The notes: a model not told the origin generated them from the letters alone. Shown: positions 1 to 42,674, counted from the first letter of the stretch. The stretch is DNA of 42,674 bases from a virus (IMGVR_UViG_3300046535_002266:1-42674); one strand, 5' to 3'. Made by a program: numbers and translations.

Positions 1-105
1 CTTGATGCAGTCAGAACGAAACCCGAAGGCGCAACCGGCATACGAGATGCCGCTGATGAGGACGAGCGCGAGAGCGCCCAGAAGACCGATGGACTTGATG
101 GACAT
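1..105 (-). CDS. Small exported or lipoprotein-like peptide (3' end cut by window edge)
   Basis: Thirty-five codons are visible, starting with ATG at 105-103 and running off the left edge. A CAGGAG ribosome-binding site lies 6 bases upstream. The start MSIKSIG is followed by a hydrophobic stretch of about 16 residues (LLGALALVLISGISYA) and then GC, which looks like a signal peptide. The Tyr at -3 makes a true lipobox (L-A/S-G/A-C) doubtful. It is the last visible gene of the leftward operon, 20 bases after the Cys-rich membrane protein. Function unknown. Confidence 0.6.
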   Translation of the reverse strand, partial: MSIKSIGLLGALALVLISGISYAGCAFGFRSDCIK

Positions 106-125
106 GAGAAACTCCTGTTGGTTGG

Positions 126-1262
126 TTAGCGATAGTAGCTGGAACGGAAGCCGTTGTCAAACGGATCGTTCAGCCAGAAGAAGATGGACATCCCCAAATT
201 GAGGAGGAAGGTGATGATCCCCAGCCAGAGCTTGAATGTGCCGGAGGGGGTAATACTGGCGTTGAGGTACTCGAAGTCGGAGATGCGGCGGTGCTGGTAC
301 TTGCTGGACACCTGGTACTCGACGATGTCGAGAAGCTCACGGTACCGGAAGTCCTCCGAAGCCCCCGCGGGCGGCGCCAGCGTGCGTAGGTCGTAGACGG
401 CGTTGCGCAGGTCAATCTTGACCTGCTCGCTCTTGGTCCAGGAGATGACGCCGGCCCAAGCGATCGTGGCGCCATCGGCAGGGTTGATGCCGACCACCAC
501 CACGATGTCGTTTATCTTGCCACCGATCCAGGCCTCGCGCAGCGCCTCCAGGTACATCTCGTCCGCCTCGGCCACGACGATGACCAAGATGTCTACCTTG
601 CGGGGCGCGCCCCACTTGGCGTTGATCTCGGACAATCTCTCGTTCAGGCCCACGGCGTTCGGAAGCTTGACACCGACCGTCAGGAACCGCTGCGCGCGGT
701 AGTAGTCGTAGACCTCAGGGTACGGCGGGATCTTGTTCTTGAACCGCTCGACCTGGCCCGACCGGCGCACGAGCGTGTCGGGGTTGCCCTTGATGTAGTT
801 CTTGTACGAGTGCTCGACGGCGGTGGGCTCACCGATCTGGATGGCCGTCCAGCGCTGCGGCTCCGACGTGTAGGGCGAGTTGCAGCCGTTGGAGTAGACG
901 TTCTCGCTGTTCGAGGACCAGGCGTCCCAGGCGACGTCGTGCGAGTGCTCGTAGCAGGTCTGGCAGCAGTAGGAGTGGCAGGTCGTGTTGCCCTTGGAGT
1001 CCGTGCTGCACGACTCGCAAGTCTGGCAGCAGTACGGGTGGCAGCAGCTCACGTTCGACTTCTGCTTGCCCGCGATGACGCCATTCCAGATCTCAGTGTC
1101 CGCGGTCCGATTGTGGAGCGCGATGGCGTAGGGGACGATGACGATCAGCAGTGTCACCACGACCTGGACGCCCAGCTCTCGGATGTCGACCTTCCCCTTG
1201 CTGAGGAGGAAGCTGGCGAACGCCAAGCAGATTGGGATCAGGAGCAGGAAGAAGAGGGCCAT
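126..1262 (-). CDS. Cys-rich phage membrane protein
   Basis: The 378-residue product has two N-terminal hydrophobic segments (about residues 2-20 and 31-48) and one near the C-terminus (about 342-362), so it should be membrane-bound. After the second segment comes a Cys/His-rich region with two copies of a CxxYCCQTC-type motif (CCHPYCCQTC and CHSYCCQTC), able to bind metal or form disulfides. The later part (about 210-260) has alternating beta/alpha hydrophobic strands (VDILVIVVAEADE, NDIVVVVGI) that loosely recall TPM-type domains; that is inference. I recall similar membrane proteins in other large phages but cannot name a function. A 5-bp inverted repeat (1263-1277) sits directly before the start, and the ribosome-binding site is weak. 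Confidence 0.75.
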   Translation of the reverse strand: MALFFLLLIPICLAFASFLLSKGKVDIRELGVQVVVTLLIVIVPYAIALHNRTADTEIWNGVIAGKQKSNVSCCHPYCCQTCESCSTDSKGNTTCHSYCCQTCYEHSHDVAWDAWSSNSENVYSNGCNSPYTSEPQRWTAIQIGEPTAVEHSYKNYIKGNPDTLVRRSGQVERFKNKIPPYPEVYDYYRAQRFLTVGVKLPNAVGLNERLSEINAKWGAPRKVDILVIVVAEADEMYLEALREAWIGGKINDIVVVVGINPADGATIAWAGVISWTKSEQVKIDLRNAVYDLRTLAPPAGASEDFRYRELLDIVEYQVSSKYQHRRISDFEYLNASITPSGTFKLWLGIITFLLNLGMSIFFWLNDPFDNGFRSSYYR

Positions 1263-1281
1263 GTAGGTGCAGCCTACCCGA

Positions 1282-1662
1282 TTAGCCGTTCTTCGTCAAG
1301 TACTCTTTCGCCGCGCGCAGCGGGAGGCTCGGGGACAGCTTACGGCCGGTGTCGGTCTCGACACGCACGGCGCGATCGTCCCAAAGTTCGATCATCCCTA
1401 GGTCCTTCTCGTTCGTTACCTGGAGCCGTTGCCCGAGGTGAATCAGGCACCAGTTCTCGACCAGCTTGCGCTGCGCCTCGTGGTCCCAGCCGGGCATGCG
1501 GTTCACCCGGGCGGTCATGATGCGGACCTCGCGGCCCTGCTTCAGCCAGCCCTTCACGCGCCGGAGCATGCGAGGCACGGGCTTGCCGATCTGGTTGAGC
1601 CCGGCCATGCCGGACTCGTAGAGGGCCAACGTGTGGTCCAAGTCGACGCCGATCCAGCCCAT
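1282..1662 (-). CDS. HAD-superfamily hydrolase-like protein
   Basis: The 126-residue product begins MGWIGVDLDHTLA, a clear HAD motif I (DxDxT, residues 7-11), which supplies the catalytic aspartates of this phosphatase family. IMTAR (about 49-53) fits motif II and an acidic ELWDDRAV segment near residue 94 fits motif IV. The protein is short and capless, as in small phage phosphatases. Its ATG (1662-1660) overlaps the TAA of the exonuclease gene as TAATG, which fixes the start and implies translational coupling. The substrate is unknown; a nucleotide or polynucleotide 3'-phosphate is plausible given the exonuclease and deaminase upstream. Confidence 0.75.
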   Translation of the reverse strand: MGWIGVDLDHTLALYESGMAGLNQIGKPVPRMLRRVKGWLKQGREVRIMTARVNRMPGWDHEAQRKLVENWCLIHLGQRLQVTNEKDLGMIELWDDRAVRVETDTGRKLSPSLPLRAAKEYLTKNG

Positions 1663-2198
1663 TACTCGATGCCTCCCATCTTCAGCTTCATCGTGTTGAT
1701 CATCGTGAGCAGAGCTTCGGCGTTGCCGCGGGCGTCGTCCACCGGGTTGTGCGTGTGGCGGGTGACCCGCAGGTGCTTGAAGTTCTCGCGCGTCGTCCGC
1801 ACGAGGCCCTTGTAGAGGCTCCCCAGGTTCATCGAGCTGTGGCCGAAGGGGTTGCGGCCGAGGAAGTGGTGGAAGTACCAAGCCACGAACATCGCATCGA
1901 AGCCGTTGTTGTCGGAGACCAGCATCGGGTTGTTGCCGCGGTTGTTCTCCTTGATGAACCGATCGAGTTGCTCCATCTCGCCCAGCGGGTCGCGGAAGGT
2001 CATGGCGTGCGCGTGTTCGTACTTGACGACCAGGTACGCGTTGGGGTCCCAGTTGGCGCCCGGCAGCGGCTGGAACTTGCCGTGGAACCACGGCGCGTGC
2101 TCCAGGTCCTTGTCCATCCGGATGACGCCGATCTCGGTCATCGAGTAGTCGCCCGGGATCGGCCCGTTCGCCTCGACGTCCACCATGAACCAGCTCAT
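1662..2198 (-). CDS. DEDDh 3'-5' exonuclease (RNase T/DnaQ-like)
   Basis: The 178-residue product carries the DEDDh exonuclease pattern: VDVEANGP near the start (Asp7 and Glu9 bind metal), an Asp in the SDNNGFD region, and a C-terminal HNPVDDARGNAEA segment matching HxxxxD of exonuclease motif III. The family removes nucleotides from 3' ends of RNA or DNA with two metal ions. The start was placed at 2198 because its ATG overlaps the TGA of the upstream gene as ATGA; an in-frame upstream extension of 49 residues lies wholly inside the upstream coding region and is rejected. Phage roles include RNA turnover or proofreading-type trimming; which one applies here is not visible. Confidence 0.8.
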   Translation of the reverse strand: MSWFMVDVEANGPIPGDYSMTEIGVIRMDKDLEHAPWFHGKFQPLPGANWDPNAYLVVKYEHAHAMTFRDPLGEMEQLDRFIKENNRGNNPMLVSDNNGFDAMFVAWYFHHFLGRNPFGHSSMNLGSLYKGLVRTTRENFKHLRVTRHTHNPVDDARGNAEALLTMINTMKLKMGGIE

Positions 2199-3064
2199 TC
2201 GGGCCCCCTCATGAGAACGCCCGCGGCGGCGAACAGCTCCTTGGAAATCTCGGCACTCACCTTCCACCGAGACTGGTCCCCGATCGTCTCGTAGATAACC
2301 TCTTTGACGCCAGCTTGAATAATGGCCTTTGCGCAATCCTTGCACGGCGCCATGGGGGTGACGTAGATGGTGGTTCCTGCCGTGGAGACTCCAAACCGAG
2401 CTGCTGTTAGCAGTGCATTTTCCTCGGCATGAATGGTCCAGTCATACTTCGCGGGACGCTCGTATCGCTCAGGTAGGTTGTCGTTCACCCCACGGGGGAA
2501 TCCGTTGTACCCGGTCGAAATGATATTGCGATCACGCACCAAGACCGAGCCAACCTGAGTCGACGGGTCCTTCGACCGTGTTGCGACGTGTTCTGCGATT
2601 TGAATGAAGTATCGATCCCAGCTGCGACGCGGGTCATGCCGCATGAGGTACGCCATGGCAGACCGCAGGCTGAGAGTCGAGTCTTGAAAGATCCCAATGG
2701 CTCTGTTACAGCCCTGGCAGAGCAGTCCTCGAACTTTCCCAGTCTTGTGGTCGTGGTCAACAGCCAGACGCTCCCCCTCCGGAGGAGGGTTGTGACAGAT
2801 GGCGCACGTGCCACCCTGAAGTTCATTCAGTGCAGTGTGCTGCTCGGGAGAGAGATCGTAATAATTCTTCATTCGCCATTCCCACGCTTTCGCCTTGTAC
2901 TCGGGACGCAGGTGGTACTTTGCATCCCGAGCGCGTGCGTTGGCGTCCTTTCGCTTACACTCGCCACAGCGGGGACCGCCCGGATCGATAGACTTCTTCC
3001 CCAGGTCAAATGACGTCCCGCACTTACAAAGGTGCGGGACGCGTTTGTTAGGCTTCCTCGCCAC
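2195..3064 (-). CDS. HNH (endonuclease VII-like) - dCMP deaminase fusion
   Basis: The 289-residue product has two complete domains. Residues 1-140 form an endonuclease VII-type HNH unit: zinc-ligand pairs C87/C90 and C116/C119 frame a DHDH motif (103-106). Residues 141-289 match a whole deoxycytidylate deaminase: SWDRYF, HAEENA (zinc ligand His and catalytic Glu, 212-214) and PCKDC (C241, C244). dCMP deaminase converts dCMP to dUMP for thymidylate synthesis. Translation starts with GTG at 3064, 3 bases after the upstream gene. An internal ATG at 2644 (MRHDP) would give a normal-length free deaminase of 149 residues, but no strong ribosome-binding site is seen before it. The HNH half resembles the frameshifted HNH gene at 33267. 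Confidence 0.85.
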   Translation of the reverse strand: MARKPNKRVPHLCKCGTSFDLGKKSIDPGGPRCGECKRKDANARARDAKYHLRPEYKAKAWEWRMKNYYDLSPEQHTALNELQGGTCAICHNPPPEGERLAVDHDHKTGKVRGLLCQGCNRAIGIFQDSTLSLRSAMAYLMRHDPRRSWDRYFIQIAEHVATRSKDPSTQVGSVLVRDRNIISTGYNGFPRGVNDNLPERYERPAKYDWTIHAEENALLTAARFGVSTAGTTIYVTPMAPCKDCAKAIIQAGVKEVIYETIGDQSRWKVSAEISKELFAAAGVLMRGPE

Positions 3065-3067
3065 CCT

Positions 3068-3304
3068 CTACTTCGTCCTGACAGGACAGTCGAGATCGTA
3101 CCCGAAGGCCAGGATGGGGGCGAAGACCGTCTCGAAGAAAATGATCCCGAGAACGATGTTCCGCGTGCTGGCGCGGTAGACCACCTTCGGATTCTTCTGG
3201 TCCTCCGAGAACAGCCCCTGACACTCACCCAGCTCATTGCTGCTTCTGCAAGCAGTCGAGGAGAGGGTGAGGGCCAAGAGCGCCGCTGCGATGAGCTTCT
3301 TCAT
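3068..3304 (-). CDS. Small predicted lipoprotein
   Basis: The 78-residue product starts MKKLIAAALLALTLSSTAC, a signal peptide ending in a lipobox-like STAC, so Cys19 is the likely lipid-modified residue. The mature part is short, with a second hydrophobic stretch (about 50-66, NIVLGIIFFETVFAPILAF). The ATG at 3304 was chosen because it begins the signal peptide; the longer in-frame extension is a shadow of the VWA gene. The spacing (10 bases after the VWA gene, 3 before the fusion gene) places it in the operon. Small phage lipoproteins can be outer spanins or superinfection-exclusion proteins; the sequence does not decide. Confidence 0.7.
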   Translation of the reverse strand: MKKLIAAALLALTLSSTACRSSNELGECQGLFSEDQKNPKVVYRASTRNIVLGIIFFETVFAPILAFGYDLDCPVRTK

Positions 3305-3314
3305 GGCGCCCGCC

Positions 3315-4604
3315 TTACTGGAGCGAGAGGGGCCAGTGAACCACCCGGGTGCCGCGGACGAGCTTGCGGTTGACCGAGGTGCTCTGGACGTACAGGTCGA
3401 AGTTGCCGTGGTTGCCGGGCTTGACCTTGCAGTCGACGCCCGACGGCAGCCCGAGGAGGGTGCGTGCCTGGTTGCCGGCGAAGATCGCACGGGTGCTCTT
3501 CTCCTGGATGAGCAGCTTCTTGGTGTCCTGGACCAGCTCCGGCTTCGTCAGCGCGTAGAAGACCGACCCGGCCTCGTAGGGCAGGCCCGTCTGCGACTCG
3601 ACGAACGGACGGATCTCGGTCTCGGCGGTGACGGTGAAGTGCTTCACCTTGCTCTGGATGTCGACGAGGTTCTTCCGCAGATCGGAACCGTCGAGGCCCG
3701 ACAAGTCCGTGTAGAACGTGTTGAGCGAGTGAATGCCCTTCGCGCGGCTGGTCGTGTAGTTCTGGATGGCGCTGGTGCGGAGGACGGTCGTCTCGCGAAG
3801 GCCGCGGGCCGACAGCTCCCACTCCACGCAGTTGCCCGGCGAGATGCCGTAGCGGTTGCAGAACGCGAACTTCTTGCCCGGGGGCATCTGGAACGTGATC
3901 GTCCAGCGGTCCGTCGGGACGACGCGGTCGAACAGCCGCTTCATCGTGTTGCCGGAGCTGTCACGGGACTCGTTGTCCTCGCCGTCCGTGATGACCATGA
4001 GGAGATAGGCCACGTCCTCGTCTGCGCGCTCGGGCTGGAGGTGGTCCGTGATCGCGTCCTCGACCGCCGAGAAGAGCGGGGTGCCACCCGACGGATAGCG
4101 GACGGGCTGGTTCTTGACCTCCTTGACGTCGAGGTTCCGGAACTCCACCTTCGAGCGCCAATTCGCGAAGTAGTACAGGCTCATGTCGATGGCCTGACCC
4201 GAGCGGTACGCCTCAGCCTTGAGGTCGGCGATGGTCTTGTTGATCGACTCGGCCATCTCGTGGCGGTACGCCTGGACGGAGGTCGAGTCGTCGACCACCA
4301 AGATCGCCTTGGTGCGGAGCTTGCGGGCGGGCTGCGCGGCGGCGACAGCCTGCCTGTAGCTGCCCGGGGCGGCGGGAGCCGGCGCGAGAGTCGGGGCCGG
4401 AGGCGTGAACGAAGGCTTGGCGGCGGTCTTCGAGGCCAGCGACCAGGTGCCGTTCGCGTTCTCGACGACCGTGCCCCTGCGGGACAGCCGGCGGAGGCTG
4501 GTGTGGACCGCGGCGTAGGACTTGCCGAGGAGCGCGATCAGATCTTCGGTCGACATGAAGGCCGACCGAGCGAGAATGGTGAGGACGTCGTCTTTCGTTG
4601 CCAT
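3315..4604 (-). CDS. Winged-helix plus VWA-domain protein
   Basis: The 429-residue product begins with a winged-helix-like unit (residues 1-58; TSLRRLSRRGTVV resembles a recognition helix and wing) and a Pro/Ala linker (62-92). A von Willebrand factor A domain follows with an intact metal-ion site: DDSTS (105-109, DxSxS), Thr175 in SGGTPLFS, and Asp207 in ITDGED. VWA domains bind partner proteins through a bound metal. The C-terminal 200 residues are unassigned. The start at 4604 has a GGGAGA ribosome-binding site; the longer frame upstream is a shadow. A promoter-like motif lies 35 bases upstream (4639-4658). VWA proteins occur in many large phages with undefined roles; the winged helix suggests a nucleic-acid or regulatory link. 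Confidence 0.8.
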   Translation of the reverse strand: MATKDDVLTILARSAFMSTEDLIALLGKSYAAVHTSLRRLSRRGTVVENANGTWSLASKTAAKPSFTPPAPTLAPAPAAPGSYRQAVAAAQPARKLRTKAILVVDDSTSVQAYRHEMAESINKTIADLKAEAYRSGQAIDMSLYYFANWRSKVEFRNLDVKEVKNQPVRYPSGGTPLFSAVEDAITDHLQPERADEDVAYLLMVITDGEDNESRDSSGNTMKRLFDRVVPTDRWTITFQMPPGKKFAFCNRYGISPGNCVEWELSARGLRETTVLRTSAIQNYTTSRAKGIHSLNTFYTDLSGLDGSDLRKNLVDIQSKVKHFTVTAETEIRPFVESQTGLPYEAGSVFYALTKPELVQDTKKLLIQEKSTRAIFAGNQARTLLGLPSGVDCKVKPGNHGNFDLYVQSTSVNRKLVRGTRVVHWPLSLQ

Positions 4605-4638
4605 GCGTGTGTTCTCCCGTGTGTGCGTGAATCGAAAA

Positions 4639-4658
4639 CCAATTTCTACGGAATCTTG
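4639..4658 (-). promoter_or_regulatory. Promoter-like motif B before the VWA gene
   Basis: Read on the minus strand this is CAAGATTCCGTAGAAATTGG. It shares GATTC-N2-TA(G/T)AAAT-N-GG with sites at 7840-7860, 38735-38754 and 41045-41064, each directly upstream of a minus-strand gene. It overlaps the stop codon of the upstream small gene and lies 34 bases before the VWA start codon. The TAGAAAT core recalls T4-type late promoters (TATAAATA). Promoter activity is inferred. Confidence 0.5.
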
Positions 4659-4825
4659 TGCTCCGCGGCGAGGCGATCGAGAGCTTTTTTCGCTTCTTCT
4701 TCGCGCTCGTTCTTCTGGATGACCAACATCTCGTCGTAGACCTCCTGTGCCTCCTTCACGTGGTTGGTGCACGGGTCCTTCTGGCCGCACAGAAACGCTG
4801 CGAGTCTGCCTGGGATGCTGCTCAT
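4646..4825 (-). CDS. Small charged helical protein
   Basis: The 59-residue product (MSSIPGRLAAFLCGQKD... ending HKIP) is too short for most gene callers. The last 40 residues are rich in Glu, Lys and Ala with heptad-like spacing (VYDEMLVIQKNEREEE, KKALDRLAAE), suggesting a coiled coil. Its ATG overlaps the TGA of the upstream zinc-ribbon gene as ATGA, which supports the call. Function unknown. A TTGACA-type promoter candidate lies just upstream (4835-4862). Confidence 0.6.
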   Translation of the reverse strand: MSSIPGRLAAFLCGQKDPCTNHVKEAQEVYDEMLVIQKNEREEEAKKALDRLAAEHKIP

Positions 4826-5040
4826 TTGGCGGGTACCTTACCAGGTTCGCGGGGTTTGTCAACCTTTTTCTTCGGGGCGCAGATGCAGGTAGCGGGCGTG
4901 CAGCAGCACTCCTTCCGCTTGTCGGGGAGGACTGCGATCGGAAGGCGGGAGACGAGAGAGTGAAGTCCGTCGCCAGCGACCGTGCAGGGTCTCTTGCGGG
5001 CCGAGTTCTCGCCCACGCCACAGAACCTACACTCGCTCAC
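4822..5040 (-). CDS. Small Cys-rich (zinc-ribbon-like) protein
   Basis: The 72-residue product starts with GTG at 5040, overlapping the TGA of the C39 peptidase gene (GTGA), with GAGGAAG just upstream. Cysteines occur as CRFC near the N-terminus, one at about residue 20, and a CCCTPATCIC cluster near residue 50, followed by a basic tail (APKKKVDKPREPGK). The spacing suggests metal binding. It is not recognised as a named family. Position between the peptidase and the coiled-coil gene shows it belongs to the same operon. Confidence 0.55.
   Translation of the reverse strand: MSECRFCGVGENSARKRPCTVAGDGLHSLVSRLPIAVLPDKRKECCCTPATCICAPKKKVDKPREPGKVPAK
4835..4862 (-). promoter_or_regulatory. Candidate sigma70-type promoter
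   Basis: On the minus strand, TTGACA (4862-4857), a 16-base spacer and TAAGGT (4840-4835) resemble host -35/-10 boxes. Transcription would begin near 4828, only about 3 bases before the ATG at 4825, giving a nearly leaderless message. It lies inside the coding sequence of the zinc-ribbon gene, so it could be chance; the exact -35 box is the main support. Confidence 0.35.
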
Positions 5041-5474
5041 CACTTCCTCCACATCCGGATGCCGTAGCGCCGGCCGTCGCCGTCCGCCGTCCACCAGAGC
5101 ATCAGCTGGTGCTTGGACATCACTGAGACACCGTTCTCCTGGGCGTTCCACTTCGCCATCCATGAGTCGAAGATGACCACGCGCTTCCCCATGGTCCCGA
5201 TCAACGTCACCCAGTGCCGCCCGTCCTCGACGTTCAGGATGACCGGGTCGCCAGCGAAGAGCTTCTCGAAGGCCGCTTCCTTGCCGTACTTGAACTCCTC
5301 GTAGTCGAACCCGAGCTTCTCCAAGGCATTCATGATGCCGTGCTCGTTGGTCCCCGACTCGTCCGTGTCGGCGTGTTTGCGGATGCGCGCGACCGGGATC
5401 GAGAGCCCAAGCGCCCGCGCCGCGTTCAGGATCGAGTAGACCCCGCAGTCGTAGGGCTCTTTCTGGAGCTTCAT
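5037..5474 (-). CDS. C39-like papain-fold cysteine peptidase
   Basis: The 145-residue product matches the peptidase C39-like pattern: Gln4 (oxyanion), Cys10 in YDCGVYS (nucleophile), His87 in GRHWVTLIG, and Asp103 in VIFDSW. Such domains cleave peptides, classically at a double-Gly site of secretion leaders, but stand-alone phage copies may act on host or phage proteins. No signal peptide is seen, so it should act in the cytoplasm. The ATG at 5474 overlaps the TGA of the small membrane gene (ATGA), which fixes the start over longer in-frame options. The target is unknown. Confidence 0.75.
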   Translation of the reverse strand: MKLQKEPYDCGVYSILNAARALGLSIPVARIRKHADTDESGTNEHGIMNALEKLGFDYEEFKYGKEAAFEKLFAGDPVILNVEDGRHWVTLIGTMGKRVVIFDSWMAKWNAQENGVSVMSKHQLMLWWTADGDGRRYGIRMWRKW

Positions 5475-5614
5475 GGTCGCAGCATGTACGACGACCACCC
5501 CGTGATCGCCGCGTCCAGCAGCCAGAACATCCCGAACCGCCAGTCGCGGCGGTAGAAGGCCTCGCCTGACGCGCAGAGCATGAGGATGCAGATCGCCATC
5601 GGGAACCAGCGCAT
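5471..5614 (-). CDS. Small membrane protein (47 aa)
   Basis: The 47-residue product (starting [16 protein letters not shown], ending SSYMLRP) has one or two hydrophobic segments (about 3-15 and 29-42) separated by a charged FYRRDWRFG stretch. It is linked on both sides by overlaps: TGATG with the GMP reductase-like gene and ATGA with the peptidase gene. Those overlaps are the main evidence that this short frame is real. Function unknown; holin-like or superinfection roles are possible but not supported. Confidence 0.65.
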   Translation of the reverse strand: MRWFPMAICILMLCASGEAFYRRDWRFGMFWLLDAAITGWSSYMLRP

Positions 5615-6624
5615 CAGTCCGCCTCCGATACAATCTCGACATCGTGGGGGTAGGATTCGCGGAGTCCCGCGGAGGTGATGCGGATCAGCTGCGGGTCCTC
5701 CCGGAGCTTCCAGAGGTTCGTGGCGTTCTGGTACGAGCAGCCCGAGCGGATTCCCTCCAGCAGGCGGTTGAGGACCTTGGCGTACGGCCCGGCCTTGGGC
5801 ACTCGGGCTCGCACCCCCTCGACGTGGCTGGTCTTGTGGGTGGACGAGCCCCGATAGATCCGGTACCCGCCGCCCGCGAAGCCCGCCGCTTCATCGCAGC
5901 CCGCGAAGAGGTTGCCGACCATGACCATGTCCGCGAAGCACAGCGCCTTGACGCAGTCCCCGCCGTTCTTGATGCCGCCGTCAGCGATGATTCCGTTGCC
6001 GGGGAAGAACCCCTCCCGCAACTCGGCGACGTCCATCAGTGCCGTGAGCTGAGGCACGCCGCAGCCGGTCTCGATGCGGGTCGTGCAGAGGCTGCCCGGT
6101 CCGATCCCTACCTTGACGATGTCCGCCCCGGCCTGCCACAGCCGCTTGGCCCCGCCCGCGGTCGCCACGTTGCCGGCGATGATGGTGAGTCCCGGGATGC
6201 GCAGCGCGGTCCCCTTGAGGTACTCGACCATGCGCTGAGCGAGAAGCGAGTCGCCGTGGGCGATGTCCACGCAGATGACACTGACACCCGCGTCGACCAG
6301 CTTCTTGGCGCGCTCGACCTCGTTCTTGACACCGATCGAAGCGCCGACCAGGGGATCCTCGCCGAGCGCCGTGAACTGAGCGATCTGCTCTTCGACGGTC
6401 TGGAAGCGGTGGATGAGCGCGAGCCCACCCGACACGACCTGAGCCTTGAGCAGCTGGAGGCCGGCGACGTCCTCCATGTTGGCCGGGATGAGCGGGTGCT
6501 CGAACACGCGGTCGTCGAATCCAACGCGCAGATCGACGTCCTCCTCGCGGCTGTTGACGGTGGAGTTGTACACCGGTTCGAGAAGCACGTCGTCGTACGA
6601 CAGCCCCTCACGAATGGCGGCCAT
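5614..6624 (-). CDS. GMP reductase / IMP dehydrogenase-family enzyme
   Basis: The 336-residue product is a TIM-barrel enzyme of the IMPDH/GMPR family. The active-site loop [11 protein letters not shown] holds the catalytic Cys180, and the phosphate-binding DGG segment ([12 protein letters not shown]) is present. There are no CBS domains, and the length matches GMP reductase (about 345). The later YRGSSTHKT and GIRSGCSY segments resemble GMP reductase more than IMPDH, so NADPH-dependent conversion of GMP to IMP is the better guess. It may rebalance purine nucleotides during infection. It is transcribed within the leftward operon and overlaps the small membrane gene. Confidence 0.85.
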
Positions 6625-6625
6625 A

Positions 6626-6976
6626 CTACTTGCCCCCGAGAGCCTTGAGTTCGGACTCGACCTCGGCCAGCTCGGCCTTGAGCGTCGTGCGGCGGCTGCT
6701 CAAGATCGCGCGCTGCTGGAGCGCCGCGCGGTCGACCTTGAGGATGTTGACCTCCACGATGTCCCCGCCGCCGCCCCAGCTGAAGAATCCCGACAGCTCC
6801 AGTGCGTACTCCACGGCGTCACCGTAGGTGCCCTGGACCGTGGCCAGGGTCGGCTGGTGGTGAGAGCCACCGAGGTCGCAGTTGGGGTCCTCGCCCAAGA
6901 TCTTCCAGACCCCGACCTTGCCCGCGAGCTGGTTTTCGAGCAGCCGCGCGCGGGCACCGTGAATTTGTGCGTTCAC
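6626..6976 (-). CDS. Unknown protein with C-terminal helix
   Basis: The 116-residue product starts with GTG at 6976, chosen for a strong GGAGG site 7 bases upstream and a GTGA overlap with the SprT-like gene. The N-terminal half (KVGVWKILGEDPNCDLGGSH) contains possible metal ligands, and the C-terminal 35 residues (LQQRAILSSRRTTLKAELAE) form a likely long helix or coiled coil. I do not recognise the family. It lies 1 base before the GMP reductase-like gene. Confidence 0.65.
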   Translation of the reverse strand: MNAQIHGARARLLENQLAGKVGVWKILGEDPNCDLGGSHHQPTLATVQGTYGDAVEYALELSGFFSWGGGGDIVEVNILKVDRAALQQRAILSSRRTTLKAELAEVESELKALGGK

Positions 6977-7608
6977 TTCTCGTCCTCCAGGAGCGCGTTG
7001 TTGCACGTCCCGCAGTTGATGGCGAGGCCGTCCTTCGAGCTGAAGACGTTGAAATCACAGGCCGCGCAGTGGTACTTGCTGCGCTTTTTGGCGATGGTGA
7101 CGGGCGTCGCCCCTTCGAGGCTGCCCTTCCAGGGCAGAAGGAACTCCTGCGGCATGTCCTTGAACGAGCGATCGAACGCACCGTCCTCCACGATGTAGTG
7201 GGTCATGCGGAACCCAGTCTCGGGCCCGCCCTTCTCGCCGGTCGAGCTGGGGTAGAGGCCCACGGCCTTCATGAGCCCGCCCCACTCCTTGTTGTGGTAG
7301 CCCTTCTTGGAGAGGTGCTCGCCGTTCTCGTGATGGTCGAGATGGCACATCTCGTGGACCAAGGTGCTGTACAGCTCCTTGGCGTCGCGCTCCATCATCA
7401 TGGGGTTGAGGCTGATCTCGTGCGTGACGACCGGGCTGTCGCCCTGAGTCTTCCAGCGCTCGGGGGCGAAGAACCCGTAGGCCTTCGCGCGCCGGCTGAA
7501 GTTCAGGATGATCTCGGGAAGACGGCTCCCGAACAGCTTCTCGTTGAAGTACCTGAACGAGGACTGGTAGGCGTCGAACTGCTCTTTGGTGGGCTGAAGT
7601 GTGGGCAT
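6973..7608 (-). CDS. SprT-like zinc metalloprotease
   Basis: The 211-residue product has the SprT/Spartan zinc motif HEMCH (85-89) with a third ligand candidate His105 in GYHNKEW, and a C-terminal zinc ribbon (CAAC and CGTC). SprT-like proteases of eukaryotes digest DNA-protein crosslinks; phage and bacterial copies are poorly known. ATG 7608 (MPTLQPTKEQ) is preferred; an upstream in-frame GTG at 7647 lies in the end of the preceding small gene. A TTGACA-type promoter is placed so that transcription could start at this ATG, making the message leaderless. Confidence 0.8.
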   Translation of the reverse strand: MPTLQPTKEQFDAYQSSFRYFNEKLFGSRLPEIILNFSRRAKAYGFFAPERWKTQGDSPVVTHEISLNPMMMERDAKELYSTLVHEMCHLDHHENGEHLSKKGYHNKEWGGLMKAVGLYPSSTGEKGGPETGFRMTHYIVEDGAFDRSFKDMPQEFLLPWKGSLEGATPVTIAKKRSKYHCAACDFNVFSSKDGLAINCGTCNNALLEDEK

Positions 7609-7614
7609 GCTTTG

Positions 7615-7643
7615 AAGGTACCCCAAATGCGTTTCATTGTCAA
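7615..7643 (-). promoter_or_regulatory. Candidate sigma70-type promoter for the SprT-like gene
   Basis: On the minus strand TTGACA (7643-7638), a 17-base spacer and TACCTT (7620-7615) form a host-type promoter. The expected start point, about 7 bases downstream, coincides with the A of ATG 7608. It overlaps the stop codon of the small membrane gene at 7640. Confidence 0.4.
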
Positions 7644-7768
7644 GCACCCATTTTCCGCCAGAGCCACTTGACCAGCTCCCACAGCAAAACGATGACGACC
7701 GCCTGGAAGATGTTGAATCCCCAGAGCAGGTAGATGGACCAGATCGTCAGGTTCGGAGGGCAGGTCAT
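7640..7768 (-). CDS. Small single-span membrane protein (42 aa)
   Basis: The 42-residue product (MTCPPNLTIWSIYLLWGFNI ... ending WRKMGA) has one long hydrophobic helix (about 8-33) and a basic C-terminal end (KWLWRK), predicting a membrane protein with the C-terminus inside. Its ATG overlaps the TGA of the preceding 23-residue gene as ATGA. No family is recognised. Confidence 0.55.
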   Translation of the reverse strand: MTCPPNLTIWSIYLLWGFNIFQAVVIVLLWELVKWLWRKMGA

Positions 7769-7836
7769 CCTATCAAGAAGTAGATTACCAGCCCCAGGAC
7801 GATTCCCAGTGCCCAGGTGATGAGGCGCTTCTTCAT
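7765..7836 (-). CDS. Tiny membrane peptide (23 aa)
   Basis: The product, MKKRLITWALGIVLGLVIYF plus LIG, is a basic start followed by a single transmembrane helix. Support comes from the directly preceding motif B (7840-7860), the ATGA overlap with the next small gene, and the classic start of a membrane peptide. There is no clear purine-rich ribosome-binding site other than the AGGG within motif B. Function unknown. Confidence 0.5.
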   Translation of the reverse strand: MKKRLITWALGIVLGLVIYFLIG

Positions 7837-7839
7837 CGC

Positions 7840-7860
7840 CCTATTTCTACTGAATCAGTG
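7840..7860 (-). promoter_or_regulatory. Promoter-like motif B before tiny membrane genes
   Basis: Minus-strand sequence CACTGATTCAGTAGAAATAGG, 3 bases before the ATG at 7836. It overlaps the TGA of the gene at 7855-8460. Its GATTCAGTAGA core recurs exactly at 29824-29834, upstream of the tRNA genes. Confidence 0.5.
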
Positions 7861-8460
7861 CCCGTAGTTGCAGCCGACCAGGAATCGCCGGCCACCGACC
7901 GTCACCTCGGTCTCGAACGAGCCGCAGCACCCCGTCTCGGCCTGCTTGCGGAACCTGCGGACGTCCTTGCGGATCTTGACGTCGGCGAAGCGGAAATTGT
8001 CGACGTAGTCCAGGTCGTTCGTCTTGATGATCTGCTCCAGCTCGCGGGTCAAATAGAGCTGAAGCTCACCGTAGTCGTTCGCCTGCGGAGGCTTCATCCG
8101 GCGCCGGTAGCGCTCCTGCTTGATGACCACCGTGAGGTCGCCCTGGGCCCAGTCCGGACGCGTGGGGATGAGGATCGAAGTCGGGTCGTTGACGTCCGGG
8201 TCCACGAACACGAAGTGCTGGGACCGCTGGCCGCGGGGCTCCGCCTTGAAGTAGAACACCCGCTGCTCCTCCGCGTCTTTGAAGATCCCCTTCCAGTACT
8301 GCGCGTTGGTCTGGTGCCAGTACAGGTTGCGGAACCACTCGCCGAACTCGGGCCGGCCGCACACCTTGCAGTCGTACCTGCGCTCGATGCGCTCCAGGCC
8401 CCAGTGGTTGCAGGCGACCTTGTAGTCGCTGTGGTCGAGATTCGTGCATTCTGCGGTCAT
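7855..8460 (-). CDS. Unknown protein with N-terminal Cys/His cluster
   Basis: The 201-residue product begins MTAECTNLDHSDYKVACNHW and continues with CKVCGRP near residue 31, a likely zinc-binding start. The rest is mixed and charged, with a C-terminal TGCCGSFETEV segment. No family is recognised. The ATG overlaps the TGA of the recombinase gene (TGATG), placing it in the same leftward operon. Confidence 0.65.
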   Translation of the reverse strand: MTAECTNLDHSDYKVACNHWGLERIERRYDCKVCGRPEFGEWFRNLYWHQTNAQYWKGIFKDAEEQRVFYFKAEPRGQRSQHFVFVDPDVNDPTSILIPTRPDWAQGDLTVVIKQERYRRRMKPPQANDYGELQLYLTRELEQIIKTNDLDYVDNFRFADVKIRKDVRRFRKQAETGCCGSFETEVTVGGRRFLVGCNYGH

Positions 8461-9599
8461 CAGTTCACGTAGTCCGCGATGTGGACGTCCGGCACCAGCT
8501 CAATCTGGACGCGGGCGCGGTCGGCGTCCGAGTAGTTGCCGGGGATCAAGTGGGCGTACCGCTCGGTCACCGTGACCGAGGAGTGACCCATCATTTCGCG
8601 CAGGGTCTCCAGGGTGCCTCCGTTGAGCACCCACTGCGAGGCGAAGGTGTGGCGGGTCGCCTCGTACCAGCGCATCGAGGGCAGCTCCAGTTCCGTCAGC
8701 GCCTGCGCGTACAGCTCGCCCATGCGGTGGTCGCTGAGCACGGTCTTGCCGTCGAACGAGCAAACCAGACCGTCGCGCACGTCCGGGTAGAAGACCGGCA
8801 TCTTGCCGCGCAGGAACCAGTAGAGCGAGTCCGAGATCGGGACCAGCCGGGACTCGCCGTCCTTCAGCTTCCGGAAGCCGGTGCCGTGGCGCGCGGTCTG
8901 CTGGCGCACGTGGATGAGCCGGCCTTCCAGATCGACGTCCGCCCAGCGCAGCGCGCGGACCTCGCCCGTGCGGAGCCCGGCCAGCGCACCTACAATGTAG
9001 GCAAGAGCAACCCAGCCGTCGTAGGTGGCGAGCTTGTCGTGGATGCGGACGATGTCCCGCGGGTCCCGCAGGAACGGAGTCTTCTTCCAGTCCGTGTTCG
9101 GCGTCAGCTCGTTCCGTCGGGTCTTCCGCGACAGCATCTTGACCGGGTTGACGACTGCCACGCCATCCTCCACCAGGTCGCCGTAGAACGACGACAGCAA
9201 GGCGATCTGGAGCCCGACGGTACCAGGGGCCAGACCCTTGGTGCGCAGGTCCTGGATGAGGCGCTTGAGCACGGGGACGGTCACCTCGTCGGGGGTCAGG
9301 TGGGCGACCGCGGGCGCCAGGTGGTTCTTCCACCGGTTGCGCTCGTCGTAGTTGGAGGCCATCCCGGCCCGGGAGTCGAGCCAGGTCTGGGCCAGCTCCC
9401 CGAGCGAGTTCGAGGCCTTCTTTTCTTGGGGTACCTCCAAGCCGGCGTTGGCGCGCGCGAGGAAGGCTTGGACCTCCGCCAAGTCGACGGTCTTGGTGCC
9501 GCGGGTGCCGTTCGGGTTGGTCCACTGGACCTGGGCGCGGCCGGCCCGGAGACGGACCGATCCAGTTCCGTGTGGCCGCTTACGCTTTTTCCTGGCCAC
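8460..9599 (-). CDS. int: Tyrosine recombinase (phage integrase family)
   Basis: The 379-residue product has an N-terminal AP2-like arm-binding region, a SAM-like core-binding region (about 65-150) and a catalytic domain. Box I is GLRTGEVRALRW (catalytic Arg), the beta-strand Lys lies in FRKLKDGES, box II is WYEATRHTFAS, and the nucleophile is Tyr in SVTVTERYAHL. The usual His of the HxxR motif is replaced by Glu (EATR), a deviation I have marked as notable. Such enzymes integrate phage DNA or resolve multimers. The start is GTG at 9599, with AGGAGGAG 5 bases upstream. No attachment site or repressor is seen here. Confidence 0.85.
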   Translation of the reverse strand: MARKKRKRPHGTGSVRLRAGRAQVQWTNPNGTRGTKTVDLAEVQAFLARANAGLEVPQEKKASNSLGELAQTWLDSRAGMASNYDERNRWKNHLAPAVAHLTPDEVTVPVLKRLIQDLRTKGLAPGTVGLQIALLSSFYGDLVEDGVAVVNPVKMLSRKTRRNELTPNTDWKKTPFLRDPRDIVRIHDKLATYDGWVALAYIVGALAGLRTGEVRALRWADVDLEGRLIHVRQQTARHGTGFRKLKDGESRLVPISDSLYWFLRGKMPVFYPDVRDGLVCSFDGKTVLSDHRMGELYAQALTELELPSMRWYEATRHTFASQWVLNGGTLETLREMMGHSSVTVTERYAHLIPGNYSDADRARVQIELVPDVHIADYVN

Positions 9600-9756
9600 G
9601 AAGCTCCTCCTGGACGGCGTCGTAGGCCGCCTCGGCCTGGGCGCGGGTGGTGACGATGTTCTCGCGCGCCTGGGTGGCGATGATGACGTCGACGAACAGC
9701 TCCCGCCGCAGCGCGGGGGTGCTCAAGATCCGAAGGAGGTCAACTCGGCGGCCCAT
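9580..9756 (-). CDS. Small helical protein upstream of recombinase
   Basis: The 58-residue product (starting MGRRVDLLRILSTPALRREL, ending RGQEKA) is predicted helical and overlaps the recombinase start by 20 bases. The short, basic, helical form with LLRILSTPALRREL could be a DNA-binding accessory such as an excisionase, but no family is recognised. The ribosome-binding site is weak. The first gene of the leftward operon. Confidence 0.45.
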   Translation of the reverse strand: MGRRVDLLRILSTPALRRELFVDVIIATQARENIVTTRAQAEAAYDAVQEELRGQEKA

Positions 9757-9881
9757 TTCAGACCAGCCTACCACCCGAACCCGCAGATGTCCAGCCTTTT
9801 GTTTCGTCCGGCCCCGAATCTTCCCGGTAGCAACCCGGGTTTTCTGGGACCGCGCCCTAGTATACGGAAGGAACCTCACAC
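9757..9881. promoter_or_regulatory. Divergent control region
   Basis: This gap separates the leftward operon from the rightward structural block. It contains a GAATCTT variant of motif A at 9816-9822, directly followed by a CCCGG-loop-CCGGG inverted repeat (9823-9839), and a GGAAGGAA ribosome-binding site before ATG 9882. Promoters for both directions are expected here; no clear TTGACA box is seen. Confidence 0.5.
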
Positions 9882-10433
9882 ATGGCATTTTCAAAGAACT
9901 GGAAGCAGTGGATCGTCTCGAAGGGTGAGCCCTTCCAGATCGAGTACTTGGACCGCAAGTTTCGCGGTCGCTCGCGCGTCGTCTTCAAGATCGACGACAC
10001 GACCGGCCTCCTGACCGTCAACGGCAAGGAACTGGTCGGCACGCAGAACATCGTGGGCGACCTGTCGACCACGGGCAACGCGGACTTCGGCGGCAACCTC
10101 GGCGTCGACGGCAACCTCGTCCTCGACGGCAACGAGACTGTCGGTGGCACCCTCGGTGTCACTGGCGTCGCGACCTTCGCGGGCGTGACCCACCTCCCCG
10201 CAGCCACGATCAAGACCAAGATCGTCGCGGGCGCAGACGCCTCGGTCACCCCGGTCCAGACCACGTTTGCCGGCGCTGTCATCGGCAACAAGGTCGTGTC
10301 GGTCATCGACCTGAACAACGACGCCGACGTCTCCGCCGACTTCGAGGCCACCATCTCGGTCACCGGCAAGATCGTCCAGACCACCACGGACCTGTCGGCC
10401 GTGACGCACATCCTCGTCCAGCTCCTGAGCTAA
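9882..10433 (+). CDS. Beta-repeat fibre-like structural protein
   Basis: The 183-residue product has an N-terminal anchoring region (MAFSKNWKQWIVSKGEPFQI) followed by short Gly/Asn-rich strand repeats of the GDLSTTGNADFGGNLGVDGN type (about 58-105), as seen in trimeric phage fibres and spikes. The C-terminus (INNDADVSADFEATI-like) is rich in Val/Thr. It is the first gene of the rightward block and has a GGAAGGAA site. A terminator follows it, so it may be expressed as a separate unit. Head fibre or tail fibre cannot be told apart. Confidence 0.65.
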   Translation: MAFSKNWKQWIVSKGEPFQIEYLDRKFRGRSRVVFKIDDTTGLLTVNGKELVGTQNIVGDLSTTGNADFGGNLGVDGNLVLDGNETVGGTLGVTGVATFAGVTHLPAATIKTKIVAGADASVTPVQTTFAGAVIGNKVVSVIDLNNDADVSADFEATISVTGKIVQTTTDLSAVTHILVQLLS

Positions 10434-10457
10434 GACCTCCTCCCTTAGCTTACACCG

Positions 10458-10492
10458 AGCCTCGCACCCCAAAAGGGTCGCGGGGCTTTCGT
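10458..10492 (+). terminator. Rho-independent terminator
   Basis: An AGCCTCGC-ACCC stem, CAAAA loop, and GGGT-CGCGGGGCT stem (one bulge, one wobble) are followed by TTTCGTGT. It sits 25 bases after the stop of the fibre-like gene and before the CAATCTT motif of the next gene. Confidence 0.65.
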
Positions 10493-10503
10493 GTATCTGG
10501 CGG

Positions 10504-10510
10504 CAATCTT
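10504..10510 (+). promoter_or_regulatory. Motif A (CAATCTT) before baseplate LysM/gp25 gene
   Basis: Exact CAATCTT, 6 bases before ATG 10517. There is no Shine-Dalgarno sequence here, so the motif itself occupies the place where one should be. Confidence 0.5.
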
Positions 10511-10516
10511 TGAAGC

Positions 10517-13030
10517 ATGCCGTTCGAGCCAGGGGTCCTCTCATCCGCGCTCTCCGCGGGGGACTGGGCCCTCGCCAACAAACCTGCGCCCGCGCAGACC
10601 ACCGACAAGACCTGGTTCCGCAACGAGGCCGTCACGGGCGGGAACTGGAATCAGCTCTTCCCGTACCAGCTGATCATCGTCGAGCAGACCGGTGACGGCC
10701 GCTACACGCGCCCCCAGCCGGGCCTCACGATGGGCGGCCAGTCGGCGTTCCAGTACACGCTGCCGATGCCTCCGGAGTCGTTTCAGATCTCGATGCCGTT
10801 CGCCATCAACAACTCGGTGACGCTCGGCGGCCACATCGAAGAGCACAACGGCGCGCCGACACGCATGATCACGATGACCGGCACCACGGGTGTGTTCGCC
10901 GGCCGCGGGCAGGCCATCCAGCCGCAGGCCTTCCAGTGGCGCGACGCCGTGTTCGCCGGCACCGTCACGGCAGCTCGCGCTACCGCCACGGCCGCCAAGA
11001 GCATCGTCAACCCGAAGTTCACCGACAACACGGTCCCGCAAAGTGATTTCAACGGCACGACCGAGGGCTCCGGGGCGCTGACGGGCTGGTACCAGTTCCG
11101 CTTGCTCCAGCTCTTCTTCGAGTCGTACGTCGAGATGAAGAAGAACAAGGAGAAGCGCAACACCCGCCTCGCGCTCGCGACGTGGAAGGACGAGGCCGTG
11201 TACCTCGTCTCGCCGATGCAATTCGTCGTCGACAAAAACTCCGGCTCGCCTCTGGAGTACCACTACAACCTCACCTTCAAGGCGTACAAGCGCGTGAAGC
11301 TCGACCGCGGCCTCGCCGACAAGGTGAAGCCGTACCGCCCCATCGACGTCAGCCCCGGGGCATTGTCGAAGACGCTCAACACCCTCACGGCTGCGCGTCT
11401 GGTGCTCCAAGGCGCGAAGAAGACACTGATGGCCGTCGGTGGCGACGTGGATCGAACCATCTTCGAGCCGATCCGCCAGCTCACTCTACTTTGCAAGGAC
11501 ACGCTGTCGCTGCCGCTGTCTGTCTCCGACCTCTCCGACTCCATCGCGCAGAACACGAAGACCGCGGTCCTTCAGATCGTATCGGTCCGCAAGGACAAGG
11601 ACGACTGGTTGCAGAACGTGAAGCGCGTGGGCCGCCACGTCTCCGCCAACGCCCAGGCCATCCACGACGCCATCAAGTCCCTCGGCACCGAGAAGGCCGA
11701 CAACACGGACGTCAGTACGATCTCACAGGCTCTCGTCGACTCGCACCCGGCCAACTCCGCGTTCGACAAGCCCAGCGACAACTACGACTACTTCTCCAAC
11801 GTCCCCGTCGGTGATTTGAAGCTCTCGCCGTCGATGCAGAACGCCATCGCGGCCGAGCGTCGCCGCGTGCACAACCTCACCCGCCTCGACTACCAGAATA
11901 TGGCGAACGGGATCCAGTCGTCGGCAGACGCGTACGCTGCCGCCATCGGCGCCGGCCACCCGACGTACAACGCCATCTACGGCCTCCAGGCCCCGACGTC
12001 CACGATCATCGACAACCCCACGGACGACGATTTCAACACGCTCTTCTACCTGAACCAGCTGGCATTGGAGATGCGTCGTTTCGCGGTCGCGAACACCGAC
12101 GACGCGAAGCTCACCTCCATCGCAGCGGTGGCTGGTCTTGCCACCCGCTCGGGCATCGCCTTCACCCAGCCGCGCTCGAAGTTCGCGGTGCCGTTCCCGT
12201 ACGGCGGATCGCTGGAGCAGCTCGCGTTCCAGTACCTCAAAGATCCTGACCGCTGGATCGAAATCGCGTCGCTCAACGGCCTCCAGACTCCGTACGTCGA
12301 CGAGGTGGGCTTCCAGCTCACGCTGCTCGTCAACGGCGCGAACAACACGCTGTTCGTGTCGAGCGCCGACCACCTCTTCGTCGGACAGCCAGTGTTCATC
12401 AGCTCTGACACCACGGTTCGCACTCCCCGCACCATCACCAAGATCGACATCCTGGCGCTCAACCAGGTCCTCGTCACCGTGGATGGCGAGGCGAACATGG
12501 ACCAGTTCATCACCCTGGCGCACGCGAAGCTGGAGGCCTTCCTCCCGAACACCGTCAACAGCCAGCAGGTCATCTACATCCCGTCCGACTTGGCACCGAA
12601 GGACCGAGACTTCACCACCAAGAGCATCCCGGGCGTCGATGAGCACGACAGCTTCATCGCTGTCGGCGGCGTCGATCTGCTCCTGACCCCCGCCAACGAC
12701 CTCGTCATCACCCCCGACGGCGACAGCCGCTGGTCGGTGGGGTTGACCAACATCATCCAGAAGGTCCGCCTCGCGATGTCGACCGTCCAAGGCACGCTCA
12801 GCCGCCATCCGGACTACGGCCTCCCCATCGAGGTTGGCATGAGTCTCGCGGACTTGAACGCGGCGCAGATCGTGCGCGCGGTCGAGGGCATGTTCGCTGG
12901 CGACCCGACGTTCACGGACATCAAAGCCGCGCACATCGACGTCACCGGTCCGCTCGCCGCGCTGAACATCGCTGTCGAGGTGGCCGGCGTCAGCCAGATC
13001 ATCCCGATTTCAGCGCAAGTCGCGCCGTAA
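10517..13030 (+). CDS. Baseplate protein with LysM-like and gp25-like domains
   Basis: The 837-residue product combines several tail modules. Residues 1-250 are beta-rich (PPESFQISMPFAINNS, HYNLTFKAYKRVKLDR), of a type seen in tail/baseplate assembly proteins. A helical middle (about 270-540) follows. Residues 560-605 (GGSLEQLAFQYLKDPDRWIE) resemble the LysM-like fold of baseplate hub-tube connectors. Residues 722-837 (LLLTPANDLVITPDGDSRWS; then LSRHPDYGLPIEVG) match a gp25/lysozyme-like baseplate wedge domain. In most contractile phages gp25 is a separate gene of about 130 residues. It is followed by the baseplate J-like gene, the usual order for gp25 and gp6-type wedges. Confidence 0.7.
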   Translation: MPFEPGVLSSALSAGDWALANKPAPAQTTDKTWFRNEAVTGGNWNQLFPYQLIIVEQTGDGRYTRPQPGLTMGGQSAFQYTLPMPPESFQISMPFAINNSVTLGGHIEEHNGAPTRMITMTGTTGVFAGRGQAIQPQAFQWRDAVFAGTVTAARATATAAKSIVNPKFTDNTVPQSDFNGTTEGSGALTGWYQFRLLQLFFESYVEMKKNKEKRNTRLALATWKDEAVYLVSPMQFVVDKNSGSPLEYHYNLTFKAYKRVKLDRGLADKVKPYRPIDVSPGALSKTLNTLTAARLVLQGAKKTLMAVGGDVDRTIFEPIRQLTLLCKDTLSLPLSVSDLSDSIAQNTKTAVLQIVSVRKDKDDWLQNVKRVGRHVSANAQAIHDAIKSLGTEKADNTDVSTISQALVDSHPANSAFDKPSDNYDYFSNVPVGDLKLSPSMQNAIAAERRRVHNLTRLDYQNMANGIQSSADAYAAAIGAGHPTYNAIYGLQAPTSTIIDNPTDDDFNTLFYLNQLALEMRRFAVANTDDAKLTSIAAVAGLATRSGIAFTQPRSKFAVPFPYGGSLEQLAFQYLKDPDRWIEIASLNGLQTPYVDEVGFQLTLLVNGANNTLFVSSADHLFVGQPVFISSDTTVRTPRTITKIDILALNQVLVTVDGEANMDQFITLAHAKLEAFLPNTVNSQQVIYIPSDLAPKDRDFTTKSIPGVDEHDSFIAVGGVDLLLTPANDLVITPDGDSRWSVGLTNIIQKVRLAMSTVQGTLSRHPDYGLPIEVGMSLADLNAAQIVRAVEGMFAGDPTFTDIKAAHIDVTGPLAALNIAVEVAGVSQIIPISAQVAP

Positions 13031-13046
13031 CAAGCACTTACGACCA

Positions 13047-13053
13047 CAATCTT
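13047..13053 (+). promoter_or_regulatory. Motif A (CAATCTT) before baseplate J-like gene
   Basis: Exact CAATCTT in the 33-base gap, 10 bases before ATG 13064. A G-run (CTGGGGGACC) follows and could serve as ribosome-binding site. Confidence 0.5.
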
Positions 13054-13063
13054 CTGGGGGACC

Positions 13064-16000
13064 ATGGCTGACACGCCCACTCCGCGCTCGTACCCGCAGA
13101 CCCTCGGCGATATGTTCGATGCCTTCCTGTCGAAGCAGGGCATCCGGTCGCTGCGTGTCGGTGGTCCGATCGTGTCCTTGCTCGAAGCCGCCGCCCAGAG
13201 CGACATGCGGAACGCGCAGGACATCTTCAACCTGCTGACGAGCGCGGACCTCGACAACGCCACCGGCCTCGCGCTCTCGCGCATCGGCCGCGCCGAAGGC
13301 ATCCCCAAGCTGGAGATCACGCCGTCCGCGGGCGTCGTGACCCTCTCGGACACGAGCTTCACCAAGAAGGCGACGAGGCTGTTCCAGGGCGCGCCGGCTC
13401 CGATCGTGGGCACGGGCGTCGTGACCCCCATCAACGTCGTCGACGCCAGCTCCTTCCCGGCGCCTGGCCCGACCACCAAGATCTACATCGGCCGCGGCAC
13501 GAACAACTACGAAGGCCCCATCCGCTACACGGCTATCGTCAACGCCGGAAACCACTGGGAGATCACACTCGCCACTGCGACGACGAGGTTCCACAACACG
13601 ACCGAGACGGTCATCCTCGCCCAGGGCGACAACCGCACCATCGGCCCCAACACGGTCGTGCGCACGCCGCAGGCGAGCGTGGCGAGCGCCATCGACTTCC
13701 GCACGCTGTACTCGGTGACCCTGCCCGACGGTGAGACTGAGGTCTCGAACATCCAGGTCGTGGCCCAGCTCGGGGGATTGATCGGAAACGTCATCGCGGG
13801 CGCCATCAGCGAGTTCTCGACCGCGCCCTTCAACGGCGCGAAGGTGTCCAACACGCGTCCGTTCACCAACGGGCGTGAGACGGAGTCGGACGACGACTAC
13901 CGCGAGCGCATCCGCAACGTGCGCGCGAGCCGCCAGCTCGGCACGGCGCTTGCGATCACGACCGCGGTCACCGGCATCACCGCCTTCGACGAGAACAAGC
14001 GCATCAACTCCGCCAGCCTCGTGAAGCGCTTCGGCTTCCCGGCCACGCTCTACATCGACGATGGCACCGGCTACGAGGAGCGCACTTCCGCTGTCGCCGT
14101 CGAGAGTCTGATCGATGACGCCACGGGCGGCGAGACCCACTTCGAGACCACCCAGCGCCCGATCGCTCGTGCGTTCGCCATCACCACCAACGTCGCCCCG
14201 TTCGTGCTCCGCTCGACCGACCAGCTCTCGGTCAAGGTCGGTGGCACGACCTACACGCACTCGTTCAACGCGGACGACTTCCACTCGATCTCCAACGCCA
14301 GCGCGTTCGAGGTCGTGGCGTCGATCAACTCGAACCCGGACATCGCCTTCGTCGCTCGCACCGCAGAACAAGGATCCAAGGTCGTTGTGTTCGCGAACGC
14401 GGACACCAACGAGGATGTCGAGATCATCGAGAACCAGGGTGGGACCAACGCCAACGCCGGCCTCGCGTTCCCAGCCGGCGTGAACTACACGATGCGCCTC
14501 TACAAGAACGACCGCCTGCTCGTGAAGGACGGCGTCATCGCTGTGCTCCGCAGCCAGCCGTTCGCAACGTGGAACACCGTCTCGGGACCGCAGACCCTCA
14601 CCGTCGCTGTCGACAGCACGCCCTCGATCACGTACACGTTCGAGGATCAAGATTTCATCGATGCCAACACCGGCTACGCAACTCTTGGCCGGAACTCACC
14701 CGCGGCCTGGGCTGCGGTGGTTAATGCCAAGATCCCGGGTCTCACCGCAACGGTGGACGCGGGCAAGCTCGTGCTCACCTCCAACGCCGGCCCCGTGTCA
14801 CGGGCTGCGGTGGAGATCTCGGGTGGTTCCCTGGTGGCGGCGCACTTCTTCGAGAGTGGTGTCGCCCTGGGCGCTCGCCGTGACTACGTCCTCGACCGCA
14901 ACGAGGCCCAGATCGTTCTCAGCCAGATCTTGGAGGCGGGTGACCGTCTCACTGCCGGCTCGTTCGCGACCCGCGCTTTCGTCGAGTCCGAGGACATGAC
15001 GACGGTCTCCCTTGCCAGCGACGCCCACCTCTGGTGGCTGGTCGATGGGACCGCCAACATCATCGAGCACGGAGTGACCCCCACCACCAGCCTGGACATC
15101 GCGGTCGCAAAGACCGAGGACTTCGGGAATTTGGTGACCATCACCGCCGGCTCGGCCGTGTTCGCGAACGTCCAGCCCCAGGACTGGATGATCCTCTGGG
15201 ACAGCTCCGTTCCCACCACCCTCCGCGGCGTGCACCGTGTGGCCGACGCGAACTCGACCACGGTCACGATCGAACGCCACACCTCGCTCACCTCGCGCTA
15301 CGGCCACCGCTCGGTCCGCATCCCGGGCATCGGAACCGCCATCGGCCAGATCTTCACTTGCGGTGGCGCCATCAAGCCGCGCAGCACCATCGCTTTGACC
15401 GACGTCCCTGACGGCGTCATCGGAACCGCCGAGCTGTACGACCCCAACACCAAGATCACCACCCCCGCCGCGCCGATGAACACCTCGCGCGCCTTCCACA
15501 CGGCGACAGTGTTGGCAAACGGCAAGGTGGTCGTGGTCGGCGGCGTGAACGGGTTCGGCGTCCACACGGGATCTATCGAGACGTACGACCCCGTCGCCGA
15601 CACCTGGACGACCTCGGCCGTGTCCACCACGACCCAGCGCAAGAACCACACGGCCACGCTGCTCACCGACGGTCGTATTTTGATCGCGGGCGGCGACAAC
15701 GGCGGCGCGGCGAACGACAAGTTCCAAGTCTACGACCCCTCGGGCGACACCATCACCGTCGAGGGTACGATGGTGAAAGCCCGTTCGCACCACTGCGCAG
15801 TGAAGCTGCCGGACGACACGGTGCTGATCGCGGGCGGCTACGATGCCGGCGGAGTCGACCTCGTGGACGCCGAACGCTTCACGCCGGGTCCCGACACTAC
15901 CGTTGCAACGGGCAGCATGAGCGTCCCCCGTTCGTGCTTCGGCATGTCCGACGTCGAGGTGACCCCGACGAAGGTGATTGCAGCCGGCGGCAAGCTGGGC

Positions 16001-19000
16001 GGCATCGGCGCAGACAGCTGGGAGCTGTACGACATCGCTGGCGGCACCTGGGGCGGCGGGAGCACGATGTTCGTCAACTTCGAGCACAAGCCTCTCATCA
16101 AGCTCAAGAACGGCCACGTCGTCGGCCTCAACGCCTATACCAGCGACAACCCTCCGGAGTACGCCGCGTTCACCTACGACGGCACCACGTTCACCGAGCT
16201 GCACACGCCGATCCCGCCGTCGTGCATCGATCAGAACAACCCGCGCTGGGACAGCGAGTACGTCGAGCTTCTCTCAGGCGACGGCACGACCGTCAAGAAC
16301 CAGGTCGCCAGCATCGGCGGCTCCTTCGTCCTGGGCGGATCGTTCGGCTACCAGGCCTCGTCGGTGCTGAACGTCTACGACGAGCCCGGCAACACCTGGA
16401 ACGCTCCCGAACCGGCCGCGACCACCAACCTGCTCCTGGGCGACGCCGGCATCGCCTTCGTTCGCTCGGACGCATTCGTGCAGGACACCCTGATCCCGAG
16501 CGGTGGCAGCTACACCGCCAACTCGCTCGCAGACGCGTTCAATGCCGACCTGGTCGGCGCAACGGCGTCCGTCTACAAAACCACCAAGCTCCGCGTCAAC
16601 ACCAACACCTTCGACGATACGGGCGACATCGCCATGGTCACCCGCGACGTGACCGCCGAAGCGATCCTGCTCGACCCGGCGCCGGCCACCGAGAACCTGG
16701 TCCCGCACCTCGGAGCGGTGATGAGCGCCAACAGCGACCTCGGCACCCCGTCCTTCGAGGACGTGCGCGTGGTCAGTCAAGAGGCGGGGGTGCCGCACGC
16801 CAAGCCGGTCGTCACCAGCACCGTCATCGGACACGACTACGCCATCGTCGGCCTCAAGAACCTGGCCCGCGGCACCGACGGCGGCAGCCCGTTCAGCCTC
16901 GGTGTTCCCTTCACGAACCTGCGCGCCAACAGCAACTTCAAGTTCGCCACCCGCCTGAAGACTCGCGTGGTCGACGGAAACCTCGTCTCCACCCTCGAAA
17001 CCCGCGATGCTCCGCCCCAGGTCTGGGGACCGTGGGACCGCGTTGTCGCTGCGGCTCCGTTCGCAATCAGCCCGAACGGAAACCTGGACGTTCTCGTCGA
17101 CAACGACAACGACAAGCGCTACCCGATCAATCTGTGGCGCACGCTCCAGACCGTCGGATCTACGTACGGTTCGTCGAACGACTTCCGTGACGGCGACGAC
17201 GCTGGTGCAAGCCTGGCCGCCACTTTCGGTCTCGACTACGACTTCAACGACATGGCCGTCTACATGGCGTCGCGCGCGGTGGCCTTCCCGGCCGACGCCG
17301 CTCGCCGCATGGTCTTCCGCTACTTCCGCCTCGGCCCCGATGGCGACGGCGTGCGTCTGCGCTTCGGCAATCCCGACGCCCCCAGCACCAATCTGAAGGT
17401 CGCCACCTTCATGGACGACGGCAATCTGACCAACGTCACGATCAAGCTGAAGTCCGGAGCACCCCGCACCCCCACGATCCACAACACGACCCGTGTCGGA
17501 CAAGGTATCACCGCGATCACGGCTGGCGGCACCGCTACGTTCGTCGAGGTGCTGAACCTCGCCATCTCGTCGGCGTCGCGTACCACGAGCGTCGTCACCG
17601 CGACCGTGACTCTGCCGGCCGGCATCACCGACCACGGCTTCGCCATCAACGACCGCGTCTGGGTGCAGTCGACCGACGTGAACTTCTCGTCGGGTCTGAA
17701 GTCGATCTCGGGCGTCACCGCGACCACCTTCGACTACTCCGAGTCCGCGGGTGACATCGGCGCCACCGCCAACATCGGCACGGTTTCGTTCGACGGCCAG
17801 GGCGAGTCCTCGTTCACGGGCTCGGGCACGGTCGCGCTGGACTTCTACCGCCTCAACGACCCGACGAATCTCGTCTCCTACGGGAACGCCACGTTCCAGG
17901 TCAGCTCGGTTCCCGCGGGCGGTCACCACATCTACGTCCTTTCAGGCGATCAAATCGACGGCGCCAGCCAGTTCGTGGCCACCACGCTCACGTGGGTCCC
18001 CATCGTCAGCACCGCCTACCTCCAGGTCTTCGCGAACAGCCCGCAGACGGCCGGCGCCATCGCCACCGCCATCCAGGCTCTGCGCGACGCGAGCGGCTCG
18101 ACCAATCCGATCTCGGCGAAGGAGACGGGCACGGGCCTTAACAACATCTCCCAGAACACCTGCGACGAGCTGGACGCATCCGAGTTCTGGTACGTCCTGC
18201 ACGACGGCGTGAACTGGGTCAAGACCACCACGCTGCCGCTACTCATCTCGGACGACTACACTCTGGAGTTCAAGGCCCCCATCACGGGAGCGTTGGCCAC
18301 CAACTCCGACTGGGAGAACGAAGAAGTCCGCATCGTACCCATCACGACCAAGAACATCGTGGACTGGCTGAACACGCCGACGGTGACGGGTCTGTGGACC
18401 GTGGCTGATATCGAAGCTGCCGGCGCGGGACACCACGTCCAGCTCTCGACCCTGACCGCAGGCTCGGATGGCGGCGTCAAGGTTCAGGGCGGGCTCGCGA
18501 ACAGCGTCACCGCTCCGATCGTGGGCTCGCCTGTTTTGACGGGTGGCTCGTCGGCTGTCTCGACCGTTGCACTGCTCGACGCTGACGGCTTCACGAGCGG
18601 CATGTGGTTCCGCATCCAGAACGAGAACCAGCTCCCGAAGCCGACCATCATCGCTCCGGGTCTCGTTCTCAACTCCTGGGACTCCGCGGGCTTGATGACC
18701 TTCGCTTCCCCGATCTACACCCAGAATGCTGGTCCCAGCCAGCTCCGTGTCCAGTTCGAGCGCCAGGGTCGATTCGTGGCGATCTCCGACACCGGCTCGA
18801 CGGATGCCCCTTTCTTCGGATCCATTCCCCACGGGTCCTGGTTGCGCGTCTCTCCGGCGACCTCACCGACCATCGGCCAGGTCCAGGCCGCGAACCAGGG
18901 CATCTTCCGCATCCTCCGCTCCACGGCGGGCGTCGGCGGAACCTCGGGCACGATCTACATCGAGAACCCGATCTGCGTCGAGGAAATCTCGGAGTGCTTG

Positions 19001-19846
19001 ATCACCGTCTTCATCCCCGACTCCGTCATGCCGGGAGACCAGCTTGCCGTGCTCGACCCCACCTGGGGCGTGAACAACATGGGCGTCTGGACCGTGAAGG
19101 CGGTGGGAGAAGACGTGGCTGGCGACGGAAACGTGTTCAACGACAGCGCCACCGTCACCGTCGACGTCTCCTCGCGCACCCCGGCTCCGCAAGGCGCTTC
19201 GGCAGCCCTCACTTCCGCGGGAATCATCTACCTTCGCGAAGGTATCCCGGGCGTGTTTGTCATGCGTGCGGACGGCATCTCCCTCAACCAGGACGACGGA
19301 AACTTCGTCAACATCCGCTGGGACATTGGCATCGACTCGTCTTCGATCTCGGAGTCGGCTGGCTCGGTCATCACGGTGCTCGACAAGCTCGACTTCCCGC
19401 AGGACTTCTCCGCGGGCTCGGACGGCTACCGCTACGACGTGGGCCTGCTCCGCGAGGCCAACAAGGTGGTGTACGGCGACCCAGGCAACCCGGTGACCTA
19501 CCCGGGCGTGGCCGCAGCCGACTCGCAGATCAACATCCAGGGTCCGCTCGTGAAGCGTATCCAGGTGGGTCTGTCGGTCCGTGTGAAGACGGGCCTCAAC
19601 ACCCAGGACATCGCCAACCGCGTCCGCTCGGCAGTCGCCACGGTCGTCAACCAGACCACCATCGGCAAGTCCATCGCCTTCAGCGACATCATCGATGCCG
19701 CCCGGGAGGTCGTGGGCGTGGTCTCGGTTGCCATCGTGTCGCCGCTGTTCTCGGTCGAGCACGACCAGATCAAGATCCAGCCGTACGAGAAGCCGTTCGT
19801 CCTCGATCTGACCCAGGACGTCCAGGTCAGCTTCCTGGGCACCTAA
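13064..19846 (+). CDS. Giant baseplate J-like protein with kelch-type insertion
   Basis: The 2260-residue product is several times longer than usual baseplate J/gp6 wedge proteins. Residues 1-340 fit a baseplate J-like N-terminus (LLEAAAQSDMRNAQDIF, GRETESDDDYRERIRNVRAS). The final 110 residues (QDIANRVRSAVATVVN, VVGVVSVAIVSPLFSVEHDQ) fit the J C-terminus. Between them lie beta-rich domains and, at about 760-1130, a kelch/galactose oxidase-type repeat array with blades of the form AFHTATVLANGKVVVVGG and HTATLLTDGRILIAGG. This suggests a normal wedge core with host-surface-binding domains inserted into it. Gene order after the gp25-like domain supports the baseplate role. One uninterrupted frame. 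Confidence 0.8.
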   Translation: MADTPTPRSYPQTLGDMFDAFLSKQGIRSLRVGGPIVSLLEAAAQSDMRNAQDIFNLLTSADLDNATGLALSRIGRAEGIPKLEITPSAGVVTLSDTSFTKKATRLFQGAPAPIVGTGVVTPINVVDASSFPAPGPTTKIYIGRGTNNYEGPIRYTAIVNAGNHWEITLATATTRFHNTTETVILAQGDNRTIGPNTVVRTPQASVASAIDFRTLYSVTLPDGETEVSNIQVVAQLGGLIGNVIAGAISEFSTAPFNGAKVSNTRPFTNGRETESDDDYRERIRNVRASRQLGTALAITTAVTGITAFDENKRINSASLVKRFGFPATLYIDDGTGYEERTSAVAVESLIDDATGGETHFETTQRPIARAFAITTNVAPFVLRSTDQLSVKVGGTTYTHSFNADDFHSISNASAFEVVASINSNPDIAFVARTAEQGSKVVVFANADTNEDVEIIENQGGTNANAGLAFPAGVNYTMRLYKNDRLLVKDGVIAVLRSQPFATWNTVSGPQTLTVAVDSTPSITYTFEDQDFIDANTGYATLGRNSPAAWAAVVNAKIPGLTATVDAGKLVLTSNAGPVSRAAVEISGGSLVAAHFFESGVALGARRDYVLDRNEAQIVLSQILEAGDRLTAGSFATRAFVESEDMTTVSLASDAHLWWLVDGTANIIEHGVTPTTSLDIAVAKTEDFGNLVTITAGSAVFANVQPQDWMILWDSSVPTTLRGVHRVADANSTTVTIERHTSLTSRYGHRSVRIPGIGTAIGQIFTCGGAIKPRSTIALTDVPDGVIGTAELYDPNTKITTPAAPMNTSRAFHTATVLANGKVVVVGGVNGFGVHTGSIETYDPVADTWTTSAVSTTTQRKNHTATLLTDGRILIAGGDNGGAANDKFQVYDPSGDTITVEGTMVKARSHHCAVKLPDDTVLIAGGYDAGGVDLVDAERFTPGPDTTVATGSMSVPRSCFGMSDVEVTPTKVIAAGGKLGGIGADSWELYDIAGGTWGGGSTMFVNFEHKPLIKLKNGHVVGLNAYTSDNPPEYAAFTYDGTTFTELHTPIPPSCIDQNNPRWDSEYVELLSGDGTTVKNQVASIGGSFVLGGSFGYQASSVLNVYDEPGNTWNAPEPAATTNLLLGDAGIAFVRSDAFVQDTLIPSGGSYTANSLADAFNADLVGATASVYKTTKLRVNTNTFDDTGDIAMVTRDVTAEAILLDPAPATENLVPHLGAVMSANSDLGTPSFEDVRVVSQEAGVPHAKPVVTSTVIGHDYAIVGLKNLARGTDGGSPFSLGVPFTNLRANSNFKFATRLKTRVVDGNLVSTLETRDAPPQVWGPWDRVVAAAPFAISPNGNLDVLVDNDNDKRYPINLWRTLQTVGSTYGSSNDFRDGDDAGASLAATFGLDYDFNDMAVYMASRAVAFPADAARRMVFRYFRLGPDGDGVRLRFGNPDAPSTNLKVATFMDDGNLTNVTIKLKSGAPRTPTIHNTTRVGQGITAITAGGTATFVEVLNLAISSASRTTSVVTATVTLPAGITDHGFAINDRVWVQSTDVNFSSGLKSISGVTATTFDYSESAGDIGATANIGTVSFDGQGESSFTGSGTVALDFYRLNDPTNLVSYGNATFQVSSVPAGGHHIYVLSGDQIDGASQFVATTLTWVPIVSTAYLQVFANSPQTAGAIATAIQALRDASGSTNPISAKETGTGLNNISQNTCDELDASEFWYVLHDGVNWVKTTTLPLLISDDYTLEFKAPITGALATNSDWENEEVRIVPITTKNIVDWLNTPTVTGLWTVADIEAAGAGHHVQLSTLTAGSDGGVKVQGGLANSVTAPIVGSPVLTGGSSAVSTVALLDADGFTSGMWFRIQNENQLPKPTIIAPGLVLNSWDSAGLMTFASPIYTQNAGPSQLRVQFERQGRFVAISDTGSTDAPFFGSIPHGSWLRVSPATSPTIGQVQAANQGIFRILRSTAGVGGTSGTIYIENPICVEEISECLITVFIPDSVMPGDQLAVLDPTWGVNNMGVWTVKAVGEDVAGDGNVFNDSATVTVDVSSRTPAPQGASAALTSAGIIYLREGIPGVFVMRADGISLNQDDGNFVNIRWDIGIDSSSISESAGSVITVLDKLDFPQDFSAGSDGYRYDVGLLREANKVVYGDPGNPVTYPGVAAADSQINIQGPLVKRIQVGLSVRVKTGLNTQDIANRVRSAVATVVNQTTIGKSIAFSDIIDAAREVVGVVSVAIVSPLFSVEHDQIKIQPYEKPFVLDLTQDVQVSFLGT

Positions 19847-19851
19847 AGCCC

Positions 19852-19858
19852 CAATCTT
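19852..19858 (+). promoter_or_regulatory. Motif A (CAATCTT) before tandem paralogue pair
   Basis: Exact CAATCTT, 9 bases before ATG 19868, followed by a GAGGGGAG ribosome-binding site. Confidence 0.5.
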
Positions 19859-19867
19859 AGAGGGGAG

Positions 19868-20863
19868 ATGGCGCTTCCCACCAAATTGAAGACCTGGCAG
19901 CACGCCACGAACCTGAACCCCGGGTTCAACGGGACCGACAAGGCCGATTTCGATACGCTGTTCATCGTCATCAAGAACGCTCTCAAGGCGTTCCCACTGA
20001 GCGCGTGGACCTGCGCCGGCTCGTCAGACTCCCTGACGGCCGGCATGGATGCCGTGGATCGCCTCGCGGTCCACACCGACGTCGTCCACTCGGGCGGCGC
20101 GCACGCTTGGATGGTCCTGGAGCAGAGCGCCATCGACACGCACACGCAGCTCTGCTTCGACTTCAACACCGACGTCCACCAGGTCAACGTCTACTTCTCG
20201 CCGAGCGCGGGCTTCACGGGCGGAGACACTTCCAACCGCCCCACGGCCGTCGACGAGCTGGTCGTCCAGGCCCCGTTCCAGCCCATCAGCCTGTTCACGT
20301 CGTTCGGCCAGGGCTTGAGCATGCGCGCTCACGTCATGATGTCGACCGACGGACACAGCACGCGCATCGTCACCTGCGGCGGCAACGTCGCCCGTGGGTT
20401 CATCTGCGTGGACGTGCCCATCGATCCTCCGGCAGGCTGGACCAATCCCGTGATCGCGGCGGCGACCTGGAGCGAAAACGCTCCTCCGGCTGACGCCCTC
20501 GGCTTCGTCTTCTGGAAGCAGGGTACGTTCACCTTCAAGTCGCAAGGCCCGATCACCACGATGCCGTTGTACATGGTCCTCCAGGGCTATGCGACAAACG
20601 GCACGGCCAACGGAACCCTCCTCGGCTACTCTCCGTGGCCGAACGCTGACGAGCTGTCGGGCGAGTTTCCGCTCGGCGGCGTCGGGATCGCCCACACCAC
20701 CACGGTCGGCCAGCGCGGGCGCCACGGCTACCTCGCGGACTGGTACTTCACTGCACTGAGTGTCCTCCAGGGCAACAGCTTCCCCGGCGACGGGTCGAAG
20801 TCCTGGGTCGTCTTCGGGAACTCTGTGTTCCCGTGGGACGGCGGAAACGTGGAGATGGGCTAA
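19868..20863 (+). CDS. Tail-associated protein, paralogue 1
   Basis: The 331-residue product shares a fold and many positions with the next gene: a start of the LPTKLKTWQ type, KNALKAF, WTCAGS, MDAVDR, and a C-terminus with FPGDGSKSW and FPWDGG. The same positions in the second copy read LPTPEKTWQ, KNALKAF, WTCAGS, MDGVDR, FPGDASKQF and VPWDGT. A GAGGGGAG site precedes the ATG. The stop and next start overlap as TAATG. Function is not recognised; position after the baseplate wedge suggests a baseplate or short-tail-fibre component. Confidence 0.7.
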   Translation: MALPTKLKTWQHATNLNPGFNGTDKADFDTLFIVIKNALKAFPLSAWTCAGSSDSLTAGMDAVDRLAVHTDVVHSGGAHAWMVLEQSAIDTHTQLCFDFNTDVHQVNVYFSPSAGFTGGDTSNRPTAVDELVVQAPFQPISLFTSFGQGLSMRAHVMMSTDGHSTRIVTCGGNVARGFICVDVPIDPPAGWTNPVIAAATWSENAPPADALGFVFWKQGTFTFKSQGPITTMPLYMVLQGYATNGTANGTLLGYSPWPNADELSGEFPLGGVGIAHTTTVGQRGRHGYLADWYFTALSVLQGNSFPGDGSKSWVVFGNSVFPWDGGNVEMG

Positions 20864-21843
20864 TGGGAACTCTTCCGACCCCCGAAAAGACTTGGCAGTA
20901 CGCCCACGTCGTTGCCGGCTCGACGGGCACGGCGCACGGCGACCTCGCTGACCTCATCTACCAGACCAAGAACGCGCTCAAGGCCTTCGGTCTCCAGCCG
21001 TGGACCTGCGCCGGATCAAACGACGGCAGCACCGCGGCCATGGACGGCGTCGACCGCTGGACGAGCGGAAGCGTCATCACCTTCACGGGCACTACGGGCG
21101 CGACCTGGATCGTCATGCAAGCTCCAGCAGGCTGGGGTCACGGCCAGATGCTCATGTACTGCGACAACGGCGGCTCGTTCGGAGCCAACGTCCACGTGAA
21201 GTGGTCCCTCGGCGGGCTCTTCACGGGCGGCACGACCACCACGATTCCGACCGCGACCGACGAAGACGGGCACACCAACCAGAACCTCATCAACTTCTCC
21301 ACCCTCCCGACCGGAGGCGTGGTCACGTGCAACATCCTGCACTCCAGCGACGGCCAGCACACGCGCATGTTCTTCTCCACGCAGAATGTCCCCGCGGGCT
21401 TCATCTGTACCGAGACGGCCGGCTCGCCGGGCTCGCTCTGGACCGATCCCAGGTTCTACGCGCGCGGACCCAACGGCGACCTGAACCCGCTCATTCCACC
21501 GTGGGTCTTCAACACCATCCAGGTCGCTTTCCGCGGCAAGACTCCGGCCGGCAACTTCGGCCCCATCAACGTCCTCCGTGACGAGGTGAACGAGTCGCTT
21601 ATCAACGAGGTGTTCTTCGTTCCGAACGAAATCAGCGGTGACGTTCCGCTCTTCACCGTAGGACTGTACTCGCCCGACGTCGTGGGCTTCCGTGGGCGCA
21701 TGGGGTATTTGAAGGATTGGTGGTACACGGTCAACTCTGTGAACCCCGGAGACGGATTCCCCGGAGACGCCTCGAAGCAGTTCATCGCCATCCACACTGG
21801 CGTCGTCGTTCCCTGGGACGGTACGACCATCGTATTGGGGTAA
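20863..21843 (+). CDS. Tail-associated protein, paralogue 2
   Basis: The 326-residue product is the tandem paralogue of the previous gene (see shared motifs there). The start MGTLPTPEKTWQ at 20863 was chosen over an upstream in-frame ATG because it aligns with the start of paralogue 1 and overlaps its TAA. The middle third differs most between copies, as expected for surface-exposed regions. Function not recognised. Confidence 0.7.
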   Translation: MGTLPTPEKTWQYAHVVAGSTGTAHGDLADLIYQTKNALKAFGLQPWTCAGSNDGSTAAMDGVDRWTSGSVITFTGTTGATWIVMQAPAGWGHGQMLMYCDNGGSFGANVHVKWSLGGLFTGGTTTTIPTATDEDGHTNQNLINFSTLPTGGVVTCNILHSSDGQHTRMFFSTQNVPAGFICTETAGSPGSLWTDPRFYARGPNGDLNPLIPPWVFNTIQVAFRGKTPAGNFGPINVLRDEVNESLINEVFFVPNEISGDVPLFTVGLYSPDVVGFRGRMGYLKDWWYTVNSVNPGDGFPGDASKQFIAIHTGVVVPWDGTTIVLG

Positions 21844-21846
21844 ACC

Positions 21847-22548
21847 GTGGCAGATCTTGATGCAGATCTGCAACTGGGCAACTCCAAGGTTGCCCCGAGT
21901 GCAGCCCTCTTTCGAGAGGACCACCTCCAGTACGACGCGGACATCCAGCTCCCACCGACGGGCGGGTTCGAATCGCTGCGCAGCTACTGCACGTGCGAGG
22001 CTGGCACGGCCACGATCCACACGACCGGTGTCACCGCGTTCCTGGACCACCTGGAAGTCACGTTCAACGCCAACGTCGTGCTCTCGGGCCCTGCGCTCGT
22101 GCCCGCGAACTGGTACATCTCCGTCACCGGTCCTGGCCGCGCGGTGCAGGTCGGCAGCGTCGAGGTCGTCAGCTCGGACACCGTTCGCCTCGGCGTGACC
22201 GCGCAGACGCTGGACGCGGCGTACACGCTCAACCTCCCCTCGCTCGGAATCACGAGCGACGCGTTCGGGATCTTCACGGGTCTCTATAGTCTCGACTTTC
22301 TGGGCGTGCCCACGCCGGTCAATGTCCAGATGATCCGCGCCGTCGATGCTCACCACATCGACGTAATCTTTGCCATTGCCGTCGACGAGACCAGCGCCTC
22401 AGATCCCACCAACTACACACTCAGCAACGGCCTCACCGTCACCGGGTCCCACAAGATCACCGACTACTGGTACAGGCTCACCAACCAACCTCGTCAGGTC
22501 GACGGCACCAGCTACACCCTGACCGTCTCCAACGTGGACCCCAAGTAA
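21847..22548 (+). CDS. Tail protein with Ig-like beta domains
   Basis: The 233-residue product starts with GTG at 21847, 4 bases after the preceding stop. The N-terminal part ADLDADLQLGNSKVAP leads into two similar beta-sandwich-like segments containing DHLEVTFNANV / HHIDVIFAIAVDE and SDPTNYTLSNG, a pattern seen in bacterial SbsA-type Ig-like domains. The next gene has the same NPSNYTLTG element. It abuts that gene with no spacing. Likely a baseplate or fibre connector. Confidence 0.6.
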   Translation: MADLDADLQLGNSKVAPSAALFREDHLQYDADIQLPPTGGFESLRSYCTCEAGTATIHTTGVTAFLDHLEVTFNANVVLSGPALVPANWYISVTGPGRAVQVGSVEVVSSDTVRLGVTAQTLDAAYTLNLPSLGITSDAFGIFTGLYSLDFLGVPTPVNVQMIRAVDAHHIDVIFAIAVDETSASDPTNYTLSNGLTVTGSHKITDYWYRLTNQPRQVDGTSYTLTVSNVDPK

Positions 22549-23559
22549 ATGTCGTTCCCAGCAGCAACATTCTCCCTCGAATCGGTTCGGCAGATCTCCG
22601 TCGCCGCGCTGAGGGCGACGTTTACCCAGTACCCGCGCGCGCTGGACGCGGGAAACACCGACGACGCACTCAACCCCAGCAACTACACGCTCACGGGGCC
22701 GGACGCCAACTACGTCACCAGCTGCGCGACTGTCGATGGTGACCGCCAGTCGATCGACCTCTACCTGGCAGCTCCTCTCGACATCGGCGAGTGGACCTTG
22801 TCGGTCGAGAACATTGTCGAGGACGCGTCGGAATCCCTCGTCCCTCCGATCACCCTTCCGTTCCAAGTCACGTTCACGCTGACGACCGACCCGCTCGGTC
22901 ACGGCGCGGTCAACGAGGAGCACGAGAACATCATCCGCAAGTTCCTGAACCCGGCCCTCAAGGGCAAGGGCTGGGACTCCATGGTCGCAGCGCTCGCCGC
23001 GGGCGACCAGCGCAATGCGGACAACGCGCGTCTGGCCTTCGACCAGCTGTTCTTGTCCTCGGCTTCCGGTCTCTACCTCGATCGCCGCGCGAGCGACGAG
23101 GGCATCGACCGCCCCAGGGGCGTGAACATGTCAGACGACCTGTTCCGCCGCCTCGCCATGACCGAGCGCAACGAGAAGCTCACCCAGAAGTCGCTGCTCG
23201 ACGTGTTGGAGATCTTCTACGGCCGTGACGCCGTCCGCGCCTTCTCCGATACCGGCGTGTCCGAACCCTACACGCTTCAGGACGGAGACACGCTGGCCAT
23301 CCTCTTCGAGGAACGCAACACCGTCACCGTCACCTTCGAGCGTTCACACTTCTCCCGCATCGGCGCAGCTCTAGCCAAAGAGGTTGCCGCCGCCATCACC
23401 CGCGCCTGCCGCGATGCCGGCAACTCCGGGTTCGCCATCGAGTACCGCAACACGGTTCGCATCTACTCCGGCACGCTTGGATTGACTTCAAGCATTCGCA
23501 TCGTCGGCGGTCGCGCCAACACGGTTCTCATCTTCCCGGACCCCATCTTCACCCCCTAA
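22549..23559 (+). CDS. Tail/baseplate protein
   Basis: The 336-residue product begins right after the previous stop (TAAATG). Residues 1-115 form an Ig-like domain related to the previous protein (NPSNYTLTG). Residues about 125-230 form a helical segment (SGLYLDRRASDEGIDRPRGV) that resembles a recurrent tail-protein region in myoviruses, where the polypeptide joins fibres to the baseplate. The C-terminus is beta-rich (NTVTVTFERSHFSRIGAALA). I do not assign it to a named protein. Confidence 0.6.
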   Translation: MSFPAATFSLESVRQISVAALRATFTQYPRALDAGNTDDALNPSNYTLTGPDANYVTSCATVDGDRQSIDLYLAAPLDIGEWTLSVENIVEDASESLVPPITLPFQVTFTLTTDPLGHGAVNEEHENIIRKFLNPALKGKGWDSMVAALAAGDQRNADNARLAFDQLFLSSASGLYLDRRASDEGIDRPRGVNMSDDLFRRLAMTERNEKLTQKSLLDVLEIFYGRDAVRAFSDTGVSEPYTLQDGDTLAILFEERNTVTVTFERSHFSRIGAALAKEVAAAITRACRDAGNSGFAIEYRNTVRIYSGTLGLTSSIRIVGGRANTVLIFPDPIFTP

Positions 23560-23563
23560 GCCA

Positions 23564-23570
23564 CAATCTT
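23564..23570 (+). promoter_or_regulatory. Motif A (CAATCTT) before tail fibre gene
   Basis: Exact CAATCTT, 7 bases before ATG 23578; followed by CTAGTCG with no Shine-Dalgarno sequence. Confidence 0.5.
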
Positions 23571-23577
23571 CTAGTCG

Positions 23578-24930
23578 ATGTCCATCTACAATCCCGTCAC
23601 CGCCACCCCACTTGCAGATGCCGACGTCACGGTCGATCCGAACGCCGACGTCGCCAGCGAGTACGTCTGCCCGAGCGGGACTCTGTCCACGAGCCGCACC
23701 GTCACGCTCGACGGCACCAGCCTCGGTGACAAGTACGTCGTCCGTGTGATCTTGGAGAGCGGCAACCCCTTCGGCAGCCTCATCGTCAAGAACACCGCAG
23801 GCGCCACCCTCGCGACGCTCGGAGGTGGTGGGCCGCCCCAGACCGCTTCGTTCTTCGTCAGCTCCGGCCTCTTCCTGCTGTTGAGCACCTACGCCGCCAG
23901 CGTGATCGACTCGGCGACCACGACGACCCCAGGCCTGCTCTCGGCCGCGGACAAGGTTCGCCTGAACGACGCCTTCTTGCAGTTGACCGGAAGAGCTGGC
24001 GGGCAGACGGCGACGGGCGGTACCGCGGCCAGCGAGATCCTCACGCTGGTCTCCACCGCTCACGGCACCAAGGGCAGGATCCTCTTCGGCTCCTCGGCCA
24101 ACTTCTTCGACGAGACCGCGCCGAACACCACTTCGTGGTTCACGATGGGCAACAGCTCGACGTCGCCTCCCGGCTCGATCGCGCAGTTCAACCGCAACGT
24201 GAACAGCGCGAACTTCCTCAACATCAGCAATCCGAACACCGGCACCGCTGCCGAGGCCGGCCTGATCCTGTCCCAGAGCGCGACGACGTACACGAGCTAT
24301 CTGTATGTCTCGCAGCTCAGCACGGGCTTCACCACGAACGGACCGTTCATCGCTGGCGCAGCCGCCTACGAGCACACCTCGCTCACCGGCTCCCACATGT
24401 TCTTCTCGGCCTTCGGCACGCAGGACATCGATTTCTACACGACGGCATCCAGGACCCTGCGCCTCAAGATCGCAACGGGCGGCGCTGTCAGTATCGCAGA
24501 CCTCGGCACCCCGGGCGGCTACGTCAAAGCAGCCGGCACGAGCGGCTTGCTCTCCTCGGTCGCCACGGTCGCGGTCGCTGACGTCGGCAACCTCTCGAAG
24601 GTGTACCGCCCGCTCCAGGGCACGGCGCTCACCAACGCCGACCAAACCCTCCAGCCCTTCACGGACAAGGTAAGCGAATACGTCCAGACCGCCGCGCTCA
24701 CGGTCAGCCGCACCAAGACCCTCGGCACGACCACGGTCGTCACCGGGACGCTGGTCCGGATCGTGCGTGAGGACACCGCGGCCTTCACCCTCGTCGTCGC
24801 CAACGGCGGTGGCGCGGGCGGCACGCTCTTCACGTTCGCCGCTTCCCCGACCGAGAAGCAGGCCGCGACGTTCTTCTACAACGGAACCGACTGGGTCCTC
24901 GTCGGATTCGAATACCTGACGGTGGTGTAA
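23578..24930 (+). CDS. Tail fibre-like protein with duplicated end domains
   Basis: The 450-residue product has a middle of the tail-fibre type (TGRAGGQTATGGTAASEILT, TKGRILFGSS, ADLGTPGGYVKA), common in phage fibres and spikes. Its first 100 and last 100 residues are homologous to one another: LADADVTVDPNADVASEYV versus LTNADQTLQPFTDKVSEYV, each followed by SRT/K-TL and a VRI strand, then a Gly-rich turn. It is preceded by motif A. The duplicated caps may bracket a trimeric shaft. Receptor binding is inferred. Confidence 0.7.
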   Translation: MSIYNPVTATPLADADVTVDPNADVASEYVCPSGTLSTSRTVTLDGTSLGDKYVVRVILESGNPFGSLIVKNTAGATLATLGGGGPPQTASFFVSSGLFLLLSTYAASVIDSATTTTPGLLSAADKVRLNDAFLQLTGRAGGQTATGGTAASEILTLVSTAHGTKGRILFGSSANFFDETAPNTTSWFTMGNSSTSPPGSIAQFNRNVNSANFLNISNPNTGTAAEAGLILSQSATTYTSYLYVSQLSTGFTTNGPFIAGAAAYEHTSLTGSHMFFSAFGTQDIDFYTTASRTLRLKIATGGAVSIADLGTPGGYVKAAGTSGLLSSVATVAVADVGNLSKVYRPLQGTALTNADQTLQPFTDKVSEYVQTAALTVSRTKTLGTTTVVTGTLVRIVREDTAAFTLVVANGGGAGGTLFTFAASPTEKQAATFFYNGTDWVLVGFEYLTVV

Positions 24931-24931
24931 C

Positions 24932-25663
24932 ATGCCCGGCCTTGCGCACGGGTTCCAGCCGAACATGTTCGACCACCTGGTCCTTGACCTGGATGCGGAC
25001 AACGTTTCGGGCAACGATGGCGACTCGATCGCCACGTGGCCGAATGCTGCGCCCACGGGCAGCGGAAACAACGCCACCCAGGGCACTGGAGCTAACCAGC
25101 CGCTCCTGAAGAAGACCAGCAACGGCATCAACGGTCACAGCGTCCTTCGTTTCGACGGTTCCGCCTCGTACATGAGCGGAAGCTACGCCCTGGGCTCCAC
25201 GGGCGTGACCGTTTTCTTCGTGGCCCGTACCGGAGGGTCGCTCAATCTCTACGGGACCGTCATTCACCACTCCGACAATCCCACGCACGCCGACTGGGCC
25301 CTCGCTCTCGGTAACGGCGCCGACACCTTCCAAAACGGTTGGGTTGGACCCAGTGCCAGCCTTGGCCTCGGGAACAACACGAGGACGATCAACACCATCT
25401 ACCGCGGCACCGCATTGTACGACAAGGTTAACTGGACCCTCTCGGGCACCTGGGCGACCAACACCGTAGCCGACACCAGCTTCCCCACGGCCAGCCCGGT
25501 CAACTACCACGTGGGAGTTTGGTTCTCGGGCGGATCACCGGGCGTCGCTGGCGTTCACCTCATCGGTGACATCGCGAAGATCCTTGTTTTCAACGTCGCC
25601 CTCACCGCCGCCCAGATCGCGGCAGTAGAGCAGTTCCTCAAAACCAAGTACGCCATCTCGTAA
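24932..25663 (+). CDS. LamG/ConA-like lectin protein
   Basis: The 243-residue product looks like a concanavalin A-like jelly roll: HLVLDLDADNVSGNDGDSIA, VLRFDGSASYMS, VTVFFVARTGG, GDIAKILVFNVALTAAQIAA and the closing EQFLKTKY. This ending is typical of LamG-type modules that bind carbohydrates. It starts one base after the preceding stop and precedes the Ig-repeat gene. Likely a surface-binding part of the tail fibre set. Confidence 0.7.
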   Translation: MPGLAHGFQPNMFDHLVLDLDADNVSGNDGDSIATWPNAAPTGSGNNATQGTGANQPLLKKTSNGINGHSVLRFDGSASYMSGSYALGSTGVTVFFVARTGGSLNLYGTVIHHSDNPTHADWALALGNGADTFQNGWVGPSASLGLGNNTRTINTIYRGTALYDKVNWTLSGTWATNTVADTSFPTASPVNYHVGVWFSGGSPGVAGVHLIGDIAKILVFNVALTAAQIAAVEQFLKTKYAIS

Positions 25664-25669
25664 AGCACC

Positions 25670-27241
25670 ATGTTCGGCTTTGACGGTCCATTCGGCGCAT
25701 CCACCCCTCTGGCCATCTCGCCGGCATCATCGCCGCGCGTGGTTGGACACGGGTTCACCTTCTCCGCGTCAGGCGGTACGGGCTCGGGGTACGTCTTCAG
25801 TTTCGTCGCGAACAACAGCGGCGGCACCCTCAATACCAGCACCGGGGCGTACGTCGCGGGCAGCACCCCGAACGTCACCGACACGATCCGCGTAACGGAC
25901 AGCGGAGCGAACACGGCCGACGCCACGGTCGCCGTCAAAGCCGCGATCGTAATCAGCCCCTCGTCCATCACGCTGCCGCCGCTCGGGACCCACACGTTCA
26001 CCGCAACCGGCGGCGTCAACCCCGGCGGCCCCGCCTTCCAGTTCGTCTTCGGCTGGAACAACTCCGGCGGCACGATCAACAGCACCACCGGTTTGTACAC
26101 TGCCGGCTCGACTCCCAGCGTGACTGACAAGGTTCGCGCTACCGACGTCCAGAATAACGAGGACATCGCGGTCATCACGGTCGGGCCGAGTGTCAGCATC
26201 TCGCCGACCACTCCGACCGTCATCGCTCTGAATACGCAATCGTTCACGCCGAGCGGCGGAAGCGGCACCGGATACGTCTGGTCGCTGACAGTCAACAACT
26301 CTGGCGGCTCGATCAACGCCAGCACCGGTCTCTACACCGCTGGATCTACCGGCAGCGTCAGCGACACGGTCCACCTGGTCGACTCACTCGGCAACTCCGC
26401 CAATACCGTCGTCAGCGTTGTCCCCGGCGTCAGCCTCAGCCCGTCCAACCCGACCAAGGCTCCTCTGGAGTCTCAGACGTTCGTCGCCAGCGGCGGCACT
26501 GGCACGGGATACGTCTACTCGATCTCCGTCAACAACAGCGGTGGCGGCATCAACCCAATTTCGGGCACCTACGCCGCCGGTCCCACGGGCAGCGTCACCG
26601 ACACGGTGCGGGCAGTCGACTCGGGCGGCAACATCGGGACGACCAACGTCACCGTCACCGCCGCGCTCAGCATCGCTCCTGCGAACCCGAACGTACACTT
26701 CAACGGGACCCAAGCCTTCACCGCAATGGGTGGCAGCGGCATGGGCCTCGTCTGGTCCCTCTCCGTCAACAACTCCGGTGGGTCCATCAATGCCAGCACG
26801 GGCCTGTACACCGCCGGCTCCGCCTTCGGCGTCAGCGACACGATCCACGTGGTCGACTCACTCGGAGCTGTCGCCAACACGACGGCGAACGTCACCCGAC
26901 TGATCGCAACGTGGGACATCGAGCCGTCCGTGGACACCCAGGGGAATTTGCGCTTCACCTTGGTCAGCAGCGATATTTTCGACATGTTCCTGGTTCACGA
27001 CGGAGACTTGGCGTACATCTACGGAGACGAGTTCCAGCCCACGAACACCAACGGCACGTTCACGATCAAGGTCGTCTTCGTCACGGACTCGGAAAAGTGG
27101 TTCGAGATCGAGAACCCTCTCGGCATCGAAATGCTCGGCATCGAACAGATCAACTTCCAGGACTTGATGTTCTTCCGCCCGAAGCGCCGCACCATCTACG
27201 ACAACCCCCGCCGCGTCATCGTCTGCGAGAACGAACAATGA
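25670..27241 (+). CDS. Ig-like repeat protein of the tail
   Basis: The 523-residue product contains five tandem Ig-like repeats of about 78-85 residues, each with a GGxGxGYVxS strand, NNSGG turn, LYTAGS loop and xVxDTxxxxDS strand (about 15-410). The last 110 residues form a different domain (DIFDMFLVHDGDLAYIYGDE, DSEKWFEIENPLG). Ig-like repeats on phage tails commonly bind host sugars weakly. The ATG at 25670 lacks a clear ribosome-binding site. Its TGA overlaps the ATG of the kelch gene (ATGA). Confidence 0.75.
   Translation: MFGFDGPFGASTPLAISPASSPRVVGHGFTFSASGGTGSGYVFSFVANNSGGTLNTSTGAYVAGSTPNVTDTIRVTDSGANTADATVAVKAAIVISPSSITLPPLGTHTFTATGGVNPGGPAFQFVFGWNNSGGTINSTTGLYTAGSTPSVTDKVRATDVQNNEDIAVITVGPSVSISPTTPTVIALNTQSFTPSGGSGTGYVWSLTVNNSGGSINASTGLYTAGSTGSVSDTVHLVDSLGNSANTVVSVVPGVSLSPSNPTKAPLESQTFVASGGTGTGYVYSISVNNSGGGINPISGTYAAGPTGSVTDTVRAVDSGGNIGTTNVTVTAALSIAPANPNVHFNGTQAFTAMGGSGMGLVWSLSVNNSGGSINASTGLYTAGSAFGVSDTIHVVDSLGAVANTTANVTRLIATWDIEPSVDTQGNLRFTLVSSDIFDMFLVHDGDLAYIYGDEFQPTNTNGTFTIKVVFVTDSEKWFEIENPLGIEMLGIEQINFQDLMFFRPKRRTIYDNPRRVIVCENEQ
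25712..26905 (+). repeat. Five tandem coding repeats (Ig-like units)
   Basis: Imperfect direct repeats with a period of roughly 237-250 bases. The best-kept part encodes NNSGGSIN-STGLYTAGS; near-identical DNA is seen at about 26296-26345 and 26767-26818. Expansion or contraction of the array by recombination is plausible. Confidence 0.7.
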
Positions 27242-29400
27242 AATTCCTAGACATCGTCATCCCGGCGACTACCGAGGTTGTCGGTCGTGGACCCGGCCTC
27301 GCCGCGTACCTGAAGGGCCTCGCTGCGCTCGCGGGCGAGAACTTCTCGCTGATCCGCACGGGCGATGGCGTCGTCACGGTCGACGTCGACGCGTCACACG
27401 GTCTCTCGGTCGGAGATCAGATTTTCATCGACGGCGTGTTGCCCACGGGCGAAGTGCCGGCCACCGACTCCGGAACCCCGAGCGGCAACTTTGCGAGCCC
27501 GAACGATACTCAGTCAGGCATCACCGCGGCCTCGATCCACTCGACCAACAGCCAGGCCGGCACGTACGAAGGCGTGTTCAGCCGCGCGATTCGCAACCCC
27601 GAGGGGAGACTGATCATCATCGGCGGAGCCACCACTTCCGACGGCCTCACCTTCACCCCGAAGGACAACTTCACCGTGCTGGAAGTGACCGGCGAGACCG
27701 TGTCTGGCAGCGGCGGACGTGCGGTCGACTACCTCTGGACCCAGATCGCCCCGGACGGAGCACACGGCTTCAACCTCCCGAACTTCGGGTACCGCAACTT
27801 CGCCGCGTCCCTCCTGACCGACGGCCGTATTCTCTGCACGGGCGGAGCGATCGGCGACGATCTCACTGGCACCCCGGTGCTCGGCTACGACCTGCTCACC
27901 TTCATTCCCCCGGACTCCGTCTCACAGCAACAGGGGATGTTCGACAGCCGAGTCGCGCACGGACAGTGCGCACTGAGCGATGGCGGAGCGCTGGCCTCCG
28001 GCGGCTGGGCGGTCGCCGGCACCCCGCTCGCCACGTCCGAGCGCTTCGACGTGACGACCGAGAGCTGGGCCAACGACGCGGTCATGAAGGTCGCCCGCAT
28101 GCACCACGAGCTGGTCGCACTCGACGACGGACGCGTGCTCGCGATCGGAGGTCAGAAGAACTCCGCTGCCACCAACCTCATCAACCGTTGCGAGATCTGG
28201 AACAGTATCACCTGGGAGCTGACGGGCAACATGACGTACGCCCGCACCCAGTTTGGAGTACTGAAGCTCCCCGACGGCCGCGTGCTCGTCATCGGCGGTA
28301 ACGGCTACAACCCGAGCCGCGCACACTCACCTGGAGCACTCAGCTCCTGCGAAATCTTCGACCCGAAAACGGGACTGTGGAGCACGATCGCTTCCATGCG
28401 CAACGGGCGCTCGCATCCGGCCATCGCGTACCTCCCGACGGAGAACGCCGTGTACGTGACCGGCGGCGCGAACGGCGTGTTCAACGTCGAGGTCCTGGAC
28501 TTGGACACCATGCGCTGGCACGTCTCCATGGCCCAGATCCAGACTCCCCACCTCGACCCCACGGGCGGCCTGGTGGGCACCGACGTGTTCGCCATGGTTG
28601 GCGGCTGGGACCACGCCATCTCCACCGAGAAGACCAACCAGATCGTCGTCCCGGGCGAAGACCGCGTGTGGGAAGGCGCCGGCATCAACGGCATGCACCG
28701 GGTGGCCGAGGTTCCGGACGGTACCCATGTCATCGTCCACACCCGCGAGTACGACTACAGCCACTCCTACACCGTGGCCCGCGCGGGCGCTGACGTGACC
28801 CCGATGCGCGCCGAGGCTGCGCCTTCGACGGTTCCGGGCCCGTTCTCGTACGACGTCAAGACCGGGCTCGCGATCACCGCAACGGCTGGTACCACCGACA
28901 CGGCCTTCAACCGCGGCGTCCACTACTCGTCCGTGCACCTCACGGGCTTGGACCCGGCACTCGACTTCCCCGATGAGGAGGGGTGGCTGGTGTTCAACTT
29001 CGGCTACCACAACATGGTCGGTCCCGTCCGCTACCTGGGACGCCTGAGCGACGAGGACTTGATCCTCGATGCCGACGTACCATTCAGCGCGACCCTCCCG
29101 GCCGGTGCAACCGTGCGATTGCTGTCCGGACGTGTCCCGTTCGAGCCGGCGGCAGACCACCTGGTGGGCAACTTCTACGTCACCGGCACGGCCGCGGGCC
29201 GCGAAGCAGCCCGCCAGATCATCAACGACATCGTGGCCGCCGGCAAGCAGGTGTTGGTGACCGTGATCTACCCGGGCGACCGCGGCCTGGGCGGCGAGGG
29301 CTTCCCGCAAGGCGGCAGCTACAAGCTCTCCGACAAGGTCTCCGTGTGGGGCGGCGACGAGCTGGACAGCGAACTTCCGGCAGCCAGGAAGGGTCCGTAA
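27238..29400 (+). CDS. Kelch-type beta-propeller tail protein
   Basis: The 720-residue product has an N-terminal attachment region (MKFLDIVIPATTEVVGRGPG), then kelch/galactose oxidase-type blades from about residue 175 to 475: FAASLLTDGRILCTGGA, HELVALDDGRVLAIGG, FGVLKLPDGRVLVIGG, HPAIAYLPTENAVYVTGG. These blades resemble those inside the baseplate J-like protein. The C-terminal domain includes AAGREAARQIINDIVAAGKQ. The start was set at 27238 (ATGA overlap with the Ig-repeat gene), not at the longer frame. Propellers of this type bind sugars or proteins; the catalytic copper ligands of true galactose oxidase cannot be confirmed by eye. Confidence 0.75.
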   Translation: MKFLDIVIPATTEVVGRGPGLAAYLKGLAALAGENFSLIRTGDGVVTVDVDASHGLSVGDQIFIDGVLPTGEVPATDSGTPSGNFASPNDTQSGITAASIHSTNSQAGTYEGVFSRAIRNPEGRLIIIGGATTSDGLTFTPKDNFTVLEVTGETVSGSGGRAVDYLWTQIAPDGAHGFNLPNFGYRNFAASLLTDGRILCTGGAIGDDLTGTPVLGYDLLTFIPPDSVSQQQGMFDSRVAHGQCALSDGGALASGGWAVAGTPLATSERFDVTTESWANDAVMKVARMHHELVALDDGRVLAIGGQKNSAATNLINRCEIWNSITWELTGNMTYARTQFGVLKLPDGRVLVIGGNGYNPSRAHSPGALSSCEIFDPKTGLWSTIASMRNGRSHPAIAYLPTENAVYVTGGANGVFNVEVLDLDTMRWHVSMAQIQTPHLDPTGGLVGTDVFAMVGGWDHAISTEKTNQIVVPGEDRVWEGAGINGMHRVAEVPDGTHVIVHTREYDYSHSYTVARAGADVTPMRAEAAPSTVPGPFSYDVKTGLAITATAGTTDTAFNRGVHYSSVHLTGLDPALDFPDEEGWLVFNFGYHNMVGPVRYLGRLSDEDLILDADVPFSATLPAGATVRLLSGRVPFEPAADHLVGNFYVTGTAAGREAARQIINDIVAAGKQVLVTVIYPGDRGLGGEGFPQGGSYKLSDKVSVWGGDELDSELPAARKGP

Positions 29401-29825
29401 TGCCTTCGATCGTACTTGCATCAGCACAGGTCATCCTGTTTGTCAACGGAAACCCGTTCGGTCGGGTCAACCGCTTCAGCTACAGCATCGACACCCCGCG
29501 CCGCAAGATCCACACCGTCGACTCGGTGCTGCCGTTCGAGCTGGCCACGGGCGTGACCAACGTGTCAGGCTCGATGGGGCTCTACCGTACCCACCTCGAC
29601 GGCGCCGTGGAGGGGCCGGGCATGGTGGCGCCCCTGGAGGAGCTGCCGCGCGAGAAGTACTTCAACATCCTGCTGATCGACCTGGTCTCTCAGACCGTGA
29701 TTTTTCAAGCTGATTTCTGCTCGGTCGAGAGCCAGTCCTGGTCGTTCGAAGCCAAGAGCCTGGTCTCGGGCGCGGTGAACTTTTCTGCACTTTCGTACAA
29801 CAATGAGGTGCGTCCGCTCGGGTGA
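29400..29825 (+). CDS. Virion structural protein (tail-associated)
   Basis: The 141-residue product begins MPSIVLASAQVILFVNGNPF and has features of small tail tube or tail-completion proteins: a beta-rich N-terminal part (FGRVNRFSYSIDTPR), VSGSMGLYRTHLDG, and a C-terminal VESQSWSFEAKSLVSGAVNF strand pair. The combination RKIHTVDS-loop and late FEAKS strands resembles tube-like folds, but the match is by eye. The ATG overlaps the TAA of the kelch gene as TAATG. Confidence 0.6.
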   Translation: MPSIVLASAQVILFVNGNPFGRVNRFSYSIDTPRRKIHTVDSVLPFELATGVTNVSGSMGLYRTHLDGAVEGPGMVAPLEELPREKYFNILLIDLVSQTVIFQADFCSVESQSWSFEAKSLVSGAVNFSALSYNNEVRPLG

Positions 29826-29843
29826 TTCAGTAGACTTAATCTT
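29824..29843 (+). promoter_or_regulatory. Promoter-like motif (B-type plus TAATCTT) before tRNA genes
   Basis: GATTCAGTAGACTTAATCTT. The first 11 bases match motif B at 7840-7860 exactly, and the last seven match motif A with T for C. It is the only site seen where both motifs are joined and it lies 67 bases before the first tRNA gene. No open reading frame follows it, which fits transcription of the tRNA region. Confidence 0.45.
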
Positions 29844-29890
29844 GAGATCACCGTGAAGCACCTGTCATCGTCCAGTAGCTCTTCTTCGTC

Positions 29891-29907
29891 GAGTCGCTAA
29901 GCGACTC
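29891..29907 (+). other. Perfect 7-bp hairpin upstream of tRNAs
   Basis: GAGTCGC-TAA-GCGACTC forms a 7-bp stem with a 3-base loop, 3 bases before tRNA-Ser. There is no T-run after it, so it is not a standard terminator; an RNA-processing element is more likely. Confidence 0.4.
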
Positions 29908-29910
29908 CGT

Positions 29911-29995
29911 GGAAAGTTCTGGGCCGTGGGGTCCGATCCGCCTCGAAAGCGGACATAGCTACCTTCGGGTAGGGGGTTCGACTCCTCAGCTTTCC
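29911..29995 (+). tRNA. tRNA-Ser (anticodon CGA)
   Basis: The acceptor stem GGAAAGT/GCTTTCC pairs over 7 bases (one G-T). The anticodon stem TCCGC/GCGGA encloses the loop CTCGAAA, giving anticodon CGA, which reads UCG serine codons. A long variable arm (CTACC-TTC-GGGTAG) fits serine tRNAs. The T loop is TTCGACT with a 4-bp stem and one mismatch. The D arm can be drawn with two wobble pairs. CCA is not encoded and the discriminator base is T, not the G usual in bacterial tRNA-Ser. UCG is frequent in the neighbouring structural genes. Confidence 0.75.
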
Positions 29996-30001
29996 TCCTT
30001 C

Positions 30002-30090
30002 GGAAACGACGTCGCATGTCGGTTTTGCGCAGCAGGTTGCTAACTTGCCGGGCCCGCAAGGGCCCCGAGAGTTCGACTCTCTCCGTTTCC
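30002..30090 (+). tRNA. tRNA-Ser (anticodon GCT)
   Basis: The acceptor stem GGAAACG/CGTTTCC pairs fully. The stem GCAGG/CTTGC encloses loop TTGCTAA, giving anticodon GCU for AGC/AGU serine codons. The long variable arm (GGGCCC-GCAA-GGGCCC) and the T arm GAGAG-TTCGACT-CTCTC are perfect. The D arm is unusual: the standard 10-13/22-25 stem does not pair, and the best alternative (CGCA/TGCG) is shifted by 2 bases. CCA is not encoded; the discriminator base is T. It begins 6 bases after the first tRNA gene. Confidence 0.75.
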
Positions 30091-30102
30091 TCTGGCGACA
30101 CG

Positions 30103-30109
30103 CAATCTT
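30103..30109 (+). promoter_or_regulatory. Motif A (CAATCTT) after the tRNA genes
   Basis: Exact CAATCTT, 10 bases before ATG 30120. AAGGG between them could act as ribosome-binding site. It separates the tRNA genes from the next structural gene. Confidence 0.5.
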
Positions 30110-30119
30110 AAGGGTAACC

Positions 30120-31832
30120 ATGGCCGTTCTCCGCCAAGCTAACCTCCTGGGCAATCAGCGCGTCGACATCCCGCACCTGCGCTCGATCGAGTCGGCGGTG
30201 GCCGGCGACATCGACCTTCTCGCTGGCGTCATGATCGCCGGCAAGGCGCCGCTCATCACCGAGGGCTTCTACGTGCTCTCGACGGGCATCACCATCGCGA
30301 CCGGACTCAAGATCCGCGTCGCCGACAGCAGCCTCATTCACTTCCTTGCGTCCGAGTCCGGATCGATCTTCCACGTGCCGTCCGATCGCCCCGACGAACA
30401 ACTGAACTCGGTCAACCCGCGCATCATCGGCAGCTTCACTTCGGGCATGGTCAACTACGTCGGCCTCGACTTCGTTCGCGAAGCGGACGATACGACGGTC
30501 GACCTCGTCGAGTTCATCGACTCGGACTCGGAGCTGGAGACGCCGGTCCAGGTGCCGCTCGGGCGCACGCTCGACTACCGCATCGTCATCACGACGCTGG
30601 ACTTCGACAACAACCCCGGTATCTGCCCGATCGCGAAGGTCACGCTCGACGACGCCAACAACGTCACCGTGCTGGAGGATGCGCGTCGTTTCGCATTCCG
30701 CCTCGGCTCGGGCGGCACGATCCCGAACATCAAGAACTCCTATGCGTGGCCGGCCGGCCGCGCGGAGAACACGAGTGGTGACGTGTTCGTCGGCGCCGAC
30801 AAAGCCATCGGCAATTTCAAGGACTGGATGGACGCGATCATGTCGCGTATGTGGGAGGTAGGCGGCGGCGAGTACTGGTACTCACCCACCAACCCGATCA
30901 ACGAACGCCTCGCGCGTACGGGCTCTCCGTTCGTCTCGAACGGCGAGTACTTCGAGTGGGACGGAGCGAACATTCACTGGAAGGGCCTGGTCTGGATCTT
31001 CGCGAACTCGACCGGCGTCGTCAACCCGGTCCAGGACCAAGCTTCCGACTCGGCGGGCCTCACCGACCTCGCTGACGGCGAGTGTATCTACGTCGACGTC
31101 GACCGCACGCAGGACACCACGATCATCGCCGCCAAGGCTGCCCTCGCGACGCTGGGGTCGCCAGAGATCCCGGGCTCCCGCTACGTCATCGCGTGGCGCC
31201 ACAGCAACGACATCTACACGCGTGACCAGTCGTACGCGGTCAACTCTGCGTTCAAGAACGCGACCACCGCGGCGGGTGGCATGGTCAAGCTTTCGGCCAC
31301 GAACGGCACCACCTCGTATCCCGCTCAGGTCGCGACCGTCGACGACATCAACTACTTCGCGTTCGCAGGAGGTCTGAGCCGCAGCGGTGACTTCTTCGGC
31401 GGCGCAGGCGATCTCCAGATCGGTGGTTGGGGTCCGGAAGACAACAACGTCCTCATCAGGACCACCGAGACGCAGTACCAGACAGTGATCGACGGCGATA
31501 ACAACTGGAGCATCAACGCAACGTCGGCACTCTGCGTTCGCCAGATGCACCCGTTCACGTCAAGCACCTTCTACCGCATCCTGACTCTCCAGGGTTTCGA
31601 CGGCAATGACGCGCTCAACAAGGACAGCTTCTCGTTCGAGGCTGCCGGCACGATGCAGTGGAGGATGATCGAGGGCACTCCGGGACCGCCGGCCCACACC
31701 TTGACGAGCCCTCTCCAATTCAAGACCTACTTCCGTACAAACGGCTTCACCACGCCCAATATTCGCGACCAGCAATGCATCATGGACCGTGACGGCAACA
31801 TTACCGTCACGTGGGAAGGACCGGCTTACTAA
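30120..31832 (+). CDS. Large virion structural protein
   Basis: The 570-residue product starts MAVLRQANLLGNQRVDIPHL, preceded by motif A and AAGGG; a longer in-frame ORF reaching back into the tRNA genes is rejected. N-terminal residues 1-90 resemble phage attachment regions (SGITIATGLKIRVADSSLIH-like), followed by beta-rich domains (about 100-300) and a C-terminal part with YFAFAGGLSRSGDFFGGA and TFYRILTLQGFDGND. I recall similar proteins beside fibre genes in large phages, but no function is assigned. Its TAA overlaps the next ATG (TAATG). Confidence 0.65.
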   Translation: MAVLRQANLLGNQRVDIPHLRSIESAVAGDIDLLAGVMIAGKAPLITEGFYVLSTGITIATGLKIRVADSSLIHFLASESGSIFHVPSDRPDEQLNSVNPRIIGSFTSGMVNYVGLDFVREADDTTVDLVEFIDSDSELETPVQVPLGRTLDYRIVITTLDFDNNPGICPIAKVTLDDANNVTVLEDARRFAFRLGSGGTIPNIKNSYAWPAGRAENTSGDVFVGADKAIGNFKDWMDAIMSRMWEVGGGEYWYSPTNPINERLARTGSPFVSNGEYFEWDGANIHWKGLVWIFANSTGVVNPVQDQASDSAGLTDLADGECIYVDVDRTQDTTIIAAKAALATLGSPEIPGSRYVIAWRHSNDIYTRDQSYAVNSAFKNATTAAGGMVKLSATNGTTSYPAQVATVDDINYFAFAGGLSRSGDFFGGAGDLQIGGWGPEDNNVLIRTTETQYQTVIDGDNNWSINATSALCVRQMHPFTSSTFYRILTLQGFDGNDALNKDSFSFEAAGTMQWRMIEGTPGPPAHTLTSPLQFKTYFRTNGFTTPNIRDQQCIMDRDGNITVTWEGPAY

Positions 31833-32782
31833 TGGCACTTCGCGGACTCGGCGGGATCGACCCGTTTCTCTTCGGCAACGGCATCGCGGGCGACATCTCG
31901 CACACGACCGACTTCACGCAACTGTTCGACGCCGTCACCAGGAACTGGAAAGCGGTGAAGGCCTCGGGCGGTGACCCGAACTTCACGGTGACCGCTCCCG
32001 GTTGGCGCATCTTCGCCACCCGCGAGATCCACATCGGCGGCGGCGTGACGCTCTCTGCGCGCGGCACCATCGGCGGCACCAACTCGGGCGGGGCGGCGGC
32101 GGGTGGAGCCGGCGCAACGGCCGGCACCATGGGTTCCGGCACCGCAGGCGGGAGCGTGTCCTTGAACGTCGGCCTCACTCCCGGCGCCGGGGGCGGCGGT
32201 GTCGACAACACGCGCAGCATCGGTGGTTCCGGTGGTGCGGGCGGCACGGCCGGCGGCGGGATTGGCGGCCCTGGCGGCGTCGCGGACGCGGACGACCTGC
32301 TCGGCACAGACAACCAGTGGAACCACCTGCTGAACGGAGCGGGCGTCGTCAACGGCAGCCTCTTGACGTTCCGTGGCGGGTGCGGCGGCGGTGCCGGCGG
32401 GGCGGCTGGCAGCGCGGGTGGCACGAACCACCCCGGGGCCGGCGGCGGTGGTGGTGGCATCATCATCCTCGCGGCGCCCCTCATCACGATCGATATCGGA
32501 GCACTGGTCACGGTCAAAGGTGGCGACGGCGGGGACCAATCCGGTACTACCTGGGACTCCGGCGGCGGCGGCGGCGCTGGTGGCGGTGGCGGTGCCATCA
32601 TCCTGATCTACGGCCGCCTCAACCTGAACGGAGAACTCAACGCCGACGGCGGCGACGGCGGCAGCGGCAGCTCGGCTGGCAAGGGCGGCTTCGGCGGTGC
32701 GGGCGGACACATCTACCACTTCGGCGGCACGGATGACACCATCTTCCGCGAATCCGGCAGCGCGGGCGCGAACGCATCGTAA
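31832..32782 (+). CDS. Gly-rich tail-tip adhesin-like protein
   Basis: The 316-residue product has a short N-terminal domain (MALRGLGGIDPFLFGNGIAG), a beta-rich segment to about residue 85, and a Gly/Ala-rich region from about 90 to the end with many runs of GGxGG type (GGGVDNTRSIGGSGGAGGTA; GGAGGHIYHFGGTDD). This resembles T-even-like gp38-type adhesins and lectins with poly-Gly helices, which carry the receptor-binding loops. The start overlaps the previous stop (TAATG), and so does the end with the lysin gene. Receptor binding is inferred. Confidence 0.7.
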   Translation: MALRGLGGIDPFLFGNGIAGDISHTTDFTQLFDAVTRNWKAVKASGGDPNFTVTAPGWRIFATREIHIGGGVTLSARGTIGGTNSGGAAAGGAGATAGTMGSGTAGGSVSLNVGLTPGAGGGGVDNTRSIGGSGGAGGTAGGGIGGPGGVADADDLLGTDNQWNHLLNGAGVVNGSLLTFRGGCGGGAGGAAGSAGGTNHPGAGGGGGGIIILAAPLITIDIGALVTVKGGDGGDQSGTTWDSGGGGGAGGGGGAIILIYGRLNLNGELNADGGDGGSGSSAGKGGFGGAGGHIYHFGGTDDTIFRESGSAGANAS

Positions 32783-33270
32783 TGCCCACGCTCGCGGAAC
32801 TCGCCATCCAGATCGCGCTGTCGTACGACGGCGTGCGTGAGCATGGCGGCAACAACTGCGGTCCCGAGGTCGAGATGTTCCAGAAGAGCATCGGCCTCGA
32901 ACCGGGTGATCCCTGGTGCGCGGCCTTCGTGTGCTTCTGCATCCAGCAGGCCGCAGAGAATCTTGGAGTCAAGCCAAGTTTTCAGTACGGCGGCAGCGTC
33001 TACAAGATCTGGACCCGCAACCCGGACCTTCAGCTGTCGGCACCGACTGACAACTGCATCTTTCTCCTCGACCACGGCCTCTCCAAGAAGGGCACGCGCA
33101 TCGGCCACACTGGTTTCTGCGTGGCGATCAACCAGTCCCACAGCGAAACGCTGGAGACGGTCGAGGGCAACACCAACGCCGCGGGCTCCCGCGACGGTGA
33201 CGGCTGCTACCACAAAAGCAGAGAGTTGTCCGAGTTCCAGAACGGATATGGCTGGCTGAAGATCGCATGA
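32782..33270 (+). CDS. CHAP-domain cell-wall hydrolase (endolysin-like)
   Basis: The 162-residue product matches the CHAP cysteine/histidine amidohydrolase/peptidase family. The nucleophile Cys46 lies in GDPWCAAFV, His109 in RIGHTGFC and the third polar residue (Glu128/Asn130) in VEGNTN. CHAP enzymes cleave peptidoglycan peptides or amide bonds. No signal peptide is present, so lysis would need a holin, or the protein works as a virion-associated lysin. Its place among tail genes favours the second. Start overlaps the previous stop (TAATG) and its TGA overlaps the ATG of the HNH gene. Confidence 0.85.
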   Translation: MPTLAELAIQIALSYDGVREHGGNNCGPEVEMFQKSIGLEPGDPWCAAFVCFCIQQAAENLGVKPSFQYGGSVYKIWTRNPDLQLSAPTDNCIFLLDHGLSKKGTRIGHTGFCVAINQSHSETLETVEGNTNAAGSRDGDGCYHKSRELSEFQNGYGWLKIA

Positions 33271-33670
33271 AAACCTGCACTCAATGCAAAGTAAATAAGA
33301 GCGAGTCTCAATTTGGTCGAGACAACTGGAAACGCTCTGGGTTGAATTCGTCCTGTAAGGAATGTCGCAAGGTCTCGGGAAGAGACTCGCAGTTCAAGCT
33401 TTGTTTTGGGATCACCTCGTCCCAGCGCGACGCCATGGCAGTGGCCCAGGGCGGTAGGTGCGCCGCCTGCGGGACGACCGAACCGGGCGGAAAGTGGAAC
33501 CAGCTAGTGGTCGATCACGACCATCGGACGGGGCCATTCGAGGACTCCTCTGCAATAACTGCAACGCTGGGATCGGCTTCTTCAACGATTCCAAAGAGCG
33601 CCTGGAGGCCGCTGCTGCCTACCTCAGCCCGCCGCCCAGTTCAGGACTCTCCGCCGCCCTCATCTTCTAA
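33267..33670 (+). pseudogene. Endonuclease VII-like HNH gene with frameshift
   Basis: The first 86 or so residues (MKTCTQCKVNKSESQF ... [10 protein letters not shown]) form the zinc-binding and DHDH half of an endonuclease VII-type HNH protein. The expected continuation ([20 protein letters not shown]) is in the -1 frame from about 33534, ending at 33670. The break falls at the GGGG run at 33530-33533: one more G would restore a single frame of 135 codons (134 residues). Without the shift the frame runs on through the next gene, which is meaningless. Either a mutation, a sequencing error or programmed slippage. The protein resembles the HNH half of the fusion at 2195-3064. Confidence 0.75.
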
Positions 33671-33674
33671 GCCC

Positions 33675-33681
33675 CAATCTT
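33675..33681 (+). promoter_or_regulatory. Motif A (CAATCTT) before small structural gene
   Basis: Exact CAATCTT, 6 bases before ATG 33688, in a TCTTATAGAC context with no Shine-Dalgarno sequence. This copy, CTTATAGACATG, most closely resembles motif B (GATAGAAATG). Confidence 0.5.
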
Positions 33682-33687
33682 ATAGAC

Positions 33688-34053
33688 ATGCCCTCCATTA
33701 CCCTCAAGCCCCTCAAGGTCGCCTTCACCGCAGCCACTACCTTGGGCATCGTGACGGTTGCTTCGAGCGCGAACATCTACCCGGGCACGAACGCCTGGAT
33801 CCGTCTGACCGACGCGAGCGTCCAGTACCGCGTTCGCGTCCTGGACATCATCGACGGCACGCACATCCGCTGCCGCCGCTGGCCGACCAAGCCGCTCCAG
33901 AATGCATACGAGCCGGCCCACGACCAGGAGAACTACGGCCCCCCGCGGTACGGCTGGTCCGACCTGTCGGCTGTGAATGCCGGTGGTGTCATTTCGTTCG
34001 AGGCCCAGACGGCCGTCGTCGATCCGGCGTTCTCGAAGAAGAACGTCCCGTAA
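33688..34053 (+). CDS. Small virion structural protein
   Basis: The 121-residue product (MPSITLKPLKVAFTAATTLG ... FSKKNVP) is beta-rich with a YPGTNAWIRLTDAS segment and a charged loop. It lies between the broken HNH gene and the collagen-like fibre gene. It could be a neck or fibre-attachment protein; no family is recognised. Confidence 0.55.
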   Translation: MPSITLKPLKVAFTAATTLGIVTVASSANIYPGTNAWIRLTDASVQYRVRVLDIIDGTHIRCRRWPTKPLQNAYEPAHDQENYGPPRYGWSDLSAVNAGGVISFEAQTAVVDPAFSKKNVP

Positions 34054-34062
34054 GGAGCGCCC

Positions 34063-35238
34063 GTGGCCGATAAAGCAGGCCCACGCGGACTCACGGGGGT
34101 ACGTGGCCCCGAGGGCAAGGAAGGTCCCCGAGGCAAGGATGGCTTGCGTGGTGACCGCGGCCTGAAGGGCCTCGACGGCCAGAACGGCATCGCCGGAGTG
34201 TCGGTCGCAGTCGATAACGTCACCACACCGTCAGACGTGGCTACGGCAGGCACCCCAGGCGCGAGCGCGAAGAGCGCGCCCGCGGACCACGCTCACAAGG
34301 GCGTGCTCAGCATCCGCGCTGGGACCGACCCGCAGCTCTTCAGCAACGTCACGTTGTCCGAGGGCACCAACATCACGCTGACCCAGGTGGGGAACGACAT
34401 TGAGATCGCTTCCACTGGTGGCGGCGGCGGCATCACCGACCTCACTGACGACGTCACCGCCTCGGGCACCGGCTCGGTCGCGGCCACAATCGCCAACAAT
34501 GCAGTCACGAACGCGAAGGCTGCACAGATGGCGGCCCATACCATCAAGTCGAACCTGACCGGGTCGACTGCCAACGCGGCCGACAACACGCTCGCGGCCG
34601 TCAACACTGCACTTGGACACGACTACGACGGCTGGTTCAAGGTCCAGATGGATCTGATGAAAGCGCAGGTCCCACAGCTCACGAACTTCCGCGAGATCGA
34701 CGTCGGCCACCTCGGGACTGGCGGCCTGGTTGCGTCCGGCACGCCGGTCGTCGTTGCTCGCGACCCTCTCTCTGAAGGTGGTGGTGTCAGCACTGCCACG
34801 AACGAGTACGTCGCCATCGGCCATAGCATCTTCCAAACCACGAAGACCGGGAAGTGGGCGATGGCGTGGCGAGCGAAGATGGTGACTCCAGCGTCCAACC
34901 CATTCGGATTCATCGGACTCATTACGCCCTCTGCCGTGACCCGCCTACTCGGCGTTGTGTCGTATCAGAGCATGGACGCCGTCAAGTGGCGGCTGTATTT
35001 GTGGACTAACCCCACCGAGAGCGGTGTCGCCACGACAACTTCCGGAGACGCCAACTGGCACAATTTCGTCATGACCTTCGACACTACCACCATCAAGCTA
35101 TATATCGACGGTGCGCTAGAAGCGTCACAGGCCACTCTCACTCTCGTCGCCGACGGCCCCATGCACCCGTGCATCTTCAGTTCGTCCGCGAGGGATACCC
35201 AGGTCGCCCGCATGATGTACGGCTACATCGCCCCGTAA
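34063..35238 (+). CDS. Collagen-like fibre with LamG-type lectin domain
   Basis: The 391-residue product starts with GTG at 34063, with GGAGCGCCC just upstream. Residues 5-45 carry Gly-X-Y triplets (GPRGLTGVRGPEGKEGPRGK), predicted to form a collagen-like triple helix. A middle stretch (TDDVTASGTGSVAATIANNA) is typical of phage tail fibre shafts. The last 150 residues (WAMAWRAKMVTPASNPFGFI, KLYIDGALEASQATLTLVAD) match a LamG/ConA-like lectin. The arrangement fits a trimeric fibre with a sugar-binding tip. Confidence 0.75.
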   Translation: MADKAGPRGLTGVRGPEGKEGPRGKDGLRGDRGLKGLDGQNGIAGVSVAVDNVTTPSDVATAGTPGASAKSAPADHAHKGVLSIRAGTDPQLFSNVTLSEGTNITLTQVGNDIEIASTGGGGGITDLTDDVTASGTGSVAATIANNAVTNAKAAQMAAHTIKSNLTGSTANAADNTLAAVNTALGHDYDGWFKVQMDLMKAQVPQLTNFREIDVGHLGTGGLVASGTPVVVARDPLSEGGGVSTATNEYVAIGHSIFQTTKTGKWAMAWRAKMVTPASNPFGFIGLITPSAVTRLLGVVSYQSMDAVKWRLYLWTNPTESGVATTTSGDANWHNFVMTFDTTTIKLYIDGALEASQATLTLVADGPMHPCIFSSSARDTQVARMMYGYIAP

Positions 35239-35248
35239 AGGAATTTAC

Positions 35249-35632
35249 ATGATCGACACCGACACCGTATCTGCTCTTGTCACCGCCCGCGGCCTCGACC
35301 CTGCCGCGTGGAGCGTGGCGGTCTTCTACCTACTGCCTACCAACCCGCAGTTCGTGAACGGAGCTTGTTTGGCAATGCTCGCATCTCTGGACGCCAGCCC
35401 GGTCACCCGATCGCTGTCGACCGGTAACCAGCTCATGTACGGCTACGGCGCGACCCCCGAGGAGGCTGTCAAGGCTCTCTTCACCGGTTCGGTAACTGTC
35501 GCTCGTGCGGCTGAGACTGCCGCTGTGGCAGATGCAACGGCCAAAGCCGCTGCGGCGCGCACGATCGAAGCGGCGGCGACGGCCGTCGACAAAATCGCTG
35601 ACGTGGCTCCGGCCGAAATCGTCCCGGGCTAA
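35249..35632 (+). CDS. Unknown small virion-block protein
   Basis: The 127-residue product has a mixed N-terminal part (LDPAAWSVAVFYLLPTNPQF) and an Ala-rich predicted helix (ETAAVADATAKAAAARTIEA) with Val at the C-terminus. An AAAGGAA site precedes the ATG. It is the last gene of the rightward block, ending 1 base before the leftward gene, with no terminator visible between. Possibly a fibre chaperone or capping protein; no family recognised. Confidence 0.55.
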   Translation: MIDTDTVSALVTARGLDPAAWSVAVFYLLPTNPQFVNGACLAMLASLDASPVTRSLSTGNQLMYGYGATPEEAVKALFTGSVTVARAAETAAVADATAKAAAARTIEAAATAVDKIADVAPAEIVPG

Positions 35633-35633
35633 G

Positions 35634-35912
35634 CTACTCCGCGTCGGGCGAGTAGACGTGCAGGAGACGTCCCTTGCGACCATCGACGAGAGTGAGTTCG
35701 ACGTCGCATAACCAGCCAACGTCCGCGACCAGGAAGCACTGATGCACGGTCACCACAGCGAACTGTGCATCCTTCTTGAGTTCCTCGGCGGCGGCCTTCT
35801 CCGCGCGGTGGCGCACGTTCCAGCGCAAGAAGTCGAAGCCGGCGTTGAGCAGCAGCATGCAGCCGAACACGACCAGCACGATCTTCTTGAGGTCTTTCTT
35901 GAACTTGGTCAT
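35634..35912 (-). CDS. Small membrane protein
   Basis: The 92-residue product has a single hydrophobic helix (about 11-26, IVLVVFGCMLLLNAGF) after a basic N-terminus, then a soluble part with a VTLVDGRKGRLLHVY strand pair. The ATG at 35912 is preferred to the one at 35915 because GGAG lies 5 bases before it. It follows the next upstream gene by 12 bases. Function unknown. Confidence 0.65.
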   Translation of the reverse strand: MTKFKKDLKKIVLVVFGCMLLLNAGFDFLRWNVRHRAEKAAAEELKKDAQFAVVTVHQCFLVADVGWLCDVELTLVDGRKGRLLHVYSPDAE

Positions 35913-35924
35913 CATGTCTCCTTG

Positions 35925-36323
35925 TCAGAGTTTGCGGGTCAAACCTTTGGTAACGGTCTCTCGATCCTGAATGGTGAGAATGTGGTCGGCTACCTCGGCC
36001 GCGAGGGTGCGGTGCATCGAGATTAGGCTCTTGTTCTCCTCCAGGAGGAAATTAATGTCCTTGAGGAGGTTGGTGTTGAGACGGTGAATCGTCGCGGTCA
36101 GTGCACGCTCCTTCTTGAGGGCGCGCCCGATGCGCTTGCGGCGGGCGTTGGCAGCAATCAGGTAGCCCCACACCCAGCTGTTACGCTCCTCCATATCGGC
36201 GAGATCTTCCTGGATCCACCGATCGTATGCCTCCAGCGCTTTGTCGTCCGCTCTCCACCGGTAGAGCAAGAACGCCCACGCATGCAGGGTTACGAACAGG
36301 AATACACCGAGCGCGATCAGCAT
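35925..36323 (-). CDS. Membrane-anchored coiled-coil protein
   Basis: The 132-residue product begins with a transmembrane helix (MLIALGVFLFVTLHAWAFLL) and continues as a long charged helical domain (RKRIGRALKKERALTATIHR, LLKDINFLLEENKSLISMHR) suited to a coiled coil. GAGGACC precedes the ATG at 36323. The shape recalls inner-membrane spanins or assembly factors, but no Rz-type match is claimed. Confidence 0.65.
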   Translation of the reverse strand: MLIALGVFLFVTLHAWAFLLYRWRADDKALEAYDRWIQEDLADMEERNSWVWGYLIAANARRKRIGRALKKERALTATIHRLNTNLLKDINFLLEENKSLISMHRTLAAEVADHILTIQDRETVTKGLTRKL

Positions 36324-36324
36324 G

Positions 36325-36777
36325 TCAGGTCCTCGGGTTGTTCGTGGAGCAGTTGGGGTCGGAGCAGAAGATAGGTTCACACCGGTAGATGCCATTCTTC
36401 AGAAGCGTCAACTCCATCCTGGCCTCGAAGAGCATCTTCTTGAGCACGTGCTGGTCTCGCGCGACGTCTTCGGCGTACCCGCACACGCACCCCATCGGGA
36501 TGTGGGAATGGCCACCGTCGCCGTAGCTCTTGCGGTGGTCGTCACCGCACCAGCAGGTCGTCGGGTCGCACCCCCTGCCACAGTTCGGGCAGATGTCGAC
36601 CTGGTTCATGCGGTACTTCTTCGCCAGCTTCTTCCAGCGCGTGGAAGATCGCCTGAACAGGTCGATTTGTTCTTGTCGAGCCAGCATCTCGTTGCAGACG
36701 AAGTCGTGCTCACCGGGCTCACGCATGTCCGGTGGCGTCTCGCACCAGCACGCGCCGTCTGTCACCGTGTTATCCAT
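36325..36777 (-). CDS. Cys-rich zinc-finger-like protein
   Basis: The 150-residue product contains CWCETPP, CPNCGRGCDPTTCWCGDDH and CVCGYAED segments, with a C-terminal CEPIFCSDPNCS. Four or more CxxC-type pairs indicate one or more zinc sites. It starts with ATG at 36777, overlapping the end of the HNH-AP2 gene by 8 bases. Related to DNA/RNA-binding or scaffold functions by inference only; no family is recognised. Confidence 0.6.
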   Translation of the reverse strand: MDNTVTDGACWCETPPDMREPGEHDFVCNEMLARQEQIDLFRRSSTRWKKLAKKYRMNQVDICPNCGRGCDPTTCWCGDDHRKSYGDGGHSHIPMGCVCGYAEDVARDQHVLKKMLFEARMELTLLKNGIYRCEPIFCSDPNCSTNNPRT

Positions 36778-37246
36778 GACAAGCGTACTCTCCGAAGGCC
36801 CGCTCGCGAGCCCTCTGAACTGCGACCTCCGCAAGTCCGAGGTCGTTAAATGTACCAACGGCCTTGGCCTTGCCGTTGACCACGATTTTGGCTTGCCACT
36901 TGCAGTCGCGCTTGTTCCAGGACACGCCCTTGACACCAGAGGTATTGTTGGACTGAAGAGCCTGGTTGGCTTTGTTCTGGCTGGCGGTGGCCGCTCTAAG
37001 GTTCTTCCGAGTGCAGTTCAAGCCGTTGCGGTCTCGATGGTCGACCTCACCTTCGATGCTCATGCGAGCGCCGATAACGCGATGGAGAAGTTGAGATGTG
37101 CGTACGCCGTCGTCTCTGTAAATGTGGCGCTGAGCATAGAATGTCTTCCTAAGCTTGGCCGCACACCAACCCCAGGACGCAAGATCGGCGTCCTCGTCAT
37201 CGACGAGCGCGGCCTTGTCTTGGGTCAGTGGAATCGAGACGGCCAC
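36770..37246 (-). CDS. HNH homing endonuclease with AP2 domain
   Basis: The 158-residue product shows the HNH-AP2 arrangement: MAVSIPLTQDKAALVDDEDA, then EVDHRDRNGLNCTRKNLRAA (the H..N..H core with NxxxN loop), then GVKGVSWNKRDCKWQAKIVV and VGTFNDLGLAEVAVQRARER (AP2 DNA-binding). Such enzymes are mobile, intron-independent elements that cut cognate DNA. It starts with GTG at 37246, inside the end of the 2OG oxygenase gene, with no strong ribosome-binding site. It is inserted between the oxygenase and the Cys-rich gene without leaving a gap. Its AT content is slightly higher than its neighbours by eye. Confidence 0.8.
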   Translation of the reverse strand: MAVSIPLTQDKAALVDDEDADLASWGWCAAKLRKTFYAQRHIYRDDGVRTSQLLHRVIGARMSIEGEVDHRDRNGLNCTRKNLRAATASQNKANQALQSNNTSGVKGVSWNKRDCKWQAKIVVNGKAKAVGTFNDLGLAEVAVQRARERAFGEYACHG

Positions 37247-37248
37247 GG

Positions 37249-37887
37249 CTACTCGTACTTCTTGAATTCCGTCCGACTGCGAGCCATTCTGGAATTCAGC
37301 CAGTCTTTCACGCTCTGCCCGCTCGGGAGGACCGAGTCCCAGTCCGGGATGGCGAAGTACACGATCGAGTGCTGGCGCTGCTCGCTCGCAACCACCTCGT
37401 GCGGAGTGGCCTTGCCGAGACCAATCGCCTCGCCGAGCTGGCCGAGGTGGGCCTGCTTGTTGAGCATGTGGATCCTCTTGAGCGATGGCGGCGTGGGACC
37501 GATTTCGTCCGCCTTGAAGCACTCGGGCTGGTCACGATAGATCATCAGCGTGAACAAGTCGAAGTCTTCGTGCTTGTTGCTGACGGCACCCGGCGGGTAG
37601 TCGAGGACTCGCAGCGCTCCGTAGCGGAAGTCGGGCATGAACGCCTTCGGTACGCCTGCAAGATCAGCAGCCGCTTGAGCAAGTTCGAACGCCTGTGCCA
37701 GAAATGGCGTCAGGTCTTTCGCCTGTCGGGCGGTTGAGAAGTACTTCGGGGCGACGTGCGCGTAGCGCTTCTCGGAGTCGGCCTTGCCGTCTCCGTTCGG
37801 GATCTCGATCACCGTGGGCTTGTAGCCTGGGTAGTCGGGAACGAACACCAGCGCATGCAGCGCCTCATACTCATCCTTCGTGAACAT
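37249..37887 (-). CDS. 2-oxoglutarate/Fe(II)-dependent oxygenase-like protein
   Basis: The 212-residue product has the double-stranded beta-helix ligand set of the isopenicillin N synthase-like branch: HxD in KHEDFDLFTLMIY, the distal His in ATPHEVVAS, and an Arg in QRQHSIVYFA for 2-oxoglutarate. The family oxidises small molecules or nucleic-acid bases. In phages such enzymes occur beside nucleotide-modification genes, but no modification pathway is evident here. Its ATG overlaps the preceding stop (TGATG). The substrate is unknown. Confidence 0.75.
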   Translation of the reverse strand: MFTKDEYEALHALVFVPDYPGYKPTVIEIPNGDGKADSEKRYAHVAPKYFSTARQAKDLTPFLAQAFELAQAAADLAGVPKAFMPDFRYGALRVLDYPPGAVSNKHEDFDLFTLMIYRDQPECFKADEIGPTPPSLKRIHMLNKQAHLGQLGEAIGLGKATPHEVVASEQRQHSIVYFAIPDWDSVLPSGQSVKDWLNSRMARSRTEFKKYE

Positions 37888-38204
37888 CAGGCTTCGACCT
37901 TTCGGGTCAGGAGGATCGAGAGCGGCAGCAGCGCCGTGGCTCCCGAGATGACGGTCGCCGCGAGGACGCCGACGAAGAAGTAGTAAATCGCCATCGAGAC
38001 CAGGATGGCAGTCAGGATGCTGTATCCCATGCGGTTGGTGGAGGTCAGCGGCTTGTCGGCAGCCAGATACTGGAAGAGCCCCAGCACGCCCATCACGATG
38101 AGCGACATCGCGCCGTGCGTGATCGCGAACGACGCCACGCCCAGCAGCGCCGCCACGAGGACGGGGATGTACTTCTTCCGGAACGGGTTTTGCAAAAACG
38201 TCAT
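37887..38204 (-). CDS. Small multi-span membrane protein
   Basis: The 105-residue product has three hydrophobic segments (about 12-30, 31-48 and 60-95), including VLVAALLGVASFAITHGA and AILVSMAIYYFFVGVLAATV. A GGAG site precedes the ATG at 38204, which overlaps the peptide deformylase TGA as ATGA. Length and topology are compatible with a holin, but this is not diagnostic. Confidence 0.65.
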   Translation of the reverse strand: MTFLQNPFRKKYIPVLVAALLGVASFAITHGAMSLIVMGVLGLFQYLAADKPLTSTNRMGYSILTAILVSMAIYYFFVGVLAATVISGATALLPLSILLTRKVEA

Positions 38205-38731
38205 TGCATCTCCTTGAAGAGTGGATTCTGTCGCAGCTGCTTGCGGATCTTGCGCTTGACGATGTCGCGCTTCACGAGACCGTAGTCGTCCGTGAACAAT
38301 TTTCCGTCCAGATGGTCCATCTCGTGCTGGACGCACTGGGCTTCGATGCCGACCAGGTCGAACTGCTTGCGCTCCCAGGTCTCCAGGTCGTTGGCCCAGA
38401 GAGCGACCCACTCGTAGCGCTCCATCTGCTGGGTCACGCCCGGCACCGACAGACACCCTTCCTCCATCGGGATCGTCTCGTCGTCCACGTTCGAGATGAC
38501 CGGGTTGACGAACGTCAGGACCCGGCCACTGTGCTCTCGCATCAGGAACAGCCGCACGGGCCAGTCGACCTGGATGGCCGAGATCCCGACGCCCTGGTAC
38601 CAGAGCAGCGTCTCATGCAGCTGGCCCAGCCGTTCCTTGAAACCGGGTTGCTTCACCCAGTCGAACGTCAGGGGCTCGGACACCACGCGCAGGCGCGGGT
38701 TGGGGTAAAGAAGGAGTGGTAGCTTCGCCAT
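38201..38731 (-). CDS. def: Peptide deformylase
   Basis: The 176-residue product has all three deformylase motifs: GVGISAIQV (47-55, with Gln54), EGCLS (91-95, metal-ligand Cys93) and HEMDH (136-140, metal ligands His136/His140, catalytic Glu137). It removes formyl groups from nascent proteins. Phage copies are known in several large phages, where they may speed maturation of phage or host proteins. The typical host enzyme is about 170 residues, so this one is full length. Motif B sits directly before its ATG (38735-38754) and GGAG is part of that motif. It is the first gene of a small leftward group. Confidence 0.9.
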   Translation of the reverse strand: MAKLPLLLYPNPRLRVVSEPLTFDWVKQPGFKERLGQLHETLLWYQGVGISAIQVDWPVRLFLMREHSGRVLTFVNPVISNVDDETIPMEEGCLSVPGVTQQMERYEWVALWANDLETWERKQFDLVGIEAQCVQHEMDHLDGKLFTDDYGLVKRDIVKRKIRKQLRQNPLFKEMQ

Positions 38732-38734
38732 ACT

Positions 38735-38754
38735 CCATTTCTATCGAATCTCAG
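38735..38754 (-). promoter_or_regulatory. Promoter-like motif B before peptide deformylase
   Basis: Minus-strand CTGAGATTCGATAGAAATGG, ending 3 bases before ATG 38731. It overlaps the end of the upstream gene and supplies a GGAG ribosome-binding site at its 3' edge. Confidence 0.5.
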
Positions 38755-38963
38755 GCTGCGATCGGCTCGTCTTCGATCGTGACGCACGCTTTTGGCATCC
38801 GGACATCGTAGATGCCCATGCCGGCGTCATCGCGGCTCCAGAATCGCCCCACGATGAAATCGCCGTCTTCCCGGAGCAGCCAGCCGCGGAGGCCGATCCA
38901 CACGGCCGGCCCCTTCACGGGAGTGACGATCTTACGCCGGACCGTCACCAGCTCGCCGCTCAC
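38751..38963 (-). CDS. Small beta-rich protein
   Basis: The 70-residue product (starting with GTG, VSGELVTVRRKIVTPV) is predicted beta-rich: AVWIGLRGWLLREDGDFIVG, followed by RFWSRDDAGMG. It starts at 38963 as a GTGA overlap with the upstream stop. GAAGG lies 8 bases before. Function unknown. Confidence 0.55.
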   Translation of the reverse strand: MSGELVTVRRKIVTPVKGPAVWIGLRGWLLREDGDFIVGRFWSRDDAGMGIYDVRMPKACVTIEDEPIAA

Positions 38964-39166
38964 TTGCGGGCCTTCTTCTTGGGCTTCATGGCAGCCTCCA
39001 TGTCGGTCCTGGTCTTGTCGATCATGGCGCGCAGGATGGCGCTGTAGTCGGGCTTGCCGCCGCCACGGAGCATGGTCTCGTTCAACGCCTGCGCCTTCAG
39101 CCACAGCCACTGATCGGGCCGCAAATACATCGTGAGCTTGAAGTTTCCGTTGGCTGCCTGGCTCAT
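38960..39166 (-). CDS. Ribbon-helix-helix-like small protein
   Basis: The 68-residue product (MSQAANGNFKLTMYLRPDQW ... KPKKKARK) has a short beta strand followed by two helices (LTMYLRPDQWLWLKAQALNE; DYSAILRAMIDKTRTDMEAA) and a basic tail. This is the general layout of ribbon-helix-helix DNA-binding proteins. Whether it is a repressor is not visible. Its ATG overlaps the TGA of the zinc-ribbon gene. Confidence 0.5.
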   Translation of the reverse strand: MSQAANGNFKLTMYLRPDQWLWLKAQALNETMLRGGGKPDYSAILRAMIDKTRTDMEAAMKPKKKARK

Positions 39167-39351
39167 TTGTTCCGTCGAATGCGCTGTTGTTGGGTCTTCG
39201 GCTTCGGCTTCTCGATATGGATGACGGGGATCGGGTCCTTCTTCTTGGTGGGCACCTGCGACTCGTAGCCGCAATTCTGGCAGTACCCCTCTTCGGTGGT
39301 GCCGTTTGCGTAGGTGGTGTAATCGAGCTTGTAGCAGACGGGACACTGCAA
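39163..39351 (-). CDS. Small zinc-ribbon protein (TTG start)
   Basis: The 62-residue product has a zinc ribbon (CPVCYKLD ... CQNCGYES) and a basic Lys/Pro/Gln-rich tail (KPKPKTQQQRIRRNK). A very strong ribosome-binding site (AAGGAGGT) lies 9 bases before TTG 39351, which sets the start; no ATG is suitably placed. TTG is used rarely, so the start is the least certain part of the call. Confidence 0.6.
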   Translation of the reverse strand: MQCPVCYKLDYTTYANGTTEEGYCQNCGYESQVPTKKKDPIPVIHIEKPKPKTQQQRIRRNK

Positions 39352-39385
39352 GCGTTGGTACCTCCTTCTGTTTAGATTGCCGCTC

Positions 39386-39634
39386 CTACGCCTCCTCCGC
39401 CTCCGACTCGGCCGCCACGACCCAACGGGTGCCGTCGTGATAGATCGCCAACTTGTCTGGGTAGCAGGGTCCACAGCGAAGCAGCGCAGGCTGGTTCACG
39501 AACTCGTTCAGCAGGTTGTGCAGCGCACGGTCCTTGGTGCCGTCCTCCATCGACGACGGGTCATGGTACAGCCGGAAGCAGTACCGATGGCGCCTGTCGG
39601 AGATCTGGACTGGCTTATCGTTAACTTTCTGCAT
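39386..39634 (-). CDS. Unknown small protein
   Basis: The 82-residue product starts MQKVNDKPVQISDRRHRYCF and contains a CGPC pair and a strand ending TRWVVAAESEAEEA. A GAGG site is seen 4 bases before the ATG, which overlaps the gene upstream by 14 bases. CGPC can be a zinc or thioredoxin-like redox motif; nothing else supports either. Confidence 0.5.
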   Translation of the reverse strand: MQKVNDKPVQISDRRHRYCFRLYHDPSSMEDGTKDRALHNLLNEFVNQPALLRCGPCYPDKLAIYHDGTRWVVAAESEAEEA

Positions 39635-39806
39635 CCTCGGTCTCCGGCTCTTCCTCGTCCTCGACGAGTTCAGGAGCCTCTTCGGCCAGTCGGTCGAGTA
39701 CGATGTCGGCGATCTCGTCCTCCTCTTCCGCCATCATGGCGTCGATATTGACGTCCTGAATAACGTCGACGACGATGTTCAGGATCTGCCTGCGAGTGAG
39801 TGCCAT
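39621..39806 (-). CDS. Small highly acidic protein
   Basis: The 61-residue product (MALTRRQILNIVVDVIQDVN ... ETEDAES) has a helical first third and a strongly acidic second half (EEEDEIADIVLDRLAEEAPE; EDEEEPETEDAES). Acidic phage proteins can mimic DNA or bind host proteins, but there is no direct sign of that here. GAGGACGC precedes ATG 39806. It lies 8 bases after the CYTH gene. Confidence 0.55.
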   Translation of the reverse strand: MALTRRQILNIVVDVIQDVNIDAMMAEEEDEIADIVLDRLAEEAPELVEDEEEPETEDAES

Positions 39807-39814
39807 GCGTCCTC

Positions 39815-40435
39815 TCAGATTTTGTAGTTGGTTCCCACGGACGGGGAGATGAGCTTCGAGAACTGCTCGAACAGTGAAAGGTTGAGGGGGTTGCCCACGT
39901 CGAGGTTGACGGTGGCCCAGCCGCCCCAAACGCTCAGAATCTCCAGGGCGGTTTCCTTGTCCATGTCGTCGCCCGGCTTGATCTCGAACTCCAGGAAGCT
40001 CTTATCGCCTGAAGTACCCCACTCGTCGACTCGGCCCACGGTGTACAGCGCCGCCTCCATCTTGTAGCCCTCGCGCTCGAAGTCGAACACGTCCACGTAG
40101 CTCTTGCGGAGCGTGAATAGGCGCTCGTAGCCGGTTGCGCCCAGGAAGGTCTCGACGTCCGCGACCGTGACCTTGGGAGAGAACCTGAGGTTGATCTCCA
40201 CGCGGTCGACTAGGCTGTCCTCGCTCTTCCGTGACTTGGACGTCAGCTCGCCTGCGCCCTCGCCCTTGACGCGGTGACGAACGATGTTCGCACCACGCTG
40301 CCAGAAGATGTCGTCATGCTGGAAGTGCTCGAACCCCGAGGGCCCGGCCTTGAGCATGAATTGGCGGAACTCCAAGCCGTCCAGGTGGTCGGCCGCGAAC
40401 TTGAGTTCCAGTTCCGTGTGGCGCTTTTCGTCCAT
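39815..40435 (-). CDS. CYTH-domain triphosphatase-like protein
   Basis: The 206-residue product fits the CYTH/triphosphate tunnel fold: ELELKF near the start (ExExK), HRVKGEG and LTSKSRKS (basic residues lining the tunnel), DRVEINLRF (acidic pair), LRKSYVDVF, and FLEFEIKPG (second ExExK-like pair). The fold hydrolyses nucleoside or RNA triphosphates and thiamine triphosphate, or acts as class IV adenylyl cyclase. Which substrate applies here is unknown. The ATG at 40435 overlaps the TGA of the upstream gene (TGATG); an upstream TTG would add one residue. Confidence 0.7.
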   Translation of the reverse strand: MDEKRHTELELKFAADHLDGLEFRQFMLKAGPSGFEHFQHDDIFWQRGANIVRHRVKGEGAGELTSKSRKSEDSLVDRVEINLRFSPKVTVADVETFLGATGYERLFTLRKSYVDVFDFEREGYKMEAALYTVGRVDEWGTSGDKSFLEFEIKPGDDMDKETALEILSVWGGWATVNLDVGNPLNLSLFEQFSKLISPSVGTNYKI

Positions 40436-41031
40436 CAAAACTCCAAACTGAATGAGATCCCGCCCATCCCGTGGGTGTTGGCCCAGACGCCAGTGGACAG
40501 CGGTCCAACGAGCCTGTGTTCCACCCCGATCCCCAACACCATGTACTTTACCAGGCCTGAGTCAGAAGGCAAGAGGGAATATGGCTGCGACGCACTGGTA
40601 AGAGCCGCCACGTCGAATCCCGTTTGAAGGGACAGCCGCCAGCTCGGTCGAGAGCGCTCGATCGTCTTGGTAACCTCCTTCTCTACGACGACCTCCTTGG
40701 TGACGGTCTCGGCGGTCTTCGTCTTCTCAGCTTCATTCGTCTTATCCTGCGTGTCCGTCTTCGTCTTGTCGTCCGTCGTCTCGGTCGTGGTCACCGTGCC
40801 GTCCGCCTTCTTGACCGTGGTCTTCGTCTTGTGGACGTCCTTGGCCTGGCTCACGTTCTTGAGCGCCTCCAGAACCTTGTCGGTCTCGACCACCCGCACG
40901 ACCACGGTCTTCTCAACCTCTTTGATCTTCTCGGTCACGACCACCTTCTCCGGCGCAGCGTAACGCCCCGCGGCGTAACCGCCACCAACGAGCACCAGGG
41001 CCAGACCTGCCAAGATCGCGTACTTCTTCAT
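40435..41031 (-). CDS. Membrane-anchored coiled-coil protein with beta-rich tail
   Basis: The 198-residue product begins with a transmembrane helix (MKKYAILAGLALVLVGGGYA) and a following AAGRYAAPEKVVVTEKIKEV region. A long Lys/Glu/Thr/Val-rich stretch (about 30-140, with VEKTVVVRVVETDKVLEALK and TVKKADGTVTTTETTDDKTK) is predicted coiled coil and linker, and the final 50 residues (GLVKYMVLGIGVEHRLVGPL) look beta-rich. A GGAGGATGCG site precedes ATG 41031. The layout suggests a periplasm-facing anchored protein, perhaps spanin-like. Motif B is 13 bases before the start. Confidence 0.65.
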   Translation of the reverse strand: MKKYAILAGLALVLVGGGYAAGRYAAPEKVVVTEKIKEVEKTVVVRVVETDKVLEALKNVSQAKDVHKTKTTVKKADGTVTTTETTDDKTKTDTQDKTNEAEKTKTAETVTKEVVVEKEVTKTIERSRPSWRLSLQTGFDVAALTSASQPYSLLPSDSGLVKYMVLGIGVEHRLVGPLSTGVWANTHGMGGISFSLEF

Positions 41032-41044
41032 CGCATCCTCCGCC

Positions 41045-41064
41045 CCATTTATATCGAATCTTTT
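41045..41064 (-). promoter_or_regulatory. Promoter-like motif B before the coiled-coil protein
   Basis: Minus-strand AAAAGATTCGATATAAATGG, 13 bases before ATG 41031. This is the copy with TATAAAT, closest to the T4-type late promoter core TATAAATA. Confidence 0.55.
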
Positions 41065-41073
41065 CAGGATCCC

Positions 41074-41102
41074 TTGACAACGCAAGAACCATGCCATAGA
41101 CT
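41074..41102 (+). promoter_or_regulatory. Sigma70-type promoter for the sigma-like gene
   Basis: TTGACA (41074-41079), a 17-base spacer and TAGACT (41097-41102) form a good host-type promoter on the plus strand. The predicted start near 41109 leaves a leader of about 74 bases before ATG 41183. The best host-type promoter found in the window. Confidence 0.6.
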
Positions 41103-41182
41103 CATCGCATCACCCAGCTGCAAGAAGAAGGCCACCCCGGATCGCTAGGTGATTCATGTCAACATTCAATCCAAGGAGTCCT

Positions 41183-42364
41183 ATGGTTTCAAAATTCGAA
41201 AGGCGCATTACAACTCAGCTCAAGTCGTGGCTCTCGGCGGTCGGGATCGGGTACGAGCATAGCAGCTCGGGCCTGGTTGTCACAAAGAAAGACGGGGCCA
41301 AGGTGCCCGTCCAGGTGGCGATGAAGGGTGTGGCGGCCAACGGTTCGATCACGGTCCACGCCCGGGACCTGTCGAACCGCAACATCGACAAGTCTCTGGA
41401 GGCCTTCCGGGGGCTCCAGCTGGCTCTCGGGTACGATCCCCCCAAGCAGCCGGTGGACCGGGGGCCGCTCCCCAGCCGGAAGTGCCACTTCTCTGACGAC
41501 TTCGACCTGGTCGTGCTGCGTCACAAGGACTTCCGCCGCTCGCCGAACCCCACGAACGAGCAGCTCAAGTCCTTCAGCGTGGTGGTCGACAAGGCGGTCT
41601 GGAGGTCCATCCGCAAGAACCACCAGGTCTACGCGGACCACGGCCTGGAGATCGAGGACCTGCGCCAGTACGGCTTGGCCTGGACCGTCAATTACCTCGG
41701 CCTCTACCGGGACGATAGCGCCGACCGCTCCGAGAACGAGAAGAACCTCTTCAACTACCTGTGCCAGAGGTTCATGGACTTCCGCGAGATGCTCGACAAG
41801 AAGGGCCGGAACATCCTCCCGATGCTGGACGACGCGTACATCGCCATGCACGGGCGGCCGTACGACTACACCAACAAGGCAGGGTGGTTCGCGGCCGACG
41901 CCGAGGTCGACAACGACTGGGAGATCCCGGACATGAACGCCACGGACGAGGACGAGACGGTAGCGCAGCGAGACCGCACGAAGAAGGACGCCATCGCCCT
42001 CCTGAATGCCAAGCTCGCCGCGATGCCGCACGACCAGATGGTAGCGGTACTGACCGCTGCCGTCGAGAACGATCGCATCCACCTGGATGCGCGTCGGGCG
42101 GCTTCCCGGAAGCTTCAGATGCACGCCCGGAAGTGCTCGCCGTGCTCGGGGGCTGAACTGCCCCGCGCACCCGGGGACGGGTCCGTGCCCAACAACCTCC
42201 CGATCGAGGACGAGAACGGGATCGTGTACCAGTCCGCGAAGGAGGCCGCGTCGGCTCACGGCGTCTACCCGAGCAACGTGCGGGCGGTCCTCAGCGGAAA
42301 ATACCGCCATACCGGCGGACATGTTTTCAAGTACGTTGCCCCCGAGAGCGCACCCACTCCGTAA
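41183..42364 (+). CDS. Sigma factor-like protein with NUMOD1-like C-terminus (tentative)
   Basis: The 393-residue product has a middle region (about 130-250: SFSVVVDKAVWRSIRKNHQV, GLEIEDLRQYGLAWTVNYLG, NLFNYLCQRFMDFREMLDKK) that loosely resembles sigma70 region 2 and its core-binding helix; the match is weak and by eye. The final 50 residues (IEDENGIVYQSAKEAASAHG, SNVRAVLSGKYRHTGGHVFK) resemble the NUMOD1 DNA-binding module. The start was moved from ATG 41156 to 41183 because AAGGAG lies 5 bases before it. Transcribed from a host-type promoter and divergent from the right-arm operon. A late transcription factor is an attractive but unproven role. Confidence 0.55.
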   Translation: MVSKFERRITTQLKSWLSAVGIGYEHSSSGLVVTKKDGAKVPVQVAMKGVAANGSITVHARDLSNRNIDKSLEAFRGLQLALGYDPPKQPVDRGPLPSRKCHFSDDFDLVVLRHKDFRRSPNPTNEQLKSFSVVVDKAVWRSIRKNHQVYADHGLEIEDLRQYGLAWTVNYLGLYRDDSADRSENEKNLFNYLCQRFMDFREMLDKKGRNILPMLDDAYIAMHGRPYDYTNKAGWFAADAEVDNDWEIPDMNATDEDETVAQRDRTKKDAIALLNAKLAAMPHDQMVAVLTAAVENDRIHLDARRAASRKLQMHARKCSPCSGAELPRAPGDGSVPNNLPIEDENGIVYQSAKEAASAHGVYPSNVRAVLSGKYRHTGGHVFKYVAPESAPTP

Positions 42365-42674
42365 CCTTCTCTAACTCATTCAGGTTCGAGTCGTTCTTGA
42401 TCCTGTTAGCTCGATAGGAGATGACGGAGATGTTGCCGGGGATGTAGCCCCGTTCTGGGATGAAAGCATCGAGTGTCGGCGAGGTGTCCACAAAGCCCTT
42501 CGTGCCATGCTCAAGCTGAATTCCCAGAACGGGACATATTCCGTCAGTGGGCCACACGGACTTGATATCTTCTACAGTGATAGAGAATGGCAGCCCCTTG
42601 TCTGCTGCACGCTTCTTGGCGTATCTCCAAAGAAGTGTGGCCCGATGGGCGTGTCTCCATGCAGTTTCCTTGAC
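42327..42674 (-). CDS. HNH endonuclease-like protein (5' end cut by window edge)
   Basis: The frame is open from the right edge to TGA at 42327 (115 codons seen). Its sequence (VKETAWRHAHRATLLWRYAK, LPFSITVEDIKSVWP, CPVLGIQLEHGTKG, SPTLDAFIPERGYIPGNISV, SYRANRIKNDSNLNELEKV) matches a family of phage HNH-like endonucleases that includes the TLDxxxPxxGYxPGN pattern. It is transcribed leftwards and its last 38 bases overlap the end of the sigma-like gene tail to tail. The GTG at 42557 is not the start, because the frame continues upstream. Confidence 0.75.
   Translation of the reverse strand, partial: VKETAWRHAHRATLLWRYAKKRAADKGLPFSITVEDIKSVWPTDGICPVLGIQLEHGTKGFVDTSPTLDAFIPERGYIPGNISVISYRANRIKNDSNLNELEKVTEWVRSRGQRT

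Follow-up and report, generated by a model that had tools for sequence, protein, structure and literature searches.

Why does one seven-base word, CAATCTT, stand a few bases ahead of the start codons of six genes in a viral DNA fragment, and what would read it? The stretch analysed here, hereafter the window, is the 42,674-base IMG/VR record IMGVR_UViG_3300046535_002266. It has no end repeats and is probably a fragment of a virus genome. The initial annotation offered two answers: the -10-like element of a phage polymerase or sigma factor that makes leaderless messages, or a site bound by a translation regulator. The best reading of the sequences compared below is that CAATCTT represents an undescribed class of -10-only late promoter which would give rise to many leaderless late mRNAs. 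The motif is not described in the Mx1 genome paper, and a text search for CAATCTT as a phage promoter returned nothing relevant from a literature in which most subscription papers lay outside the scope.

Judged from its genes, the window is a piece of a large myovirus akin to Myxococcus phage Mx1 (169.6 kb, 55.5% GC), its closest named phage. Mx1-like viruses are a little-known group of large viruses from soil. The plus strand of the window carries baseplate, virion, endolysin-like, endonuclease and fibre genes, and the minus strand encodes an IMP dehydrogenase (IMPDH), a deaminase/endonuclease VII, a phage integrase family protein, a peptide deformylase and others. The late module of the Mx1-like phages (baseplate, baseplate J, kelch, endolysin, deformylase) has a homologous module in the window, with the peptide deformylase and endolysin-like genes likewise present. 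Searches of named phages by DNA similarity or with the protein of 25670-27241 gave no relatives, none was confirmed among the bacterial genomes scanned for baseplate relatives, and an Rfam search of the window gave no match. Two further features of this DNA were observed. An endonuclease VII-like gene at 33267-33670 is split over two frames, with its N-terminal part in frame with 33267 and its end in the frame that stops at 33670, which could be decay or a sequencing error. The virion genes at 26050-26860 contain imperfect internal repeats (self-matches of 65-77%).

CAATCTT occurs seven times in the window, always on the plus strand, with no copy on the minus strand (Table 1). Dinucleotide shuffles of both strands contain 1.9 copies on average, and seven were reached in 1 of 100 shuffles. 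Six of the seven copies lie upstream of an ATG, with gaps of 6, 10, 9, 7, 10 and 6 nt between motif and start codon in the order of the table, which agrees with the 6-10 bases originally proposed. Among all 7-mers in the 50 nt upstream of the called genes, CAATCTT is the most enriched (6 of its 7 copies; binomial p 2e-9). Because the word had been noticed before this value was computed, other genomes have to carry the argument. The initial annotation had noticed no exact copy inside genes; this does not hold, as the copy at 413 is antisense within a minus-strand gene. Its observation that three of the six genes have no Shine-Dalgarno sequence was borne out for the genes at 10517, 23578 and 33688, as was the presence of TAATCTT ahead of tRNA genes. 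A second TAATCTT copy lies at 22364, inside the gene 21847-22548.

Table 1 Features of the window discussed in the text.
Feature	Coordinates	Strand	Remarks
CAATCTT copy, judged a chance match	413..419	+	antisense inside the - strand gene 126-1262
CAATCTT, predicted late -10 element	10504..10510	+	predicted +1 at 10517, the A of ATG (leaderless); 6-nt gap also at the orthologous G010 and Mx1 baseplate genes
Baseplate gene, 837 aa, first after the element, no Shine-Dalgarno	10517..13030	+	phrog_975 baseplate protein; 37% identity to Mx1 baseplate assembly protein
CAATCTT, predicted late -10 element	13047..13053	+	predicted +1 near 13060; 4-nt leader; 10 nt to ATG, GGGGG in gap
Baseplate J-like gene, 2260 aa	13064..19846	+	phrog_6; 36% identity to Mx1 baseplate J-like protein
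CAATCTT, predicted late -10 element	19852..19858	+	predicted +1 near 19865; 9 nt to ATG 19868
CAATCTT, predicted late -10 element	23564..23570	+	predicted +1 near 23577; 1-nt leader; 7 nt to ATG 23578; no Shine-Dalgarno
TAATCTT variant, predicted promoter of the tRNA pair	29837..29843	+	conserved island in G001 and G010
tRNA-Ser (CGA)	29911..29998	+	ARAGORN
Probable tRNA-Ser (GCT)	about 30002..30092	+	ARAGORN, relaxed threshold only
CAATCTT, predicted late -10 element	30103..30109	+	predicted +1 near 30116; 10 nt to ATG 30120
CAATCTT, predicted late -10 element	33675..33681	+	predicted +1 at 33688, the A of ATG (leaderless)

The motif was also examined in related genomes. Two near relatives of the window, G001 and G002, keep all or most of the copies. 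Their fibre region has been swapped, and the replacement genes bear a CAATCTT of their own directly ahead of the ATG (CAATCTTTACGCTATG in G001, CAATCTTAGAGTCATG in G002). Farther relatives (G010, G011, G013 and G014) were picked by baseplate protein alignment alone, blind to the motif; G012 proved to be the same phage as G013. The 182-kb G010 is colinear with the window; for comparison with the 33675 site, it has CAATCTTATAGACATG ahead of a 125-aa protein with a similar start. As the initial annotation had suggested checking, the same word precedes late genes in these phages, in one of them as CAATCTA, which is the enriched upstream word found de novo in G014. The motif of Mx1 lies ahead of the portal, tailspike, both baseplate and kelch genes and of other late genes, with gaps of 6 to about 36 nt. 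One group of IMPDH-sharing contigs, G003-G008 (33-42% GC where measured), was a false lead: the tested loci showed no 6-nt association, and no late-gene homology was used.

The motif keeps to the late strand. In Mx1, 18 of the 87 late-strand genes have a copy within 45 nt upstream, and 0 of the 156 genes on the opposite strand do (p 3e-9); in G013 the figures are 13 of 30 and 0 of 77 (p 7e-9). The bias has p < 1e-3 in G011 and G010, p 0.012 in the window alone and a borderline 0.051 in G014. Many copies in the larger, lower-GC genomes lie away from gene starts. The arrangement is also kept between orthologs. Apart from the baseplate gene of the window, G010 and Mx1, a 6-nt gap is found ahead of a small protein in G010, G011, G014 and G015 (33-44% identity to the G010 copy) and ahead of two homologous proteins, one of Mx1 (36563) and one of G014, that share 38% identity. 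Five phages carry the motif upstream of the gene that follows the terminase, at 6, 7, 14, 16 and 16 nt; a translation signal tied to one position would not allow such variation.

The spacing between motif and start codon shows a sharp peak. As the gene finder miscalled parts of G001, the spacing tests were run directly on ATG-opened reading frames: for each motif copy we recorded the position of an ATG opening an ORF of at least 40 codons downstream. Across six genomes, 34 of 155 motif sites have such an ATG exactly 6 nt downstream. The neighbouring offsets hold 1 (5 nt) and 2 (7 nt) sites, and the next peak, at 9 nt, holds 7. When 209 permuted words were put through the same test, the maximum at 6 nt was 2 and the mean 0.14. 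A seventh genome, G015, adds one site to make 35. The base before the ATG is a pyrimidine at 35/35 of these sites, compared with 54% before other ATGs (p 5e-10). A Shine-Dalgarno sequence accompanies 2/35 of them, compared with 33/47 of the sites with a gap of at least 13 nt. No enriched word and no TTGACA bias was found upstream of the motif, and hence no detectable -35 element. Endonuclease VII or HNH families account for at least 7 of the 35 genes in this class; inserted endonuclease genes thus appear to bear the motif-ATG unit too.

In sigma-70-type promoters, the -10 hexamer is followed by six bases and then by the start site, which is usually a purine preceded by a pyrimidine. A fixed 6-nt gap with a pyrimidine at -1 is thus most simply read as placing the predicted +1 on the A of the ATG. 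In G013, ATGs also cluster 6 nt after an unrelated word, CTATAAG/A, which resembles an ordinary -10 element, and a pyrimidine precedes the ATG in 8/8 cases; this agrees with the same register and is an independent calibration of it. Within the window the gap is exactly 6 nt only at 10517 and 33688. The other four of the six sites have gaps of 7-10 nt, and three of them (13047, 19852 and 30103; 9-10 nt) contain a G-rich, Shine-Dalgarno-like stretch inside the gap. The predicted start at these three sites would give leaders just 3-4 nt long; the G-rich stretch may function in read-through RNA.

A candidate for the factor that reads the motif is found in the relatives. Mx1 carries a sigma factor gene at 2071-3078, which belongs to phrog_351 (the only PHROG matched) and has a weak Pfam region 2 match below the curated cut-off. 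Homologs of about 335-355 aa occur in G009, G010, G015 and G016. The family profile aligns to sigma-70/SigA from region 2 through 4.1 and stops at residue 372 of the 423-aa SigA; the reading frames themselves end before region 4.2. A sigma factor of this kind should not read a -35 element, which matches the absence of one upstream of the motif. The post-terminase copy of the motif is present in all five sigma-bearing phages (Mx1, G009, G010, G015 and G016). The window stops short of the sigma region, and it is from the colinear G010, which reaches it, that we infer such a factor in the window's virus. The fragments of G011, G013 and G014 gave no sigma match. An AlphaFold model of the protein was poor (mean pLDDT 47). 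In three phages (Mx1 3075-3539 and equivalents in G009 and G010), the gene immediately following that for sigma encodes a small conserved protein, a possible sigma partner.

The most probable explanation is that late promoters of the Mx1-like large myoviruses have CAATCTT (or YAATCTT; in one relative CAATCTA) as their -10 element, which a phage sigma factor would read and which would often make leaderless messages. The first of the two original proposals finds good support in the 6-nt ATG peak in distant relatives, the pyrimidine at -1, the loss of Shine-Dalgarno sequences in the 6-nt class only, the lack of a -35, the late-strand placement and the truncation of the relatives' sigma factor. 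RNA polymerase carrying a phage-encoded sigma with regions 2-3 and no region 4.2 would open the DNA at the element with no need of a -35, and the RNA would begin 7 nt downstream, presumably late in infection. For many late genes the element is set such that +1 would fall on the A of the ATG, which would yield a leaderless mRNA; for others it lies farther upstream, and the predicted leader carries a Shine-Dalgarno sequence.

A late promoter element could also be read by something else: a host alternative sigma factor, or the primary sigma of the host once a phage protein has redirected it, with the truncated phage sigma serving another purpose. We consider this unlikely. It is helped by the fact that the link between sigma and motif is our own deduction, by the sigma region not being seen in G011, G013 and G014, and by the presence in G010 and G013 of other enriched words ahead of other genes, from which it follows that several promoter specificities exist. 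Reading by the truncated phage sigma nevertheless remains the probable case. The motif stands at the orthologous post-terminase site in each of the five sigma-bearing phages, the missing region 4.2 fits the missing -35, and the Myxococcus phages Mx4 and Mx8 do not carry the motif before their genes; neither they nor unrelated contigs show a 6-nt association with ATG.

The second original proposal, a translation-regulator site, taken here more broadly as an RNA site near the start codon that is bound by such a regulator or by the ribosome and has no promoter function, draws on the closeness of motif and start codon in the window, where the motif lies mostly in short gaps between same-direction genes and read-through RNA is likely, and on the start-associated sequences of unclear role in Cluster K mycobacteriophages (PMC3203893). 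It was rejected because the spacing varies and the motif also precedes tRNA genes, and we hold it to be very improbable. The motif stands anywhere between 6 and 40 nt before the ATG, 13-40 nt before many starts, a Shine-Dalgarno sequence lies between at the longer spacings, and the orthologous post-terminase gaps differ as given above. The -1 pyrimidine rule is a start-site signature, and the motif is confined to the late strand. Least credible of all is that a common word in short intergenic gaps was retained by chance or shared ancestry among close relatives. Seven copies alone are only mildly above the shuffles, and G001 and G002 are near to the window, but relatives at 36-50% protein identity show the motif independently, the replaced genes of the divergent fibre region have their own copies, and the permuted words fail the spacing test; the held-out genomes refute this explanation.

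Among known systems, the late transcription of T4 offers a close parallel. Its late structural genes are served by one element at -10, with no -35, and by the sigma factor gp55, which has no sigma-4 equivalent (PMC2988020, PMC7892883). The Mx1-like phages share the single element at the -10 position, the late structural genes served and, by profile and ORF ends, a phage sigma that lacks a DNA-binding sigma-4 domain. They differ in the element, which is CAATCTT or CAATCTA and not the T4 late TATA box, in the sigma of about 335-355 aa that aligns through region 3 into 4.1, and in a predicted +1 that is often the ATG itself. A search of the sigma profile against the PDB listed cellular sigma factors and did not match gp55. 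Since the element differs and homology to gp55 was not detected, we regard the system as one that works like T4 late transcription, not as an instance of it. The large phages phiKZ and AR9 likewise use short elements near the start site, read there by phage polymerases, whereas a sigma-type factor is encoded here: phiKZ late promoters (TATG, +1 at G) depend on a phage multisubunit RNA polymerase, and those of AR9 (AACA-N6-TA/G) on a phage-encoded polymerase, with leaders of 26-491 nt (PMC5312081). Leaderless promoters have also been predicted in Cluster O mycobacteriophages (PMC4351075); these are of the SigA type, include a -35 and are few in each genome, unlike the one dedicated word found here at many late genes. 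The start-associated sequence of Cluster K, GGGATAGGAGCCC, has a Shine-Dalgarno-like core and sits at the start (PMC3203893). It resembles CAATCTT in being an asymmetric short word directly upstream of starts, in one orientation and ahead of genes of differing families; CAATCTT differs in its variable spacing (6-40 nt) and in having no Shine-Dalgarno sequence within the word.

Other upstream words accompany CAATCTT in these genomes. The word GATTCGMTA, of which CTATAAG/A of G013 is a part, lies upstream of many other genes in G013 (L052-L055; TTCGCTATAAG), G010 (GATTCGATAG), G015 and G016, and in the window at 38748 and 41058 on the minus strand. Its arrangement suggests leaderless messages in another expression class of G013. 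On the minus strand of Mx1 (e.g., 87542-117740), CTAGTAT stands about 24-32 nt before ATGs that have a Shine-Dalgarno sequence and can be read as marking leader-bearing promoters of that strand; GATCAAC occurs about 15 nt before starts in the same region. Two Mx1 ORFs, 17861-18226 (minus strand) and 48198-48623 (plus strand), are absent from the annotation as shown; each has the motif 6 nt before its ATG and begins with zinc-finger-like endonuclease motifs. The annotated start of the Mx1 prohead protease (OR576727, 13002) lies upstream of the motif.

For the Mx1-like phages, these results supply an explicit code for late promoters, and a sigma factor as its candidate reader, in a system whose host, Myxococcus xanthus, can be cultured. 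Motif placement also corrects gene starts: from the CAATCTT-6 nt-ATG arrangement, the true start of the Mx1 prohead protease is probably 13023. The many predicted leaderless late genes should be useful for learning how messages free of Shine-Dalgarno sequences are translated during infection. We see about even chances that late expression across this group of large phages comes largely from portable units, in which the start codon is joined to the -10 element that a phage sigma reads, with virion genes and inserted endonuclease genes alike leaderless and without a Shine-Dalgarno sequence. If so, translation would hinge on the ability of the host, native or modified by the phage, to start on a 5'-AUG.
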